Shown piece after piece: positions 1 through 64,000 of a DNA stretch of 64,000 nt (positions are counted from its first letter, which is position 1; every line of letters begins with the position of its first letter). This stretch comes from Anaerolineaceae bacterium (GTDB taxonomy: Bacteria > Chloroflexota > Anaerolineae > Promineifilales > Promineifilaceae): assembly GCA_002699125.1 (NCBI GenBank), contig PABI01000050.1, forward strand, positions 17,435 to 81,434, given 5' to 3'. The translations under genes and the position numbers were made by a program. The notes below the pieces were generated by a model. That model saw nothing but the letters and a program-made list of their open reading frames with translations. It searched no databases and was not told the DNA's origin.

Positions 1-1
1 C

Positions 2-1108
2 GCCAGAGTGGTCGCGATTTCGCAGAACGGCCACTCCTTCGCTCGCATCTCAGACCTGACGCGCAGCGAGGGGCGGATTCCGCTGATGGGGCGCATGTTT
101 GATGATGGCTACACCTTTTTATGGGCACAACGGCCGTATCGCCACCTTCTTGGCGCACAACTTCTGGCCATTGATGGCCATCCCATTGAGGAAGTGATTG
201 ACGCTTTCCGGCCCTACAGCGGCGCGAAAGATAGCTTCTTCAGGCAATACGTGGGTTGGTATCTTGAGACGCCATCGCTGGTTCATGCCGTTGGTTACGC
301 CGAAAACCCGAGGCGCTACACGCTGCGTGTACGGCCGTTTGGCAGCCAGGAACTCATCGAAATTGCAGTTTCGGTATCCGACACGCCGCCCCCGGTGGTG
401 AGTGCCCAAGAGATTTTAACGCCAATGGAGATGGATGGGTGGGAAGGAGTGTGGTCGCAACGGCCGTTACTCCCCTTCTTTCTCCAGGATTGGGAGGCAC
501 CTTTTCAGGCGCAAGCCATTGACGCCATCAATGGCTACTACATCCGGTATGGCGCCAATGACGATGTCGGGGAACACAGCATTACTGCCTTCAATAAGAC
601 CGTCGCTGCTGAATTAGCGCAGCACAACTATGCGGTCCTCATTATCGACCAGCGTGGCAACGGCGGCGGTGACTACACCCGCACCTACGACCTGATGCGG
701 CGGCTGCCGGAATTGGCAGGGGAACAGACGCCAATTTATGTGATCACCGGTCCACTGACCTTTTCGGCCGGTATTTCCAGCGTCGCTTTCTTGAAAGCCA
801 GCGGCGGCGAGCAGGTCACCATTATTGGTACCGAAATGGGCGACCACGAACGGATGTGGGGCGAAACGTCGCTGCTAACGCTGCCCAATTCACAGCTTGA
901 TTTGCAGTTGGCCACCGGCCTCCATGATTACAAAAACGGGTGTCATCAATTTCCAGAATGTTACTGGCTGGATTTTTTCATGAATGTCTCGGCGGCGTCG
1001 TTGTCCCCGGACATCACCATCCCGTTTACTTTTGAAGCATATGTGATGGGGCAAGATGCTGCCATGAACCATATTCTTGAAGCACACAGCAGCGATTCGG
1101 CGCGTTAG
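2..1108 (+). CDS. S41-like (C-terminal processing) peptidase, 5' end outside window
   Basis: The frame is open to the left edge; the first start-like codon is GTG at 8, so the gene is probably truncated by the window. The segment reading LLGAQLLAIDGHPIEEV looks like a PDZ-type turn. The segment VLIIDQRGNGGGD matches the conserved strand and Gly-rich loop of the S41/tail-specific protease fold, followed by a loop with FSAGISS, where the S41 nucleophilic serine usually lies. The usual lysine of the Ser-Lys dyad is not obvious, so activity is uncertain. Such enzymes are normally exported, but the N-terminus is not visible. Downstream, 51 bases separate it from the flavodoxin-like gene. Confidence 0.65.
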   Translation, partial: ARVVAISQNGHSFARISDLTRSEGRIPLMGRMFDDGYTFLWAQRPYRHLLGAQLLAIDGHPIEEVIDAFRPYSGAKDSFFRQYVGWYLETPSLVHAVGYAENPRRYTLRVRPFGSQELIEIAVSVSDTPPPVVSAQEILTPMEMDGWEGVWSQRPLLPFFLQDWEAPFQAQAIDAINGYYIRYGANDDVGEHSITAFNKTVAAELAQHNYAVLIIDQRGNGGGDYTRTYDLMRRLPELAGEQTPIYVITGPLTFSAGISSVAFLKASGGEQVTIIGTEMGDHERMWGETSLLTLPNSQLDLQLATGLHDYKNGCHQFPECYWLDFFMNVSAASLSPDITIPFTFEAYVMGQDAAMNHILEAHSSDSAR

Positions 1109-1159
1109 AAAAGTGACCCATAGAACCATTCAATTTGACAAGTATATAAAGGAAGAAAA

Positions 1160-1786
1160 ATGATGAAAACTCAAAAAAGAAAAGAATCGACCATTAAAAA
1201 ATGGCACTTTCACAATCCTGACCCTGGCAGCAAAAACAAAGACAGCTTCAAAATATTGATTGCCTTCGCCAGCCAATTTGGCAGCACCGGCGAGGTTGCC
1301 GAAGCTATCGGCGATGCTTTATGTCAACAGGATTGTACGGTAGAAATAAAATGGATCAGTGATGTGAATCAGGTAGACGCGTATGATGCCGTTATTGTTG
1401 GCAGTGCCATTCAATATGATAAATGGATGCCGGAAGCGGTGGATTTTGTAAAAACCCATCAAAAAGCGTTAAGCAGCGTGCCAGTTGCATACTTTTTTAC
1501 CTGCCTGACATTGGCAAAAAAGAATACAAAAACTGAACAACAAGCGTTGGTATACGCAGATAAGTTGAGGGCAATATCATCCCAGGTGGTGCCGGTTAGC
1601 GTTCAAGGTTTTGCAGGTGTGGTGGACTTCAGCAAAATGTCTTTTCTCACCCGCATGATGCTTAAAGCCGTCACAACTGTAAACGGTGTTCGGGAGGGGG
1701 ATTATCGTGAGTGGGATGCAATTCACGCTTGGGCACGTTCCGTATATTTCAAACTATCAAATGAAGAATCAAAGGTGCTTGAGTAA
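1160..1786 (+). CDS. Flavodoxin-domain protein (HemG/menaquinone-dependent protoporphyrinogen oxidase-like)
   Basis: The 208-residue product has a hydrophilic N-terminal tail of about 30 residues. After it comes a flavodoxin fold beginning KILIAFASQFGSTGEVAEAI, where the SQFGSTGEV loop corresponds to the FMN phosphate-binding loop. A second conserved strand reads YDAVIVGSAIQYDKWMPEA, as in HemG-type flavodoxins. The start is the first of two adjacent ATG codons after an AAGGAAGAAAA purine tract. It probably carries electrons or oxidises a porphyrin-like or quinone-linked substrate in the cytoplasm. No haem biosynthesis genes are beside it, so only the flavodoxin family assignment is firm. Confidence 0.7.
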   Translation: MMKTQKRKESTIKKWHFHNPDPGSKNKDSFKILIAFASQFGSTGEVAEAIGDALCQQDCTVEIKWISDVNQVDAYDAVIVGSAIQYDKWMPEAVDFVKTHQKALSSVPVAYFFTCLTLAKKNTKTEQQALVYADKLRAISSQVVPVSVQGFAGVVDFSKMSFLTRMMLKAVTTVNGVREGDYREWDAIHAWARSVYFKLSNEESKVLE

Positions 1787-1815
1787 TTGACCCAACCTGT
1801 GTGGCCGTTAGCACT

Positions 1816-1842
1816 ACAATACACCCCCAAATAGAACTTTCG
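1816..1842 (+). promoter_or_regulatory. Shared upstream motif, copy 1
   Basis: The block ACAATAC-AC-CCCCAAA, four bases, then ACTTTCG lies about 40 bases before the small conserved gene at 1884. An almost identical arrangement occurs at 3906-3930 before the alpha/beta hydrolase. The role is unknown; position suggests a promoter or operator element. Confidence 0.25.
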
Positions 1843-1883
1843 ATGGCCGACTGTAACCCACTGATTTTATAGACTAAGACCAT

Positions 1884-2135
1884 ATGCAAGACAAACAGAT
1901 GAGACGGATGATGCAGACACCACAAACCTACCAGATCAAGCTTGAGGGCCATCTCAGCCCCATGTGGGAAGCCGAATTCGAGGGCTTCACCATCACCCTG
2001 GCAGAAAACGGCATTACTTGCCTGACTGGCCCAGTGATCGACCAGGCCGCCCTGCACGGACTGCTGCGGAAGATTCGGGACCTGGGCCTGCCGCTTGTTT
2101 CAGTCACCCGTCTGGATGGCAAACAAACAGAGTAA
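1884..2135 (+). CDS. Small conserved hypothetical protein
   Basis: An 83-residue soluble protein with no signal peptide or membrane segment. Its core, containing LEGHLSP, GFTITLAENG and GPVIDQAALHGLLRKIRDLGLPL, is a pattern I recognise from short uncharacterised proteins found next to membrane and stress genes in Chloroflexota and Actinobacteria; no biochemical role is known to me. Four in-frame ATGs lie within the first 11 codons and none has a strong ribosome site; the first is used here, but the one at 1914 is equally possible. It begins a same-strand run with the 4-TM protein 26 bases downstream. Confidence 0.6.
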   Translation: MQDKQMRRMMQTPQTYQIKLEGHLSPMWEAEFEGFTITLAENGITCLTGPVIDQAALHGLLRKIRDLGLPLVSVTRLDGKQTE

Positions 2136-2161
2136 TCAAATCATTTCAGGAGAAACAAATC

Positions 2162-2566
2162 ATGTCCTTTTTAGCAGATAACAATTTCCCCGTACTCGCA
2201 GCCAACCTCGCCACGATCCTCTTTGGCCTCGTCATGGCAGCGCAGTTGCTGCTGGCTATGGGTATCCTGCCCATTTCCATGGCCTGGGGCGGACGCCAAA
2301 CGGAGCTAACGCCAGGTCTGCGCGTGGCCAGCATGGCGGCCAGCCTGGTTTTGGGCGTGTTCATCTACATCGTCCGCTATCGGGCAGGGCTGGTTGGCAG
2401 CGTGCCGACACCAACGAGCATTCGCGTGTTGGCCTGGGTAGTGACCGGCTTCATGGCGCTGAACACGCTGGGCAACTTTGCCTCCCTCAGCCGCACTGAA
2501 CGGTGGCTGTTCGGGCCGGTGACGTTCATGATCACCGCTACCTGCCTCATTGTGGCAGTTTCATAA
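2162..2566 (+). CDS. Four-TM hypothetical membrane protein
   Basis: A 134-residue protein with four hydrophobic segments, roughly residues 12-37, 54-74, 84-104 and 112-133, joined by short loops. The start ATG at 2162 follows CAGGAGAAACAAATC, a good ribosome site. The same frame stays open upstream to 1964 inside the preceding gene, but that extension has unlike composition and is not used. No catalytic motif is visible. It is the second of a series of small membrane-protein genes; function unknown. Confidence 0.6.
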   Translation: MSFLADNNFPVLAANLATILFGLVMAAQLLLAMGILPISMAWGGRQTELTPGLRVASMAASLVLGVFIYIVRYRAGLVGSVPTPTSIRVLAWVVTGFMALNTLGNFASLSRTERWLFGPVTFMITATCLIVAVS

Positions 2567-2599
2567 TCGAATCGAAAATTAGTTTGATACAAGGAGATA

Positions 2600-3358
2600 A
2601 TGATGAAAGTTTTTAGAAAGATTGGCCTGTTTTTTGTTATCACGTTTGTGTTTACCATTCTTTTGTCAGTGGGGCAGCAGCTTCTGGGCATTGATCCTAC
2701 GCAGGTTTCGCTGCCGCAGTTTGGGCCAGGGATTGCCGCTTTGGTCATGCTCCGGCTGTTCAGAAAGAATCAGGTCAAATTGACCGTGACGTTGCGGGGT
2801 ATCCATCCGCTGAAATATCTGGTGGCGCTGGTGCTGCCGCTGATTGTGCCGGTGATTCTCTTCCTCATTTACAACCAATTTGTGGCACCCATTCGCATTC
2901 CAGCCATTAGCGGCACCGCGTTTTTGATGATGCTAGTTGGCATTATGCTGGGCGCGTTCGGTGAAGAGGTAGGGTGGCGGGGTTACGCCCAAAACCTGCT
3001 GGCGAGAGAGCGTAACAGCGTGGTCGCTTTTCTGGTGGTAGGCGTTCTCTGGGGGGTGTGGCACGTTGGCAACTTCCAAAATGGCCCGATTTTTATGCTG
3101 TTCTTTGTGTTCTCCACCATTGGTTATTCGGCGGTGATGGGTTGGCTGGTTCGGGGGGGCAATTCCAACGTACTGCTGCCCACCCTGTTCCATTTCAGCG
3201 TGAATGTTGGGTTCTTCATTTTGCAGGAGGCAGCCACAGATGTGCGCATTGCCGCGTTGAATGGATTGGTGTGGATCGGTGCGGCCGTATTCATTGCGCT
3301 GCGTCACAAAAAGCGCTACCAGTCGGCAAACAAGCCGCAATTTGTTCCCGGACAATAA
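2600..3358 (+). CDS. CPBP family intramembrane metalloprotease (CAAX-protease-like)
   Basis: This 252-residue polytopic protein carries the CPBP/ABI signature in order: EEVGWRGY with the paired glutamates E122 and E123, then GVWHVGNF with H155, then FHFSVN with H198 and N202. These residues bind metal and act in catalysis in the Rce1/CPBP family. About seven or eight hydrophobic segments surround them. The ATG at 2600 follows AAGGAGATA. Bacterial members often act in peptide maturation, immunity or membrane stress, but no peptide substrate gene is visible nearby. The neighbours are other small membrane proteins. Confidence 0.85.
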   Translation: MMKVFRKIGLFFVITFVFTILLSVGQQLLGIDPTQVSLPQFGPGIAALVMLRLFRKNQVKLTVTLRGIHPLKYLVALVLPLIVPVILFLIYNQFVAPIRIPAISGTAFLMMLVGIMLGAFGEEVGWRGYAQNLLARERNSVVAFLVVGVLWGVWHVGNFQNGPIFMLFFVFSTIGYSAVMGWLVRGGNSNVLLPTLFHFSVNVGFFILQEAATDVRIAALNGLVWIGAAVFIALRHKKRYQSANKPQFVPGQ

Positions 3359-3394
3359 CTTTCAAGCTCAATAATTGAACAAGGAGAAAATCGT

Positions 3395-3898
3395 ATGTTA
3401 ATAACCACCTTCTTCCCCATGTTGCTTATTTTGGCCACGCTGCTTTGTGCGCTGACAACGGGCCTGCTGTTCACCTTTGCTGTCGTGACCATGCCCGGCA
3501 TCAAGTCTCTGCCCGATGGTGAGTACATCCGCGCTTTTCAGGTGATGGATGGTGTAATTCAAAACAATCACCCTTTGTTTATTCTGGTTTGGTTGGGGTC
3601 TGTGTTGGCCTTGCTGCTAACGGCCGTTCTCGGTCTCACCCAGCTGGATATGGTCGGCAAAGCCATTCTGCTAACGGCCACGGCGCTGTATCTGTTCGGT
3701 GTGCAGCTGCCCACCGGCGTGATTAACGTGCCGCTCAACAATCAGTTGCAAACGCTGGATGTAAGCAAGATGAACCGTGACGACCAGGCAGCAGCACGCC
3801 TCAACTTTGAGCCGCGCTGGAATCGATGGAACCGCATTAGAACGGCCGTTGCTACTTTGGTATCCACGCTGCTCATTCTACTGCTTTTCCTACTGTAA
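3395..3898 (+). CDS. DUF1772 (anthrone oxygenase-like) membrane protein
   Basis: A 167-residue protein with four hydrophobic helices (about residues 5-30, 57-80, 85-107 and 146-166). Between helices 3 and 4 comes the conserved stretch NVPLNNQL, then a charged segment ending in FEPRWNRWNRIRT, which identifies the DUF1772 family. Some fungal relatives are anthrone oxygenases; bacterial ones are mostly uncharacterised. The start follows CAAGGAGAAAATCGT, and the gene lies 36 bases after the CPBP gene. Function here is unknown. Confidence 0.7.
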   Translation: MLITTFFPMLLILATLLCALTTGLLFTFAVVTMPGIKSLPDGEYIRAFQVMDGVIQNNHPLFILVWLGSVLALLLTAVLGLTQLDMVGKAILLTATALYLFGVQLPTGVINVPLNNQLQTLDVSKMNRDDQAAARLNFEPRWNRWNRIRTAVATLVSTLLILLLFLL

Positions 3899-3905
3899 AA
3901 GGCAA

Positions 3906-3930
3906 ACAATACCCCCAAACCCTACTTTCG
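3906..3930 (+). promoter_or_regulatory. Shared upstream motif, copy 2
   Basis: ACAATAC-CCCCAAA, four bases, then ACTTTCG, matching the block at 1816-1842 except for a two-base length difference. It lies in the 105-base spacer before the alpha/beta hydrolase. Confidence 0.25.
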
Positions 3931-4003
3931 TAGCTAGATAACCATACTGGGTAACCGCTAAGGTATCCGTATGTCGAAAAGATGAGTTAAGGAGAAATTT
4001 ATT

Positions 4004-4990
4004 ATGAAAAAGTTTTGGAAAATCACGCTTATTTCAACGGCCGTATCCGCCATCATCTACTTTGGTCTGGCGCTGATACTCACTTTTTTACCCGAGCCAA
4101 CCTTTACCGTGGACCCATTTCCCGTGGCCCAAACGGCCGTCACCGCCGACTTCATCCCGCAGCAGTACACCATGCGGGACGGCGAAACCTTGTTTGCCCG
4201 TCAATTCCCGGCAAACTCAGACACCACCATTCTGCTGCTGCACGGCGTTACCGCTGAAAGCGCAGCCCTCAGCAGCAGCGCCCAGAAGCTGCGCCAGATC
4301 AGCGGGGCGGAAGTGGTCGCCCTTGATTTGCGCGGTCATGGTCAATCCGGGGGCACCCTTGGAGATGTCTCTTACATTGGGCAGTACCAGGATGACGTGG
4401 CGGATGTGATTACCGCCATTCACGCCGAGAAGCCAAACGGCCGTCTCATCCTCGCGGGTCATTCGATGGGTGGCGGCATTGCCCTTCAGTTTGCTCAGTT
4501 GGCAGAGGCGCCGGAAGTGGATGGCTACCTGATGTTTGCCCCACATCTGGGCACCAATGCCCCCACCTTGCCAGAACCCGATCCGGACAATGCGGACGCA
4601 GCGGCTTACTCTCAACTGCATGTCCCCCGCCTGATCGGGCTCATCATGCTCAACAGCGTAGGCATCAAGACGTTCCATCATCTGGACACGCTCTTTTTCA
4701 ACCTGACGGACGAGGTAACACACACCTACAGCTTCCGGGCCACCGCCAATTCTTCACCACAGGATTATGCCACTGCCTTAACGGCCGTTGATGCCCCGCT
4801 GTTGGTAGTTGTCGGCAGCCAGGACGAAGCGTTTGTCGCCGATCAATTTCCAACGGCCGTTTCCGCATACAGCGACGGCGAAGTGCACATCATTGAAGGC
4901 GAAACCCACACCAGCATTGTGGAGAGTGCTGCCGCCATGACGGTCATCGAAAACTGGCTGGCTGCAACACAGCTGATGGCTAGAAATTGA
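4004..4990 (+). CDS. Alpha/beta hydrolase, membrane-anchored (lysophospholipase-like)
   Basis: The 328-residue protein begins with one N-terminal hydrophobic segment (about residues 8-28), a signal anchor. The hydrolase fold shows LLLHGVTAES for the oxyanion strand, ALDLRGHGQSGG, the nucleophile elbow GHSMGGG with S154, the acid at D274 (GSQDEAF) and the histidine at H302 (EGETHTS). The catalytic triad is complete. It is of the Hydrolase_4/monoglyceride lipase type; the substrate cannot be told. The ATG at 4004 follows TTAAGGAGAAATTTATT. It converges on the SARP regulator, with only 20 bases between stop codons. Confidence 0.82.
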   Translation: MKKFWKITLISTAVSAIIYFGLALILTFLPEPTFTVDPFPVAQTAVTADFIPQQYTMRDGETLFARQFPANSDTTILLLHGVTAESAALSSSAQKLRQISGAEVVALDLRGHGQSGGTLGDVSYIGQYQDDVADVITAIHAEKPNGRLILAGHSMGGGIALQFAQLAEAPEVDGYLMFAPHLGTNAPTLPEPDPDNADAAAYSQLHVPRLIGLIMLNSVGIKTFHHLDTLFFNLTDEVTHTYSFRATANSSPQDYATALTAVDAPLLVVVGSQDEAFVADQFPTAVSAYSDGEVHIIEGETHTSIVESAAAMTVIENWLAATQLMARN

Positions 4991-5010
4991 GCAAATAGCT
5001 TGCTAAACAG

Positions 5011-8000
5011 TTACAGCGATTTAAGGATATCTTCGGCTAATAATTGGGAAACGGCCGTCCACAACTCTCGCCGCAATCGGGCCAGATTTTCTTTCTCTAC
5101 CGGCGGCACCTTTTTGAGAGGCGGCAGTTTTGACCAAACCAATTCATTGAAAAATGGCGCATTGGCCAGAAACGGCTCGCGACAAGCCAGTGTATGTACC
5201 CTTTCGCACCATTTGTTTTCTTCATGATGGTCTAGCAGCAACGTCGTGATGGGAATCAGAAATAGCAGGGGGATGTAGGCTTGCAGCTCAACGGCCGTCC
5301 ACAAAGCATCCAGCACCAGTTTTTGCGCCCCCGCCACATTGCCCAGACCATAGAGAGCCTGCCCCAAACCGGCCGTCGTCCAGGCCATGGCCTCGTCATC
5401 ATCTAAAGAGAGGTATGCTTCCGTGCTTTGTTCAAACCAATCCTGGGCACTGCCATGACGCCCGGCGGCCAATTCCAGCCAACCCATGACACGATAGGCC
5501 CGCCCCAGCAGAAAAAGACGGCTGGCAAAATCAGGTCGAATTTGGGTAATTCCTTGCTGAATATGCTCACGGGCTGCCTCATTTTGATTGGTCAAAGCCA
5601 GGAGTTCACCGTGGAAAATGGCGGGGAAAGCAGCGGCAAAAGGATAACCCAATTCACTGCCTAACGACCTGGCATTATTAAAGTTGTCGTTAGCCTCGTC
5701 AAGGCGGCCGGATAACCAATGAGTTACCGCCAAATTGACTCTTTGCTTAACCATATCACTGCGAAAGCCATTGTCCCGCGAGATGCCCAAGGCTTGCTGA
5801 ATGTGATGCCCGGCGGCTTCAAAGTCACCCTGGAACATGGACAAAAATGCCAGGGCTTCCAGGGCCCTGCTGGCTCCCCAAACATTATCCTGAGTTTGTG
5901 ATAAAGCCAGGCATTCTTCAAACAGCCGCCGCGCTTCTTCATAATCAACCAAATCGCGGGCAACCCAGCCCAACTGCACCAGCGCCCGGATGATTTCCGA
6001 TTGATTTTGCTGTGTGCGCGCGGCGTTCAGGTTCTTTTCAAAGCGATGCCGCGCCTCGTGATAATTGCCCATGCGGCGCGCGATATTGCCCAGTGCATTC
6101 TGGGCGCTAAACTCACCATACCGATCACCAAGCTGCCGAACCAGCAGTAGACTTTGCTCCAACTGCTCGCAGGCAGCGTGCCGGTTTTCTTCTTCAAAGG
6201 CACTGAATTTGCCCATTGTCGTTAAGGCAAATGCTTTCTCGGCACGTACATCCTCCTGAGATTGTTCGGCGCTCTCCAATAAAGTGTTTATTTCCTGGAA
6301 CGTGTTCTGGATCGTTTCGATTTGCCCCTGGTAGCGGAGGAAACGAGTGTACCAGGTGAGGGTTTTGGCCAGAACCCGCTGCAACGTGGGGGATTCGGGC
6401 AATTGGCGCAATCGTTGGCTGGCTGCTTCACAAATCGCCAAACCATCATAGAAACGATCACGCATGTCATAAAAGCGGCATAATCCGCTGATGGCCAGAT
6501 CGATGCCGGTCACATCACCCTGCTCAACGGCCCAATCCCAGGCGGCACGGCCGTTTTCCTGATCGGCTTCAATGTGGGCCAGGGCTGCCTGCGGCTGCCC
6601 CGCTTTCAATTGGTTTTTTCGATGTTGCACAAGGGCACAGTAGTAGTGGCTATGTTGTGTGCGCACGGCCGTTGCCTGCACCTCATCTTTCCCCAACTTC
6701 TCCGCCGCATATTGACGAACCAATTCGTGCAGCTCGTACCGGTCACGCTGCTGGTTGTATTGCAAAAACGATTTATTCACCAGAGTGGCCAGGGTGCGCA
6801 GAGAGGCGTTGGTGATTTTTTGAGCGGCCGTTCGCGTAAAGCCGCCGCGAAAGACGGCCAACTGGGCAAAAACGGCCTGTTCGTCGTGGCTCAACTGCTG
6901 CCAGGAATAATCAAAAACAGCCCGGATGCTGCGATGGCGCTCCGGCATGTTACGCGTCTCTGTTTCTAGCAAATTGAGGCTGTTCTCAATTTCATCGGCG
7001 ATATCGGACAGAGAAAGCATGTCTACCCATGAGGCAGTTAGCTCCAGCCCCAGCGGCATTCCTCCGACAGCCTGGCAAATGCGCGTCAGCTCGGGAAGGT
7101 CGTCGACCACGACAGCAAAATTAGGCTGAACCCGATGGGCCGCCTGCAAGAAGAGGCGCACCGCCGGATATTGCATTGCTTCTTCCGGTGTTTCCCAATC
7201 AGGGAAGTCCAATCCTTGAATGGGATAAACTTGCTCTTCAAGCAGTTGAAGTCGTTCTCGTGAGGTGACCAATAGTTGTATTTGTGCGGCCGTTTGCAAA
7301 ATTTCCGCAACCAGAACGGCTCCGTCCGCAACATGTTCAAAATTATCTAAGATCAAAAGCAGTTGTTTGTGACGCAGATAATCGAGCAGTTGGTCTTTGG
7401 CGGTAAGGTTCTCACCCAGAAACGGATCTATTCGATCGTCTTTCCGGCCGCCATCTAAAGGCAGTTTCAGCACGTGGGCAATAGCTGGAATCATCTGATC
7501 GGCCGTTTGAATATGTTCCAGATGGACAAAGAAAACACCGTGAGGAAAAATGGCCGAATTTGTCAGCTGCTTTTCGGCGGCGGCCACGGCCAGCCGTGTT
7601 TTCCCCATGCCGCCCGGCCCAACGATGGAAATGAGCCGCATTGCCGGATTGGTCAGCAAAGCATCCAGCGCCGTTATCTCTTTCTCACGGCCGATAAAGG
7701 AGGTGGGCTGCTGCGGCAAATTGTGCGGTAGGGTAACGGCAGCTGGTTGGAGTGGTGCTCCTGTTTCAGAGGGGGAAAGAGTTTGTACAGGAGGAAAGGA
7801 TTGATGAGGCAAATCAGGGTGCAGCAGCCCATAGAGATGATGCGGCGGGTCCTCCTTGTTGAGCTGGTGTTCGCCAAGATCGTGCCAATAGGCGCCATCA
7901 GGCAGGGTCAAGTTCTCATGAGCGGCGGCAGAAGCCACAATTTGCCCACCCCAGGCGGCAGCTGTTATGGTCGTGGTTACGGGCGTGGTTTGGGTAACGG

Positions 8001-9099
8001 CCGTTTCCACAGAAAGTCCACCGTGTAAACCAATACGTACCTTAAGTTCGCCAATCCGTCCCCACTTTTCTTTGCCAAACGCTCCTTGAATGGCCAGGGC
8101 GCAGGCCAGGGGGCGGCCGTTTTCAAACAGGGCAGTGACTTTATCACCCTGTAACGCCAACATGCGGCCGCCATGTTGTTTGATGAGCGTTTCCAGGATT
8201 ATATTATGGCGGTGCAGGACGGGAATCATTTCTTGCTGATACCGTTCCCAGAGCTGGACAATTCCTTCGATATCCGTCAATAAGGTTGTGTGGAAACGGC
8301 CGTTTTTCACCGCTGCCTTTTTGACTTCAGGCGGCGCTTCCTGGGGCAGGTTATTGGCCTGAATCTGTTGGTATAGGGTGGTGGTTTCCGTCGTTGGCTC
8401 CACGCCTAATTCATCGCGCAAGTGGTCGCGGCAAATGTGGTACTGGGCAATGGCGGCACTGCGCTGCCCGGTTTGCATCAGGGCAATCATCAACTGCCGA
8501 TAGGCACCCTCGCGCAGTTTGTCAATTTCCAGCTGTTTCCAGGCATAGGTTTGGGCTTGCTCGTAAGCGGCCGTTTGCAGGCAATCTTCAGTCAACGCAT
8601 CCAGGGCATCCAAGGCCTGGCGGCGCAGTGATTCCCGCTGTACCTGTGCCCACGCTTCAAACTCATTGCTGTCTGACAGGTAAAAATCACTCAGAAATTC
8701 ATCCCGATAAAGGGTAATGGCCTGTGCTGGATCGTGCTCAATCTGTGCGGCAAAAGCAGCCACATCTAAAAAGAAATCCGCTTCGGGATTAATTTGCACC
8801 GTTTGGCGTTCTGAAATGAGAAAGGGGACCATCTTGTGTCCATTTTGGGACGGCACCTGGGGGATGGCCTGGCGCAAGCGGTAGATGGTCTGGCGTAAAT
8901 TGACCTGGGCTGAAGGCTGCGGCAGGTCTGGCCAGAGGATGTCCATCAAGGCTTCGCGTCGGTGGATCTGCTCGGCTTCCATGACAAGATAGATCAGCAA
9001 GGCCTGAACTTTGTTGGTGCGAAATTTGTATAGGGGCTGATCACCCAGCGATGCTGTAAATGGCCCTAAAAGGGAAATTGATAACTTTGCCATCACCAT
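5011..9099 (-). CDS. SARP/BTAD-type regulator with cyclase-like, NB-ARC and TPR regions
   Basis: The 1362-residue protein begins with a winged-helix DNA-binding domain (about residues 5-95, including DILWPDLPQPSAQVNLRQTI). A bacterial transcriptional activator domain follows (about 100-245). Residues about 270-420 resemble a class III nucleotide cyclase: TDIEG and GDKVTALF keep the two metal-binding aspartates, but the stretch that normally holds the Asn and Arg catalytic residues is replaced by Thr- and Ala-rich sequence. An NB-ARC ATPase follows, with Walker A GPGGMGKTR and Walker B-like LLLILDNFEH. The remaining 600 residues are TPR-like helices. It probably senses a ligand through ATPase-controlled oligomerisation. 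The ATG at 9099 could be replaced by the one two codons on. Confidence 0.85.
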   Translation of the reverse strand: MVMAKLSISLLGPFTASLGDQPLYKFRTNKVQALLIYLVMEAEQIHRREALMDILWPDLPQPSAQVNLRQTIYRLRQAIPQVPSQNGHKMVPFLISERQTVQINPEADFFLDVAAFAAQIEHDPAQAITLYRDEFLSDFYLSDSNEFEAWAQVQRESLRRQALDALDALTEDCLQTAAYEQAQTYAWKQLEIDKLREGAYRQLMIALMQTGQRSAAIAQYHICRDHLRDELGVEPTTETTTLYQQIQANNLPQEAPPEVKKAAVKNGRFHTTLLTDIEGIVQLWERYQQEMIPVLHRHNIILETLIKQHGGRMLALQGDKVTALFENGRPLACALAIQGAFGKEKWGRIGELKVRIGLHGGLSVETAVTQTTPVTTTITAAAWGGQIVASAAAHENLTLPDGAYWHDLGEHQLNKEDPPHHLYGLLHPDLPHQSFPPVQTLSPSETGAPLQPAAVTLPHNLPQQPTSFIGREKEITALDALLTNPAMRLISIVGPGGMGKTRLAVAAAEKQLTNSAIFPHGVFFVHLEHIQTADQMIPAIAHVLKLPLDGGRKDDRIDPFLGENLTAKDQLLDYLRHKQLLLILDNFEHVADGAVLVAEILQTAAQIQLLVTSRERLQLLEEQVYPIQGLDFPDWETPEEAMQYPAVRLFLQAAHRVQPNFAVVVDDLPELTRICQAVGGMPLGLELTASWVDMLSLSDIADEIENSLNLLETETRNMPERHRSIRAVFDYSWQQLSHDEQAVFAQLAVFRGGFTRTAAQKITNASLRTLATLVNKSFLQYNQQRDRYELHELVRQYAAEKLGKDEVQATAVRTQHSHYYCALVQHRKNQLKAGQPQAALAHIEADQENGRAAWDWAVEQGDVTGIDLAISGLCRFYDMRDRFYDGLAICEAASQRLRQLPESPTLQRVLAKTLTWYTRFLRYQGQIETIQNTFQEINTLLESAEQSQEDVRAEKAFALTTMGKFSAFEEENRHAACEQLEQSLLLVRQLGDRYGEFSAQNALGNIARRMGNYHEARHRFEKNLNAARTQQNQSEIIRALVQLGWVARDLVDYEEARRLFEECLALSQTQDNVWGASRALEALAFLSMFQGDFEAAGHHIQQALGISRDNGFRSDMVKQRVNLAVTHWLSGRLDEANDNFNNARSLGSELGYPFAAAFPAIFHGELLALTNQNEAAREHIQQGITQIRPDFASRLFLLGRAYRVMGWLELAAGRHGSAQDWFEQSTEAYLSLDDDEAMAWTTAGLGQALYGLGNVAGAQKLVLDALWTAVELQAYIPLLFLIPITTLLLDHHEENKWCERVHTLACREPFLANAPFFNELVWSKLPPLKKVPPVEKENLARLRRELWTAVSQLLAEDILKSL

Positions 9100-9332
9100 G
9101 ATTGAAGATGTTCAACAGATTATTTTCAATTGTCAATTGTCTATGAGGTTAAGACTGTGGCCTTGTCAACAATGGACAACTCTTGCTGGCAAATTTTATC
9201 ACATTGTTGTTGGGTGATGGTTATGAATTGTTAACGCTGCCGGAGCAGTTGGTAACGCTGTGGTCACGCAGCGGTTACGGGCGTCTGGCATAATGCAAAT
9301 GTCACTAAATAGTGCGTTAAGGAGTGTGAATC

Positions 9333-9518
9333 ATGTTATATTTTTATGAAAACGAAAAAATGGCCCAAGCTCGCATAGATGCTTATATTGAAGAATCTAA
9401 AGCGCTTCGTCGGGCTGAGAAAGCAAGCCCCAAACGAACCTTCCGCCTGCCTAATTTGAGCAACTTGTTGGCGAATTGGAAAGTTGAGAACAAAACGGCC
9501 GTTGCTAATCAGGCCTGA
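9333..9518 (+). CDS. Small hypothetical protein (61 aa)
   Basis: The ATG lies well spaced after TTAAGGAGTGTGAATC, and a strong intrinsic terminator follows the stop, so this short frame is probably expressed as its own unit. The product is charged and helical, with a basic middle (AEKASPKRTFRLPN) and no signal or membrane segment. I do not recognise a family. It is divergent from the SARP gene, which may control it. Confidence 0.55.
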   Translation: MLYFYENEKMAQARIDAYIEESKALRRAEKASPKRTFRLPNLSNLLANWKVENKTAVANQA

Positions 9519-9538
9519 TAGATATTAACCTAAATTGT

Positions 9539-9572
9539 GGGGCTCTTGGTTGACGCCATGAGCCCCTTTTTT
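9539..9572 (+). terminator. Intrinsic terminator after the 61-aa gene
   Basis: GGGGCTC pairs with GAGCCCC; inside it, TGG pairs with CCA across one T-T mismatch. A run of six Ts follows. It starts 20 bases after the stop codon. Confidence 0.85.
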
Positions 9573-9669
9573 GTTTGGGCAACTTTTCTGTAAGCGGCCA
9601 AAGGGCTGGCAGGGAAGGCTGCTCGCTCGTGTCATTTGCTTGATTGCCAACCTGTGCCATAATTCGGCA

Positions 9670-10668
9670 ATGCTCACAACAACCCCCTACATTTCTGTCC
9701 AAAACCTGCGAAAAATTTACACTATTCACGAACGCGAAGCCGGGCTGGGCGCATCGCTGCGCAGCCTGGTTAAACGCAAAACCAAACAAGTTCATGCAGT
9801 CGACGGCATCACTTTTTCGGTGGCTCCAGGTGAAATTGTGGGCTTCTTGGGTCCGAACGGTGCGGGAAAAACAACGACGTTGAAAATGTTGACCGGGCTG
9901 CTGCATCCCAGCGACGGTCAAGCCGATGTGTTGGGTTTTACACCGTGGCAACGGAAGAGTGAATTTTTGCGGCAGATTACGCTTGTGCTTGGCCAGAGAA
10001 ATCAACTCATTTGGGATATTCCTGCGGCTGATTCCTTTGAGTTGAACCGGGTTATTTTTAGCATCCCTGAAGATGAATACCACCAAACGTTAGCTGAGCT
10101 AACAGAACTGCTGGATTTGGGTCCGCTGATTCACAAACCGGTGCGCAATTTATCATTGGGCGAACGCATGAAGTGTGAAATTGCCGGGGCGCTGCTGCAC
10201 CGGCCAAAGGTATTGTTTCTGGACGAGCCGACCATTGGTCTAGACGTGACGGCCCAGCGACGCATCCGGCAGTTTGTCGCCGAATACAACCAGCGGTATG
10301 GGGCATCTGTTTTGCTGACCAGCCATTACATGGCCGATGTGGAGGCGTTGTGCCAACGCGTCATTGTGATCCATCATGGTCAAATTCTCTTTGACGGCGA
10401 CCTCACCGCCCTGGTGCAAAAATTCTCCCCTCACAAAACGATCACGGTCGATTTAGCGCCAGGCGCTACCAATGGTCGAGGTGCGGAGGCACTACGGCCG
10501 TTTGGCGAGGTCGTGGCTTACACAGAAGGCCAGGCTGTTCTGCGCGTGCCCAAGGCGGAAACGGCCGTCGTTACCACGAGGCTCCTCACCAACCTCACCA
10601 TCAACGATCTTACCATCCAGGACCCACCCATTGAAGAAGTGATCGAGCAAGTTTTTAATGAGGCCTAA
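9670..10668 (+). CDS. ABC transporter ATP-binding protein (ABC-2/NatA-like) without adjacent permease
   Basis: A 332-residue ATPase with Walker A GPNGAGKTTT, Q-loop region TLVLGQRNQL, signature LSLGERMKCEIAGALL and Walker B VLFLDEPTIGLD, then the switch histidine in LLTSHYM. The insert LVKRKTKQVHAVDGI before the Walker strand is typical of the ABC-2 subgroup that exports lipids or drugs and is usually followed by two permease genes. None follows here; the next gene converges. The frame stays open to 9571, but homology starts just after the ATG at 9670, so that start is used. No clear ribosome site is visible. Confidence 0.85.
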   Translation: MLTTTPYISVQNLRKIYTIHEREAGLGASLRSLVKRKTKQVHAVDGITFSVAPGEIVGFLGPNGAGKTTTLKMLTGLLHPSDGQADVLGFTPWQRKSEFLRQITLVLGQRNQLIWDIPAADSFELNRVIFSIPEDEYHQTLAELTELLDLGPLIHKPVRNLSLGERMKCEIAGALLHRPKVLFLDEPTIGLDVTAQRRIRQFVAEYNQRYGASVLLTSHYMADVEALCQRVIVIHHGQILFDGDLTALVQKFSPHKTITVDLAPGATNGRGAEALRPFGEVVAYTEGQAVLRVPKAETAVVTTRLLTNLTINDLTIQDPPIEEVIEQVFNEA

Positions 10669-10678
10669 GCCGGCCCTT

Positions 10679-11137
10679 TTATTCTTCATCAAGCTCATTC
10701 TCCATGGTGGCAATTAAGCCGTAAATCAATTTGCCCCGCTCCTCGCTGGTCAGCCGTGCTTCGGGATGCAGCAAAACGTAATAAGGGGGGGGCATCTGGT
10801 CTCGACCCACGATTGCCGCCATGCGCTCGATCTGTTCATCGGTGCAGCAGCTTGTTTCCCAATCGGAAAAGTTCAAAACCTCCCGCCCGGCTTCAACATC
10901 GTGCTCTAATAGACTAGAGACCGGTACGATGTCAGTGTACCAGGGCCAGTGTGTCTCGTTGCTGTGGCAGTCAAAACAGGCTCGCTGTACCATTTCGGCC
11001 GTTTGTGCATTATCCCAATTGGGCACGCTTACAATGGGTGGATTGGTGTGGTTGCGTGGCCAAAGCTGGAGCAGGCCAAAAGCAAGCAGCGAAAAAAGCA
11101 CAAATCCGCGTAAAAAGCGCCAGTCTCGTCGTTTCAT
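10679..11137 (-). CDS. Haem-binding-domain protein, membrane-anchored
   Basis: A 152-residue protein with an N-terminal anchor (about residues 9-27), then the haem site CFDCHSNETHWPWY, in which CxxCH is followed by the HWPWY stretch characteristic of the haem_bd (PF14376-type) family. A later segment, MPPPYYVLLHPEARLT, is also typical. It is exported and probably binds one c-type haem. Last gene of the oxidase operon, 12 bases after the cytochrome c gene; it may serve electron transfer to the oxidase or haem handling (inference). Confidence 0.78.
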   Translation of the reverse strand: MKRRDWRFLRGFVLFSLLAFGLLQLWPRNHTNPPIVSVPNWDNAQTAEMVQRACFDCHSNETHWPWYTDIVPVSSLLEHDVEAGREVLNFSDWETSCCTDEQIERMAAIVGRDQMPPPYYVLLHPEARLTSEERGKLIYGLIATMENELDEE

Positions 11138-11149
11138 AAAACTCTTCCG

Positions 11150-11557
11150 CTAGCGTAGGTTAAACAGATAGGCACTAATGTTCCGGGCCGCATCTTCCGT
11201 TACATCAAGATCGGGCATAACAGTGCCCGGTTCAATGTCCTGCGGAAAGCGTATCCATTCCACCAGGTTATCTGGCGTGTTGCTCAGGTTGCCGGCAATG
11301 TAGCTGCGCGACGCCCACTCGTCGAGCGGTGGCCCTACATATGCGTCTGGGCCAGGGATGCCGGGAATGGTGTGGCAGGTGTGGCAGCCGTAATCTTGCA
11401 CCGCTTGCCAGCCGGCCTGCGGGTTGCCCCCAGCCACAAAATCGGAGGTGGAACGTAACGGCCGTCCATTACAGGCGGTGAGCAGCAAAAGTACCGAGAC
11501 GCAAAGCACAAGCACAAAAGTCAGGCCGAGCTTGATCATTTTTGGGTTAAACCTCAT
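11150..11557 (-). CDS. Cytochrome c lipoprotein, oxidase-associated
   Basis: The signal sequence ends in a lipobox LLLTACNG, so the protein should be a lipid-anchored extracytoplasmic cytochrome. A single haem site CHTCH and a probable axial methionine in GTVMPDLD fit a class I cytochrome c of about 110 mature residues. The ATG at 11557 follows the stop of the upstream gene by two bases; an in-frame ATG at 11566 would overlap that gene, and longer extensions lie wholly within it. It probably delivers electrons to the CuA subunit encoded upstream. Confidence 0.8.
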   Translation of the reverse strand: MRFNPKMIKLGLTFVLVLCVSVLLLLTACNGRPLRSTSDFVAGGNPQAGWQAVQDYGCHTCHTIPGIPGPDAYVGPPLDEWASRSYIAGNLSNTPDNLVEWIRFPQDIEPGTVMPDLDVTEDAARNISAYLFNLR

Positions 11558-11559
11558 TG

Positions 11560-11934
11560 TCAACATGGTTGCAGCACCAATGCCGTTGCGCCGACGGCCA
11601 GCGTCAACAGCACAAAAAGCCCGCTGATCCAAATGCCTATCTGCCCCGAAAAAAGCTGCATCTGGGCAGGATTCTCCTCGCTCTCGGGGTCCGCCTCCAT
11701 CTGCGCGGCGTGTTCTTGTGCCGTCTGCCCACGACGGCCAGCATAGACAATCACAGCCAGGGTGGGTAGCATCAAAATAAGCGTCAGCGCCCGAACAGCC
11801 CCAAGCAGCAGGCCGACGCCACAGGCAAGCTCTACCAGCAGGTAAACCGCAATGAAGTAGGCAGACCAGGCAATGGGGCTGGCTAAAAAAGTGATGCTTT
11901 CTCTAGGGACTGTATTTTGTCGAGTTGGTTTCAT
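11560..11934 (-). CDS. Small three-TM protein of the oxidase operon
   Basis: This 124-residue protein has hydrophobic segments at about residues 20-42, 46-64 and 98-120, and an acidic loop (QMEADPESEENPAQ) between the second and third. It lies 11 bases after the ctaD-E fusion and ends two bases before the cytochrome c start, so it is translationally linked to the oxidase. It may be a subunit IV-like or assembly component; the sequence alone does not prove this. The frame is open further upstream inside ctaD-E, but that extension is not used. Confidence 0.6.
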   Translation of the reverse strand: MKPTRQNTVPRESITFLASPIAWSAYFIAVYLLVELACGVGLLLGAVRALTLILMLPTLAVIVYAGRRGQTAQEHAAQMEADPESEENPAQMQLFSGQIGIWISGLFVLLTLAVGATALVLQPC

Positions 11935-11945
11935 AAGTGTAATCG

Positions 11946-14543
11946 TTAAATAAGGTAGGGCGACACATAGGCCACGCCGATAATTGCCAGCCAGACGCCG
12001 GCCAGTGCCGTCCAATACAAAGCATTGTTTTCGATAACCACGTAACGGTCCGAATGATAAATGCCGCGCCAGCTCCAAAACTGGGCAAACAGATTGATGC
12101 CCACGCCACAAATGAGCAGGAGCAGCATAAAGCCGGTCAGGGCAAAAAAGACCGAGCCGTAGGCGTTGGTTTGCCAATCAAAGTTTAGCAGGCTGAGATC
12201 GTAAAGGAGCAAAGCCAGTACGGCCGCTTCCAACAAAAAGCCCAAAAACAGCCCCAGCTTCAACTTACCCTGATCGTTGTTGTCCCGAATTTTCCTGACG
12301 GCCCAGCGCAAAATGGGGATGTTGGCCAGCATGAGCAGTGTGCCTAATCCAACCCAGCGCAAATTGGGCAGGGCGATGCCATCTTGCGGCCAGACGCTGC
12401 TTTCGATTCGAATGTAGAAGTAGGTAAAGAGGAAACTGGCCAGGGCAATAGAAATGAGCAAGATAAACAGCCACATGGCGCTGCGGGAAACAACACGGCT
12501 GCCGTAGGTGCGCACCGGAATGCCATATTCTTCTTCAAAGGCGCGTTCTTCTTCATCGTTGGTGGGCGTTTCCGAAGGCCAATTCCAGCCGACAATGGCC
12601 ACTACCAACACCACGATACCCAGGAGGGACAACGGCCGTAAACTAAAAATCTCCGAACCAAAAATGGTCACCAACCCAACGGCGGCAACAAAAGGCCAGA
12701 TCGAGGGTCCTGAGACGCGAAAGATTTCTACCGGGCGGGCATTCACAGTGGAAGTGATCATGGCGGCGCGCCACTTTGTGGGCCAATTGGCCAGCCCATC
12801 CAGCAGCCTGCGGGTTTTGGCCTGCCCTTCGTTCAGTTCATGCTGGTCCCACAACGGATGCCGACTGCGCACGATGGGCAGCTTGGAAAATGCAAAGTTT
12901 AAGGGTGGTGAGTCCGTGGACCATTCCAGCGAATCCGCCCCCCACGGATTAGGTCCCGCATCCTCGCCATGACGATGGCTCCAGAAAAAGTTGTAGACAA
13001 AGACCGCAACCCCCGTGGCCAAAATGATGGCACCTACCGTAGAGATCAGGTTGTAAATATCCCAGCCAAAGTTGGTTGGATAGGTGTAAACGCGCCGGGG
13101 CATGCCCAGCAGTCCGGCAATGTGCTGTGGGAAAAAGGCGATGTGGAAGCCGCAAAACATCAGCCAAAAATTCCATTTGCCTAACCGTTCATCCAGCAGC
13201 TTCCCGGTAAATTTTGGCATCCAGTAGTAAAGGGTGGCAAAAATAGGGAAGACCACGCCACCAATGAGCACGTAGTGCAAATGGGCCACAACAAAGTAGG
13301 AATCGTGTGCCTGCCAGTCAAACGGTACAGACCCCACCATGACCCCGGTGATGCCCCCCAGGATAAAGGTGACCAGAAAGCCAATTACAAACAAAAAAGG
13401 TGTTTTCCATACGGGACGGCCGCTTAAAATCGTAGCCAAATAGGCAAAAATCTGAATACCGGTGGGAATGGCGATAAAAATACTGGCCGCCGAGAAAATG
13501 CCCAGGCCAATTTGCGGAATGCCCACGGTGAACATATGGTGCACCCACAGGGCAAAGCTGACAAAGCCGGTGGAAACCATGGCCATGACAATGTAAGGGT
13601 AGCCGACCATGCGCTTGCGTGAAAAGACGGGCACAATCATGGCCAACATGCCGGTGGCCGGCAGAAACTGAATATACACTTCGGGGTGGCCAAAGATCCA
13701 AAAGACGTGCTGCCAAAGCACGGGACTGCCGCCCATCGCCGGGTTAAAAAACTGGGTGCCAATTTTGCGGTCTAGCTCCAGCAGCAGGCTGCCGACGATG
13801 AGTGGGGTAAAGGCGAAGAGGATGGATACGGCCGTCACCAACATAGCCCAGGCGTAAAGCGGCATCCGGCCCAAAGACATGCCCGGTGCGCGCATCCGCA
13901 AAATGGCGATGATAATTTCCACACCGGCGGCGATGGCCGCCACCTCTGCCACCCCCAGAGCCAGCAGCCAATAATCAAGCGCAATACCCGGGGAAAATTT
14001 CAAACCGCTGAGCGGTGCATAAGCAAACCAGCCCGCATCCGGCACGGCATTGAGCAAGTAGCTGGAGAAAAAGAGCAGACCACCCAGAACAAAAGTGAAA
14101 TAGCTAAAAACGCCTAATCGGGGGAAGGGCATTTCCCGCGTGCCCAGCAGCAGCGGCAGCATGACGATGGCAATGCCTTCAATCATGGGCACGGCAAACA
14201 GATACATCATGGTAGAGCCGTGCATTGTGAACAGCTCGTTGTAGCGGTCGGGGCCTATGAGGGTGTTTTCCGGCACAATGAGCTGGAGGCGCATCAGCAG
14301 CGCCAACGCCCCGGCCATGAGAAAAAAGATAAAGGCGGTGCCCATAATCCGGCCGCCGACGGCATCGTTCTGAATGGCCTTAATGGCCCCAACAAGCCCG
14401 GAAGGCGGATCGGCCCAGATTTTTTCCAGCGCCGTTTTGGTTTCATCATCAGGATGATTGGCATGGGGCGTTTCGATTGTTTCAGGAACGATTCCTGCCG
14501 TTTCGTATTCTTGTTCGCTTGATGAAGATGAAGTCGTCGTCAT
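11946..14543 (-). CDS. ctaD: Cytochrome c oxidase subunit I fused to subunit III
   Basis: The 865-residue protein has a complete subunit I: low-spin haem histidine in MHGSTMMYLF, CuB ligands in GHPEVYI (with the Tyr that cross-links) and VHHMFTVG, and haem histidines in VVAHLHYV. The C-terminal part (about residues 640-865) has six or so helices resembling subunit III. Two features are unusual. The TGIK motif that supplies the K-channel lysine reads TGIQIF, and the D-channel entry region reads GTREMPFPRLG where APDMAFPRMNN-like sequence is usual. It reduces oxygen and pumps or consumes protons in the membrane. It starts 22 bases after ctaC ends. Confidence 0.93.
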   Translation of the reverse strand: MTTTSSSSSEQEYETAGIVPETIETPHANHPDDETKTALEKIWADPPSGLVGAIKAIQNDAVGGRIMGTAFIFFLMAGALALLMRLQLIVPENTLIGPDRYNELFTMHGSTMMYLFAVPMIEGIAIVMLPLLLGTREMPFPRLGVFSYFTFVLGGLLFFSSYLLNAVPDAGWFAYAPLSGLKFSPGIALDYWLLALGVAEVAAIAAGVEIIIAILRMRAPGMSLGRMPLYAWAMLVTAVSILFAFTPLIVGSLLLELDRKIGTQFFNPAMGGSPVLWQHVFWIFGHPEVYIQFLPATGMLAMIVPVFSRKRMVGYPYIVMAMVSTGFVSFALWVHHMFTVGIPQIGLGIFSAASIFIAIPTGIQIFAYLATILSGRPVWKTPFLFVIGFLVTFILGGITGVMVGSVPFDWQAHDSYFVVAHLHYVLIGGVVFPIFATLYYWMPKFTGKLLDERLGKWNFWLMFCGFHIAFFPQHIAGLLGMPRRVYTYPTNFGWDIYNLISTVGAIILATGVAVFVYNFFWSHRHGEDAGPNPWGADSLEWSTDSPPLNFAFSKLPIVRSRHPLWDQHELNEGQAKTRRLLDGLANWPTKWRAAMITSTVNARPVEIFRVSGPSIWPFVAAVGLVTIFGSEIFSLRPLSLLGIVVLVVAIVGWNWPSETPTNDEEERAFEEEYGIPVRTYGSRVVSRSAMWLFILLISIALASFLFTYFYIRIESSVWPQDGIALPNLRWVGLGTLLMLANIPILRWAVRKIRDNNDQGKLKLGLFLGFLLEAAVLALLLYDLSLLNFDWQTNAYGSVFFALTGFMLLLLICGVGINLFAQFWSWRGIYHSDRYVVIENNALYWTALAGVWLAIIGVAYVSPYLI

Positions 14544-14565
14544 ATTTTCTCTAAAACCTATATTC

Positions 14566-15564
14566 CTATTCGAGCGACTCTAAATAGGCCAGCAGCGCCT
14601 GCAATTCTGTGCCCGAAACATCTGATGAAGGCATCAGATTACCCGGTTTGACGCCGTGTGGATCCACCACCCAGCCTGCCAATGCCCCCTGGCTATTGCG
14701 CACGGCCCCAGCCCCCAGCGTCAGGCGGCTGGCGAAGTGTGTCAGGTCAGGACCAAAATCACCGGTGGCGTCGGTGCCGCTGATGGTGTGGCAACGGCCG
14801 CAGTCGGCCTCAATAAAAACGTCCAGGCCTTGCTGGGTGAGATCGGTGGTAGGGGCAGCGGCCGGCTGCTGCTGCTGCGCCAGCCATTGGTCAAACTGTT
14901 CTTGCGGTTTTGCGACTACTACAAAAAGCATCTTGGCATGCTGCGTGCCGCAAAATTCGGCACAAAGCCCCCAATATTCGCCTGGCTCGTCGGCTTGCAG
15001 CCAAAAATTGTTGATGCGGCCCGGGATCATGTCGCTTTTGCCGTGCAGCTCTGGCACCCAAAAACTATGGATGACATCATCTGAAGTGAGCTTAAGAGTA
15101 ACAGGTTGGCCGACCGGAATGTGAATCTCGTTGGCAGTGGTAATCTGCTGATCGGGGTAGCGAACTTCCCACCACCATTGGTGGCCAATAACTTCAATGG
15201 TAAGGGGGCCTTGATTTTCCTCTGGGCCGAGGGCGCTGAGCGTGGTGAGGGTGAAGCCGTAAATGACAATCAAAATGATGAGGGGGATAATTAGCCCGCC
15301 GACGACGACCAGGCGACGGCCGTTTAAAGCAAAGGGCAGTCGCGTGCTGGAACGGAAAAGCCCCAGCAGCATCAGGCCCATGACGACCAGATAAACGGCC
15401 GTGCCCACGCCAAACATAATCCACCACAGCCGGCTGATCTGGGCGGCAGCGACCCCTTTAGGCGCAAAAGTAGAAGGTGCGGCCTCGCAGCCCACCAACC
15501 AGATAAAAGCAGCCATTATTAAAATGTGTAGATAGGTGCGTGAAGTTTTTGGATTCACAAACAT
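14566..15564 (-). CDS. ctaC: Cytochrome c oxidase subunit II with fused cytochrome c domain
   Basis: The lipobox IWLVGC puts the lipidated Cys near residue 26. Two helices (about 40-62 and 80-102) precede the cupredoxin domain, whose CuA site reads CAEFCGTQHAKM with all ligands present. A haem domain follows with CGRCHTI and a likely Met ligand in NLMPSSD, making a caa3-type subunit. The ATG at 15564 sits only one or two bases after AGAGGG; the GTG two codons on (15558) is better spaced and may be the true start. First gene of the oxidase operon. Confidence 0.93.
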   Translation of the reverse strand: MFVNPKTSRTYLHILIMAAFIWLVGCEAAPSTFAPKGVAAAQISRLWWIMFGVGTAVYLVVMGLMLLGLFRSSTRLPFALNGRRLVVVGGLIIPLIILIVIYGFTLTTLSALGPEENQGPLTIEVIGHQWWWEVRYPDQQITTANEIHIPVGQPVTLKLTSDDVIHSFWVPELHGKSDMIPGRINNFWLQADEPGEYWGLCAEFCGTQHAKMLFVVVAKPQEQFDQWLAQQQQPAAAPTTDLTQQGLDVFIEADCGRCHTISGTDATGDFGPDLTHFASRLTLGAGAVRNSQGALAGWVVDPHGVKPGNLMPSSDVSGTELQALLAYLESLE

Positions 15565-15767
15565 TCCCTCTTGTTTGTCCAGGAGTTTAGCAAACCACAT
15601 GATCGGGCAAAAGCAACCAGGATATACATCGGGGCATAGATAGGGGTACAGATCGGATTGGAGGAGCAAACCAGCTGTACTGTAGAGTTAACTTCTTTTC
15701 TTCAGGGTCTGCTTATTCACTTTGCGGCTTGACTGTTCTCTCTTGAGAGGGCAGCGAGCCCGTAACC

Positions 15768-16040
15768 TTACACGCCCAGCACAAAGAGGACGGCCGTTAC
15801 GGCCGCACCTAATCCCACATCACGCCAGGCAACTGTGACATCGGGTACCGTTTTGAACAGCAGGGCAAATATGCTTGTGAGTAACAGGAAACCCAAAACC
15901 ACGTTTAATATCTGAATGACAGGTAAAGAACCTGGCAGCGCCTGACCAATCTGGTTACCCAAAAACGCCAGACGCACCAAACAGCAGCACGGCGACACTG
16001 GTTAACGCCGCCAGCGAGAGACTGGCTGGCTGATTGAAAT
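15768..16040 (-). pseudogene. Remnant of a YihY/BrkB-family membrane protein gene
   Basis: Reading from 16040 downwards, one frame gives SLAALTSVAVLLFGASGVFG and then a stop; LFGASGVFG is a hallmark of the middle of YihY/BrkB proteins. One base out of frame the sequence continues as GNQIGQALPG and, further on, LFKTVPDVTVAWRDVGLGAA, which belongs some 50 residues further along the family. So an internal segment has been deleted with a frame change, the N-terminal half is gone, and a stop follows VLFVLGV, removing the C-terminus. The fragment lies between ctaC and ppa. Confidence 0.7.
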
Positions 16041-16058
16041 ATTACTGCTGCACCTCAC

Positions 16059-16580
16059 CTAGCGATTTTTGTATAAAGCCTGCGCATGACGGATGCGATC
16101 ATGGGCTACCTCGCGACTCTCCCAGCCGACTATCTCCACGTTTTTCTTTTCTAAATCTTTGTAATGGGCAAAAAAATGGGCGATCTCCTCCAGTTGCTGC
16201 TGCGGTACATTTTCTAACCGCCCGTAATTCAAGTAAATTGGATCGTGTTCTGGTACGGTCAAAATTTTATCGTCGGAAGCCCCTTGATCCAGCATACGGA
16301 AAATGCCAATAGGCCGGCCAGTAATGACGCAGCCGGGAAAGGTTGGCTGCCGGAGCAAAATCAAGGCGTCCAATGGATCGCCGTCATCATACAAAGTTTG
16401 GGGTATCAGCCCGTAATCTGCCGCGTAATGCAGAGAGGAGTTCAAAACGCGATCCAGCCGGAAAAATCCGTGTTCGTGATCCAGTTCGTATTTGTTTCGG
16501 GTATTGTGAGGAATTTCAACAACAATGTTTATCAGTGTCGGAGCGTCTGGTCCGATGCTGACGTCATGCCATATGTTCAT
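16059..16580 (-). CDS. ppa: Inorganic pyrophosphatase
   Basis: At 173 residues it has the normal length of a family I soluble pyrophosphatase. The conserved VVEIPHNTRNKYELDHEHG, the strand with YPxxYG-type ending in AADYGLIPQTLYDDGDPLDALIL (metal aspartates), and the C-terminal HFFAHYKDLEK are all present. It hydrolyses pyrophosphate from biosynthesis in the cytoplasm. The ATG at 16580 follows TTGGAGAAAATAG. It lies 26 bases downstream of the potassium channel gene and is probably cotranscribed with it. Confidence 0.95.
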   Translation of the reverse strand: MNIWHDVSIGPDAPTLINIVVEIPHNTRNKYELDHEHGFFRLDRVLNSSLHYAADYGLIPQTLYDDGDPLDALILLRQPTFPGCVITGRPIGIFRMLDQGASDDKILTVPEHDPIYLNYGRLENVPQQQLEEIAHFFAHYKDLEKKNVEIVGWESREVAHDRIRHAQALYKNR

Positions 16581-16606
16581 CTATTTTCTCCAAATGTGTT
16601 GTGCCT

Positions 16607-17446
16607 CTAAGGAATTTGGCGCGGCGTGATCCAATCCAGAACCAACCCCGCCAGGATGCCCACGGTAATGACGCCCATTGTGCCCAGCGTGCCGGCAATG
16701 ATGCGTCCTGTGGTGGTTGTGGGCGTAATATCGCCATAGCCAATGGATGCGGCCGTAATCACTGCCCAATAGACCCCCTCTGAATAGCTGAGCAGCTGGT
16801 ATCCTTCATCCCCGATCTCCACATCGGCCAGCTGCTCTACCTGATTTTGCAGACGGCCGTTCTCCGCATTGATAAAAAGGAAGGGAAAAACAAGCAGGAC
16901 GAGGATTATTTGCAGGAATAAATAGCCGTATAACGAGCGACGGCTGCGGCGCACCCGGCGAATTTCATATGCGTTGGCCCGGTAGCGCAGGCGGCTTAAC
17001 TCTTCATTTTGGTCCACCAGATAGGTGGGCACAAGCCGCATCAGGCGAAACATCTTCTCCAAATTCTCTTCTTCCTCTTCAAAATGGTACAGTGCACGCC
17101 GCAGCAGGATGGTGGCGTGCTGCCTGAGCTGTTGGGCAAACTCGTCGTTCTTAAACCGGGTTTGGTAAAGCGAATCGCTAAACTCAACCATATGATCGGG
17201 GGAATCCCAGTTGAGCTCCGCAATTTCTTCAGCTTTTATTTCATGGGCCAAAAACGTTACGTTGTCGCGCTGTTCCAACAAATGGGGGTTGTCTTTCATC
17301 GTTTGCAAGATGGCCTGGCGCAGATTAACGGCCGTTTCTTCATCGTTCCCTTTTGCCTGTCGATAATTGTCAATCATTTCAGACACTTTTTGATTGTTAT
17401 TCTGGGAGACTGCACCATTTTGGCTGCTCGCTTGCTGCTTTAACAT
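16607..17446 (-). CDS. Two-TM potassium channel (Ion_trans_2)
   Basis: The 279-residue protein has a cytoplasmic N-terminal part of about 165 residues rich in charged helices. Then come a membrane helix (about 168-190), a pore region with the selectivity filter ASIGYGDITP, and a final helix ending shortly before the C-terminus. There is no C-terminal RCK/TrkA domain, so any gating domain must be the N-terminal region, which I do not recognise. It should conduct potassium across the plasma membrane. The ATG follows AAAGGGGTTCT. Confidence 0.85.
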   Translation of the reverse strand: MLKQQASSQNGAVSQNNNQKVSEMIDNYRQAKGNDEETAVNLRQAILQTMKDNPHLLEQRDNVTFLAHEIKAEEIAELNWDSPDHMVEFSDSLYQTRFKNDEFAQQLRQHATILLRRALYHFEEEEENLEKMFRLMRLVPTYLVDQNEELSRLRYRANAYEIRRVRRSRRSLYGYLFLQIILVLLVFPFLFINAENGRLQNQVEQLADVEIGDEGYQLLSYSEGVYWAVITAASIGYGDITPTTTTGRIIAGTLGTMGVITVGILAGLVLDWITPRQIP

Positions 17447-17700
17447 AGAACCCCTTTCTGTCTTTTTACGCTTTTTTGTCGAGCGTATCTGGGTGGAAGA
17501 TCAAAAGTCCTATACCAGCATACTGGCATCGCGAAGCTTTATGAAGAGCCGGGGGTATACAAAAAGTTATAAGAACAGACATATTTTAGGTGACTCAACC
17601 TGTGTCTGCCTTTGCCAAATCAGTAAATATGTCTGAGCTGTACCTGCCAACTATACAAAGGTACATGAAAAACTTTTTGTTCCTGGATAAATTAGAGGCA

Positions 17701-19206
17701 ATGACAAAAAAACGAGTACTTTTACTGATCATCGATGCGTTGACGGCCCCCTGTTTGTTAGAAGAAATGGCGAACGGCCGTTACCCAAACTTCCAAAAAT
17801 TAAATGAAGCGGGTACCTTGCGGGAACAATGCGTAAGTATTTTCCCGTCCATTACCCATGCCGCCCTCACCAGCATTATCACCGGACAATATCCGGCCAA
17901 ACACGGCATTATTGCCTCGCATTGGTATGATGCCGAGGCAGAAAAAATTGTTTACTTTAGCGGCAGCTTGGGGGTGATGTTGGAAAAAGGTTTAGGCAAC
18001 TATTTCAAGGAATTCCTGCTGGAAATGAATAATAATTATTTGCAGGTGCCCACCCTTTTTCAGAAGCTGGAGAGAAACGGCCGTAAAACAGCTTCAATTA
18101 ACTTCCCCGTTTATCGGGGGGATGTGCCGCACAACGTGAATGCCCCATTGCTGCTGGAATGGATTCCTAACTTACCGACCAGCACCACGGTAAAAGGACC
18201 GGAAATAATGTTGATGGGCGATCTTCTGGCCGATCCCGATAACTTGGAGATTGAAGCAAATTATACGGGAATCACGGAATGGTTTGGTTTTCGTGATGAA
18301 AACAGTGCGGACCTTGTTTTGCAGTTAGCAGAGACGGATGAATTCCCCGATTTCACACTGGCCTATTTCCCAGAAAATGACGACCGGGCCCACAATGATG
18401 GTCCGACAGAGGCGCATAAAAATTTGGCAGATATGGATGAGATGCTGGGCGATTTGTTTGCTGCTTATGGTGGTTTGGATGACTTTTTGCAAAAGTTTGC
18501 CCTGGTTATTACTGGAGACCATTCGCAAAGTGCCACCACCTCGCCTGAAGATGAAGAAGGCATTGATCTGGCAGCGCTGCTTTCACAATACAGCGTGGCT
18601 CAGGCGGGTGATGCTTGGGATGAAGAAGACGACCTGATTGCCTGCCCAAACTTACGCGCCGCGCACCTATACCTTAAAACCGTCACGGCCGAGGCAATTG
18701 AGGGAATCAGCGAGCAGCTGTTGGCTGAATCGCGCATTGATCAGATCCTCTATCGTGCGGAGTTTGTGGAAGCTGGTGAAGGTTACATTGTGCGCACGGA
18801 TCAAGGGCAGCTGCGTTTCTGGCACGATGACAATCGCGATGACAAGGACACGGCTCACGACAGACATGACAATCAGTGGGCTTGGGAAGGCGATTTAGCC
18901 GTGGTCGACGGCCGTCTACAAGACAATCAACTCACCTTTCCCGATTATCCCAATGCCTTTGAGCGTATTGCCGGCGCTTTGGATAGTGAGACCAGCGGCC
19001 ATATTTGGATTACCGCCAAGATTGGCCATGAGTTAATGATTCCCGAGATTAACCTCTATGCTGGTGGCGGGTCCCATGCTTCCCTGCACAAACAAGATTC
19101 TCAGGCACCCCTTTTTGTGGCCGGTGCACCCTCAGAGATCGACATACCGTCTTTTCCCCGCATTATCGACGTCGCCCCACTTTGTGCTGCCTGCCTTGGG
19201 GCGTAA
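17701..19206 (+). CDS. Type I phosphodiesterase/nucleotide pyrophosphatase-like (alkaline phosphatase superfamily)
   Basis: The 501-residue protein begins KKRVLLLIIDALTAPCL, with the first metal aspartate, followed by the nucleophile loop IFPSITHAALTSIITGQYP and then KHGIIAS, typical of nucleotide pyrophosphatase-like enzymes. Later metal ligands are visible in NDDRAHNDGP, VITGDHSQ and GGGSHASLH. No signal peptide is present from the ATG at 17701, which follows AGAGGCA; longer frames to 17590 have no ribosome site. It probably hydrolyses a phosphodiester or nucleotide in the cytoplasm; the substrate is unknown. It is divergent from the potassium channel gene. Confidence 0.8.
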   Translation: MTKKRVLLLIIDALTAPCLLEEMANGRYPNFQKLNEAGTLREQCVSIFPSITHAALTSIITGQYPAKHGIIASHWYDAEAEKIVYFSGSLGVMLEKGLGNYFKEFLLEMNNNYLQVPTLFQKLERNGRKTASINFPVYRGDVPHNVNAPLLLEWIPNLPTSTTVKGPEIMLMGDLLADPDNLEIEANYTGITEWFGFRDENSADLVLQLAETDEFPDFTLAYFPENDDRAHNDGPTEAHKNLADMDEMLGDLFAAYGGLDDFLQKFALVITGDHSQSATTSPEDEEGIDLAALLSQYSVAQAGDAWDEEDDLIACPNLRAAHLYLKTVTAEAIEGISEQLLAESRIDQILYRAEFVEAGEGYIVRTDQGQLRFWHDDNRDDKDTAHDRHDNQWAWEGDLAVVDGRLQDNQLTFPDYPNAFERIAGALDSETSGHIWITAKIGHELMIPEINLYAGGGSHASLHKQDSQAPLFVAGAPSEIDIPSFPRIIDVAPLCAACLGA

Positions 19207-19208
19207 TC

Positions 19209-19718
19209 TTACTCAAACGGCTGCCCATACTGCTCGCGCGAGGCTATCTGCGCCAGTGGTTTGCGCTGTTTCTTTCCCTTGCCCAGCGTTCGTGTTGGGT
19301 AGCCAAACGAAAGTACCGCCAATACTTCAAATGACTCGGGCACGTTCAGCAGTGCACCTACACTGCTCAGGTTTTTGAATCCCACCCAATTCGAGCCAAC
19401 CCCTTCACCCCATGCTGTTAAAACCATCGACTGAATCGCCCGGCTGGCGTCTGATACGCTATAGGGTGATTCCTTTTCAATTGCTACCGCAATGGCTAAA
19501 GGTGCCGCGGCAATATAAGGTCCAGACCGCGCTAAATCCCCCAGCCGGTGAAGCGTTTCCGGATCCTCAACCACGATAAAATGCCAGGGCTGCCGGTTCA
19601 TGCTGCTTGCTGTTAACCGGCCTGCCTCCACAATTTGGGCCACAACATCCGCCGGCACACGCTTTGCTTCATAACTTCGCACGGCCAACACTGTCTTCAC
19701 CGCTTCGTACACTTCCAT
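19209..19718 (-). CDS. Nitroreductase family flavoprotein
   Basis: A 169-residue protein starting MEVYEAVKTVLAVRSY, the N-terminal helix with the FMN-phosphate Arg-Ser pair. It also has SSMNRQPWHFIVVEDP and a C-terminal GYPTRTLGKGKKQRKPL, all typical of the nitroreductase fold. It probably binds FMN and reduces a quinone, nitro or flavin-like substrate using NAD(P)H. The start is the second of two adjacent ATGs, six bases after a strong GGAGG; an ATG at 19721 is possible. It converges with the phosphodiesterase gene, leaving only two bases between stops. Confidence 0.85.
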   Translation of the reverse strand: MEVYEAVKTVLAVRSYEAKRVPADVVAQIVEAGRLTASSMNRQPWHFIVVEDPETLHRLGDLARSGPYIAAAPLAIAVAIEKESPYSVSDASRAIQSMVLTAWGEGVGSNWVGFKNLSSVGALLNVPESFEVLAVLSFGYPTRTLGKGKKQRKPLAQIASREQYGQPFE

Positions 19719-20107
19719 CATGCACCTCCCTCTGCAATGTGCCGCTATTTGCGGCAAACTACAGAAAGTAAAAACTAATTCTTTTGCTGATTTTATCGGA
19801 ATATAAAGTTGGGGCATATTCCACTTTTGTTGTCCGGCGAATCAATCATTTTGGTATCGTGCTAGCCACGGCCGTTTCCAGTTTGTTACCGATCAAATTA
19901 AGCCTGTGCTAGAATCTATTCGCTTTCACATAAGAATCTAACCGAAAAGCCACAGAGGAAAAAGAGAAATTAGAGAACTTGAGACCAATCTCAAAAATCT
20001 CTGTGAACTCTGTGGCCAATATTCGGATAGGTATTAAGCAAATCACACAAGAGTTTGAGAATTTTTCAAGTAGCAAGAACGAACATGTCAAAGGATCATG
20101 GAGGTGG
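19719..20107. other. Intergenic region with a promoter-like site and an inverted repeat
   Basis: This 389-base divergent spacer has no convincing gene. It holds a short GCCGC-TATTT-GCGGC hairpin near 19740, one ACGGCCGT octamer near 19868, an extended minus-10-like TGCTAGAAT ending at 19915 that could drive the downstream lipoprotein, and the CAGAG-type inverted repeat at 19949-20016. Both adjoining open frames extend into the region, but those extensions lack coding character. Confidence 0.45.
19949..20016. repeat. CACAGAG-type imperfect inverted repeat
   Basis: Arms of 19 bases (19949-19967 and 19998-20016) pair at 15 positions, with an uninterrupted nine-base GCCACAGAG/CTCTGTGGC end. Inside the loop, TTGAGA pairs with TCTCAA across CCAA. 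The same style of repeat occurs at 50328-50407. Confidence 0.6.
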
Positions 20108-22996
20108 ATGAGCGTGGAAGAAAAGCAGATCCGAAATTTAAAAGGTATCACCCATACCCCGAAACATCTGTTTCTTGTTTTTGTGGTCATTTTTCTGTTT
20201 ATTGCCGGTTGTCAGGAGAAACAGCCCGATGATGAACAGTTAGCTAATCCAGAAACAGAGGTTACGGCAACGGCCGTTCCTACCGAAGCCGCCGCTGCTG
20301 TAGCAACAGAGGCCGTGCCAGAAATGGATGTTGAGCCGTTGCCGGCAAACGTCAATCTGGTGGGTGATGTGTATATGGTTGATGGTGAGGATACGGCCGT
20401 TGCCGGCCAACTTACCCTCGACATCCCCGAAGATGCAAATCCTGCCTTGCTCGATTTATACGGCTGGGATGGCACTGCCTGGGCATTTGTTCCTTCACAA
20501 TACGATCCTGCCACGCAGCAGCAACAGGCTGCCAATCAAGGCCTGTATCAAGCCCTTGCTCTGGTGCAGGTAGATGCACCAGATGAAATAACAGTTGGCG
20601 GCCTCTGGCACGCAGAAGCGAGCACTTTCACAGAAGCTACCGTTAGCACCTTGCAGTTAGGTGCTGATGGAGCGTTGGAAGGATCGCTTTCCGAAGTGCC
20701 CGCAGGCCTGGCAAATCCGTACGTGCAGCTAACCAACGTTGGTGATGAGATAGATGCAGCGGCGTTGTCGGCCTTTCTGGCTGATGAATCAGCCCAAACA
20801 GCACAAATAGAAGCCATTGTTGACATGATTGAGCCGTATGCAGGCGTTAACCTCAACTACCAAGGGGTAGGGACTGACGACAAGGCGGCGTTTACCACAT
20901 TTGTGCAAAATCTGGCCGATGCGCTAGCAGCACAAGAGAAAATGCTTATTTTGACCTTGCCTGCTCCGCAGAATACAGATGCGACCAGTGCCGATGGCTA
21001 TGATTGGACTGCACTGGGCAACATTGCCCACAGCGTCTATCTTCAACTCCCCCTCGATCCAAACGGGTATGCAGCAGGCGGAGCAATCGATCAGCTGCTT
21101 AACTGGGCCACAGACAACATGGATCGGCGCAAATTGGTGGCTCTCATTCCCACTGGCCCCGTTGTTCGCTCAGGGGAAGCGTGGGTGGCATTATCTGCTG
21201 ACGAACAGCTTTCTCATTTTGGTGATTTACAGGCTGATGCGTCAGAGTATGAACCTGAGACGCCAATTGAGGTAACCTTGTCGGGCGATATTTCGCTTAT
21301 CCAGTGGGATGAGGCCAGTTCTGCCTACTATTACACAGTGGAAGATTCACAGGAAGTTTGGTTAACGCACCCGGCCACGATTGCTTTTCGCATGGAAACG
21401 GCCGTTAACCACAATCTCCAGGGCGTTGCCTTTACCACCCCTGTTCAGTTGTCTGATTCAGCTCAGGCAGATGCGCCCGCCCTCGTCTGGACAGTTTTAG
21501 ATGATGCCGAAAATGTTGTGGTGACAAAGAGCGGCAGCGAGCCATCTTTCAGCTGGGAAGGGACAGCAGAACCTGGCGAGTTCACGCTACAGGTTGATTT
21601 TGTTTCCGGCGATGTGACTACAGCGCTGGGTACATTGCCCATTACCGCCGCTGCGGTCGAAGATGCAGAAGAAGTTGCAGAAAGTGACGATGACACCGTG
21701 GTTACTACCGGCATCGTGACGCGCAACGCCAACGTGCGCATTGGACCTGCCGAAAGCTTCGACAAATTCCCCGGTCCCATCCTCAAAGATACAGAAGTAG
21801 AGATCATCGGTCGTGATGAGTTTGGCTATTGGCTTCAGATCAATTTTACGAACATTGATGGCGAACAAACCGGCTGGATTGCCACTTCCCTGGTCGATCT
21901 CGATCCAGAGTTTGATATTAACACGCTTGTAGACGCAACCGAAATGATTGCCTCTGCATCAGAAACTACGGTGGCTGAAGCACCGCCGCCGGCGTCGGCA
22001 CCAGCACCTACACCGGCCGCCACAACGCCTGCTGCCGCACCGCCATCAGGGCCACCGCCGCCGGTTTCGGCACCGCCCGTAGCCGTTGGTGGCTTTGAAT
22101 TGGGTGGGCAAACGCACTCCTTTAGCAATCCAACCCTGATGGCTTCAGCTGGCATGACCTGGGTTAAGTTCCAGCACAAATGGGGCGAAGGCAATAATCC
22201 CAATGATTTGGCCGGACGGATTAACAATGCCCACGCGGCCGGTTTCAAGGTATTACTAAGCATTCCCGGGGCAAACACCTATCCCGAAAGCATTAACTTT
22301 GATGCCTACGTCCAGTTCCTGGCGGGCGTTGCTGCCTTGGGTCCAGATGCCATTGAAATCTGGAACGAAATGAACATCGACTTTGAATGGCCGGCGGGAC
22401 AAATCGATCCGGCCAGCTATGTAAACAACATGCTCGCCCCCGCTTACAATGCCATTAAAGCGGCCAATCCCAACGTGATGGTCATTAGCGGCGCACCGGC
22501 ACCCACCGGCTTCGATAACGGCACCAACGCCTGGGCCGATAATCGTTACATGTCCGGCATGCTGGCTGCCGGGGCCGCCAGCTACGCTGACTGCATTGGG
22601 GCCCATTACAATGCCGGGGCTAGTTCGCCTTCTACAGTGTCCGGCCATCCGACAGGCAGCGCCCATTACAGCTGGTACTTGCTGCCCACGCTGAATGTTT
22701 ACGCTCAACTGGGCAAGCCGGTCTGTTTTACCGAGCTGGGTTATTTGTCAGGCGATGATTATGGTGGCGTGCCGGAACGTTTTGGTTGGGCGGCGGGAAC
22801 AACTGTGGCCCAACATGCCGCCTGGCTGGCGGAGGCAGTGAGCGTGGCGGCCAACACGGGCCGAGTGCGCATGATTATTGTCTTTAATGTTGATTTTACC
22901 CATTATGGAGATGATCCACAGGCGGGCTATGCCATGATTCGCGCGAATGGAGGGTGTCCGGCATGTGAAACGTTGGCGCGAGTCATGGGTCGATAG
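20108..22996 (+). CDS. Large lipoprotein with SH3-like domain and glycosidase-like C-terminus
   Basis: The 962-residue protein has a signal ending FIAGC, lipid Cys 35, then an Ala/Glu/Thr-rich linker. Residues about 70-510 are poorly recognisable and may hold a degenerate TIM-barrel-like part. Residues about 534-600 form a bacterial SH3 domain (NANVRIGP and GYWLQINF). A Pro/Ala-rich linker leads to residues 661-962, which resemble clan GH-A: E754 in EIWNEMN as possible acid/base and E876 in CFTELGY as possible nucleophile. It is probably a surface-bound, wall- or glycan-attached hydrolase. The ATG follows GGAGGTGG; an upstream ATG at 19979 is unlikely. Confidence 0.72.
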   Translation: MSVEEKQIRNLKGITHTPKHLFLVFVVIFLFIAGCQEKQPDDEQLANPETEVTATAVPTEAAAAVATEAVPEMDVEPLPANVNLVGDVYMVDGEDTAVAGQLTLDIPEDANPALLDLYGWDGTAWAFVPSQYDPATQQQQAANQGLYQALALVQVDAPDEITVGGLWHAEASTFTEATVSTLQLGADGALEGSLSEVPAGLANPYVQLTNVGDEIDAAALSAFLADESAQTAQIEAIVDMIEPYAGVNLNYQGVGTDDKAAFTTFVQNLADALAAQEKMLILTLPAPQNTDATSADGYDWTALGNIAHSVYLQLPLDPNGYAAGGAIDQLLNWATDNMDRRKLVALIPTGPVVRSGEAWVALSADEQLSHFGDLQADASEYEPETPIEVTLSGDISLIQWDEASSAYYYTVEDSQEVWLTHPATIAFRMETAVNHNLQGVAFTTPVQLSDSAQADAPALVWTVLDDAENVVVTKSGSEPSFSWEGTAEPGEFTLQVDFVSGDVTTALGTLPITAAAVEDAEEVAESDDDTVVTTGIVTRNANVRIGPAESFDKFPGPILKDTEVEIIGRDEFGYWLQINFTNIDGEQTGWIATSLVDLDPEFDINTLVDATEMIASASETTVAEAPPPASAPAPTPAATTPAAAPPSGPPPPVSAPPVAVGGFELGGQTHSFSNPTLMASAGMTWVKFQHKWGEGNNPNDLAGRINNAHAAGFKVLLSIPGANTYPESINFDAYVQFLAGVAALGPDAIEIWNEMNIDFEWPAGQIDPASYVNNMLAPAYNAIKAANPNVMVISGAPAPTGFDNGTNAWADNRYMSGMLAAGAASYADCIGAHYNAGASSPSTVSGHPTGSAHYSWYLLPTLNVYAQLGKPVCFTELGYLSGDDYGGVPERFGWAAGTTVAQHAAWLAEAVSVAANTGRVRMIIVFNVDFTHYGDDPQAGYAMIRANGGCPACETLARVMGR

Positions 22997-23004
22997 TTTG
23001 TTTA

Positions 23005-23277
23005 TCATTCATATTGCCTGCCGCGTAAAAATCCGGCCAGCCAAACCAGGACAAACGCGCCAACGGCCGCTGCCAGCCAAACGCGCCAATCGAGGTAGGC
23101 GTTTTGTTCAAAGCCGTTGCCCAGCGACCAGACGGTCAGGAAGGCAGCCAGCAGCGACCCGACCAGGCCAATCAAGCCGTTCATAAAATGGCTTAAGCCA
23201 TAACGGTCATGGTAAATGCGGCCACCAAAATAGCCGATGCTGCTGCCGATCACGGCAATCACGATAAAACCGAGCAT
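23005..23277 (-). CDS. Small membrane protein (GlsB/YeaQ/YmgE-like)
   Basis: A 90-residue protein with three hydrophobic segments (about 2-18, 31-50 and 65-84) and Gly-rich starts such as IGSSIGYFGGRIY. This matches the transglycosylase-associated/YeaQ small membrane family in size and pattern, but not strongly. A charged tail, GFLRGRQYE, follows. It lies 19 bases downstream of the PRC-barrel-like gene on the same strand, so the two are probably cotranscribed. Confidence 0.5.
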   Translation of the reverse strand: MLGFIVIAVIGSSIGYFGGRIYHDRYGLSHFMNGLIGLVGSLLAAFLTVWSLGNGFEQNAYLDWRVWLAAAVGAFVLVWLAGFLRGRQYE

Positions 23278-23296
23278 AGGTGCGTGACTTCGTCCT

Positions 23297-23692
23297 TTAA
23301 TCCTCTTCTGCCGCGGAGAGATTGGGCGGCAGGGGCATTACCTTGTCGTAGGCGTCGCCTTTTTCTGAGGTAGCGTCCGTTTTGGCCAGCTTTTCTTCGG
23401 TAAACTGATCATTTGCTACAAATTGGGGCAGCCGGGTGAGCTGTTTTTCTTTGATATCATCGTGGGTGAGGGTGAGCCAAACGGCCGCTTCTCCATCTCT
23501 GGTATCGTCAATATAGGTGGTGGGCACGTAATAATCGTCCCCAATGGTCATATTCACTACCATCAGATAGCTGCTAAACAGGATGCTTTCAGGTTTGGCC
23601 GTTTCCTCACGATGATAGACGGTGTGCACCTGGCCGAGTTTGTATTCATCGGCCGTTAAAACGGGCAGGTTTTGCTTCAGGTTGTGTGTCAT
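23297..23692 (-). CDS. PRC-barrel-like/DUF2171-like small protein
   Basis: A 131-residue soluble, acidic protein. The beginning (PVLTADEYKLGQVHTVYHRE) and the later DDYYVPTTYIDDTRDGEAAVWLTL resemble PRC-barrel beta-strands found in stress-related bacterial proteins. The C-terminal 40 residues are low-complexity and charged. The chosen ATG (23692) lies six bases after GAGG; a further ATG four codons upstream is part of that ribosome site and cannot be the start. Function unknown. Confidence 0.55.
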   Translation of the reverse strand: MTHNLKQNLPVLTADEYKLGQVHTVYHREETAKPESILFSSYLMVVNMTIGDDYYVPTTYIDDTRDGEAAVWLTLTHDDIKEKQLTRLPQFVANDQFTEEKLAKTDATSEKGDAYDKVMPLPPNLSAAEED

Positions 23693-23828
23693 TGTTTTCC
23701 TCACATTAATAGGTTTCAGCTTGTGCTTAACCCTATCTTTTGCGGAAAAACAATGCCATCTACCAGGATAGAGAAGTGGGATACAAATGGGTAATGATCT
23801 GGCTAAAAACGGGTGATTGGCGTCAGAA

Positions 23829-26800
23829 CTAGATCAACTTTAGCGTTTGTGCTTCTGCCACGGCCTGGATGCGGCAGTGGACGTCTAGTTTTTCATAGAT
23901 GTTGGCCAGATGGGTTTTTACGGTACCGGGGGCGATATATAATTGCATTCCAATCTCGCGATTAGAGAGGCCATCACTGACTAACTGCAAGACTTCTTGT
24001 TCGCGTCCGGTAATAGAAGCCGCTGTGGTTAACGATTTAAGTTTCTCTTCGGGCAGCAAATTTGCTACCTTGTCGGTGTGTCCCAGAAGCTGCAAAATTT
24101 CGTGAATAAACCCCTGACATTCGGTCGTCATCGTTTCGGTATGCAGCAGCAGTGCTAGTAAGGGAATTAACCGGGTGTTGTGGTTGAGAAACGGCCGTAT
24201 AAAGCGCTCTGGTGCCGCCAACCGGATAGCCTCGACCAATACCTGTCGGGCCTGGTAAATTTTGTGCTGGTCAAACAACGCCAGGGCCAGCAATACCCTG
24301 GATTCCAACGAGGGCTCGTTGGGAAAGCCATCAGGATACTGCGCCACAAAGTCGGCCAGAATTGCTTCGGCAGTGGGCGCCTGGCCCTGATACAAAAACA
24401 TTTCGGCCCGCACTAGCTGCGACAGGGCATGGTTTTCTTCAATATCTGCCTCATTCAGCAGCCGTTTGGCTTCGGCATAGTTCCCCTGGCGCACACAGAA
24501 TCCTGCTTCATAGGCTGCCAGGTCCTGGTCGCGCCACACGCTTGAAGGACGCTGCGCCTGCAAGGCACGTGCCGCCTGTATGGTTGACCGGGCCGCTTCA
24601 TGGTTTCCCTGGGTAGATTGCAATTTGGCCCGCGTCATCGCAATGTTTACCGGCATGTTGGAGCTGGTTGGGTTGGGATCAACGGCCGTTGCCTGCTGCA
24701 ACAGCTGGCTGGCCTGGTCCAGCTCATTGCGGGCCAGGTAAATTTGGCTCAACGTTATTAATGCAATGCTGGCCGGTTCCGGCAGTTTTCCGCGCCGCGC
24801 CAACGCATCTTGCAAAACCTGATAAACAAACTTCTCACCCTGCCGTAACTGGCCGCGCAAAAATGCCCGGTTGGCACAATCTGCGCCGGCGATCAGCACA
24901 ACAAACAGGTTGCCCTGTTCCCGGGCCTGTTCGTACACTTCTTGCAGTCGCGTGCCCACTTCGTCAGTTTTGGGCATGCGGTACGTCTCGACGATCCACA
25001 GCGCATCCAACAACTGCCAGCGGGAATCAGAGACATCTGCCTGGGAAACGGCCGTGTCACCGGCCAGTTTGCGCTTTTGAATTGTGCGAACCTCGGCCAG
25101 AACTTCTTTTTCATCCTGGGTCATAGCTTCATCTGGCTTGCTGGTCAGTTTGGCTTTAAGTCGCCAGAGAAATTGCTCCACCTCGGTGGGGTGCAGGGCA
25201 AGTTTCGCCAATCGTAAATAAACAAAAAGCAGCGTTTTATGATGTTGGAAAACAGACTCGGGCAGTTGTTGAATCCAGCGAAGCAAGCGTGAATCTTCGC
25301 CATATTCAACTAACTCATGCAGCACTTCATCTTCAATTAAAGAAGCCGCTTCTTCCCAATCCTCAATGGCTAACAAATGGCGCACGGCGTCGGCCGAAGC
25401 ATTTTGCTTTCGGTACCAGGCCGCCGCTCGCCGGTGCAGGACGGGAATCTGATCCGGAAACCGGGTCTGTAACTGGTCGCTTAACATTTCGGCAAACAAA
25501 TCATGGTAGTAATACCATGTTTGTTCTTCGGAACGCACCATAAAAAGATTTTCCTGCCACAGGCGATCCAGCATATGTGTCCCGTCGGTCTGTTCAGTTA
25601 CAGCATCACACAGGCCGCCGGTTAACTGCTTTAGAATCGATGTTTTTAGTAAAAAGTTTTGCACCGATGCGGGCTGCTGATGCAGCACGCTTTCCAGAAA
25701 ATATTCACGCAGAAAAATGTGCGCCCCGTTGAAAGAATCCAGGAAATGCTGTCGATCTTGTTGTTTGTTTAAAGCCAAAACGGCCAGCATGAGGCCGGCA
25801 GCCCAGCCGCCGGTTCGTTTCACCAACGTTTCCATATCCCCGTAAGCCAGCGGCTGCTCGGCAATATGCTGTTGTAAAAAATCGATGCCTTCCTCTAAGG
25901 TGAAGCGTAAATCATCCATTTCTAACTCTGTCACCAGCCCACGAGCGCGTAAGCAGCCCAGCGCAATAGGCGGTCGTGTGCGGCCAGAAATGATCAGCTG
26001 CAAATTGGGCGGCAGTTGCTCCAGCCACGCCTGAATAGAATTGTTTATGTCTGAGTGTTGGATGTGATGATAATCGTCTAACACCAGGCCGATACAGATT
26101 GATTCTTTCTTGGTATGGATGATTTCATTGGTCAGCCGGGTTACAATTTCGGCAGGGGTTACAGACGAAGATACTTGCAGGTAAGGCAGTAAATTTTTGC
26201 CTAAACCGGGCACAACGGTTTGTAAGGCCATAATGACCGTTGACCAAAAGCGCAGCAAATGATTATCGTCGGCATCCAGGGCAACCCAGGCGACCGGCAT
26301 GTCGCCACGTTCTTGCTGCCATGCATTCAACAAGGTGCTTTTACCAAACCCACCAGGTGCGCAAATAAAGGTAACCGGTGCATTAATTTTTTGGCTTAAG
26401 CGGGGGCGCGTGATGAGATTGAGGGGCAAGATGGGCGGTCTGAATTTGGTTAGGGCAGGGAAAGTGCCGTTGAGGCCTGTTTTGCGGGAACGGCCGTTTG
26501 GCATTTCTGGCGGCAAGGCTAACTTTGTTAAAACAGTTTCCCCTGCCAGATTTGCCGCCGCCTCTTCCAGCCGTGCCAGCGTTACCTCCTCAGATTTGCC
26601 TAAGTAGGCTTTGTGGAGCTTGCCATTGCGCCGGCGGTAAGCGTACCAGTAGTCGCTGCCTTGCCGCTTTTCACGCCTGGCCGAAAAATGTCCGGCGGTT
26701 CCTTTGAATTTAAACCGTTTGTGATGGACAAGCCAGTTGTTCCACTGTGGGGAGTCGAGGGGAATTGGTTGGGAAACGGCCGTTTCCTGCTCTTCCACCC

Positions 26801-26831
26801 ATAAAATACCTTCTTTTACGATAGGCTTCAT
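23829..26831 (-). CDS. MalT-like ATP-dependent LuxR-family transcriptional regulator
   Basis: The 1000-residue protein has an unusual N-terminal segment of about 110 residues (with WLVHHKRFKFKG and WYAYRRRNGKLHKAYLG). A STAND ATPase follows, starting FRPPILPLNLITRPRL, with Walker A APGGFGKST and an LVLDDYHH Walker B. TPR-like helices fill about 450-920, and a C-terminal LuxR helix-turn-helix (TGREQEVLQLVSDGLSNREIG to HLANIYEKL) ends the protein. In MalT, an inducer such as a sugar activates the ATPase and DNA binding. The gene is divergent from the transporter/glycosidase operon and is its most likely regulator. ATG follows AGGAAGAGCTA. Confidence 0.9.
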   Translation of the reverse strand: MKPIVKEGILWVEEQETAVSQPIPLDSPQWNNWLVHHKRFKFKGTAGHFSARREKRQGSDYWYAYRRRNGKLHKAYLGKSEEVTLARLEEAAANLAGETVLTKLALPPEMPNGRSRKTGLNGTFPALTKFRPPILPLNLITRPRLSQKINAPVTFICAPGGFGKSTLLNAWQQERGDMPVAWVALDADDNHLLRFWSTVIMALQTVVPGLGKNLLPYLQVSSSVTPAEIVTRLTNEIIHTKKESICIGLVLDDYHHIQHSDINNSIQAWLEQLPPNLQLIISGRTRPPIALGCLRARGLVTELEMDDLRFTLEEGIDFLQQHIAEQPLAYGDMETLVKRTGGWAAGLMLAVLALNKQQDRQHFLDSFNGAHIFLREYFLESVLHQQPASVQNFLLKTSILKQLTGGLCDAVTEQTDGTHMLDRLWQENLFMVRSEEQTWYYYHDLFAEMLSDQLQTRFPDQIPVLHRRAAAWYRKQNASADAVRHLLAIEDWEEAASLIEDEVLHELVEYGEDSRLLRWIQQLPESVFQHHKTLLFVYLRLAKLALHPTEVEQFLWRLKAKLTSKPDEAMTQDEKEVLAEVRTIQKRKLAGDTAVSQADVSDSRWQLLDALWIVETYRMPKTDEVGTRLQEVYEQAREQGNLFVVLIAGADCANRAFLRGQLRQGEKFVYQVLQDALARRGKLPEPASIALITLSQIYLARNELDQASQLLQQATAVDPNPTSSNMPVNIAMTRAKLQSTQGNHEAARSTIQAARALQAQRPSSVWRDQDLAAYEAGFCVRQGNYAEAKRLLNEADIEENHALSQLVRAEMFLYQGQAPTAEAILADFVAQYPDGFPNEPSLESRVLLALALFDQHKIYQARQVLVEAIRLAAPERFIRPFLNHNTRLIPLLALLLHTETMTTECQGFIHEILQLLGHTDKVANLLPEEKLKSLTTAASITGREQEVLQLVSDGLSNREIGMQLYIAPGTVKTHLANIYEKLDVHCRIQAVAEAQTLKLI

Positions 26832-27317
26832 TAGCTCTTCCTGTTTAGGTAACCCGCAGAAAGTGGGTTGGCAAAAAAGAGACTCTCTCTTTGCATTTTA
26901 CTCAGGGAAAGCGAGGTGCTCCTTGTGTTCTTATGGCAAAGAACGGTCCCGCTACTACCTAAAACCCCCAGAATCAAATTATTAAGATCAGGCGCTTACC
27001 CAAAAGATGGACGAGTCAGATCCCAATAAAAGTTACCCAATTGTATGTCATTGTATCACGTTTGGGTAACTTTTCCGAGAATTTTGTATGTCATCTTGTG
27101 AACTTTCACTCAATAAGTCCTCGCCTACCTTAGTGAAATCATCCAAAAACAATATATACAAAACTTGTTTTTTCCGGTAATTTTTAAGAATAGGCAGAGT
27201 GAATGTCTGGAAGCAGACAAATTATATCAATCAGGTTTTTGCAGTTTACTTTTTCAAAAGGTTGTTTAGTCGTTGCAAAAATTGCAGAAACCACCCACTT
27301 GTGAGGAGAGATAAATT
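26832..27317. other. Divergent regulatory spacer of the oligosaccharide locus
   Basis: These 486 bases hold no gene I can support and are AT-richer than the flanks. They contain a perfect 13-base inverted repeat at 27028-27074, a short purine/pyrimidine repeat AAAGAGACTCTCTCTTT near 26876, and the ribosome site GTGAGGAGAGATAAATT of the binding-protein gene. The region must carry the promoters of both the MalT-like gene and the operon. Confidence 0.5.
27028..27074. promoter_or_regulatory. Perfect inverted repeat, candidate operator or attenuator
   Basis: AAAAGTTACCCAA (27028-27040) and its exact complement TTGGGTAACTTTT (27062-27074) are separated by 21 bases. It lies about 240 bases before the binding-protein start, in a divergent spacer where a gene-end terminator is not expected. 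Confidence 0.5.
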
Positions 27318-29312
27318 ATGAAACACAAAAATCGCTTGTTTTCTATCCTTCTTGGCCTTCTACTAGTTCTGGGCCTCACCCTAGGCGCGTGTGGATCAAC
27401 GCCTACCGAGGAAGAAGAGCCAGTAGATGCTGTACCGGCACAAGAGGAAGAAGCTGCACCGGCTGAAGAAGAAGCACCAGCCGAAGAAGAAGCTGCACCG
27501 GCTGAAGAAGAAGCACCAGCCGAAGAAGAAGCCGCACCGGCCGAAGAAGAAGCTGCACCAGCTGAGGAAGAAGCTGCTGACCCCAATTCATTGCCCCGCA
27601 ATGAAACCTTGTACTTCAATGGACAGCAGTGGGGTTCTGTTGTTGGTTGGAATCCTTACTCCAACAGCAATAACAATGCAATGACGATTGCTCAGCAAGA
27701 CAACGCCCGCGTCCTCATGTTCGAAACTCCCTATCTGTATAACATGCTGGACGGTCAGGTGTATCCGTTATTGGCCGATGGGCCTTTTGAATGGAACGAA
27801 GACCGCACCGAGGTTACCTTCAGCTTAAAACCGGCTGCCTATTGGAACGATGGCACTCCGGTCACGGCGGAAGACATGGCCTATACCTGGGACACCCATG
27901 TGAAGTACAGCACCCCAACCGGCGCCTCTAACATCGATTACATCGCAGACATCGTTGCTGTTGACGACCATACGATTACGGTGCAAGCGGCATTGGATGA
28001 AGACGGCAACGCTGTCAACCCGCTGATCGTCGAAGCTTACCTGACCAACAACTACATCATCCAGAAAGCGTGGACCCAAACGCTGGAAGAGCGTGTTGGC
28101 GAAGATGCCACCGAGCTATTGGCTGATCCCGCCGAAGATGTTGCTTTCTCCGGCCCCTACGGCCCATACTTTGACGATGATTCCAAAGTTGTCCTTATTC
28201 GCGACGACAACTACTGGGGCCAGGATGCCTCCATGTGGGGTAAGCTGCCTGTTCCCAAGTACCTGGCGCACCAAATCTTTAAGGATAACGCCGCCGGCAC
28301 CACTGCTTTGCAGGCTGGTGAAGTAGACGTTAGCCAGCAGTTCAATTCCAACGTTCACCTTCTGTGGGAGGACGATGGACTGCCCATCTCCACCTATCTG
28401 CCCGATGCACCTTACATGATTGGTGCCAGCCTACCCACCGCCTTCTTCAACCTGGATTCTCCAGGTCTGGATCAAGTTGCCGTGCGTAAGGCAATTGCCA
28501 TGGCTGTGGATTATCCCACCATCATCGCCAATGCGATGACCGACCAGTCCGCTACCTTCGACCAGGTACCGCGCTCGCTGATGAACCCGACCGAGGGTGA
28601 GCAGGCGCTGTTTGATCAGGATGCCGTGGCCGATTTGCAATGGTCCGGTAACGACATTGAAGGTGCCAAGGCGCTGCTCGATGAGGCTGGTATCGTTGAC
28701 ACCGATGGCGATGGCTGGCGTGAATACAATGGCGAGAAGCTCAGCTACGTTGCCACCTGTCCTAATGGTTGGTCTGACTGGCAAGCGGCCATCGAAGTGG
28801 TTGCCGCTGCTGGTGCTGAGATTGGTATTGAAATCACATCGAATTACCCCGAATGGTCAGTTTATCAGACAGTTGTTACCAAATCTGATTCACCCCTGCC
28901 CGAAGGGTATGACATCTTCATGATGTGGAGTGATGGCGCTGGCCCGACACAGCCGTGGAGCCGTATCCGCCACCTGCTCAGCTCTGAATTCGTGGGCATG
29001 GCCAGCAACTGGAACGGTAACTGGGGTAAGTACTCCAATCCTGAGGTTGATGAAATAATCCAGGCGATCCCCACGGAAACCGATCCCGCTGCGCTAGAGG
29101 AAATGTACACACGCCTGGTTGAGATTTACCTGACCGACGTTCCCTCCTTCACGCTCATGTACCGTCCTCAATCGTTCCACACGGTAAATGAGACCGTTTG
29201 GACCAACTTCCCGTACGATGGTGATGGAACCAACCCACCGGTTCCCCCGCTGAATCTGATGGATGGTTGGAGTGTTGCCGGTCTCTATAACCTGGAACTG
29301 GTTAATCCATAG
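27318..29312 (+). CDS. ABC transporter substrate-binding lipoprotein (family 5, Opp/Dpp-like)
   Basis: The 664-residue protein has a lipobox LGLTLGACG, then an unusual linker of about 60 residues made of repeated [13 protein letters not shown] units. The binding fold shows the family 5 pattern: [17 protein letters not shown], then [26 protein letters not shown] near residue 180, and later [17 protein letters not shown]. Such proteins bind peptides, but known relatives in Thermotoga bind cello- and manno-oligosaccharides; the glycosidases downstream favour the sugar reading (inference). The gene is followed by hairpins before the permeases, which fits its expected higher expression. Confidence 0.9.
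27444..27578 (+). repeat. In-gene tandem repeat coding an acidic linker
   Basis: Units of about 36-39 bases, each reading roughly GAAGAAGCTGCACCGGCTG plus a variant, repeat three to four times and encode the [16 protein letters not shown] linker between the lipid anchor and the binding domain. Copies differ by third-position changes (GCT/GCC, CCG/CCA), so the array is not perfectly recent. Confidence 0.75.
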
Positions 29313-29331
29313 ATTGTAAATTAGTCACAAC

Positions 29332-29364
29332 AGCCATGCCTCATTTTGTGAGGCATGGCTCTTT
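29332..29364 (+). terminator. Hairpin after the binding-protein gene (partial terminator)
   Basis: AGCCATGCCTCA and TGAGGCATGGCT pair perfectly over 12 bases across a five-base loop TTTTG, followed by CTTTCT rather than a clean T run. It lies 20 bases after the stop. It may stabilise the upstream mRNA or terminate part of the transcription before the permeases. Confidence 0.65.
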
Positions 29365-29370
29365 CTAAAC

Positions 29371-29451
29371 AGATGACAATCTTCTGGTATTCGTTGTTGT
29401 CATTCGTTCAGCCACAAATTTCTGGCTGATCTAACCAGACGATTGTCATCT
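29371..29451 (+). promoter_or_regulatory. Large nested inverted repeat before the first permease gene
   Basis: AGATGACAATCTTCTGGT (29371-29388) pairs with ACCAGACGATTGTCATCT (29434-29451) at 17 of 18 positions. Inside lies a second near-palindrome, CAGCCACAAATTTCTGGCTG (about 29409-29428). It ends about 40 bases before the TTG start of the permease. It may be an RNA attenuator or the trace of a small mobile repeat. Confidence 0.45.
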
Positions 29452-29492
29452 TATTTTAAGGCTGTGCCTGTATTTAACGAGGAGGTGCTGCG

Positions 29493-30497
29493 TTGAAAGG
29501 GTACCTGAGATATTTTTCTACCAAGGTGCTGTGGTTTCTTGTTACCCTGGTAGTTGCATTCATTCTGAACTTTTACCTGCCGCGCCTGATGCCGGGCGAT
29601 CCTGTGGCAGCCATCGTTTCCAGGATGGCTCAAGGGATGAGCAACACAACCGGTATCCAGGCCATTTATGAGCAATACACAGAGTTGTTTGGCACCAATA
29701 AACCCATGTATGAACAGTTCTTTATTTATGTAAGAAATGTTTTTCGGGGTGATTTTGGTTTTTCCTTCAGCCAATATCCCAGAACAGTTGCAGATGTTCT
29801 TAGATCTTCCATTTGGTGGACGATTGGTTTGCAATTTCCGGCCATTATTGTCGGCTGGATTATTGGAAACTCACTTGGTGCCCTGGCCGCTTACCGTAAG
29901 GGAACTTTCGATAGAGTTCTCATGCCTGTCAGTATTTTTCTGAGCAACTTACCGGCTTTTGGCATGGCCATCATTTTGCTGGTTGTTTTTGGTGTCTCAT
30001 TAAAATGGTTTCCCACCTCTGGCGGTTATGGATTTGATCTGATTCCGAACTTTAGCTGGAAATTCTTCTGGTCTATTTTTATTCATTACCAACTGCCATT
30101 CTGGTCCATCGTCGTGATCACAATTGGTGGCCAGGCAATTGGTATGCGCTCGATGGCCATCTACGAGCTGAATGCAGATTATGTAAAATATGCCCGTTTC
30201 ATGGGCATCAAGGACCGCAAGATTGTTCGTTACGTATTTCGCAATGCGATGCTGCCCCAGATTACGGGGCTGGCGCTGGCAATTGGCACCATGATTTTCG
30301 GTGCGGTGGTGGCGGAGATTATCTTTAGCTATCCGGGGCTTGGTTCGACGATTTTAACGGCCGTTTTAGGCCAGGATTACCCGCTCATCTCAGCTACTAC
30401 CCTGATCATCACCATTATGGTGCTGACGGCTAACTTTGCTCTAGAGATCATCTATGGCTTCCTTGACCCACGTATTAAGGCAGCACAGGCTGATTGA
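29493..30497 (+). CDS. ABC transporter permease (DppB/OppB-like), TTG start
   Basis: The 334-residue protein has six membrane segments. Its EAA-type loop in the DppB position reads [24 protein letters not shown], and it ends [12 protein letters not shown], both typical of the family. The sequence [11 protein letters not shown] after the first helix is also characteristic. The start is TTG at 29493, decided by GGAGG placed seven bases upstream; there is no ATG nearby in frame. It forms the membrane channel with the next permease. The TTG may lower its translation relative to the binding protein. Confidence 0.9.
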
Positions 30498-30516
30498 TTG
30501 AGGGGAAGATGCAATT

Positions 30517-31767
30517 ATGAAACATCTATTTCGACAAGCCTTTCGCTCTGGTAAATTTAACACCGGCTTTTCCATCTTTGCCATCATTGTGCTGTTTGTC
30601 GTTATTTACCCACTGATCGTTCCCGATCCTCCGTTAAAGATCATCGGTCAGGGCACATTCTTTGAACCGGGCATTTACGTGAATGTCTACGACAGTATCG
30701 GTGCACCCCATTACACGCTCAATCTAAGCAATGCCGCTGAAAGGCGCATTGCCAGCCGATTGAGCGACCAAGATCGCCTGGCGATACAGGAATGGCTGGT
30801 AAAGGCTGGGATGCTTGAGAGTGAGATCGACATCGCCAATACAGAACTACTTCTAGATCAATGGTTTAATAACTTTGACCCTGCGGTACGGCATCCAGGG
30901 ATGACCAATGCTGACCGAAACTACTATATTCGGCTCAATAATTCTATCCAGGGGCTGCTTTCAGCCGAAGGGGCAATTGTTGCCGAGATAGATGAGGAAA
31001 CGGCCGTTCTGGAAGAAGCTAGCGTCGTCCCCCAAAACGCTTACATCAATGTAAGCAAGGTGCCAAACGTGCGGGTGCTGCTACTAGGAACCGACAATTT
31101 TGGTCGGGACGTGCTGACTGAGCTGGTGAAGGCAACGGCCGTATCGCTGCAGATTGGTTTGGTAGCCGGCATCGTTGCGACTGGGATCGGTTTAATCCTG
31201 GGGATGGTATCCGGTTATATCGGTGGCTTTGTCGATGACGCGATCATGTTCATCACCAACCTGTTCACGGTGATCCCCGGTTTTGTCCTGCTGATTCTAA
31301 TTTCTTTCAGCATCAGCCAGGAACAGCGTGGTGCCACTACGATTGCTGTGGTGATTGGCTTCACCTCTTGGGTATGGACGGCCAGGGCCGTGCGGTCACA
31401 GGTGATCTCTTTACGTAACCGGGATCATGTTAATCTGTCAAAGCTGTCTGGCCATTCAATCGTCCACATCATCGCCCGAGATATTTTCCCTTACATTGCC
31501 TCATACGTCATTATGGCGTTGATTCTGCAAATTTCTTCGGGTATTCTGGCTGAAGCCGGGTTGTCGATCCTTGGCTTAGGCCCCAAAACAACAGATGTCC
31601 CTACGCTGGGATTGATGATGAACTGGGCGTTGATCTACCAGGCCCATATCCTGGGCAAATGGTGGGCCTATTTCCCCGTCATTATTGTGATCGCGTTGAT
31701 TGCATTCTCTATGAATTTAATGAATACCGGACTTGACCAGGTGTTTAATCCGGCCTTACGAGAGTAA
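30517..31767 (+). CDS. ABC transporter permease (DppC/OppC-like) with extracytoplasmic insertion
   Basis: The 416-residue protein exceeds the roughly 300 residues of usual DppC proteins. After the first helix (about 17-38) comes a stretch of about 150 residues, with [20 protein letters not shown] and a helical part, that should be outside the membrane. Then [16 protein letters not shown], the normal family junction, leads to the remaining five helices. The EAA loop is [17 protein letters not shown]. The insertion may contact the binding lipoprotein or substrate (inference). It starts 19 bases after the previous gene, with GAGGGGAAG as ribosome site. Confidence 0.88.
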
Positions 31768-31788
31768 TTCTAGTAAACAGAAGTCAGT

Positions 31789-31862
31789 AATCAGTTTTCA
31801 GTAGACCGTTTCCCGAGGCGGTTACTATTGATAACGCTACAGCTGACTACTGAAAACTGATT
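31789..31862. repeat. CAGTTTTCAGTAG-type inverted repeat
   Basis: AATCAGTTTTCAGTAG (31789-31804) and its exact complement CTACTGAAAACTGATT (31847-31862) flank 42 bases. It fills the spacer between the DppC-like and first ATPase genes and ends 14 bases before the latter's start codon. It resembles short extragenic hairpin repeats of several bacterial groups. Confidence 0.6.
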
Positions 31863-31875
31863 GTAGGTGGTTCAA

Positions 31876-32901
31876 ATGGAAAAAGTGATGTTAGAGGTAA
31901 ACGAACTGACCACAAAATATATCACCCGTTTTCAGGAAGATATTTATGCAGTGGATCACGTTTCTCTCAAAGTAGAAGAAGGAAAATCGCTGGGCATTGC
32001 TGGAGAATCTGGCTGTGGCAAGTCGACGCTGGCGCTTAGCCTGATGGGATATTACTTCCCGCCGCTGCATTACACGGGCGGTGAGATTTTTATCGACGGC
32101 CGTAACATCTCCAACATGAAACCTGATGATGTACGCAGACAAATTTTGGGCAGAGAGATTGCTTACATTCCCCAAGCAGCGATGAATGCGCTCAACCCCA
32201 CCCAGAGGATCATCCATTTTATTGAGGATGTCATTCAAGCCCATGAACCAACCACTACCAAAAAAGAGATTCACGCGCTTGCTGAAGAACTTTTTAGATC
32301 TTTGGGCCTGCCGCCAGAGGTATTACAAAAATATCCCGTTGAACTGTCTGGTGGCATGAAACAGCGCACGGTGATTGCTATTTCGGTCATCCTTTCACCC
32401 CAGGTGCTCATTGCCGATGAGCCTTCGTCGGCGCTTGATGTCACCTCGCAGAAGATGGTTATCAAAATGTTGCGCAACCTGATGGACAAGGGTTACATCA
32501 AATCGATGATTTTCATAACGCACGAACTGCCGCTGCTTTACAACGTGACGGATGACATCGTGGTGATGTATGCCGGACAGATTGTGGAGAAGGCCAGTGC
32601 CAAAGAAGCCGTGTTCGATCCGCTTCATCCGTATTCAAAAGGTCTCATGGGTTCCATTATTGTGCCCGAAGAAGGCCTGCGGGATGTGAAGCTAACGGCC
32701 ATTCCCGGCGTGCCGCCTAATCTAAAAAATCCACCACCTGGCTGTCGCTTTGCCGAGCGGTGTAAATATGTGCGGGCTGAATGTAGGGCAGTGAATGTGC
32801 CGCTGCGCGAAGTGGGGAACGGCCGTACCTATCGCTGCATCATACCAGAAGAAGAACTACGCGCAGCTTATGCAAGGGAGGCTCAACAACATGGCCAATG
32901 A
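31876..32901 (+). CDS. ABC transporter ATP-binding protein (DppD/OppD-like)
   Basis: A 341-residue ATPase with Walker [10 protein letters not shown], signature LSGGMKQR, Walker [13 protein letters not shown] and switch His in FITHELPL. The C-terminal oligopeptide-transporter domain is present, with the Cys cluster [14 protein letters not shown] and a later Cys in YRCI. The start is the ATG at 31876 after TAGGTGG; a GTG at 31867 is part of that ribosome site. It overlaps the next ATPase gene by 11 bases, which is usual for paired ATPases of this family. Confidence 0.92.
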
Positions 32902-33703
32902 TAGAAAAATATGTTTGAGTGGCAAGGGCCTTACCAAAGTATTTGGGTTTGGCCGCACCAAAACGGTTGCCGTTGATCATGTAGACTTTAACTTTTATGA
33001 AGGCGAAATTATCTCTATTGTGGGGGAATCTGGCAGTGGGAAGACGACGCTAGCCAAGCTGCTGTTAGGCTTGATCAATCCCACTGAAGGCGAGATTTAC
33101 TTTCAGGGAGAAAAGCGCGACATCCGCACGCATCGGAAGAAAAAGGAATATTGGAAAAATATTCAAGCCATCTTTCAGGACCCATTCTCTTCCTACAACA
33201 TCTTTAACAAGATCGACAGTGTGCTGCTGGATTGTATTAACATGCGCGGGGGTCGGCGGCTGCCCAAGGCTCAAAAAATAGAGATGATGACCGAAGCATG
33301 CAGCTTCGTTAACCTGAAGTTTGAGGAGTTGACCAACAAATATCCCTTTGAGCTTTCCGGTGGGCAGCAGCAGCGCTTGATGATTGCTCGTGTATTCCTG
33401 CTCAAACCAAAAATTCTGCTGGCCGATGAACCCACCTCAATGATCGACGCCTGTTCACGGGCTACCATCCTGGATATGTTGATGCAGCTGCGCGACGAAG
33501 AAGGAATGACGCCTATTTTCATTACGCATGATATCGGACTGGCTTATTATGTTTCAGACACCGTCTATATCATGGAGAAAGGCAAATTTGTAGAAAGAGG
33601 ATCGGCCGATGCTGTGATCATTCATCCGCAAGAAGAGTACACAAGACGCCTGATTAATGATGTCCCCAAAATCTATGAAGAATGGGATCTCTCAACTGTG
33701 TAA
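32891..33703 (+). CDS. ABC transporter ATP-binding protein (DppF/OppF-like)
   Basis: A 270-residue ATPase with Walker [11 protein letters not shown]-loop [13 protein letters not shown], signature [14 protein letters not shown] and Walker [13 protein letters not shown], and FITHDIGL as switch. It lacks the long C-terminal Cys domain and ends soon after the [11 protein letters not shown] segment. The ATG at 32891 follows GGGAGGCTCAACAAC; longer in-frame extensions lie within the previous gene. It completes a five-component importer. Confidence 0.92.
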
Positions 33704-33767
33704 AGAGCTCTTCTTGAGTCTGGGTGCAAGCAAATGAACGCGCACACGACACAACGTATTGACTGAC

Positions 33768-34988
33768 ATGCGGCACACCACTAAAAATTACTCTAAATTA
33801 AGTGTGATTCTCCTGGCTTATGTAGCTTTTATTGCCCTGGGGATGCCGGATGGCTTGCTGGGAATTGCCTGGCCTTCCATGCGGGTGGATTTTGCTATTC
33901 CGCTCGATTCTTTGGGGATGTTGTTGTTTGCCTCTGTTTCCGGCTACATGACCTCCAGCTTTTTGAGCGGCACGTTAATTGCCCGAATGGGTGTGGGCAA
34001 ACTGCTAACGATTAGCTGTGCCCTGACAGGTTCGGCGCTTGTTGGTTATACCCTTGTCCCTTCCTGGTGGATGATGGTTTTGCTGGGCGTAATGGCCGGA
34101 CTGGGAGCAGGTGCTATTGATGCCGGCTTAAATACCTACGTGGCGGCACATTTTGGCGAAGGGTTAATGCAATGGTTACATGCCAGCTACGGAGTTGGCG
34201 TGACGATTGGCCCATTTATCATGACGATGGCTCTAACCGCGCTCAACTCCTGGCGTTTTGGTTATCGTGTTGTAGGTGGTTTCCAGTTTGTGATGGCAGC
34301 CAGTTTTCTCATCACATTATCCTGGTGGAATACCCGCGAAGAAGCACCCGCTGAAAGCGTCCGAGAAAAACGTCTGACGGAATATAAAACCCCAATGGGG
34401 CAGACCATGCGCCAGCCCAGGGTTTGGCTTAGTGTCTTGTTATTTTTTCTCTATGTCGGTGCTGAAATATCTCTGGGAACCTGGGTTTATACGCTCCTGA
34501 CCGAATCCCGAGGGGTGTCGCCGCAGGCCGCAGGCTTTTGGGCCGGCAGTTTTTGGGCTACTTTCACAGTTGGGCGCATTCTTGCCGGACTGTATGCGCA
34601 GCGTCTAGGAAGTCACGCGCTGGTTCAAGGTGGCATCACGCTGGCTTTATTGGGTGCCTTGTTACTTTGGTGGCATCCGTTTCAATTGGCCAATCTGTTG
34701 GCGGTTGCCCTAATCGGCATTGCTATTGCCCCAATTTTCCCGGCAATGATGTCTGGCACAAGCCGGCGGGTTGGCGTTCACTTTGCGGCCAACACCATTG
34801 GGATGCAAATGGCGGCTACCGGGCTGGGTGGCGCTCTTATCCCGAGCCTGGTAGGTGTGCTGGCCCGCCAGCTCTCTTTAGAGATTATCCCTGTCTGCCT
34901 GGTTCTGGTGTTCCTGGGATTATTGGGAGCTTATCGATTGTCCATGGTGCCTAGGACGCCAAGGGATAATGAGTTCGCTTACGAATAG
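33768..34988 (+). CDS. MFS transporter
   Basis: A 406-residue protein with about 12 hydrophobic helices. The first cytoplasmic loop region reads GTLIARMGVGKLL, an A-motif variant, and GAGAIDAGLNTYVAAHFGE lies in helix 4/5. This pattern occurs in the MFS group that includes fucose/glucose-type carriers. Its place between the ABC importer and glycosidases suggests movement of a mono- or disaccharide, in or out (inference). The ATG at 33768 has no clear ribosome site; TTG at 33759 is an alternative. It overlaps the next gene by 20 bases. Confidence 0.8.
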   Translation: MRHTTKNYSKLSVILLAYVAFIALGMPDGLLGIAWPSMRVDFAIPLDSLGMLLFASVSGYMTSSFLSGTLIARMGVGKLLTISCALTGSALVGYTLVPSWWMMVLLGVMAGLGAGAIDAGLNTYVAAHFGEGLMQWLHASYGVGVTIGPFIMTMALTALNSWRFGYRVVGGFQFVMAASFLITLSWWNTREEAPAESVREKRLTEYKTPMGQTMRQPRVWLSVLLFFLYVGAEISLGTWVYTLLTESRGVSPQAAGFWAGSFWATFTVGRILAGLYAQRLGSHALVQGGITLALLGALLLWWHPFQLANLLAVALIGIAIAPIFPAMMSGTSRRVGVHFAANTIGMQMAATGLGGALIPSLVGVLARQLSLEIIPVCLVLVFLGLLGAYRLSMVPRTPRDNEFAYE

Positions 34989-35829
34989 CCAGACAAACCG
35001 TTTACTCGGGTTTCCGGCTGATGCTCGTTTACTAATTATCAATGCCGATGACTTTGGGATGTGTCATTCTGTGAATGAGGCCATCATCGGTGCGTTAAAT
35101 GAAGGCGTCATTTGCTCCACGACCCTGATGGTTCCCTGTCCGTGGGCATTACACGCCATGCATTTTCTGGCCGATCACCCCAAAATCTCTTTTGGCGTTC
35201 ACCTCACCGTCATCTCCGAATGGCCTTATTACCGCTGGGGGCCAGTGACTCCCAAGGAAAAAGTGCCCTCCCTCGTTAACAAAACAGGCTATTTCTATAA
35301 CTTCGAACAGATGCCTGAATTTTTGGCTCAGGTCAGGCTAGACCAGCTCGAAATGGAATTCAGGGCGCAGATTGAGGTTGTGCTGGCAGCTGGGCTTAAG
35401 CCATCGCACCTGGATTGGCATGCGCTCCGCCTTAGCGGCAGGGAAGATATTTTAGCCTTAATGTTGAGCCTGGCGCGGGAATATGGGTTGGCACTCCGGG
35501 TTTTTGGGCAATCCTGGATTGAAAAAGTGCAAAGCCAGGGCTTGCCTACAAATGATTATGATTTTTTGGACAGCTATCTTCTTGATTCGGCCGATAAATT
35601 TGCCGGTTTTAAGGCGTTGTTGCGTAAGCTGCCAGACGGATTAAGCGAATGGGCCGTACATCCTGGTTTGGCCAATGCAGAATTGTTGGCCATCGATCCT
35701 GGTGGGGCACATATTCGCCAGTCAGATTTTGATTTTTTGACATCACAAGAGGCAAAAGATGTCATCGAAGAGGAAGGCATCATTCTTCTTGATTACAAAG
35801 CCTTGCAGAATGTCTGGAAGGAAAAATGA
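34969..35829 (+). CDS. ChbG/YdjC-family carbohydrate deacetylase
   Basis: The 286-residue protein begins with the metal and catalytic motif LLIINADDFGMCHSVNEAI, then FGVHLTV and, after an insert, PSHLDWHALR. Together these supply the Asp and two His metal ligands of the YdjC/ChbG family. ChbG removes the acetyl group from N-acetylglucosamine oligosaccharides in the cytoplasm. The position between transporter and beta-glycosidase genes suggests the imported sugar may contain acetylated amino sugar or other acetyl groups (inference). The ATG overlaps the MFS gene end by 20 bases. Confidence 0.85.
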   Translation: MSSLTNSQTNRLLGFPADARLLIINADDFGMCHSVNEAIIGALNEGVICSTTLMVPCPWALHAMHFLADHPKISFGVHLTVISEWPYYRWGPVTPKEKVPSLVNKTGYFYNFEQMPEFLAQVRLDQLEMEFRAQIEVVLAAGLKPSHLDWHALRLSGREDILALMLSLAREYGLALRVFGQSWIEKVQSQGLPTNDYDFLDSYLLDSADKFAGFKALLRKLPDGLSEWAVHPGLANAELLAIDPGGAHIRQSDFDFLTSQEAKDVIEEEGIILLDYKALQNVWKEK

Positions 35830-35849
35830 GTTTATAGGAAAAAGAGATA

Positions 35850-38147
35850 ATGAAAATTCAAACCATTATTGAACAAATGACCCTTGAAGAGAAAGCGGCT
35901 CTCTGTACCGGTGCCAGCGCCTGGACAACTACACCAGTGGAACGGCTGGACGTGCCGGAAATGATCGTGTCTGACGGGCCGCATGGCGTCCGGCGTGTCC
36001 CCAATGTCCATGAAATGGCATTGGAGAGCTTGCCGGCTACCTGCTTCCCCACCGCCTCCTGTCTGGCTTCTACCTGGGATGTGGACCTGATTCACCAAAT
36101 GGGTGAAGCCTTAGCCGAGGAATGCATTGCTCTGAACGTTGACGTGCTTCTTGGCCCTGGTGCCAACATGAAGCGGTCGCCGCTGGGCGGGCGAAATTTC
36201 GAATACTTTTCTGAAGATCCTTACCTGGCTGGAGAGATGGCCGCCAGTTTCATCAACGGCGTGCAAAGCAAAGGGGTGGGCACATCGCTTAAGCATTATG
36301 CTGCTAATAATCAGGAGTTCCAGCGGTTTAGCATCAGCGCCGAAATAGATGAGCGCACCCTGCGGGAAATTTATTTGCCTGCTTTTGAAAAGGCGGTCAA
36401 ACAGGCGCAGCCGTGGACAGTGATGTGTGCCTATAACAAGGTCAACGGCACCTTTGCTTCTGAACATGACATCTTGCTTAACAAAATATTGAAGGATGAG
36501 TGGGGCTTTGCCGGCCTGGTTGTCTCAGATTGGGGGGCGGTGCGTGATCGAGTAGCGGCATTAAAAGGCGGTTTGGATTGGGAAATGCCCGGCCCGCAAG
36601 GACGTCGCGTCCAAGAAGTTGTCACGGCCGTTCGCTCTGGCAAGTTGGATGAAGCCGTTTTGGATGAATCTGTGCGCCGCATTTTGCGCATTGTCTTCAT
36701 GGCCGCAGAAACGCCCAAAGGGTCCAATGGTTCCATTGGGGGTGAGTTTGACGTGGATGCTCACCACGAACTGGCGCACCACATTGCCACAGAAGGGTTA
36801 GTTCTCCTCAAAAACGATGGTATTTTGCCGCTCAAGGGGCAGCAGCAGATTGCGGTGATCGGCCGTTCGGCCGAACAGGCACATTTCCAGGGCGGTGGCA
36901 GCTCGCACATCAATCCCACCAAAGTGGCCGTGCCGTTTAAGGAGCTCAAAGCCCAGGCCGGAGATGCTGAAATTACGTATGCTCAAGGCTACCCCACTGA
37001 TGATTCTTTCCGTCAGGATTTGATTGATGAAGCCGTAACGTTGGCTCAGGCTGCCGATGTGGCCGTGCTCTACATTGCTTTGCCCACCTTCAAAGAATCC
37101 GAAGGTTACGATCGCACCGACCTCGACCTGACAGACCAGCAGGTAGCTTTGATTAAAGCGGTGGCCAGAGTGCAGCCGCAGACCGTCGTGGTGCTTAACA
37201 ACGGCGCGCCGTTGGCTATGAGTGCCTGGATTGACGAGGTTGCGGCCGTTCTTGAAGGTTGGATGATGGGGCAGGCAGGCGGTACGGCCGTTGCCGACAC
37301 CCTCTTTGGCAAAGTGAATCCAAGCGGCAAGCTGGCGGAAACATTCCCGCTGAAACTGGCCGATACACCAGCCCATCTCAACTGGCCGGGCGACGCAGGA
37401 AAAGTGCACTATGGCGAAGGGCTGTTCATCGGCTACCGCTACTACGATGCCAAAGAGTTGCCGGTTCTGTTTCCCTTTGGCTACGGGCTGAGCTACACCA
37501 CTTTTGAATATAGCAATCCCCAAGTCTCTGCGAAAACTTTTAAAGATTTGGGCGGCGTGACGGTTTCGGTAGAGGTGACAAACACAGGCGATGTGTTTGG
37601 TAAAGAAACGGTGCAGGTGTATGTCTGTGACAAGCAATCGGGATTGGTACGGCCGTACAAAGAACTCAAAGGGTTTGCCAAGGTAGCCCTCCAACCGGGT
37701 GAGACAAAAACGGTCTCCATCGACCTCGATTTCCGTGCCTTTGCCTATTACCATCCTGAATACCGGCAATGGATTACCGAGGATGGCGAGTTTGATTTAC
37801 TCATCGCGGCCTCGGCGGCGGATGTTCGCCACGCCCTGACGGTGACCCTGGAATCCACCCTGGAGCTGCCCTGCATTCTGGACAAAGAATCGACCGTGCG
37901 CGAATGGATGGCTGATGCACGTGGTCAGGCTGTATTTGGCCCGTTTTACACCCAGATGGAAGCTGAGGCGCGCAAAATGTTTGGCAGCGGCGACGAGCGC
38001 TATGGTAACGATGGGGCCATTGGCATGGACATTATGGAGATGTTTAATGACATGCCGTTGGTGAGCGTGCTGATGTTCCAACAGCACACGCTGCCGACGC
38101 ACCCTGAGGATATGGTCGCTGATCTTTTACAGCAGGTACATAACTAA
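35850..38147 (+). CDS. GH3 beta-glycosidase, copy 1
   Basis: The 765-residue protein has the complete GH3 layout: an N-terminal TIM barrel with SDGPHGVR, GRNFEYFSEDPYLAG and KHYAANNQE, and the nucleophile D227 in VVSDWGAV. A second alpha/beta domain (about 290-560) and a C-terminal fibronectin-like domain (VSVEVTNTGDVFGKETVQVYV) follow. The fibronectin-like domain points to beta-glucosidase or xylosidase rather than NagZ-type activity. There is no signal peptide, so it is cytoplasmic. It starts 20 bases after the deacetylase gene, with AAAAAGAGATA as ribosome site. A paralogue lies at 40704. Confidence 0.93.
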   Translation: MKIQTIIEQMTLEEKAALCTGASAWTTTPVERLDVPEMIVSDGPHGVRRVPNVHEMALESLPATCFPTASCLASTWDVDLIHQMGEALAEECIALNVDVLLGPGANMKRSPLGGRNFEYFSEDPYLAGEMAASFINGVQSKGVGTSLKHYAANNQEFQRFSISAEIDERTLREIYLPAFEKAVKQAQPWTVMCAYNKVNGTFASEHDILLNKILKDEWGFAGLVVSDWGAVRDRVAALKGGLDWEMPGPQGRRVQEVVTAVRSGKLDEAVLDESVRRILRIVFMAAETPKGSNGSIGGEFDVDAHHELAHHIATEGLVLLKNDGILPLKGQQQIAVIGRSAEQAHFQGGGSSHINPTKVAVPFKELKAQAGDAEITYAQGYPTDDSFRQDLIDEAVTLAQAADVAVLYIALPTFKESEGYDRTDLDLTDQQVALIKAVARVQPQTVVVLNNGAPLAMSAWIDEVAAVLEGWMMGQAGGTAVADTLFGKVNPSGKLAETFPLKLADTPAHLNWPGDAGKVHYGEGLFIGYRYYDAKELPVLFPFGYGLSYTTFEYSNPQVSAKTFKDLGGVTVSVEVTNTGDVFGKETVQVYVCDKQSGLVRPYKELKGFAKVALQPGETKTVSIDLDFRAFAYYHPEYRQWITEDGEFDLLIAASAADVRHALTVTLESTLELPCILDKESTVREWMADARGQAVFGPFYTQMEAEARKMFGSGDERYGNDGAIGMDIMEMFNDMPLVSVLMFQQHTLPTHPEDMVADLLQQVHN

Positions 38148-38156
38148 AACCAAAGC

Positions 38157-38188
38157 CAGGGCTGCGAGCTTATTGCCCGCAGTCCCTG
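38157..38188 (+). terminator. Hairpin between GH3 copy 1 and GH2
   Basis: CAGGGCTGCG pairs with CGCAGTCCCTG with one bulged base, over a loop of about 11. No T run follows, so it is at most an mRNA-stability or weak pause element. An ATG at its 3' edge (38189) is not used as the GH2 start. Confidence 0.35.
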
Positions 38189-38212
38189 ATGCTAACAACT
38201 GAAGGCTCTAAA

Positions 38213-40687
38213 ATGAAATCTCAATCTTTAACCGGACAATGGCATTTTCGACAAACAGGAACAGATGAATGGTTGCCCGCCACTGTGCCTGGTGGTGTGC
38301 ATACTGATTTACTGGCCCTGGACCGCATTCCCGACCCTTTTGTGGGCGATAATGAAAAACGCGTGCAGTGGGTGGCTGAAGCCGATTGGGAGTACCGTAC
38401 TCGGTTTGCTGCCACGCCAGACCTTTTACAACAATCGCAAATCTGGTTGGTTTGTGATGGACTGGATACGCTGGCGACGGTGATGTTAAACGGCCGTTCT
38501 CTCGGCCAGGCCAACAATATGTTTCGCCAATACCGCTGGGACGTCAAGGAACTGCTCCAGGCGGAAGAGAACGAGCTATTGATCTCCTTTGCCTCTCCTG
38601 TGCAATACGCTGTCGCCAAGCAGGCCGAACGCGTCATGCCCGGCGTTTCTCAAGCCATTCCCGGTGGTCCTTATTTGCGCAAAGCGCCCTGCCAGTTTGG
38701 TTGGGATTGGGGACCGCAGCTGCCGCCCATCGGCGTCTGGAAAGATACACGCCTGGAAGGATTTAGCCGCGCCCGTCTGGCTGATGTGCATCTGCGCCAG
38801 AGCCACAATGATGGGCCGGTGACGATTTCTGCAGCGCTGACGCTGGATCGCTTCACGGATGAGGCGTTGACGGCGCGGCTGCACGTGGTGACGCCGGATG
38901 GGGCGGAGATGGAAGTGGAAACGGCCGTTTCTGCCGCAACAACCAGTCTCAACCTCACCATTCCCAACCCGCAGCTCTGGTGGCCCAACGGCTATGGCGA
39001 CCAGCCACTCTACCAGGTGACTGTAACTGTATACCAGGGCGACACAGAACTGGACCAACGAAGCTACCAGCTTGGCCTGCGCACCATCGTGCTGCGCCAG
39101 GACGCCGACGAATGGGGCCGTTCTTTTGAATTTGTCGTCAACGGCGTGCCCGTTTTTGCCAAAGGGGCTAACTGGATTCCAGCCGACTCCTTCCCCACGC
39201 GGATCAGCGACGAGTACCTGGAAGCGCTCATTCGCGGCGCGGCCGAGACGCACCAAAACATGCTGCGCGTCTGGGGCGGCGGCTTCTTTGAGGAAGAACG
39301 CTTTTACGATTTATGCGACAGGTACGGCATCCTGGTCTGGCAAGATTACATCTTTTCTTGCAGTGTTTATCCGCTGGATGACCCGGACTTTGTGGAAAAT
39401 GTGCGCATCGAGGTGGCAGAAAACGTGCGCCGCCTGCGCCACCGCGCCAGCCTGGCCCTCTGGTGTGGCAACAACGAAATGGAATGGGGCTGGGCCGATT
39501 GGGGCTGGACGCGGCCCGATTTGGCAGATATGAAAGCGGCCTACGATCGCTTCTTCCACCACACGCTGGCCGACTGGAGCACCACGATTGATCCCGATAC
39601 GCCGTATTGGCCCAGCTCGCCGTCGTCGGATACGCCTTTCGAGAATCCGAACGGGCAGCAGCAAGGGGATGCGCATTATTGGGATGTGTGGCACGGCCGT
39701 AAACCATTTACCGCCTACCGCAGCCAGTTTCCCCGCTTCATGAGTGAATTTGGCTTCCAGGCGTTGCCGCCGCTGTCCACCATCCGTACCTATGCCGACG
39801 AAGCCGATTGGAACATGACCTCCTACATTATGGAGCAGCACCAGAAGAACGACAGCGGCAACAGCCTGATGGTAGGGCAAATGTTAGATACGTTCCGCTT
39901 GCCCAAAGATTTTCCGTCGCTGGTTTATTTGAGCATGGTGCTGCAAGCTGAAGGGATTCGCTACGGCGTGGAGCATTGGCGGCGGTCCCGTGATCGGGTC
40001 GCGGGCACGCTGTATTGGCAGCTCAACGATTGCTGGCCGGTTGCGTCGTGGTCCAGCCTCGATTATTTTGGCCGCTGGAAGGCGCTGCATTATGCGGCCC
40101 GTCGTTTCTACGCCCCGGTGCTGCTCTCCATAGAAGATGATCCGCCGCGCCAGGGCATTTTTGTGACCAACGATCAATGCGATGGGTGGAACGGCCGTGT
40201 GCAATGGTCCCTGGCTACGCTGTCTGGCGAGATGGTGCTTGCCGGCGAGGAAGCGGTTCAGGCCGCTCCGCTGACGACAACCCACATCAGCACGCTGAGC
40301 TTTGCCGATCAGGTAACAGAGGACAACCGGCGGAACCTGATCTTCATCGCTGAATTGTGGCAGGACAGCCGTCTTGTCGCCCGGCAAACCGCTTTCTTTG
40401 CGCCGACAAAACATTTACAGCTAACCAACCCGCAAGTGGCGGTCACCTGTCGCTATGAAAATGACCTGCTGCATATTGAACTAAACGGCCGTTCCCTGGC
40501 CCGTCTGGTCGAACTCTCATTTGAAGCTGCTGACGTTGTTTTTAGCGATAACTACTTCGACCTGCCTGCCGGCCAATCCGTAACCATAACCTGCCCGCTG
40601 CCGCCAGGATGGGATGTTTCCCAGGCTGAGACAGCGTTACGCATTCGCTCTGTCTATGATTCGTTCACACATGGTTCAATAATTTGA
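38213..40687 (+). CDS. GH2 beta-mannosidase-type glycosidase
   Basis: The 824-residue protein has the GH2 order: N-terminal jelly-roll (LTGQWHFRQTGTDEW to NNMFRQYRWDV), GPYLRKAPCQFGWDWGPQLPP, an immunoglobulin-like domain, then the barrel. The acid/base is E422 in WCGNNEMEWG and the nucleophile is E512 in FMSEFGFQALPP; these motifs with GWDWGP are characteristic of beta-mannosidases. There is no signal peptide. The start is ATG 38213 after GAAGGCTCTAAA; the ATG at 38189 lies in a hairpin. It is flanked by two GH3 genes and probably cuts mannose from the same imported oligosaccharide. Confidence 0.93.
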   Translation: MKSQSLTGQWHFRQTGTDEWLPATVPGGVHTDLLALDRIPDPFVGDNEKRVQWVAEADWEYRTRFAATPDLLQQSQIWLVCDGLDTLATVMLNGRSLGQANNMFRQYRWDVKELLQAEENELLISFASPVQYAVAKQAERVMPGVSQAIPGGPYLRKAPCQFGWDWGPQLPPIGVWKDTRLEGFSRARLADVHLRQSHNDGPVTISAALTLDRFTDEALTARLHVVTPDGAEMEVETAVSAATTSLNLTIPNPQLWWPNGYGDQPLYQVTVTVYQGDTELDQRSYQLGLRTIVLRQDADEWGRSFEFVVNGVPVFAKGANWIPADSFPTRISDEYLEALIRGAAETHQNMLRVWGGGFFEEERFYDLCDRYGILVWQDYIFSCSVYPLDDPDFVENVRIEVAENVRRLRHRASLALWCGNNEMEWGWADWGWTRPDLADMKAAYDRFFHHTLADWSTTIDPDTPYWPSSPSSDTPFENPNGQQQGDAHYWDVWHGRKPFTAYRSQFPRFMSEFGFQALPPLSTIRTYADEADWNMTSYIMEQHQKNDSGNSLMVGQMLDTFRLPKDFPSLVYLSMVLQAEGIRYGVEHWRRSRDRVAGTLYWQLNDCWPVASWSSLDYFGRWKALHYAARRFYAPVLLSIEDDPPRQGIFVTNDQCDGWNGRVQWSLATLSGEMVLAGEEAVQAAPLTTTHISTLSFADQVTEDNRRNLIFIAELWQDSRLVARQTAFFAPTKHLQLTNPQVAVTCRYENDLLHIELNGRSLARLVELSFEAADVVFSDNYFDLPAGQSVTITCPLPPGWDVSQAETALRIRSVYDSFTHGSII

Positions 40688-40703
40688 GAGAAAGGAGTTA
40701 AAC

Positions 40704-43007
40704 ATGACCGATATTCAATCCATCATTGCTCAAATGACCTTGGAAGAAAAAGCGGCGCTTTGCACAGGAGCTAGCGCCTGGTCGACTACTCCTGTGGAGC
40801 GCCTGGATCTCCCTGAACTGGTCGTTTCAGATGGGCCACATGGCGTCCGTCGCCAACCGGATGTTCATTCGATGGCCGAAAAAAGCCTGCCCGCCACTTG
40901 CTTCCCCACTGCCTCAAGCCTGGCGGCCACCTGGGACACTGATCTACTGTATGAGATGGGGCAGGCGCTGGCAGAAGAAGCTATTGCCCTAAAAGTAGAT
41001 GTGCTGCTGGGTCCCGGGGCAAATATGAAACGCACGCCTTTGTGCGGCCGTAACTTTGAATATTTTTCCGAAGACCCATATTTGGCCGGAGAATTGGCCG
41101 CCAGCCTCATCAATGGCATTCAGAGCAAAGGAGTAGGCACCTCACTCAAGCATTTTGCGGCCAACAATCAGGAATTTGAGCGGTTTGCCATCAGTGCTGA
41201 GATTGACGAACGGACCCTGCGCGAGATTTATTTGCCGGCGTTTGAAACGGCCGTTACCAAAGCCAAACCATGGACCGTCATGTGTGCCTACAACAAGCTC
41301 AACGGCACCTATGCCTCCGAACACCAGCGCTTGCTCACCGATATCCTCAAAAATGAGTGGGGCTTCGAAGGGTTTGTTGTCTCTGATTGGGGCGCGGTGC
41401 ACGATCGCGTGGCTTCCCTGAAGGCGGGGCTGGACCTGGAAATGCCTGGTCCCAAGCAGATGCGCGTCAATTCCGTCATTGAAGCGGTGCGCGATGGGGC
41501 GTTGGATGAGGCGGTGCTGGATGAATCCGTACGTCGCATCTTGCAGGTTGTTTGCCAGGCGGCGCAAACGCCCAAAGGGTCCAATGGTTCCATTGGGGGT
41601 GAGTTTGACATCGCTGCTCACCACGCCCTGGCGCGTAAAGTGGCCGCCGAAGGGATGGTTTTGCTGAAGAACAACGGCCTGCTGCCGTTGCAAAACCCGC
41701 AGCACATTGTCGTGATCGGCCGGGCAGCGCAAAAAGCCCACTTCCAGGGTGGCGGCAGTTCCCACATCAACCCCACCCAGGTAGATGTACCCTTCAATGA
41801 GCTGCAAAAGCTGGCTGGCGCTGCCGAATTGACGTTTGCACCTGGCTACCCTGAAGGGGCCGAGTTTGAACAAGGTTTGATTGATGAAGCCGTGGCTGCC
41901 GCCCAGGTGGCCGAGGTGGCGCTGCTCTATATCGCGTTACCTACTTTTAAGGAGTCTGAAGGGTACGATCGTCCGGATTTGGATTTGACAGAACAACAAG
42001 TAGCGTTGATTCAGGCGGTTACGGCCGTCCAGCCCAACACCGTCGTCATCCTCAACAATGGTGCGCCTGTGGTTGTTAGCGATTGGATCGACGGCACGGC
42101 TGCCGTATTAGAAGCGTGGATGATGGGTCAGGCAGGCGGCGGTGCGATTGCCGACATACTTTTTGGCCGCATTAACCCCTCTGGCAAACTGGCGGAAACG
42201 TACCCGGTTAGATTGACCGATACACCTGCCCATCTCAATTTTCCTGGTGAAAATGGGGTGGTGCGTTATGGTGAAGGTCTGTTTATCGGCTACCGCTACT
42301 ACGATGCCCGTGAAGTGCCGGTCCAGTTTCCGTTTGGCTATGGCCTGAGCTATACCACCTTTGCTTACAGCAATCCGCGAGTTTCAGCAGATGCGTTTAA
42401 TGACGTGGATGGTGTAACGGTTTCAGTTGATGTGACAAACACGGGGCCGGTGGCCGGTAAAGAAGTTGTGCAGGTGTATGTTCATGACCAGCAGGCGCGA
42501 TTGATACGGCCGTGCAAAGAGCTCAAAGGCTTTGTCAAGGTAGAATTACAGCCGGATGAGACCAAAACAGTGACGATCCCGCTCGATTTCCGGGCCTTCG
42601 CTTACTACGATCCAGCCTACTGCCAGTGGGTTACCGAAAATGGCCAATTTGATATCTTGATTGGCGCCTCTGTGGCCGACATTCGCAGCACCGTAACCGT
42701 AACGCTGCAATCAACGCTGGAACTGCCCTCTGTTTTGCACCGTGAATCAACCATCCGCGCCTGGCTGGAAGATCCCCACGGCAAAAAAGCGTTTGAGCCG
42801 ATGTACCAGCAAATGATGGGCCATTTGACCCGGATGTTTGGCGGCAGCGATGAAAACGGCAGCGACACGATTGGCATGGATACAACCGGGTTTATTTTGG
42901 ATATGCCCTTACTAAGCCTTCTCCATTTTCAGGAAGAAGCATTGACGCAGCCAGCCGATGACATCGTCGATCTTCTGCTGGCACAAGTGCACGGGGTGAA
43001 GGCATAA
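40704..43007 (+). CDS. GH3 beta-glycosidase, copy 2
   Basis: The 767-residue product is closely similar to the GH3 copy at 35850 throughout, with nucleophile D228 in VVSDWGAVHDR, FAANNQEFERF and the same fibronectin-like C-terminus. A 44-base stretch (41566-41609) is identical to 36709-36752 in copy 1. The paralogues probably differ in linkage or aglycone preference. It is cytoplasmic, with no signal peptide. It starts 16 bases after the GH2 gene, with AAAGGAGTTAAAC as ribosome site. Confidence 0.93.
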   Translation: MTDIQSIIAQMTLEEKAALCTGASAWSTTPVERLDLPELVVSDGPHGVRRQPDVHSMAEKSLPATCFPTASSLAATWDTDLLYEMGQALAEEAIALKVDVLLGPGANMKRTPLCGRNFEYFSEDPYLAGELAASLINGIQSKGVGTSLKHFAANNQEFERFAISAEIDERTLREIYLPAFETAVTKAKPWTVMCAYNKLNGTYASEHQRLLTDILKNEWGFEGFVVSDWGAVHDRVASLKAGLDLEMPGPKQMRVNSVIEAVRDGALDEAVLDESVRRILQVVCQAAQTPKGSNGSIGGEFDIAAHHALARKVAAEGMVLLKNNGLLPLQNPQHIVVIGRAAQKAHFQGGGSSHINPTQVDVPFNELQKLAGAAELTFAPGYPEGAEFEQGLIDEAVAAAQVAEVALLYIALPTFKESEGYDRPDLDLTEQQVALIQAVTAVQPNTVVILNNGAPVVVSDWIDGTAAVLEAWMMGQAGGGAIADILFGRINPSGKLAETYPVRLTDTPAHLNFPGENGVVRYGEGLFIGYRYYDAREVPVQFPFGYGLSYTTFAYSNPRVSADAFNDVDGVTVSVDVTNTGPVAGKEVVQVYVHDQQARLIRPCKELKGFVKVELQPDETKTVTIPLDFRAFAYYDPAYCQWVTENGQFDILIGASVADIRSTVTVTLQSTLELPSVLHRESTIRAWLEDPHGKKAFEPMYQQMMGHLTRMFGGSDENGSDTIGMDTTGFILDMPLLSLLHFQEEALTQPADDIVDLLLAQVHGVKA

Positions 43008-43034
43008 ACGCCATCTCGTGAAAAAGGTAACCAC

Positions 43035-44261
43035 ATGACTAACGAATTTCCGGCTGACTTTTTGTGGGGTACGGCAACGGCCGCACATCAGGTGGAGGGC
43101 AATAATACAAACAGCGATTTTTGGGTGGCGGAACACGTACCGGACACGGTTTTTGCCGAACCATCCGGTGATGCCATCGACCATTACCATCGTTACCCGC
43201 AAGATATAGCTCTGCTGGCCGACTTGGGTTTCAACAGCTATCGTTTTTCGGTGGAGTGGGCGCGAGTGGAGCCGGAAGACGGCCGTTTCTCCACTGCCAC
43301 CCTGGATCATTACCGCCGCATGTGTGAAACGTGCCGCGAGAATGGCCTCAAGCCAATAGTGACCTATCATCATTTCACCTCGCCCCGCTGGTTGATCAGC
43401 CAGGGTGGGTGGGAAAATATGGCAACGGCCCAAAAGTTTGCCCGCTATGCCGGTAAAGTCACGCAGCACTTAGGTGATTTGATTGAGACAGTTTGCACCA
43501 TTAATGAGGTCAACATTCCCCGAATGGCGGCGTTGCTCTGGATGGCCGGTGGTCCTGCTGAAACATTTATCGAAAATGCCGCCCAGGCGCTGCACACCAC
43601 ACCACAACAGTTCGCTCCCTTCATGTTTGCCGGTACTGCCCAGGGCCGGGATGTGATTCTGGCGGCGCATCACCAGGCACGGGCAGCGATTAAAGCAGAA
43701 CGGCCGTCGCTCCCCGTTGGCCTGACCATTGCCATGTCTGACATGCAGGCCATGCCCGGCGGTGAAGCGGTGCGTGACCAGATGCGCCACGAATTACAGG
43801 ATGTGTTCCTGGAAGCCGCCCGCCAGGATGATTTTGTGGGCGTACAAACCTATACCCGTGAGCGATATGGTCCAGACGGGGCACTTGAACCAGAGGAAGG
43901 CGTCGAACTGACGCAAATGCAGTACGAATTCTGGCCCCAAGCAATCGGCGCAACGCTGCGCCGCGCGCACGAAGTGGCCAGCGTGCCCCTGATGGTAACA
44001 GAAAACGGTATTGGCACGGCCGACGACGGCCGTCGCCTGGCTTACTATCAGGGCGCGCTGCAATCTGTGGTTGAGTGCCTAAAAGATGGACTGGACGTTC
44101 GCGGTTACTTTGCCTGGTCTGCGTTTGACAACTTTGAATGGATGCTGGGCTACGAGCCGACGTTTGGCATTATTGCCGTGGATCGTGCCACGCAGCAACG
44201 ATCGGTTAAACCGAGTGCTCGTTGGTTGAGCCAGGTGGCGCAGGCCAACCGTCTGGTTTAA
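43035..44261 (+). CDS. GH1 beta-glycosidase
   Basis: At 408 residues it is a little shorter than the usual 440-470. The signature FPADFLWGTATAAHQVEG, the acid/base E158 in CTINEVN (the family usually has NEP) and the nucleophile E323 in VTENGIGTADDGRR are present, as is YFAWSAFDNFEWMLGY near the end. It probably hydrolyses beta-glucosides or related disaccharides in the cytoplasm. It is the last gene of the locus, 27 bases after GH3 copy 2, and ends one base before the stop of the convergent membrane protein gene. Confidence 0.9.
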   Translation: MTNEFPADFLWGTATAAHQVEGNNTNSDFWVAEHVPDTVFAEPSGDAIDHYHRYPQDIALLADLGFNSYRFSVEWARVEPEDGRFSTATLDHYRRMCETCRENGLKPIVTYHHFTSPRWLISQGGWENMATAQKFARYAGKVTQHLGDLIETVCTINEVNIPRMAALLWMAGGPAETFIENAAQALHTTPQQFAPFMFAGTAQGRDVILAAHHQARAAIKAERPSLPVGLTIAMSDMQAMPGGEAVRDQMRHELQDVFLEAARQDDFVGVQTYTRERYGPDGALEPEEGVELTQMQYEFWPQAIGATLRRAHEVASVPLMVTENGIGTADDGRRLAYYQGALQSVVECLKDGLDVRGYFAWSAFDNFEWMLGYEPTFGIIAVDRATQQRSVKPSARWLSQVAQANRLV

Positions 44262-44262
44262 A

Positions 44263-46839
44263 TTACGGGACGGTAATTTGCGTAAGAAGAACGGCCGTTT
44301 CTGCCGGTGTGTTGGGGTTGGAAACGGCCGTTAAACGAATACCGGTCGCTTCATCATACCAGCCAACCGAAAGGTCATAGGTTCCGGCGGGAACGTCAGC
44401 CAGGGACAAAACCACGGTTTCATGAACTCGCTCGCCCGGCGCCCAGGCCGTGGTCAGGTACGACCAGCCGCGTGGTGCGGCATCCACCTGGGCCACCACT
44501 TCGCCACTGGCTGGATCAACCAGATGGACAAAAAACTTATAGGATTGGTTCATTGCTGCTTCGGCTTGCCAGTAAAATGTCAGGTGCAGCGCCTCATTTT
44601 CCAACGCAAAATCATAGGCAGGAAGGCTGATTTTATCAGCCCAATTCACCTGCGCTGTGGCTTCAGGTGTGTATGCTTCCACGGTTACAGTTCCCAAAAC
44701 TGTCGCTTCAAAATTGCTTTCCGTGGCGGCTTGCCAGGTTAATTTGTATTGGCCCGGCGGCACGGCCGTTTCTACCGGCAGTTCCGCACTCATCTGCCAC
44801 AAATCATTGGCCTGCCACGGGCCGGGCAGCACCTGGCACTGCACCTGCACGATGTGATTGGTCTCGTCGCGCAGCTGCAAGCAGGCTTCACGGCCTGCAC
44901 TGGCTGCCGCCCGACTGCCCAGGCGCGCATCAACTTTGATGATGCCATTGGCAACGGCCGTATCCGGATTAACGGTCCAACGAACCAGCCCGATTTCTGG
45001 CGTCAGCATGGTGGTGAGCTCATATTCCTGCCCGGCAGTAGGGTTTGTTGTGTAGACAACCAGTTGCTCATCCTCGTGAATGGGCGTCATGGTTAACCAG
45101 TCACGCCACGCAGCCATCTGTCCTGGGGCCGCCAACGCCTTATGCAGCACAATGTATCGAACGTCCGCTTCGTGTAGCAAGGAGAGCTGGCGGCCAATAT
45201 CTTGTCGTTTAATCTGTACGGCCGCCTCACTTTGCAGCTCTGCCAAAAGCGGCACCTCTTCCCAAGAGGCCAGCGCCTCGCGCGGTATGCGAGCGACCTT
45301 GCCGTTCACCAGCGGCTGGCCGTGAACGGTCTGGTAATACATGTAAAATTTGTTGAACTCGTGCTCGTGGTTGGGTAGATGCAGCAGGGCAAAATCGTCC
45401 GGTTGCTGTTCTAACTCAGCCAGCCAGGCGGGCACAGCCGTACTGCTAACCGGATAAGGAAAGGCCGCATATTCAGCCAGCACCAATACGCTGATGACAC
45501 CCACCAGTGCCGTTTGGCGGGACGGCCGTTTCACTTTTTGCAAAATGGCCCGGCAGCCAAACCCGGCAAGCAGGGAGATGGGCAGCCCCAGTAAAATATT
45601 GATGCGGTCCGTCAGCCGCAGCAGGCGCAGCAGCGGATTATCGGCCAGCAGCCGGTAAGGCATCGGCACCTCCGGATACAGCACGCCGTTTATACGCAAG
45701 ATGGGGCCAAGCGCCAGCAGAACCAGCACCACCGCCATGAACGACCAGGTGCGCGAATGAGGATACGCGGCCACGGCACCAACTAAAGCCAGCAGCAGGA
45801 CCGAGTAGCCTAGAAACGGCCGTCTCTGCTGATTTTGTATGTCAAAATTGTCGTGGAAAGGGCCGAATACGGCCGTTAGCGTGGAATCCCAAAGCGGATG
45901 CAGCGGCGAGGGGGTGACGTAGGCCAGCAGGTCCGTCTGCTTTTGCGCGTGCTCATCCAGATACAAATCTTCTGGATTGTCGCGGCGAAGCTGGTAGGTG
46001 GCCACGGGAATGGCAATTGGCAGCAGCAAAACGGCCGTGACGCCACCGGCCAGTAGCAGCCAGTGCACGCTTTTTTGCCGATCGGTCCAGCTTTGTGGCC
46101 ACAGCAGCGCCAGACCATAAATGGTGACGGGGATGGCGGCAATCACCAAAAGCTGCCAGCGTACCCAGCCCGTCAGCGCCAGGCAGATGCCTGCCAGCAG
46201 CGCTGGCTGAAAACGCTGTTTCTGCACCGTGCGCCGCGAAAACAGCAGTGCCAGCGGCACCCAGGCCACAAACAAGAAGTTGGGATGTTCGTTTTGGGTC
46301 AGCACGTAGGGCCAGAAGGCAAAAATCAGCCCGCTAACAAACGCGACGGCGCGATTGCCTAGAATCTCACGTGCCAGTAGATACATGGCTGCGCCGTTGG
46401 CCGCTAAAACGACAAGGAACAGCATGTTGTAGGCGGCAATGCTGCCCAGCACCGCCTGGAGGGGAATCCAGAGCAAAATTTGCAGCCAGGCGATGTTGTG
46501 GTTGGCGAGTGAAACGCCCGTTGGGTAAAAAATCTGGGTGGTAAAATAAGGAGATTGGCCGCTTAACAGGGCATCACGAACCCAATGGAAGGTCCACAAA
46601 TGAGAGTAGATGTCCACGCCTTCTCCGGCAATCATGCTGCTCAAATTCGCTGCAACCGGCCACGTCATGAGGGCAGCCAGGAACAGATATAGCAGGGCCA
46701 CCGGCACCAGCCACCGATCTCGTTGCTGGGGGTGGCTCCTGGATGTGGGGGAAACAGCTTGCCCTGAGCGGCGATCTGGGTCGCATGCCGAAGGGGCCGT
46801 TTCCAACGCTTCCTGTTCTGCTGTGGCCTGAGCATCCAT
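44263..46839 (-). CDS. Polytopic glycosyltransferase-like membrane protein with C-terminal beta module
   Basis: The 858-residue protein has about 11 membrane helices in its first 480 residues, starting WLVPVALLYLFLAALMTWPV. The first extracytoplasmic loop has GEGVDIYSHLWTFHWV, in the place of the acidic catalytic motif of GT-C/PMT-like enzymes. The last 350 residues are extracytoplasmic and end in a beta-rich module (FYWQAEAAMNQSYKFFVHL to GTYDLSVGWYDEATGIRL) that is clearly related to the end of the divergent DUF2079 gene. The ATG at 46839 is chosen; GTG 46857 is possible. Substrate unknown; it may use polyprenyl-phosphate sugars. Confidence 0.65.
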   Translation of the reverse strand: MDAQATAEQEALETAPSACDPDRRSGQAVSPTSRSHPQQRDRWLVPVALLYLFLAALMTWPVAANLSSMIAGEGVDIYSHLWTFHWVRDALLSGQSPYFTTQIFYPTGVSLANHNIAWLQILLWIPLQAVLGSIAAYNMLFLVVLAANGAAMYLLAREILGNRAVAFVSGLIFAFWPYVLTQNEHPNFLFVAWVPLALLFSRRTVQKQRFQPALLAGICLALTGWVRWQLLVIAAIPVTIYGLALLWPQSWTDRQKSVHWLLLAGGVTAVLLLPIAIPVATYQLRRDNPEDLYLDEHAQKQTDLLAYVTPSPLHPLWDSTLTAVFGPFHDNFDIQNQQRRPFLGYSVLLLALVGAVAAYPHSRTWSFMAVVLVLLALGPILRINGVLYPEVPMPYRLLADNPLLRLLRLTDRINILLGLPISLLAGFGCRAILQKVKRPSRQTALVGVISVLVLAEYAAFPYPVSSTAVPAWLAELEQQPDDFALLHLPNHEHEFNKFYMYYQTVHGQPLVNGKVARIPREALASWEEVPLLAELQSEAAVQIKRQDIGRQLSLLHEADVRYIVLHKALAAPGQMAAWRDWLTMTPIHEDEQLVVYTTNPTAGQEYELTTMLTPEIGLVRWTVNPDTAVANGIIKVDARLGSRAAASAGREACLQLRDETNHIVQVQCQVLPGPWQANDLWQMSAELPVETAVPPGQYKLTWQAATESNFEATVLGTVTVEAYTPEATAQVNWADKISLPAYDFALENEALHLTFYWQAEAAMNQSYKFFVHLVDPASGEVVAQVDAAPRGWSYLTTAWAPGERVHETVVLSLADVPAGTYDLSVGWYDEATGIRLTAVSNPNTPAETAVLLTQITVP

Positions 46840-46886
46840 AGCCGCCAAGATTACCACTATCAGATGATTTTGTTAAACTCAGGGCC

Positions 46887-48896
46887 ATGTCATTATCACG
46901 CTGGCGGCAACTGATTCAGAAGCATGCTATATTGCTGGGGGGCACGGCCGTTTGGACCGTTGTGCTGGCCGTTTATGCCATACTGCGGCACGAGCGGCTC
47001 AACTCCACCGTGTTTGATTTGGGCATCAAAAGCCAGGTCATCTGGAACACGTGGCAGGGGCGCTGGTTTGCCAGCTCCATCGAAGTGGAACATTATTTGG
47101 GCGACCACGTCCAATTCATTTTTTTGCTGCTGGCCCCTTTGTACGGTTTGTGGGCTGATGTCAACATTATGCTCATTGTGCAGTCGCTGCTGCTGGGGCT
47201 GGGGGCGATTCCCGTTTATCGTATTGCCCAGCGCCAGTTAGCCAATCGCCACCTGGCGCTGGCGTTTGCCTTTGCTTACCTGCTTTTGCCCATTATCGGC
47301 TTCGTCAACCGTTTCGATTTTCACCCGGTTACGTTTGTTATTTTCTTTTTGCTGATGGCCGTGGATATGTTGGAAGTGGAACGGCCGTATTGGGCCTCAT
47401 TTTTTGTCTTTCTGGCGCTTATCTGCCGTGAAGAAGTGGGGTTTACCGTGTTTGCGCTGGGACTGTATGTGATGCTACATCACCGGCGCTACGCGCTGGG
47501 CAGCGTGTGGGCAGCGGCGGGATTGGCCTATTCGGCCATCGCCATCTTTGTCATCATTCCCCATTTTCGCGGCGGCGGCTCCGATTCAGTAGCCCGCTAT
47601 GCCTGGCTGGGCGAAGATGTGGGCCAGATTGTGCGTACCCTGGTGACACAGCCCGGCTTTGTCTGGCGCGAGCATCTAAGCCAGCCGTTTCGGCTGCAAT
47701 TTTTGATTAAGCTGCTGCTGCCCTTGGGCTTCCTCTCCTTGCTGTCTCCGTTGGCGCTGCTAGGGGCCGTGCCGGCCATCGTTTACAATTTGTTGTCAGA
47801 CGTGCCCAGCCAGAGCAGCATTTATTTCCAATACCTCTCCCCGGCCATTCCTTTTTTAATCCTGGCCGCCATTCAAGGGGCAGACCGGCTGCGCCGCTGG
47901 CAGCCGCGACTGCCAACGGCCGTTCTCCTGGGCTGGCTAATTGTCGCGCTGGGCATCGCCTGGCTGCTAGACAACCCGTTTACCACCGTCATTGATGATC
48001 CGTATTATCCCGTTTACGGTCTGGAGCAGATTGGCAATCGTGCCGCTTTTGACGAAGCAATGGCCCTGCTGCCGCCTGAAGCAGAAGTGGCCACGATGAT
48101 GAACTACGGCACGCATCTCTCCCTGCGGCCCCGGTACAGTCTGTTTTATGATCGGTTGCAGTTGGAGCAACGGCCGTTTGGCTTTCCCCAGGCCGACTAT
48201 TTCCTGCTTAACCTGAGTGATTGGCGCTGGGGGGTTAATGCCCGAATTTTCCACAGCAGCATTGAAACGGCCGTAGGCACCTTTGGTTATGAAGCCATCT
48301 ATTTCCAGGACGACGTTGTTTTGCTGACACAAATGGCGGAACCGCAAGCGGCAACCGGTGCGATGCTCCAGCGCATTATTGGATTGCAGGAAGCGGGCGG
48401 CAAGTTTGCCCCCACGGCGCAAACCACGCTCGAATGGTTGGGACAGCAGTGGACGCTGGCAGAAGGGTTGCCGGAAACGGTCGTTCCCCTGCCCACACCA
48501 TTTGCCGACAATATCCAGCTGCTGGGTTATGAACTGTCTGAACCGGAGCCGGTGGCCGGCGGTGCGTTGTGTGCGACATTGTACTGGCAGGCGGAAACGG
48601 CCGTTGTCACCGACTACACCGTTTTCCTACATTTTGCCGCGGAAGATGGCTTTGTCCAGGCGCAGCGGGACAGCGCTCCGGCCTTTGGCTTTGCTCCCAC
48701 CAGCCGCTGGCAGCCCGGTTCGGCTGTGGGCGATTTGCACTGCCTGCAAATTCCGCCCCACTTGCTGTCCGGCACCTATCATCTCAACGTTGGGCTTTAT
48801 GATCCAGCCACCGGCATGCGCCTGCCGCTTCTGGCTGGTGATGGTGCCCCGACGGAAGATACGCTTCACTTGACGGAAGTGTCTCTAAATAATTGA
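46887..48896 (+). CDS. DUF2079 membrane protein with C-terminal beta module
   Basis: A 669-residue protein whose first 370 residues hold about nine helices with DUF2079 landmarks: STVFDLGIKSQVIWNTWQG, YLGDHVQFIFLLLAPLYGL and NRFDFHPVTF, then ALICREEVGFT. The family is related to GT-C glycosyltransferases but lacks known activity. The last 100 residues (YWQAETAVVTDYTVFLHF to GTYHLNVGLYDPATGMRL) match the end of the divergent gene. The start codons of the two genes are 47 bases apart, so their promoters overlap and joint control is likely. Confidence 0.78.
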   Translation: MSLSRWRQLIQKHAILLGGTAVWTVVLAVYAILRHERLNSTVFDLGIKSQVIWNTWQGRWFASSIEVEHYLGDHVQFIFLLLAPLYGLWADVNIMLIVQSLLLGLGAIPVYRIAQRQLANRHLALAFAFAYLLLPIIGFVNRFDFHPVTFVIFFLLMAVDMLEVERPYWASFFVFLALICREEVGFTVFALGLYVMLHHRRYALGSVWAAAGLAYSAIAIFVIIPHFRGGGSDSVARYAWLGEDVGQIVRTLVTQPGFVWREHLSQPFRLQFLIKLLLPLGFLSLLSPLALLGAVPAIVYNLLSDVPSQSSIYFQYLSPAIPFLILAAIQGADRLRRWQPRLPTAVLLGWLIVALGIAWLLDNPFTTVIDDPYYPVYGLEQIGNRAAFDEAMALLPPEAEVATMMNYGTHLSLRPRYSLFYDRLQLEQRPFGFPQADYFLLNLSDWRWGVNARIFHSSIETAVGTFGYEAIYFQDDVVLLTQMAEPQAATGAMLQRIIGLQEAGGKFAPTAQTTLEWLGQQWTLAEGLPETVVPLPTPFADNIQLLGYELSEPEPVAGGALCATLYWQAETAVVTDYTVFLHFAAEDGFVQAQRDSAPAFGFAPTSRWQPGSAVGDLHCLQIPPHLLSGTYHLNVGLYDPATGMRLPLLAGDGAPTEDTLHLTEVSLNN

Positions 48897-48936
48897 GCTG
48901 GGAGGTACCAACCCAGAGGCGCAGAAAAAATCGGCG

Positions 48937-50298
48937 CTAATCTGCGGTTTTATTATTGATGTTCTCGATGAAAACGGCCGTTGTTTTCTCCCTTACCTCT
49001 GCCAATGTGGCCCCCGGCATAAGCTCCAGCAGCGTCAGCTTGCCTTCAACAAAGCCAAATACCGCCAGATCGGTGATAATCATATCCACGGCGTTGAGTG
49101 CAGTGAGCGGTAAGGTGCATTCTGGCACAATTTTGGCCTCGCCGTCCCGGCTGGCGTGGGTCATCGTGATGATGAGCTTCTTCGCGCCTGAGGCCAAATC
49201 CATTGCACCGCCCACGCCCAGCAGTGGCTTGCCCGGCACGGCCCAGTTCGCCAGGTTGCCCGCCTCGTCCACCTGCAAACCGCCCATGATGGCCACGTCC
49301 ACATGCCCGCCGCGAATCATGGCAAAGGAGTCGGCGCTGTCAAAATAGCTGCTGCCGGGTAAGGCCGTTACCGGAATCTTGCCCGCGTTTACCGGATAGT
49401 CCAGCGCGCCGCCTGCCTCTGGCGCGGGGCCCACGCCCAACATGCCATTTTCCGTGTGCAAAATAATGCCATGCTCCGGCGTGATCAAATCTGCCACCAG
49501 AGTAGGAATGCCCACGCCTAAATTGACCACATCACCCGGCTTGAGTTCTTGCAGGGCACGCTCGGCCATCAGCATCCGCGCGTCGTTGACCTTTTTGGCC
49601 CCGCCGTCGATGGAGGCGGAGGATCCCAAATCTTCCAGGGTCGTGTGGGCCTGCACCAGAAAATCAACGTAGCAGCCGGGGGTGTGGATTTCGTTGGGAT
49701 CGAGGCTGCCCATTGGCACAATCTCTTCCACCTCGGCAATGACCAGGTCGGCGGCGGTGGCCATCGCCTTGTTGAAGTTTTGCTCGGTCATGCGGTAAAC
49801 CAGGTTGCCCGCTTCATCGGCGCGCCAGGCGCGGATGAGGGCCACATTGCCGCGCAGGGCAGGTTGGAAGACGTGCTGCTTGCCGTTGATTTCTTTGGTT
49901 TCTTTACCTTCAGCCAAAACGGTGCCAACGGCCGTTGGTGTATAAAAGCCACCAATCCCGGCTCCGGCAGCCCGCATCGCTTCGGCCAGGGAACCCTGGG
50001 GAATCAGTTCCACTTCGATTGCGCCGGACTGGGCAGCGGCAACTGCTTCCCGATTGCTGGTAAAGAAAGAGCCAATCGCCTTCTTGATCTGGCCGTTGCG
50101 CAGCAGCCGTCCACCGCCCAACCCGGGCTCGCCTACGTTGTTGGCCACGTAGGTCAGATTGTTAATGTCAGTTTCAGCCAGGGCGTGCAGCAGGTGAACT
50201 GGGTTGCCGGTCATGCCAAAGCCACCGACAAGAATGGTGTCGCCGTTTTTGATGTGGGAAACGGCCGTTTCCAGTGAGATTTGGGGAATTTTATTCAT
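48937..50298 (-). CDS. 3-oxoacid CoA-transferase, fused A and B subunits
   Basis: The 453-residue protein joins both CoA-transferase halves. The A part has [22 protein letters not shown] and [20 protein letters not shown]. After residue 230 the B part begins ([28 protein letters not shown]), and it carries the catalytic glutamate in [11 protein letters not shown]. It moves CoA between acids such as succinate and acetoacetate in the cytoplasm. ATG follows AAAGGATTCAG. Divergent from the AOR gene; together with the hydratase and biotin carboxylase genes nearby it suggests short-chain or branched acyl-CoA metabolism. Confidence 0.9.
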
Positions 50299-50327
50299 CT
50301 GAATCCTTTTGTGGTTCGCTTTAGGAC

Positions 50328-50407
50328 GCAGAGCACTCAGAGAAGCATGAGCACACTGAGATTTTTTGAGAATTCTCTGTGGTCTTGTGCTTCTCTCTGT
50401 TCTCCGC
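50328..50407. repeat. CAGAG-type long imperfect inverted repeat
   Basis: Two 34-base arms (50328-50361 and 50374-50407) pair at 25 positions across a 12-base centre. The arms are built of CAGAG/CACTGAGA-like words, as in the repeat at 19949-20016. It lies in the divergent spacer between the CoA-transferase and AOR genes. Confidence 0.6.
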
Positions 50408-50542
50408 GCCCGGTGTTTTTTGAGAATCTTATCATAAAATTGGCGGGTTAGTGGGACACGGAACGGCCGTTTTGTGATAATCTAGTAGTGAACCCGTTCA
50501 ACCCGGCCTGACGAGGCTGTCAGGTTTTAAGAAGAGGAACTC

Positions 50543-52303
50543 ATGCGAAGCTATTTACAGATCGATCTAAACAAGCAAACTGTCACCAGCCAACCAATGG
50601 AAGGCGAAGCGTTGGTGATGGCGGGACGGTACCTCATTGCCAAAACGCTGGTGGAAGACGGTGTGGCCACCGTGGACCCGCTGGGGCCAGACAATCCGCT
50701 TATTTTTTCGGCCGGACCGTTTGCCGGCACCACGTTTTCCAATGCCAACCGGTTAAGTGTGGGCTGCAAGAGTCCGCTTACCGGTGGTATTAAAGAGGCG
50801 AACGCCGGGGGCACCCTGGCTTACGGCATGGGGCGTATCAATGTGGCGGGTTTCACCCTGCACGGCCAGTCGGATGATTGGATGGTGCTCCATTTTGACA
50901 AGTCGGGCGAACTTTCATTCCAGGATGCTGCGCCGTACCTGGGCAAGAATAACAGTGAAACGGCCGAACTGCTTTTTGACAAATACGGCAGCAAAATCAG
51001 CTTTGCTCTATGTGGTCCTGTCGGTGAATATCAGGGTTTGCTGGCCGGTATCACCATTAGCGACAGTGATGGGCGGGCCTCCCGGCTGGCGGCACGCGGC
51101 GGCGTAGGGGCGGTGATGGGCAGCAAGAAAGTCAAGGCGATTGTGATCGAACTGCACAAAATGCCCGAGCTGCACGACCGCAAAAAGACGCTGGAATCGG
51201 TGCGCACCTATGCCAAATGGATTCAAGAAGACCCGGCGATTCAGAACACATACAGCCCCATCGGCACCATGGCGATGGCTGATTACACCAACCACATTGG
51301 CGGTATCCCGGTGAACAACTTTACGCTGGGTGCCCAGGTGAACGATGATGAAGAGACATTCACGATGGGCGGCGATTACATCACCGCGCTGAACAATTCG
51401 CGCGGCGGCAACCATACCCATGCCTGTATGCCCGGCTGCACCATCCAGTGCAGCAATGTCTACGTCAATGCCGACGGCGAGGAAATTACCTCGCCGGTGG
51501 AGTATGAAACGCTGGCGCTGCTGGGCACCAACTGCGGCCTCAGTGACCCGGATCATCTGGCGGAGATGAACCAGTATTGCAACGAACTGGGCATCGACAC
51601 AATTGAAACTGGGGCGATGATGGCTGTATTGATGGATGCTGGCGTGGCCGAGTTTGGCGATTTAGACTTTATGCGCAACGTGTTTGCCGAATTGAAGGCG
51701 GGGTCGGAAGACGGCCGTCTCTGGGCCCAGGGCACGGCACGAGTCGGTGAACATTACGGCATTCATCGCGTGCCGGTGGTGAAGAAGCAGGCCATCTCGG
51801 CTTACGATCCGCGCGTCATCGAGGTGACGGGCATCTCCATGATGACCACAGCGCAAGGAGCCGATCATACCGCCGGTAACGTGCCCAAACTGGATTCACG
51901 TAGCAAGGATGTGGAGGAATTAAAACGGTTTAGCCTGGAGGCGCAGATTGCGTGTGCCGCCGCCGATTCGATTGGGCTGTGTATTTTTGGTCGCACGGTG
52001 ACCAATCCTAACGTAGAATTTTTGGCCAATGCGGTGAATGCGGCCGTTGGCACCGACCTGGACCCCACGTTTTTCCAAAAAATTGGCCGGGACTGTCTGC
52101 GCCTGGAGCGCGAATTTAACCTGGCGGCCGGTTTTACGGAAGAAGATGACAATCTGCCGGAATTTTTCTATGACGAAGCGCTGCCTCCGTCTAACCTGAC
52201 GGCGCGCTTCCGCGCCCCGGAAGTACACCAGATTTATGACCATCTGGATGAGGTTGGGGTGCAAGGGGTGCCGGAGGAATACGGCCGAGTTGAAGAAAGC
52301 TAA
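50543..52303 (+). CDS. Tungsten-type aldehyde ferredoxin oxidoreductase
   Basis: At 586 residues it has normal AOR length. The N-terminal cofactor domain shows FSAGPFAGTTFSNANRLSVGCKSPLTGGI and GGVGAVMGSKKVKAIVI. The iron-sulfur ligands are C295, C299 and C303 (HACMPGCTIQC, spaced three and three as in the bacterial subgroup, not two and three as in Pyrococcus) and C480 (SIGLCIFGR). It should oxidise aldehydes to acids, or reduce acids, with ferredoxin and a tungstopterin. ATG follows AAGAGGAACTC. It ends on the start of the NTF2-like gene. Confidence 0.92.
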   Translation: MRSYLQIDLNKQTVTSQPMEGEALVMAGRYLIAKTLVEDGVATVDPLGPDNPLIFSAGPFAGTTFSNANRLSVGCKSPLTGGIKEANAGGTLAYGMGRINVAGFTLHGQSDDWMVLHFDKSGELSFQDAAPYLGKNNSETAELLFDKYGSKISFALCGPVGEYQGLLAGITISDSDGRASRLAARGGVGAVMGSKKVKAIVIELHKMPELHDRKKTLESVRTYAKWIQEDPAIQNTYSPIGTMAMADYTNHIGGIPVNNFTLGAQVNDDEETFTMGGDYITALNNSRGGNHTHACMPGCTIQCSNVYVNADGEEITSPVEYETLALLGTNCGLSDPDHLAEMNQYCNELGIDTIETGAMMAVLMDAGVAEFGDLDFMRNVFAELKAGSEDGRLWAQGTARVGEHYGIHRVPVVKKQAISAYDPRVIEVTGISMMTTAQGADHTAGNVPKLDSRSKDVEELKRFSLEAQIACAAADSIGLCIFGRTVTNPNVEFLANAVNAAVGTDLDPTFFQKIGRDCLRLEREFNLAAGFTEEDDNLPEFFYDEALPPSNLTARFRAPEVHQIYDHLDEVGVQGVPEEYGRVEES

Positions 52304-52779
52304 TGCAAGAAAATCAGCAGCTTATCCGTAATTTCTACACAGCTTTTCAGCAACGAGATCATGAAGGCATGATCACCTGTTACCATCCCGAGGTGCATTT
52401 TTCCGACCCGGCGTTTGGCGATTTGCACGGCAAGCGGGCGATGGCTATGTGGCACATGCTGTGTGAGCGGGGCAAGGATTTGCAGGTTTCCTTTCGGGAT
52501 GTGGTGGCCACGCAAAGCAGTGGGCAGGCACATTGGGAGGCAGTATACACATTCTCCACCGGGCACAAGGTGCATAATAAAATCGACGCCAATTTCGCAT
52601 TTCAGGATGGCTTGATTGTGCGCCACGCCGATCAGTTTGACCTGTGGCGCTGGACGCGCATGGCGCTGGGCATCCCCGGCGTGCTGGCTGGTTGGACGCC
52701 CATGTTGCAAAAGAAGGTGCGGGAAACGGCCGTGTCTGGCCTTGACAAATTCATCGCTAATCATCCTGAATATCAATGA
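52303..52779 (+). CDS. NTF2/SnoaL-like protein
   Basis: A 158-residue protein beginning with the helix NQQLIRNFYTAFQQRDHEGMITCYHPEVHFSDPAFG, the usual opening of SnoaL-like NTF2 folds, then YTFSTGHKVHNKIDANFAFQDGLIVRHADQFD. The ATG shares its A with the AOR stop codon (TAATG), so translation is coupled. The fold serves enzymes and small-ligand binding proteins. A link with AOR substrates is possible but not shown by sequence. Confidence 0.8.
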   Translation: MQENQQLIRNFYTAFQQRDHEGMITCYHPEVHFSDPAFGDLHGKRAMAMWHMLCERGKDLQVSFRDVVATQSSGQAHWEAVYTFSTGHKVHNKIDANFAFQDGLIVRHADQFDLWRWTRMALGIPGVLAGWTPMLQKKVRETAVSGLDKFIANHPEYQ

Positions 52780-52789
52780 CGAGTAAGAA

Positions 52790-53050
52790 ATGCCCCAAAT
52801 AAGTCGCTTTTTTGGCATAATCATTTATATGTACTTCAATGATCATTCCCCACCACATTTCCATGCAGAATATGGTGAGTACGAGGCAGTGTATGCAATT
52901 GAGACATTAGAGACATTGCGTGGAAGTTTACCACGTCGGGCACATGGCATGGTTGTTGAATGGGCAACATTTCATCGAGATGAATTGCGAAAAAATTGGG
53001 AACTGGCTCGACAAATGCAAACTTTAAACGGAATTGAACCGCTTGAATAA
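52790..53050 (+). CDS. DUF4160 protein
   Basis: An 86-residue protein with the DUF4160 hallmark SRFFGIIIYMYFNDHSPPHFHAEYGEYEA and HRDELRKNWELA. The family is commonly paired with DUF2442, as here, and is often considered toxin-antitoxin-like, though its activity is unproven. Gene composition is AT-richer than the AOR gene before it, and no ACGGCCGT octamer is present, which suggests a separate origin. It starts 10 bases after the NTF2-like gene. Confidence 0.8.
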   Translation: MPQISRFFGIIIYMYFNDHSPPHFHAEYGEYEAVYAIETLETLRGSLPRRAHGMVVEWATFHRDELRKNWELARQMQTLNGIEPLE

Positions 53051-53068
53051 GAAATTGGAGTGTCCAAA

Positions 53069-53347
53069 ATGACTCAATTAGGAAAACGTGTAAGAGTTGA
53101 AAAAGCGGAACCTTTGGTTGAATTTAGAATGCGCGTCTTTTTCGAGGATGGTACGGTGAAAGAGATCGATCTCGAAAAATATTTGCGTGGCCCAATTTTT
53201 GAACCTGTCCGAAAAAACCGGGCCGTTTTTCAAAATGTGCAAATAGAAGGTGGGACGATTGCCTGGCCCAATGGCGCGGATATTGATCCAGACGTGCTTT
53301 ATTATGATCTGACACCAGCCTGGATGGAAAAGGCTGAGAAAATATAA
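53069..53347 (+). CDS. DUF2442 protein
   Basis: A 92-residue protein with FRMRVFFEDGTVKEIDLEKYLRGPIFEPVR and ending in GADIDPDVLYYDLTP, both diagnostic of DUF2442. It follows DUF4160 by 18 bases. The chosen ATG (53069) is preceded at eight bases by GGAG; the GTG at 53060 lies within that region and is less likely. Probably the partner of the DUF4160 protein. Confidence 0.8.
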   Translation: MTQLGKRVRVEKAEPLVEFRMRVFFEDGTVKEIDLEKYLRGPIFEPVRKNRAVFQNVQIEGGTIAWPNGADIDPDVLYYDLTPAWMEKAEKI

Positions 53348-53361
53348 CAGCGGTTATTTGG

Positions 53362-53718
53362 ATGAAGTATAAAGTTTTTTCTGGAACCGACTGTATTGGT
53401 GAAACAAATTTGGAAACGAGAGACAAGGGCATGAGTATCTCTATAGGTTTACTTGTCCCAACGGAAAAATACGAGCAGATTAGAAGCGTCTTTCAAGCTT
53501 TTAACGATATTCAGGAAGAAAAGAATCAATACCAACAGGCCAAAATGCAAAGACTATGGCAAACGCAAATTGATTCTCTGTGTTTGACAGTTCAAAGATC
53601 CGATGGAGTGATCATTCCCACTGGTTGGATTCAAATTTATGACTTCGCTGCCCACACTGTCGGCGATGATGAATTGGAAATTCATGCCCATGTGATTGAG
53701 CCCGCAAAGCTCATTTAG
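53362..53718 (+). CDS. Hypothetical protein downstream of DUF4160/DUF2442
   Basis: A 118-residue soluble protein starting MKYKVFSGTDCIGETNLETRDKG. It has a Gln-rich helix in the middle (about 45-68) and a beta-rich C-terminal half with SDGVIIPTGWIQIYDF. I do not recognise a family. It follows DUF2442 by 14 bases and shares its AT-richer composition, so it may belong to the same three-gene islet. No strong ribosome site precedes the ATG. Confidence 0.5.
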   Translation: MKYKVFSGTDCIGETNLETRDKGMSISIGLLVPTEKYEQIRSVFQAFNDIQEEKNQYQQAKMQRLWQTQIDSLCLTVQRSDGVIIPTGWIQIYDFAAHTVGDDELEIHAHVIEPAKLI

Positions 53719-53809
53719 AGTCCGCCTTTAAAAATTAGCGGCAAGACGATAACCTTGTATTAAATTTGGAAGTAAACCCACTGAGTGAACCGAGTTTGGA
53801 GGCATTCTA

Positions 53810-55981
53810 ATGATTACACCTGACAAAACAGTACGAACGACTTGTCCCTACTGTGGGGTAGGTTGCCAGCTCCATTTACAAGTGAAAGATGATTACATTT
53901 ATGCTGTCGAGGCCCCCTTTGATGCCGCGCCCAACTACGGCATGTTGTGCGTCAAGGGGCGCTTTGGTACCGATTATGTCAAGCATCCCGGCCGGGTAAA
54001 AACGCCGCTCATCCGCGCCAATCGTGAGGAAGGACGCAGCGCCAGGCCGGTGTGGCGTGAAGCCACCTGGGACGAAGCGCTTGACTACGTAGCCGATGAG
54101 CTGACGCGTATCGTCAAAGAACATGGTGGTGATGCCATTGCCAGTTACGCCAGCGCCAAAGCGACCAACGAAGATAATTACATCTTCCAAAAAGTGATGC
54201 GCGCCCTGATTGGCACCAATAACGTCGATCACTGCGCCCGGCTGTGCCATGCCGGTTCCGTCACCGGCTTGCAGCTTTCCATCGGTTCCAGCGCCATGTC
54301 TAACTCCATTGCCGAGATGGAAAATTTGGAAGCGTTTATTGTGACCGGCTCCAACACCACCGAAACGCACCCGGTTATTTCTAACTTTCTCAAGAAAGCG
54401 GTGCGCCAAAATGGGGCGAAGTTGATTGTGATTGATCCGCGCCGCATTGAGATGACCGACTTTTCCACCCTCTGGCTGCGCCAAAATCCGGGCACCGATG
54501 TGGCCGTTTTCCAGGCTATGGCTCATGTCGTCGTGAAGGAAAAACTATACGACGAGGAATTTATCGCCCAGCGCACCGAAGGATTTAGTGACTATCTGGA
54601 ATCGCTGGAAGAGTTCACGCCGGAATGGGCTGAATCGGTCAGCGGCGTGCCTGCCGACGACATTCGCCAGGCGGCACGCATCTATGCCAAAGCCAATCGT
54701 GCCTCCATCTATTGGGGCATGGGCATCAGCCAAAGCACCCACGGCACCGACAACACCCTCTCGTTGGTGAATCTGGCACTGATGTGCGGCCACGTGGGCA
54801 AATCGGGCACGGGGCTGAATCCGCTGCGCGGCCAAAATAACGTGCAGGGCTGCTCCGACAGTGGCGGCTTACCTAACGTGTTCACGGCGTACCAAAACGT
54901 GGCCGATCCACAGATTAAGGCGAAATTTGAGCAGTTTTGGGGCACGGAACTGAATCCAGCGCCGGGCCTGACGGCCACGGAGATGGTGACGGGCGCTTTG
55001 CATGGCGATGTGCGCGGTATGTTTGTTTTGGGCGAGAACCCAATGATGAGTGAGCCGAACCAGGACCATACGCGCCATTCGCTGGAACAGCTGGAGTTTA
55101 TGGTGTGCCAGGACATCTTCATTAACGAGACGGGCGAGATGGCCGACGTGATTTTGCCGGCAACCAGCTTTGCTGAGAAGGACGGCACGTTTACCAACAC
55201 AGATCGGCGGGTGCAGCGCTGCCGCACGGCCGTTCCCCCCGTAGGCAATTCGCGACCAGACTGGGACATCCTGTGTGATCTTGGCCAACGCATCGAGCAG
55301 CGGCTGGGATTGACCCTGGCCAATGGCTTCAACTACGAGCATCCGCGTGACATTTGGGAGGAGATGCGCCAGGTCACGCCAGATTTCTGGGGTATTGATT
55401 ACGACCGCATTGATCGGGAAGGAGGCGTGCACTGGCCCTGTCCCAGCTTCGAACATCCCGGCACACCTTTTCTCTTTGCTGAGGGCTTCCCGCGTGGCCG
55501 GGGCAAATTCTGGGAAGTTGAGTACGGTACGCGCTCCGAGCAGCCCGACGAAGAATATCCGTTTAACCTGAGCACAGGAAGGGTACTCTACCACTGGAGC
55601 GGCAGTACGATGACGGGGCGCTCGTCGCTGGAAAATGTGTACCCGGAAGCGACCTGTGAGATGCATCCTGAGGATGCCCAAGCCATGGGATTGGAGACTG
55701 GCGATTGGGTCAAAGTTTCATCTCGTCGCGGAGAAATTACGCTGCGCTTGCTGGTGACGGAACGGTCGCTGCCCAAGACGATTTTTATTCCGTTCCACTT
55801 TGCTGAGGCGGCGGCAAATTTACTGACGCTGGATCGGGTGGATGATCGGGCCAAGATACCGGATTACAAGAATACGGCCGTAACCATCCAAAAAACAATC
55901 GCTCCCGAAGGTTGGGACGAAGGCTACGAAAAACCGCTGTTCGACCGCGGCGCAATCAAGGACCCGGTGCAAATTCATTAA
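53810..55981 (+). CDS. Formate dehydrogenase-like molybdopterin oxidoreductase (Cys type)
   Basis: The 723-residue protein has one N-terminal 4Fe-4S site (C12, C15, C19, C47) and no added ferredoxin domain, like FdhF. The active-site segment reads NNVDHCARLCHAGSV, with Cys146 where FdhF has selenocysteine, followed by His147. The molybdopterin domain (LRGQNNVQGCSDSGGLPNVF) and C-terminal domain (LSTGRVLYHWSGSTMTGRS) are complete. No Tat signal is present, so it is cytoplasmic. No FdhB, hydrogenase or accessory gene is beside it, so its electron partner is unknown. ATG follows TTGGAGGCATTCTA. Confidence 0.88.
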   Translation: MITPDKTVRTTCPYCGVGCQLHLQVKDDYIYAVEAPFDAAPNYGMLCVKGRFGTDYVKHPGRVKTPLIRANREEGRSARPVWREATWDEALDYVADELTRIVKEHGGDAIASYASAKATNEDNYIFQKVMRALIGTNNVDHCARLCHAGSVTGLQLSIGSSAMSNSIAEMENLEAFIVTGSNTTETHPVISNFLKKAVRQNGAKLIVIDPRRIEMTDFSTLWLRQNPGTDVAVFQAMAHVVVKEKLYDEEFIAQRTEGFSDYLESLEEFTPEWAESVSGVPADDIRQAARIYAKANRASIYWGMGISQSTHGTDNTLSLVNLALMCGHVGKSGTGLNPLRGQNNVQGCSDSGGLPNVFTAYQNVADPQIKAKFEQFWGTELNPAPGLTATEMVTGALHGDVRGMFVLGENPMMSEPNQDHTRHSLEQLEFMVCQDIFINETGEMADVILPATSFAEKDGTFTNTDRRVQRCRTAVPPVGNSRPDWDILCDLGQRIEQRLGLTLANGFNYEHPRDIWEEMRQVTPDFWGIDYDRIDREGGVHWPCPSFEHPGTPFLFAEGFPRGRGKFWEVEYGTRSEQPDEEYPFNLSTGRVLYHWSGSTMTGRSSLENVYPEATCEMHPEDAQAMGLETGDWVKVSSRRGEITLRLLVTERSLPKTIFIPFHFAEAAANLLTLDRVDDRAKIPDYKNTAVTIQKTIAPEGWDEGYEKPLFDRGAIKDPVQIH

Positions 55982-55990
55982 GATGCCTGG

Positions 55991-57577
55991 ATGATGAACA
56001 ACGCAACCCAAACACACATCATGAACAAGCCAAAAAAACACACCAGATGGATTTTGGGGCTTTTGTTCATCTACCTAATCTTCTTAGTTTGGGGCATACA
56101 AAACAATCTGCCATATCTGGCAGAAGTTGATGAACCGGCATTTGTAGGTCCAGCCCTGAGGGTTGCCAGTTCAGGCAGCCTCAACCCTGGCTGGTTTGGT
56201 CAGCCTGGTTCTACTACCATTTACCCCATGGCCATCCTCTTCCACACCTGGTTTGCTTTGGTTGAGGGTGGCTTTTTGCTGCAGAGTAACCCCGAACTGA
56301 TGGCGCATTTCAACCAGAACTTTGCCATCTACTATTATTTAGGCCGCCTGGTATCTATTGCCTATGCCCTGCTAACGCTGCCCCTTGTTTATTGGCTTGG
56401 TCGACGAGCTTTCCGACCGATAACAGGGTTGGTCGGTGGCGGTTTGCTTATCTTTTACCCTTATCTACTTTATCATGCCCAAATGACCCGGCCAGACAGC
56501 GCCACCCTTTTTTATGTGGCCCTGTCTTTATGGTTGATGCTGCGCGTTTTTGACAAACCGACGCTTTCTCGGCATTTGTGGGTTGGCCTGGCTGTTGGTC
56601 TTAGCATCAGTACTAAATATGTTTTGGCGGCATTAGGGCCTGTATATTTCCTTATTTGTGTGAAGCATGTCTGGCAAAGTAGGAAAACGCCGCGGCTCAG
56701 AGCTGAAATAGCCAAAAGCATGGCGGGTTTGTTCATGGTTTTGGCGGGTTTCGCTTTGTCTACGCCCTACTTTTTGCTGGATTTTGAAACTGCTTTGGAC
56801 AATGTGCTCATTGAAGCCCGGAGCGAGCATCTTGGCGCAGATGGTCTATCCAAACCAGGGAATTTTTGGTTTTACCTGACGACAGCTTTACCGACAATTA
56901 TGGGTTGGCCCCAGGTGGTTCTGGCCTATTTGGCTATTGGTGTGGCGGTATGGCGACGAAAACAGGCGCAGTTGATTCTCATAACTTTTTTGCTTGTTTA
57001 TCTGATTGGTATAAGTATTTCGCCGCTGCACTGGGTGCGCTGGGCATTGCAGATTTTGCCCGTTCTGGTGCTGTTCGCGGCAGAAGGTATCAGGAAGGTG
57101 GCTGATCTTGTAGTAAGGGTAGGGGTGAAACGGCCGCAGCTATACCCTCACCTTTTTATTACCCTGCTTCTGTTCGTTTCTGCTCAACAAATTTATGACA
57201 CAATTTTGCACGACGTCAGGCAGGCCAATCCCAGTACGCGCGTTTTGGCTCGGGAATGGCTGATAGACAACGCGCAACCCGGTAGCAAAATTGGACAAGA
57301 ATGGTATACCGCTCCTTTAGGTGGTACTTCTTTTGAAGTTGTGGATACCTGGGCTTTGGGGCAAGATCGCGTGCTTGCCAATTATTATGATGAAGGCTAC
57401 GATTTTCTGGTAGCGAGCAGCGGTATGTATAGCCGTTTTTATGCAGATCCGGAACGCAGTCCAAACCAGGTACAGTTTTATGAGTCGTTGGGTGAAACAG
57501 CTAAGCTTGTGCAAGAAATCACACCGTCAACTACAAGAGGCGGACCAATCATAAAAATTTACCAGCTTTCTCAATAA
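55991..57577 (+). CDS. PMT/ArnT-like membrane glycosyltransferase
   Basis: The 528-residue protein has about 10-11 helices. In the first extracytoplasmic loop, YLAEVDEPAFVGPALRVASSG supplies the Asp-Glu of GT-C enzymes of the family 39 type. Further landmarks are YYLGRLVSIAYALLTLPLVYWLGRRAF and MTRPDSATLFYVALSLWLMLRV. The C-terminal 120 residues are outside the membrane. It probably moves a sugar from a lipid carrier to an exported acceptor. The ATG at 55991 is used; 56021 is possible. It lies nine bases after the formate dehydrogenase gene and contains no ACGGCCGT octamer. Confidence 0.75.
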   Translation: MMNNATQTHIMNKPKKHTRWILGLLFIYLIFLVWGIQNNLPYLAEVDEPAFVGPALRVASSGSLNPGWFGQPGSTTIYPMAILFHTWFALVEGGFLLQSNPELMAHFNQNFAIYYYLGRLVSIAYALLTLPLVYWLGRRAFRPITGLVGGGLLIFYPYLLYHAQMTRPDSATLFYVALSLWLMLRVFDKPTLSRHLWVGLAVGLSISTKYVLAALGPVYFLICVKHVWQSRKTPRLRAEIAKSMAGLFMVLAGFALSTPYFLLDFETALDNVLIEARSEHLGADGLSKPGNFWFYLTTALPTIMGWPQVVLAYLAIGVAVWRRKQAQLILITFLLVYLIGISISPLHWVRWALQILPVLVLFAAEGIRKVADLVVRVGVKRPQLYPHLFITLLLFVSAQQIYDTILHDVRQANPSTRVLAREWLIDNAQPGSKIGQEWYTAPLGGTSFEVVDTWALGQDRVLANYYDEGYDFLVASSGMYSRFYADPERSPNQVQFYESLGETAKLVQEITPSTTRGGPIIKIYQLSQ

Positions 57578-57622
57578 ACGTGAGTTTTGACTCGCACAAG
57601 GTTCCCAAAAAAGGATTTAAAA

Positions 57623-58414
57623 ATGGAGCTTGGACTACAAGATAAAGTGATCATGGTGGCGGCCGCCAGCAAAGGGCTGGGCTACGGCATTGCCCAGGCA
57701 GTGGCCCAGGAAGGTGCCCGTGTGTCGATTGGCAGCCGCACTCAGGCCGATATTTTGGCTGCGGCTGAAACATTGCACAATGAAACCGGCGCAGAAACAT
57801 TGGGTAGTGTGCTAGATGCACGTGACGCGGCTTCAATTAACAGTTGGGTGGAGGCCACAGTAGCCAAATTTGGCGGTGTGGATGGGCTGGTAGTGAATGC
57901 CGGTGGGCCGCCGGCCGGCGGCTTTGATGATTTTGACGACGCCGCCTGACAAGCTTCTTTTGAATTGACGCTGTTGAGCAGCGTGCGCATGATTCGGGCT
58001 GTGCTGCCCCATTTGCGGGCGCGGGGCGGTGGTTCGATTTTGGCCGTTACCTCTTCCTCGGTGAAGGAGCCGATTGATATCTTGCTATTGTCCAACGTGA
58101 TGCGTTCTGGCGTGGTGAGCCTGCTCAAGAGCCTGTCGCGGGAGCTGGCCCCGGAGCAAATTCGGGTGAACAATCTGGTGCCGGGGCGCATTTTGACTGA
58201 CCGGGTAAAGTCGCTGGATACACTTGGGGCCAAAAATGCCGGGCTCAGTGTTGCCGAGCAGCGAGCGATGCAAGAGCAGAAAATTCCCTGGGGTCGATAT
58301 GGCACCATTGAGGAATTTGGTCGTGCCGGCGCGTTTTTGCTGTCTGATGCGGCCAGCTACATTACGGGTGAGACGCTGATTGTGGATGGTGGATCGATGA
58401 AAACAGTGTGGTAA
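57623..58414 (+). pseudogene. SDR family oxidoreductase interrupted by an in-frame TGA
   Basis: The two parts, 57623-57946 and 57950-58414, lie in the same frame and together make a normal 263-residue SDR. They are separated by one TGA at codon 109, where homologues have Trp (FDDFDDAA-stop-QASFELTLLSSVRM). The N-terminal nucleotide site ASKGLGYG and NAGGPPAGG are present. The usual Tyr-x3-Lys is absent; the region reads SSSVKEPIDILLLSNVMRS, as in a known SDR subgroup. TGA is used as a normal stop elsewhere in the window, so recoding is unlikely. It is a nonsense mutation or a sequencing error. ATG follows AAAAGGATTTAAAA. Confidence 0.8.
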
Positions 58415-58448
58415 TTGTGAATTGTGAACTTTGAATAGTGAATTGTGA

Positions 58449-59243
58449 ATGGCAGAGGTGGCGGTGGTGAGTGAGATTGCTGTAAGTCAGGATGGGGCGG
58501 TGTTGATGGTGGCGTTGAATCGGCCGGAGGTGCATAATGCGCTGACGCCGACAATGATTAAGGAATTAACGGCCGTCTTCCAAGCCATCCCTGAAGATGT
58601 GCGCGTGGTGGTGTTGACGGGAAACGGCCGTTCGTTTTGTGCTGGAGCCGATTTAAGCTTCATGCGTGCCGCTGCCGACTACACCTTTGCCGAAAATGTG
58701 CAGGATGGCGAAGCGATTTTTGACCTTATGCTGATGGTGGACCAATGTCCCCGGCCGGTGATTGGCCGAGTGAATGGGGCGGCGATTGGCGGCGGCGTGG
58801 GGTTGGTGAGCTGCTGCGACATCGTGGTGGCGGTGGAGCGGGCCAAGTTTGGCTTTAGCGAAGCGCGGCTGGGCATTGTGCCGGCTGTCATTTCGCCATT
58901 TGTGCTGGGCAAGATTGGGGCCAATAATGCGCGTGAGCTGTTCCTCACGGGGGAGCGATTTGATGCCGAATATGCCCGGCGCATTGGCTTGGTCAATAAT
59001 GTGGTGGCGGAAGCGGAGTTGGATACGGCCGTCAACGAACGCGTTGCCCAGCTGCTGCAAGCCGCACCGGGCGCACAGGCGGCTGCCAAAGAACTGATTC
59101 GCCAGGTGAGCCATCAGCCCAAGGAAGATATGCGTGCCTATACCGCCAACCTCATCGCCCGGCTGCGCGACAGCGACGAGGGGCGCGAAGGCATGTCTGC
59201 TTTTTTACAGAAACGTAAGCCGTGGTGGCAGGAAACGCAATGA
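58449..59243 (+). CDS. Enoyl-CoA hydratase/isomerase (methylglutaconyl-CoA hydratase-like)
   Basis: The 264-residue protein has the crotonase fold: LNRPEVHNALTPTMIKEL, the oxyanion segment GNGRSFCAGADLSFMR and GRVNGAAIGGGVGLVSCCDIVV, and FGFSEARLGIVPAVIS. Glu in SEARLG is at a catalytic position. The ADLxFM and GxVPA pattern resembles LiuC-type methylglutaconyl-CoA hydratases of leucine breakdown. Its start overlaps a short repeated GTGAATTGTGAA tract. It ends on the start codon of the AAC(3)-like gene. Confidence 0.88.
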   Translation: MAEVAVVSEIAVSQDGAVLMVALNRPEVHNALTPTMIKELTAVFQAIPEDVRVVVLTGNGRSFCAGADLSFMRAAADYTFAENVQDGEAIFDLMLMVDQCPRPVIGRVNGAAIGGGVGLVSCCDIVVAVERAKFGFSEARLGIVPAVISPFVLGKIGANNARELFLTGERFDAEYARRIGLVNNVVAEAELDTAVNERVAQLLQAAPGAQAAAKELIRQVSHQPKEDMRAYTANLIARLRDSDEGREGMSAFLQKRKPWWQETQ

Positions 59244-60058
59244 CAGAAACGGCCGTTGTGCAAAACTCGCCACAACCATTCACCAAAACATTACTGAAGG
59301 AACAGCTGCAAGCATTGGGGTTACGGGCTGGCATGATCGTGCTGGTCCATTCCAGCCTGAGCAAAATTGGCTATGTTCCAGGAGGGCCTGTTTCTGTTAT
59401 TCAAGCCTTGCAAGAAGTATTAACTGAGACGGGCACGTTAGTGATGCCCACCCATACCAGCGACTATTCCGACCCTGCTTTGTGGCAAAATCCGCCGGTG
59501 CCGGAGGCGTGGCAAGCAATCGTGCGCGAGGAGATGCCGGCATTTGACCCGCAGCGCACGCCCACGCGAGAAATGGGCGTAATTCCTGAGCTGTTTCGCA
59601 CCTGGCCCGGCGTTTTGCGCAGCAGCCATCCTGACGTTTCGTTTGCCGCCTGGGGGCGTCACGCAGCGACCATCACGGCCAATCACGTCCTTGAATATGG
59701 CCTGGGCGAAGGATCGCCGCTGGCGCGTGTGTATGATTTGGCTGGACACGTGCTGCTTTTGGGCGTGGGGCACGGCAACAACACGTCGTTTCATTTGGCT
59801 GAGATTCGTGCCGGCATTGGAAAAGTGATGCGGCAAGGGGCACCTATCTGGCAAAACGGCCGTCGCGTCTGGCAGTGGTACGAGGAGCTGGATTACGATG
59901 ATGATCGTTTTGTTGAGCTTGGCGCAGCTTTAGAAAGGGCTCATCCCGTGCAAATTGGCAAGGTAGGGCTGGCCGAGTGTCGGTTGTTCTCACAGAAAAC
60001 GGCCGTCGATTTTGCTACCGACTGGCTGCGCCAGCAGCCAACCACCACCGATTCTTGA
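59240..60058 (+). CDS. AAC(3)-family aminoglycoside N-acetyltransferase-like protein
   Basis: A 272-residue protein with VLVHSSLSKIGYVPGG, TLVMPTHTSDYSDP, MGVIPELFRTWPGVLRSSHPDVSFAAWG and the acetyl-CoA/active site region LLLGVGHGNNTSFHLAE. These are the successive motifs of the AAC(3) (Antibiotic_NAT) family. Members acetylate aminoglycosides or other amino compounds with acetyl-CoA; chromosomal ones often have unknown natural substrates. The ATG overlaps the hydratase stop (ATGA). Confidence 0.88.
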   Translation: MTETAVVQNSPQPFTKTLLKEQLQALGLRAGMIVLVHSSLSKIGYVPGGPVSVIQALQEVLTETGTLVMPTHTSDYSDPALWQNPPVPEAWQAIVREEMPAFDPQRTPTREMGVIPELFRTWPGVLRSSHPDVSFAAWGRHAATITANHVLEYGLGEGSPLARVYDLAGHVLLLGVGHGNNTSFHLAEIRAGIGKVMRQGAPIWQNGRRVWQWYEELDYDDDRFVELGAALERAHPVQIGKVGLAECRLFSQKTAVDFATDWLRQQPTTTDS

Positions 60059-60214
60059 TGCCTGTTCTTTACGGTGAGATGAATCGTTACAAATTTCCCT
60101 TACATTGCGAAACATATCCAAAACTATTTGCAAACAAAGGTGTCATTTACTTATCGTGGGCGAAATTATAGCCTGCTGCCGTAGAAAGTATGTTGCACCA
60201 GTAGGAGTTGATAG

Positions 60215-60727
60215 ATGAAATATGTTCCGCCAATTATTGCCTTGCTGGCCCTGTTATTTGTGAGCGCTTTGCCCCAGCGCAGTGTGCAGGGAGCTTCTGA
60301 TGAAGTAAGCGCGCTGCCAGAAAAGCCAGATGCGCCGCTGGCAGTGACTTCAACACCAACCCCCCTACCACAGCCAACCGATGAACCTGCTGGGACTGCT
60401 ACGCCGGAGCCGCCGCGAATCCCGGGGCGTGCCTGCTTGCGCATCAATTTTGAGGTTAGCGGCGATGTGGCCCAGGTTGGGACGTATGAAGTTGCAGAGG
60501 TAAGCGGCCGTTCGCTGGCCAGTTGGGATGCGCAAGATGGTTGGCAAGACAGTGGCTGGATTTACGACCTGGAAATTTCGTATGACGCCGTGTATGTCAA
60601 TGTTTTTTACCATCCGGCTGATGGATCAGATTCGATAACGATGGCGATCTTCAACCCGGCACCAGACACGGAGTATGGTTGGGTGGCCCGGGGGATGTGC
60701 CATGCGGTGGAGGTGGGCTGGCCGTAG
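60215..60727 (+). CDS. Secreted hypothetical protein
   Basis: The 170-residue product has a clear signal peptide (IIALLALLFVSALPQRSVQGAS) with a cleavage-like site, then a Pro/Thr-rich linker (TPTPLPQPTDEPAGTATPEPP). A compact domain with two widely spaced Cys follows (ACLRINFEVSGD and RGMCHAVEVGWP), perhaps disulfide-linked. It has no recognised family. The ATG lacks a strong ribosome site (AGTAGGAGTTGATAG is adjacent and probably serves). Confidence 0.6.
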   Translation: MKYVPPIIALLALLFVSALPQRSVQGASDEVSALPEKPDAPLAVTSTPTPLPQPTDEPAGTATPEPPRIPGRACLRINFEVSGDVAQVGTYEVAEVSGRSLASWDAQDGWQDSGWIYDLEISYDAVYVNVFYHPADGSDSITMAIFNPAPDTEYGWVARGMCHAVEVGWP

Positions 60728-60832
60728 GTCAGTGAACAACGACCCGCAGGTCGGTAGTCAGTGATTTTCACGCTCCCGCTGGTTTATGGTACAGTTGGCG
60801 CTCATCCATAAATTTGCGGGAGTTTTGTTTGT

Positions 60833-62341
60833 ATGTTTCAAAAAGTGTTGATTGCTAATCGAGGTGAAATTGCCCGGCGGCTGATTTTGGCCTGCCATGA
60901 GTTGGGGGTTACGGCCGTTGCCATCCATTCCGACGCTGATGAAGACGCACCCTGGGTAAAGCTGGCCGATGAACGGTACGGGCTGCCCGGCGTCAGCGCC
61001 ACCGACACGTATCTCAACCAGACCGCCATTTTAGACATCGCCACAAACTGTGGCGCCGAGGCAATCCATCCTGGTTATGGCTTTTTGAGCGAAAATGCAG
61101 CCTTTGCCGCTGCTTGCGCCGAGCGGGGTGTTGTGTTTATTGGCCCCAACCCGGAAGCGATTGAGCTGATGGGCAGCAAGGCCAAGTCGCGCGAGCTGGC
61201 GCAGCAGGCAGGCGTGCCCATCGTGCCTGGCGTGGATGGCGCGGGAATGGAAGTGGCAGAATTGCAAACGGCCGTCTCCCACATCGACTATCCCATCCTC
61301 ATCAAAGCCAGTGCGGGCGGAGGGGGCAAAGGGATGCGTGTTGTTTGGTCCGATGAGGAGTTTGCCGGGGCGGTGCAGGCGGCGCGCAGCGAAGCGCAAA
61401 ACTCCTTTGGCGACAGCCATATTCTGGTTGAGAAATATTTCACCGAAATTCACCACGTGGAAATCCAGGTGCTGGGCGACCAGCAGGGCAAGGTGCTGCA
61501 CCTGTTTGAGCGTGAATGCTCTATCCAGCGGCGGCATCAAAAGATCATTGAAGAAACGCCGGCTCCGGTAATTCAGGATGATGATTTGCGGCAGCGCATG
61601 GCGGCTGCGGCCGTTTCATTGGCGCGGGCGGTGGGCTACAGCAGTGCCGGCACGGTGGAGTTTATCGTGGATGGTGCCGGGAACTTTTACTTTTTGGAGA
61701 TGAACACCCGGCTTCAGGTGGAGCATCCGATCACGGAGCTGGTGACGGGGATCGATATTGCCGCCTGGCAAATTCGCATTGCTGCCGGGGAGCCGCTGCC
61801 GTTTAGCCAGGACGAGATTCAGCAGCGCGGCCACGCTATCGAATGCCGGGTTTATGCCGAGGACCCGGCGCAAAACTTCTTGCCGTCGATTGGGCAGATT
61901 ACGCGGTACGAACGGCCGTCTGGCCCCGGTATTCGCGTGGATGATGGCATTGTGGTGGGCACGGCCGTTTCGCCTTACTACGATCCGATGCTGGCCAAAG
62001 TGATCACCTGGGGGCACACGCGCGATGAGGCCATAAACAAAATGGTTCATGCTTTGCAGCAAACGGTGGTGTTAGGCGTAACAACCAACATTCCCTACCT
62101 GCTCACCATTTTGCAGGAGCCAACTTTCCGCAGCGGGCATACCAGCACGAATTATCTGCAGGAAGTTCTGCCTAACTGGCAGCCGGAGCCGATGCCGGAA
62201 GACGCGTGGCTTGGTGTGGCCGTTTTTGAATTGTTACAGGGTGGGGGCAAGCCAGGGAAAATAGCCGTTACATCGGACAATGGCGCTGCTTATGATCCCT
62301 GGGGGGAAACGGCCGTTTGGCGCAATGTCAAAGTCAATTGA
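60833..62341 (+). CDS. accC: Biotin carboxylase subunit (AccC/acyl-CoA carboxylase type)
   Basis: The 502-residue protein begins FQKVLIANRGEIARRLI and shows GYGFLSENAAFAAAC, the ATP-binding GGGGKGMR, the catalytic region ECSIQRRHQKI and EMNTRLQVEHPITE. The C-terminal BC domain is complete, but there is no biotinyl (BCCP) domain, so a separate carrier is needed. It makes carboxybiotin from bicarbonate and ATP. The 50-residue tail (PNWQPEPMPEDAWLG onwards) is more like MCC/PCC alpha subunits than FAS-type AccC, fitting the hydratase and CoA-transferase nearby. Confidence 0.92.
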   Translation: MFQKVLIANRGEIARRLILACHELGVTAVAIHSDADEDAPWVKLADERYGLPGVSATDTYLNQTAILDIATNCGAEAIHPGYGFLSENAAFAAACAERGVVFIGPNPEAIELMGSKAKSRELAQQAGVPIVPGVDGAGMEVAELQTAVSHIDYPILIKASAGGGGKGMRVVWSDEEFAGAVQAARSEAQNSFGDSHILVEKYFTEIHHVEIQVLGDQQGKVLHLFERECSIQRRHQKIIEETPAPVIQDDDLRQRMAAAAVSLARAVGYSSAGTVEFIVDGAGNFYFLEMNTRLQVEHPITELVTGIDIAAWQIRIAAGEPLPFSQDEIQQRGHAIECRVYAEDPAQNFLPSIGQITRYERPSGPGIRVDDGIVVGTAVSPYYDPMLAKVITWGHTRDEAINKMVHALQQTVVLGVTTNIPYLLTILQEPTFRSGHTSTNYLQEVLPNWQPEPMPEDAWLGVAVFELLQGGGKPGKIAVTSDNGAAYDPWGETAVWRNVKVN

Positions 62342-62347
62342 TTGGGA

Positions 62348-62635
62348 TTAGGCAATTTCTAAAAAGATTGAAGGATGCTGTTCAGCAATCCGCAGCAGCG
62401 ACTTTGCCGGACCGCTGGGCTCGCGTCGTCCTTGTTCCCAATCCTGGATTGTACGCAAGCTTACACCCATTAAACCCGCAAATGCCGCTTGGGAAAGCCC
62501 CAGCTTTTTCCGAATTTCCGCAGGCAAAGATGGCTCAGAAAGTTCACGACTTTTAAGCTTTATCTTGCCTTCCTTGAACTCTTTAATCTCACGGATACCT
62601 TCTAAAATTTCTAAACCGATGTCTCGATCACTCAT
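62348..62635 (-). CDS. HTH antitoxin/regulator (HigA/NadS-like)
   Basis: A 95-residue protein with a Cro/C1-type helix-turn-helix in its second half: RKKLGLSQAAFAGLMGVSLRTIQDWEQGRREPSGPA. The N-terminal SDRDIGLEILEGIREIKEFKEGK is typical of antitoxins paired with RelE/HigB toxins. It overlaps the toxin gene by eight bases and lies downstream of it, the HigBA order. It probably neutralises the toxin and represses the pair by binding the palindrome at 62948-62966. Confidence 0.88.
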   Translation of the reverse strand: MSDRDIGLEILEGIREIKEFKEGKIKLKSRELSEPSLPAEIRKKLGLSQAAFAGLMGVSLRTIQDWEQGRREPSGPAKSLLRIAEQHPSIFLEIA

Positions 62636-62939
62636 TTTTCAATTCTTCCGCAATTTTCCTCAGAATGTGAGCCGGTATAGAATCCCGCTCACTTTTTCCA
62701 TAGACGGTCAGCAACCAAATTTCACTGTCCGTTACCTGCCAATAGTAGATTATCCGAACACCGCTACTTTTACCCTTGCCCCGGATGGCCCAGCGTAGTT
62801 TTCTAACGCCGCCCGATCCTCTGATGATTGCTCCTGCATCAGGTCGCAGCAACAGAAACTTTTGTAATCCAAGGTATTCATCATCGGACAGATATTTGCT
62901 GATAAGTTTGGTAAAGTTGGATGTTTCAATGAAAACCAT
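62628..62939 (-). CDS. RelE/HigB-like toxin
   Basis: A 103-residue protein with the order typical of the RelE/HigB superfamily (DUF1044-like): FTKLISKYLSDDEYLGLQKFLLLRPDAG, GSGGVRKLRWAIRGKGKSSGVRIIYYW and IWLLTVYGKSERDSIPAHIL. The RKLRW, GVRIIYY and Y-x-K-x-E segments hold the positively charged and aromatic residues used for ribosome-dependent mRNA cleavage. The ATG at 62939 is chosen because the earlier in-frame ATG (62957) lies within the operator palindrome. Confidence 0.85.
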   Translation of the reverse strand: MVFIETSNFTKLISKYLSDDEYLGLQKFLLLRPDAGAIIRGSGGVRKLRWAIRGKGKSSGVRIIYYWQVTDSEIWLLTVYGKSERDSIPAHILRKIAEELKNE

Positions 62940-62947
62940 GTTGAGAT

Positions 62948-62966
62948 TATACGGCATAGCCGTATA
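62948..62966. promoter_or_regulatory. Palindromic operator of the toxin-antitoxin pair
   Basis: TATACGGC-ATA-GCCGTATA is a perfect 8+3+8 palindrome directly upstream of the toxin start at 62939, where the HTH antitoxin is expected to bind and repress transcription. Confidence 0.65.
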
Positions 62967-63090
62967 TCATTCAAGTAAAGTTAAATAAGGGAATTGTTTC
63001 TTAAAGGTTTACAGTAGCAAACAAATTCGGCATAATTAGCACGCACCAAGTTGCAGTACCTGACGAATTCATACGCAAAGGCAACGTCTT

Positions 63091-64000
63091 GTGGACGACC
63101 GTAAACGGGCCATTGACGCCACGCAAGCTACCATTCATACTCTTCGTAAGATTGCCTACACACAGAAGGTGCATGAATTGTCGTCCTTGTCCTTGCCCGA
63201 AATTGATAAGCTGGTGGCTGCCATTGCCCGGTATGCGCCAGCCGGAAACGTCCCCAGCGTGATCCTCAACGGCTTGCTGCGCTTGCCCAGCCGTAAGCCG
63301 CCGGCCAAAACCGTTAAACGAGACATTCATCTGCTCTTCAAAGGAATAGACCAGGCGTTGTTAGATAAAGCGGTGTACGGTACGTTTTTTGCCGGCCCGG
63401 CGGCCGTTCTCTGGGCGTACCAAAATTTGCTGAAGCTGGCCGGGAAAGAGGTAGATGCCTCATTCCCCGAAGGTATCTGGCAGTTTTATATCGATTATGC
63501 CCTGCGTGATGACACCGCCCGCCATGCCTGCGAAACCCACGGCTTCGACACCACCTTGCGCCAACATGACATCCGCCTCTCCCCGGTGGATCGGGTCACC
63601 GCCTGGGCGATGACGGCCGTTTACTGCCTGCACCAATATTACAATCTGCTGGAAAACGAGTGGCGCGAGCGGGTCTATACCTCTACGCTGCGCGAACTGA
63701 CTGCCAAGCTCCCCGACCGCGAACGCTTTGCCGATTTGTACACCCGCTGGGAACGGTTACGGCCGTACGGCCGTGGCGCTGATGTGCAGCCTCAGGAAGA
63801 TTATCCCGCCTACCGCCGCCGCAAATTTGACAACTTCTTGGCCCCTGCCCTGGCTGATTTATCTGCCTCAGTGCGTACCGAATGGGACAAGAAGATTGCG
63901 GCGGCTGAAGCCGATGCCTTGCCTGCTTACCAACAGCAGCTCAGCATTCGCGCCTATTTGGAACCGGCGCTGTACGGTGAAGAGCGCAAGCCGGTCCCGC
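63091..64000 (+). CDS. Unrecognised large soluble protein, 3' end outside window
   Basis: An open frame from GTG 63091 runs to the window edge without a stop (303 codons). The product is soluble and helical with conserved-looking landmarks: NVPSVILNGLLRLPSRKPP, YGTFFAGPAAVLWAYQNLLKLAGK, FPEGIWQFYIDYALRDDTARHACETHGF and RVTAWAMTAVYCLHQYYNLLENEWRERVY. The His- and Asp-rich RDDTARHACETH could bind metal. It is faintly like DUF2515 proteins, but I cannot name the family. AAAGG lies about 10 bases upstream. No signal peptide. The frame carries ACGGCCGT three times, in keeping with native genes. Confidence 0.65.
   Translation, partial: MDDRKRAIDATQATIHTLRKIAYTQKVHELSSLSLPEIDKLVAAIARYAPAGNVPSVILNGLLRLPSRKPPAKTVKRDIHLLFKGIDQALLDKAVYGTFFAGPAAVLWAYQNLLKLAGKEVDASFPEGIWQFYIDYALRDDTARHACETHGFDTTLRQHDIRLSPVDRVTAWAMTAVYCLHQYYNLLENEWRERVYTSTLRELTAKLPDRERFADLYTRWERLRPYGRGADVQPQEDYPAYRRRKFDNFLAPALADLSASVRTEWDKKIAAAEADALPAYQQQLSIRAYLEPALYGEERKPVP
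63759..63774. repeat. Two abutting copies of the dispersed octamer ACGGCCGT
   Basis: ACGGCCGTACGGCCGT. The same self-complementary octamer occurs about 90 times in the window, for example at 130, 331, 460, 44291, 44324, 50463 and 62308. It reads as Thr-Ala-Val, Asn-Gly-Arg or Arg-Pro according to frame and occurs on genes of both strands and in spacers. Confidence 0.9.

What the first reader, a model, noticed from the sequence alone, without database searches (positions are those of the whole stretch)
130..63774. A highly iterated palindrome, ACGGCCGT (often AACGGCCGTT), pervades the window
I counted about 90 exact copies of ACGGCCGT by eye in 64 kb; about one is expected for any octamer at equal base frequencies. 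Copies occur in genes on both strands, in all three reading frames (giving frequent TAV, NGR and ERP tripeptides) and in spacers such as 19868 and 50463. Two copies abut at 63759-63774 and two lie 33 bases apart near 44291/44324. This resembles HIP1 (GCGATCGC) of cyanobacteria but is a different word. It may reflect a solitary methyltransferase, a chromosome-organising or uptake signal, or a repair bias. The core GGCC fits a HaeIII-like methylase.
Basis: partly seen in the sequence, partly recalled or inferred. Interest (0 to 1): 0.78.

Follow-up and report, generated by a model that had tools for sequence, protein, structure and literature searches.

The report
Genome-wide palindrome with switching dialects
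An eight-letter DNA palindrome recurs about every 680 bases through a bacterial genome whose nearest named relatives are Anaerolineae (Chloroflexota); sister genera spell its outer letters differently, some phages carry it too, and on average the chromosomal copies sit between mirrored skews in base composition, so the word likely marks where a still unknown DNA-repair or recombination machine acts.

Summary
Observation confirmed. The window holds 94 ACGGCCGT (about 1 expected); the genome holds 11,907, against 403 for the reversed word. Synonymous-codon shuffling does not explain it. In the family, 28 of 52 genomes carry it at 0.5/kb or more. Of the 35 counted for other spellings, two use TCGGCCGA, one GCGGCCGC; another uses TGCCGGCA. 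Some only over-use the core CGGCCG. Copies are conserved in place between congeners (130 of 184 identical; composition-matched octamers 15%).

New: all 16 sampled sets with over 10 octamers show, on average, mirrored GC skew around the word, at synonymous sites too: G-rich 5', C-rich 3', fading over about 100 nt. Hexamer-only genomes show little or none, E. coli GATC none. Some phage contigs carry the word (one 2.6/kb) with skew only in the inner 18 nt; other phage-like contigs lack it.

The HaeIII-like methylase is not supported: GGCC is not the unit. C5-methyltransferases do not track the octamer, nor does one conserved divergent methyltransferase; PF01555 enzymes as a class cannot be excluded. 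Best reading: a HIP1-like word that likely seats a strand-polar repair or recombination process; its reader is unknown. New variant of a known kind.

The parts
130..63774 (.). All 94 copies of ACGGCCGT (8 bases each, palindromic). Starts: 130, 331, 460, 3620, 3842, 4037, 4133, 4437, 4781, 4853, 5051, 5291, 6547, 6665, 7997, 8296, 9495, 10494, 10561, 11458, 12632, 13828, 15316, 15395, 15790, 16853, 17328, 17774, 18077, 18908, 19868, 20270, 20393, 21398, 24191, 24682, 25048, 26490, 26776, 30357, 31000, 31135, 32096, 32819, 36624, 37284, 37649, 38490, 38921, 39693, 40191, 40485, 41247, 42021, 42506, 43279, 43700, 44026, 44291, 44324, 44762, 44954, 45522, 45816, 45869, 46031, 46944, 47381, 47916, 48170, 48267, 48597, 48974, 49928, 50261, 50463, 51711, 52726, 55226, 55874, 58569, 58624, 59025, 59249, 59856, 59999, 60911, 61268, 61912, 61961, 62309, 63613, 63759, 63767
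   Evidence: exact search; order-1 expectation 0.98; synonymous-shuffle expectation 11.8 +- 3.2 in ORFs against 91 counted there
63759..63774 (.). Two abutting copies of ACGGCCGT
44291..44331 (.). Two copies 33 bases apart (starts 44291 and 44324), both in the AACGGCCGTT form
19868..19875 (.). Intergenic copy (ACGGCCGTTTCC context)
50463..50470 (.). Intergenic copy
9495..9502 (.). Intergenic copy
15790..15797 (.). Intergenic copy

Best explanation
ACGGCCGT is a highly iterated palindrome, present 11,907 times in this genome and conserved in place between congeners, and it likely serves as the seat of a strand-polar DNA repair or recombination process, a HIP1-like word that would act like a two-way Chi signal. 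Shown: one dominant octamer per strict genome (an A, T or G outer base on a CGGCCG core in 31 of 52 family genomes, T and G having been counted in 35 of them, and TGCCGGCA in one); purity of the word at orthologous sites; on average a mirrored GC skew at synonymous sites around chromosomal copies (G-rich and C-poor 5', C-rich and G-poor 3'), specific to the full octamer and alike for an unrelated word; and some phage contigs that carry the word at or above host density but lack the outer skew. Inferred: an unidentified protein recognises the octamer; from it DNA is opened or resected in a fixed polarity, so that the strand 5' of the word on each side is more often single-stranded or resynthesised; over time this writes the skew into the chromosome, while selection, or word-restoring repair, keeps the word. 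The inner 18 nt of flank, shared by phages, would be recognition context; the outer tail, found in hosts, would be accumulated footprint. Phages that meet this process would keep the word because it helps their DNA survive; others have none. The core hexamer, over-used more widely in the order, may be a separate and older layer, perhaps a methylation site.
For: Copy number and controls. Exclusive dialects from whole-genome counts: G016 GCGGCCGC 12,040 against 83 A-words and 65 T-words; G033 TCGGCCGA 9,414 against 198 A and 354 G; G009 7,668 against 85 A and 75 G. G013: 14 A-words, 3,665 TGCCGGCA. Conservation, eight directed congener comparisons pooled and not independent: 130 of 184 ungapped sites identical, 7 with one mismatch; composition-matched octamers 559 of 3,829 identical, 1,117 with one mismatch. 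Skew: third codon positions 1-15 nt 5' +0.556, 3' -0.487, ORF average -0.026, 771 words. Octamer-specific: both outer bases wrong about 0, one wrong +0.15/-0.16. Window alone 0.366 within 30 nt against 0.001 +- 0.033 in 2,000 phase-matched placements. Seen in 16 of 18 sets tested with an octamer (the other two have 10 and 2 copies; in the G dialect it starts only beyond 9 nt), absent or weak in 11 of 11 sets tested with the hexamer. No covariation across the palindrome, so no hairpin. At two-fold codons within 15 nt C falls from 0.486 to 0.269 5' and G from 0.454 to 0.283 3'. Conserved words have more skew (+0.294/-0.251) than words present in one of two genomes (+0.244/-0.077). Phages; outer skew missing in them (18-30 nt -0.001 +- 0.013 against +0.100 +- 0.012 in G000).
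Against: The base spectrum is not simple cytosine deamination: at four-fold sites within 15 nt 5' C is replaced mainly by G (0.335 to 0.513) and A (0.130 to 0.215), not T (0.173 to 0.117), and at two-fold C/T sites the 3' side is not consistent (C 0.632, then 0.444 at 15-30 nt), so selection for flank composition is an alternative. Plain GGCC outside CGGCCG has a small mirrored skew of its own (+0.12/-0.13). E. coli GATC, where MutH nicks (recalled), shows none, so mismatch-repair nicking in general does not make it. HIP1 on a Trichormus plasmid shows only a weak version, barely above its GATC control beyond 9 nt. Phages are mixed: of seven Terminase_6N-bearing contigs in word-rich bins two are above host density, two below, three have none; for two of them (G001:C805, G002:C17) copies are too few to settle the outer skew. 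Word density (1 per 676 bases) is far above E. coli Chi (recalled).
Confidence: 0.4

Rival explanations
1. Methylation-directed HIP as proposed for cyanobacteria by Elhai 2015: a solitary methyltransferase modifies the core CGGCCG, and mismatch repair biased by the methyl mark creates and keeps the octamer.
For: Density (1,478 per Mb) lies in the range of about 500-2,500 per Mb given there; one-base deviations pile up at the first and last base, as for HIP1 (abstract); outer-base variants are known in cyanobacteria (TCGATCGA); PF01555 as a class has a match in all 26 strict-octamer genomes (below the cut-off in G005) and 10 of 13 others; a divergent PF01555 methyltransferase, M690, matches in 27 of 35 family genomes, partial matches counted; two word-rich phages carry a PF01555 methyltransferase near the terminase.
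Against: M690 is missing from G014 (95% complete, 6,514 words, full skew), from G005 (78% complete) and from G027, and present in hexamer-only genomes: 22 of 26 strict genomes against 8 of 13 others (my tally). G014 has other PF01555 genes (9 matches), so a stand-in is possible. PF00145 has no match in several word-rich genomes. M690 carries DPPY, and GCGGCCGC of G016 has no adenine, so an adenine methylase could not mark that dialect. E. coli GATC has no skew.
Confidence: 0.22
2. The word is the site of a nucleoid-associated or segregation protein (ParB- or MatP-like) that needs a site about every 700 bases; flank composition is selected to help binding or wrapping.
For: Near-Poisson spread, slight excess in genes (1.41 against 1.12 per kb), extended palindromic consensus GGAAACGGCCGTTTCC, carriage by some phages.
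Against: A skew that fades smoothly to about 100 nt on each side, is alike for an unrelated word (TGCCGGCA, 30 copies) and is missing beyond 18 nt in phages is hard to get from protein contacts.
Confidence: 0.18
3. A DNA-uptake word accumulated by biased transformation (molecular drive), with genus-specific dialects as in Neisseriaceae.
For: Dialects parallel those of uptake sequences (PMC3630211, seen as search listing and abstract opening only; their density is recalled); non-insertional spread through all three frames.
Against: Palindromic, whereas known uptake words are not (recalled); free phage genomes need no uptake word; competence genes were not examined.
Confidence: 0.1
4. Pure mutational by-product: a context-dependent mutation or repair bias makes the octamer and its flanks without any function.
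For: Same skew for an unrelated word; stronger at conserved words.
Against: Dense words in phages that lack the outer skew, strong conservation in place at 73-79% identity, and a winner-takes-all octamer rather than a spread of related words.
Confidence: 0.1

Closest known systems
HIP1 (GCGATCGC) of cyanobacteria
   Same: Palindromic GC-rich octamer, about 500-2,500 per Mb, one-base deviations mostly at the outer bases, palindromic extension of the flanks in some genomes.
   Different: Different word and phylum; no matching methyltransferase established here; strong octamer-specific GC-skew cusp, of which HIP1 on one Trichormus plasmid shows only a weak form.
Alternate HIPs of cyanobacteria (TCGATCGA, GGGATCCC, GGCGCC and others)
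   Same: Another word replaces the main one in some genomes, including an outer-base change on a conserved core.
   Different: There the exceptions are sporadic; here three outer bases of one core, each exclusive to its genome, plus an unrelated word, within one family.
DNA uptake sequence dialects of Neisseriaceae
   Same: Dialects within one family (listing and abstract opening of PMC3630211); density near 1 per kb and accumulation by substitution are recalled.
   Different: Those words are not palindromic (recalled) and are bound by ComP (abstract openings); no link to competence shown here.
Chi sites of RecBCD/AddAB
   Same: Would explain polarity of the flanks (3' tail ending at the word) and carriage by some phages (recalled from general knowledge).
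   Different: Chi is not palindromic and is rarer in E. coli (recalled); no exonuclease tested here.
GATC with Dam/MutH in E. coli
   Same: Palindromic site that directs strand-specific repair (recalled).
   Different: No GC-skew cusp at 240 GATC sites in 50 kb of K-12.

Membership tests
Highly iterated palindromes (HIP, Elhai 2015) | Palindromic octamer at about 500-2,500 per Mb, far above expectation | tested here: met
   1,478 per Mb; 407 against 10.9 by order 2 in 336 kb
Highly iterated palindromes (HIP, Elhai 2015) | Deviations from the word concentrated at the first and last base | tested here: met
   Outer G or T 4.9-5.3x expected (outer C 1.15x), core changes 0.4-2.1x in 400 kb of G000
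Highly iterated palindromes (HIP, Elhai 2015) | Main word replaced by an alternate palindrome in some relatives | tested here: met
   T in G009 and G033, G in G016, TGCCGGCA in G013; also L007 (T) and L006 (G)
Highly iterated palindromes (HIP, Elhai 2015) | A methyltransferase able to modify the word is present in word-rich genomes | tested here: inconclusive
   PF00145 without a match in several; PF01555 as a class in 26 of 26 strict and 10 of 13 other genomes, M690 in 22 of 26 and 8 of 13; other methyltransferase families not searched; specificities unknown
Restriction-modification target | Site avoided in the host genome and its phages | tested here: not met
   Strong over-use in hosts and in some phages; though three of seven terminase-bearing contigs have none
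DNA uptake sequence | Non-palindromic word bound by a competence pilin, taken up preferentially | not tested
   The word is palindromic (sequence); uptake and competence genes not examined
Chi recombination hotspot | Attenuates RecBCD/AddAB and directs recombination | not testable with these tools
   Needs biochemistry; the enzyme genes were not searched
MutH-type hemimethylation-directed repair site | Flank signature shared with E. coli GATC | tested here: not met
   Folded skew at GATC +0.020 +- 0.021 (0-9 nt) and about 0 further out, against +0.35 in G000

The most novel reading that the evidence does not exclude
A palindromic, two-way Chi-like signal: every copy is a point from which a host nuclease-helicase or nickase opens DNA with fixed polarity, the chromosome carries the accumulated scar of this as a GC-skew cusp around some 12,000 words, lineages switch the word's outer letter together with the unknown reader, and phages carry the host's word to pass as self. 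A GC-skew cusp would then be a general, sequence-only test for which iterated words are acted on and which are merely abundant.
Probability: 0.22. Interest if true: 0.88.

Novelty: new variant of a known kind. Interest (0 to 1): 0.72.

Why it matters
HIP1 has been known for decades without an agreed function (recalled). Here is a second large system in another phylum, with one word, three spellings of its outer base, an unrelated replacement word, hexamer-only relatives and phages, all in one family, so cause and effect can be compared genome by genome. The octamer-specific skew is a measurable footprint: it separates acted-on words from abundant ones, argues for a strand-polar process, and can be looked for at any iterated word, HIP1 included. 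Practically, the word would be a sharp marker for cleaning metagenome bins of this lineage and for assigning phages to it.

Tried and rejected
Codon use as the cause: rejected by synonymous shuffling. GGCC or a HaeIII-like unit: rejected. C5-methyltransferase PF00145 as the determinant: presence does not follow the word. PF01555 as a class: too widespread to tell, a match in 36 of 39 genomes and missing only from three without a strict octamer (G007, G011, G023). M690, the best single candidate: conserved (1,511 proteins at E <= 0.001 among 7,997 scored, two of them labelled DNA methyltransferase of Candidatus Leptofilum in the 120 listed), but absent with the octamer present (G014) and present with hexamer only (G006, G022, G026, G035-G037); its tree puts rows of one word type near each other, with weak deep support. 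Hairpin or cruciform: no covariation. Insertion element: the word sits in all frames inside long ORFs. MutH-like repair: E. coli GATC and CCWGG have no cusp. Phage methyltransferase as a relative of M690: only motif-level similarity. Whole-genome Markov table: not possible. A plasmid search with a typed HIP1-like query gave no useful cyanobacterial list.

Rows dropped or of mixed standing: in the pooled viral skew I used 18 of the 20 dense viral loci (L311 and L316 left out); several of the 18 are pieces of one contig. Host G000 there is without the contigs under 0.9 words per kb. G005 (10 copies) and G032 (2 copies) are too few to judge. G027 (0.51 A-words per kb) counts as strict in my tallies but was tested with the hexamer, where its skew is weak. 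The 17 extra family genomes G059-G075 were counted for the A word only. G013 is 62% complete and partly masked; its skew rests on 30 copies.


Full report
What is there. The window holds 94 exact copies of ACGGCCGT where an order-1 model expects 0.98 and an order-3 model 4.3. In ORFs 91 copies stand against 11.8 +- 3.2 after shuffling synonymous codons inside each gene, and in 343 kb of ORFs from 20 contigs plus the window 450 against 59.6 +- 7.5. Among NNGGCCNN words with at least 10 copies only this one (7.4x) and its half-word GCGGCCGT (5.5x) are strongly raised. The whole genome (8.05 Mb, 188 contigs, 8.4% stated contamination) has 11,907 copies, one per 676 bases; the reversed word has 403.

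Who the organism is. The nearest named relatives by cytochrome oxidase subunit I are Anaerolineae genome bins; the closest (71%) is JADLAX010000088.1, isolate SJ142, whose contig length of 73,594 equals that of G002:C88, so G002 is probably that bin. Two relatives of a conserved methyltransferase are labelled Candidatus Leptofilum, at 85-86% identity. The window itself is unnamed; a Leptofilum-like Chloroflexota is my inference.

Distribution and dialects. In the same family 28 of 52 genomes have ACGGCCGT at 0.5 per kb or more (up to 2.1 per kb); 20 genomes of 20 other families of the class have at most 180 copies each. Family members that lack it are not all blank. Of the 35 also counted for other spellings, G009 and G033 have 7,668 and 9,414 TCGGCCGA and G016 has 12,040 GCGGCCGC; G013 has 3,665 TGCCGGCA and, in 20.5 kb read, one CGGCCG. 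In each of these the A word is near background: one dominant octamer per genome. Two named loci show the same: L007 (JAUIAP010000014, TCGGCCGA) and L006 (JAGNBF010000005, GCGGCCGC). In samples of 18-62 kb each, G007, G019 and G027 over-use the bare hexamer CGGCCG 7 to 13 fold over an order-1 model, mostly without a fixed outer base (G027 leans to the A word, 0.51 per kb genome-wide), and G006, G022, G026 and the order-level relatives G035-G038 do so 3 to 5 fold (by order 2 the excess is 1.5 to 8 fold). G011, G023 and G029 show no marked excess in the 7-28 kb read. The core hexamer is thus a wider layer than the octamer.

Conservation in place. Window and sampled contigs of three congeners align at 73-79% identity. 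Of 184 ungapped word sites, pooled over eight directed comparisons that are not independent, 130 are identical, 7 differ by one base and 47 by more; composition-matched octamers are identical in 559 of 3,829 cases and one-off in 1,117. Words are mostly kept or gone, seldom half-broken. In ctaD of six loci (the window and five others) the words lie at different places by raw position (not codon-aligned), which suggests that sites turn over.

The flanks: a GC-skew cusp. The folded logo extends to GGAAACGGCCGTTTCC and beyond. At third codon positions around 771 coding words the skew (G-C)/(G+C) is +0.556, +0.316, +0.192, +0.106 in successive 15-nt steps 5' and -0.487, -0.226, -0.112, -0.117 in steps 3'; the average over the ORFs is -0.026. 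In the window alone the folded value within 30 nt is 0.366, against 0.001 +- 0.033 (maximum 0.122) in 2,000 placements in the same genes and phase. The effect belongs to the octamer: CGGCCG with both outer bases wrong gives about 0, with one wrong +0.15/-0.16 near the word. Among controls GCCGGC and ACGGC stay within 0.11 without a mirrored pattern, GCAGCTGC (60 copies) is noisy and not mirrored, and GGCC outside CGGCCG has a small mirrored value, +0.12/-0.13. It is seen for the A, T and G words and for TGCCGGCA. By set it is present in 16 of 18 tested with an octamer; the other two have 10 and 2 copies. In the G dialect it begins only beyond 9 nt. Of 11 sets tested with the bare hexamer nine show none worth the name and two (G019, G027) a weak one. 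Noncoding words show it too (59 words, +0.149/-0.192 within 30 nt). There is no covariation across the palindrome, so no stem. At two-fold codons within 15 nt the 5' side trades C for T and the 3' side G for A; at four-fold codons the 5' side trades C mainly for G and A, which simple cytosine deamination does not predict, and the 3' side at C/T codons is not consistent between bins. Conserved words have more skew than words present in one of two genomes, and the word-less homologous sites have little (+0.130/-0.012).

Controls elsewhere. Neither GATC nor CCWGG in 50 kb of E. coli K-12 shows it. HIP1 on 350 kb of a Trichormus plasmid (224 copies) shows a weak form: +0.185, +0.068, +0.050, +0.045 from 0-9 to 30-45 nt, against +0.197, +0.030, +0.008, +0.027 at other GATC sites of the same plasmid. 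I call that suggestive only.

Phages. A scan of IMG/VR for the 16-mer consensus gave 29 loci; 20, from 13 contigs, have over 1 word per kb and 9 have one or two words. Proteins from 8 of the 13 contigs were scanned; 5 of the 8 have head, tail, packaging or lysis genes. This sample was chosen by the word and is biased upward. Less biased: the terminase of one (80% DNA identity) led to contig G002:C24, 48.6 kb, with terminase, major head, tape-measure and tail-spike matches and a DNA methyltransferase, and 126 words, 2.59 per kb against 1.67 in its host bin. A search with Terminase_6N gave ten places in 8 of 39 genomes; seven contigs are in word-rich bins: G002:C24 and G001:C805 (1.78 per kb) are above their hosts, G002:C17 (0.85) and G025:C308 (0.78) below, and G021:C679, G021:C117 and G000:C2 (20 of 37.6 kb read) have none. 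Of 20 terminase relatives in IMG/VR, 18 have none or one copy of the word, and the other two lie on contigs already found by the word. Phage words (G002:C24 and 18 viral loci pooled, 454 words) keep the inner skew (0-9 nt +0.165, 9-18 nt +0.084) but not the outer (18-30 nt -0.001 +- 0.013; hosts +0.08 to +0.11). In G001:C805 and G002:C17 the 18-30 nt value is +0.07 with errors of 0.04 and 0.06, undecided.

Methyltransferases. PF00145 has a match in 19 of 39 genomes and none in several word-rich ones. PF01555 has a match in 36 of 39, missing only from G007, G011 and G023, none of which has a strict octamer, so as a class it cannot be excluded. One divergent PF01555 protein, M690 (motif I near residue 105, DPPY near 506, a long insert between), is split over two contig ends in the own genome (C142 and C79) and occurs through the family and in three of four order-level relatives. 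It matches 22 of 26 strict-octamer genomes and 8 of 13 others (tally; partial matches counted). G014 has the octamer and the cusp without it. I therefore do not name it as the determinant.

Interpretation. What is shown: a HIP-type word, dialects, site conservation, an octamer-specific mirrored skew, and mixed carriage by phages. What is inferred: since an unrelated word shares the same skew polarity, the skew reflects a shared strand-polar process at the word rather than the taste of one binding protein. Since phages have the inner but not the outer skew, the inner part would be recognition context and the outer part a footprint gathered over chromosomal time. Loss of C on the strand 5' of the word is the polarity expected if 3' tails ending at the word are exposed, as after 5' resection or at Chi (recalled); the four-fold spectrum says that deamination is not the whole story. 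The most likely function is thus a repair or recombination signal; a methylation-directed variant, a nucleoid site, an uptake word and a mutational by-product remain as rivals.

Known or not. Searches of the paper library for HIP1 and iterated palindromes, HIP1 with GC skew, Chloroflexi with over-represented palindromes, HIP1 with cyanophages, Leptofilum/Promineofilum with palindromes or methylation motifs, and CGGCCG with Chloroflexi and methylation showed no report of this word or of a skew at HIPs among the listed rows; lists were capped at 8 to 15 rows of up to 2,300 papers, and the library lacks most subscription journals. Of Elhai 2015 (PMC4390886) I read the abstract, sections 2.3, 2.4 and 2.5 and part 1 of 2 of 3.4. 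A 2018 study of selection on HIP1 is recalled, not read.

Noticed in passing
L144 (G000:C1), L146 (C20), L148 (C40), L159 (C150), L160 (C160): Five of 20 sampled contigs of the window's genome bin have none or one ACGGCCGT over 9.5-17 kb; with 8.4% stated contamination these are likely foreign or mobile, and the word could serve to clean the bin.
   Followed up: partly
L509 (G000:C2:1-20000): A contig with a weak terminase match has no ACGGCCGT and no CGGCCG at all in 20 kb at 54% GC, as if the hexamer were avoided.
   Followed up: no
window 19945-20037: An imperfect inverted repeat (CCACAGAG ... CTCTGTGG) at the 5' end of a GH18-like ORF matches many places in three congeners; a small dispersed repeat.
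   Followed up: no
G013: A family member with 3,665 TGCCGGCA and almost no CGGCCG (1 in 20.5 kb), with its own GC-skew cusp (30 copies): a full change of word, not just of the outer base.
   Followed up: partly
L331:9698-10948 and G002:C24 (L487:4279-5403): Two word-rich phages carry a PF01555 DNA methyltransferase near the terminase; that of L331 has a TSPPY motif, as in N4-cytosine enzymes (motif reading recalled); the two share 38% identity over 82 residues only.
   Followed up: partly
window 27445-27580: The start of an oligopeptide-binding-protein-like gene also matches several places in congeners, perhaps a shared leader or a family expansion.
   Followed up: no
window 35850-43007: A run of glycoside hydrolase genes (two GH3, one GH2 mannosidase-like); looks like a polysaccharide-use locus.
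   Followed up: no
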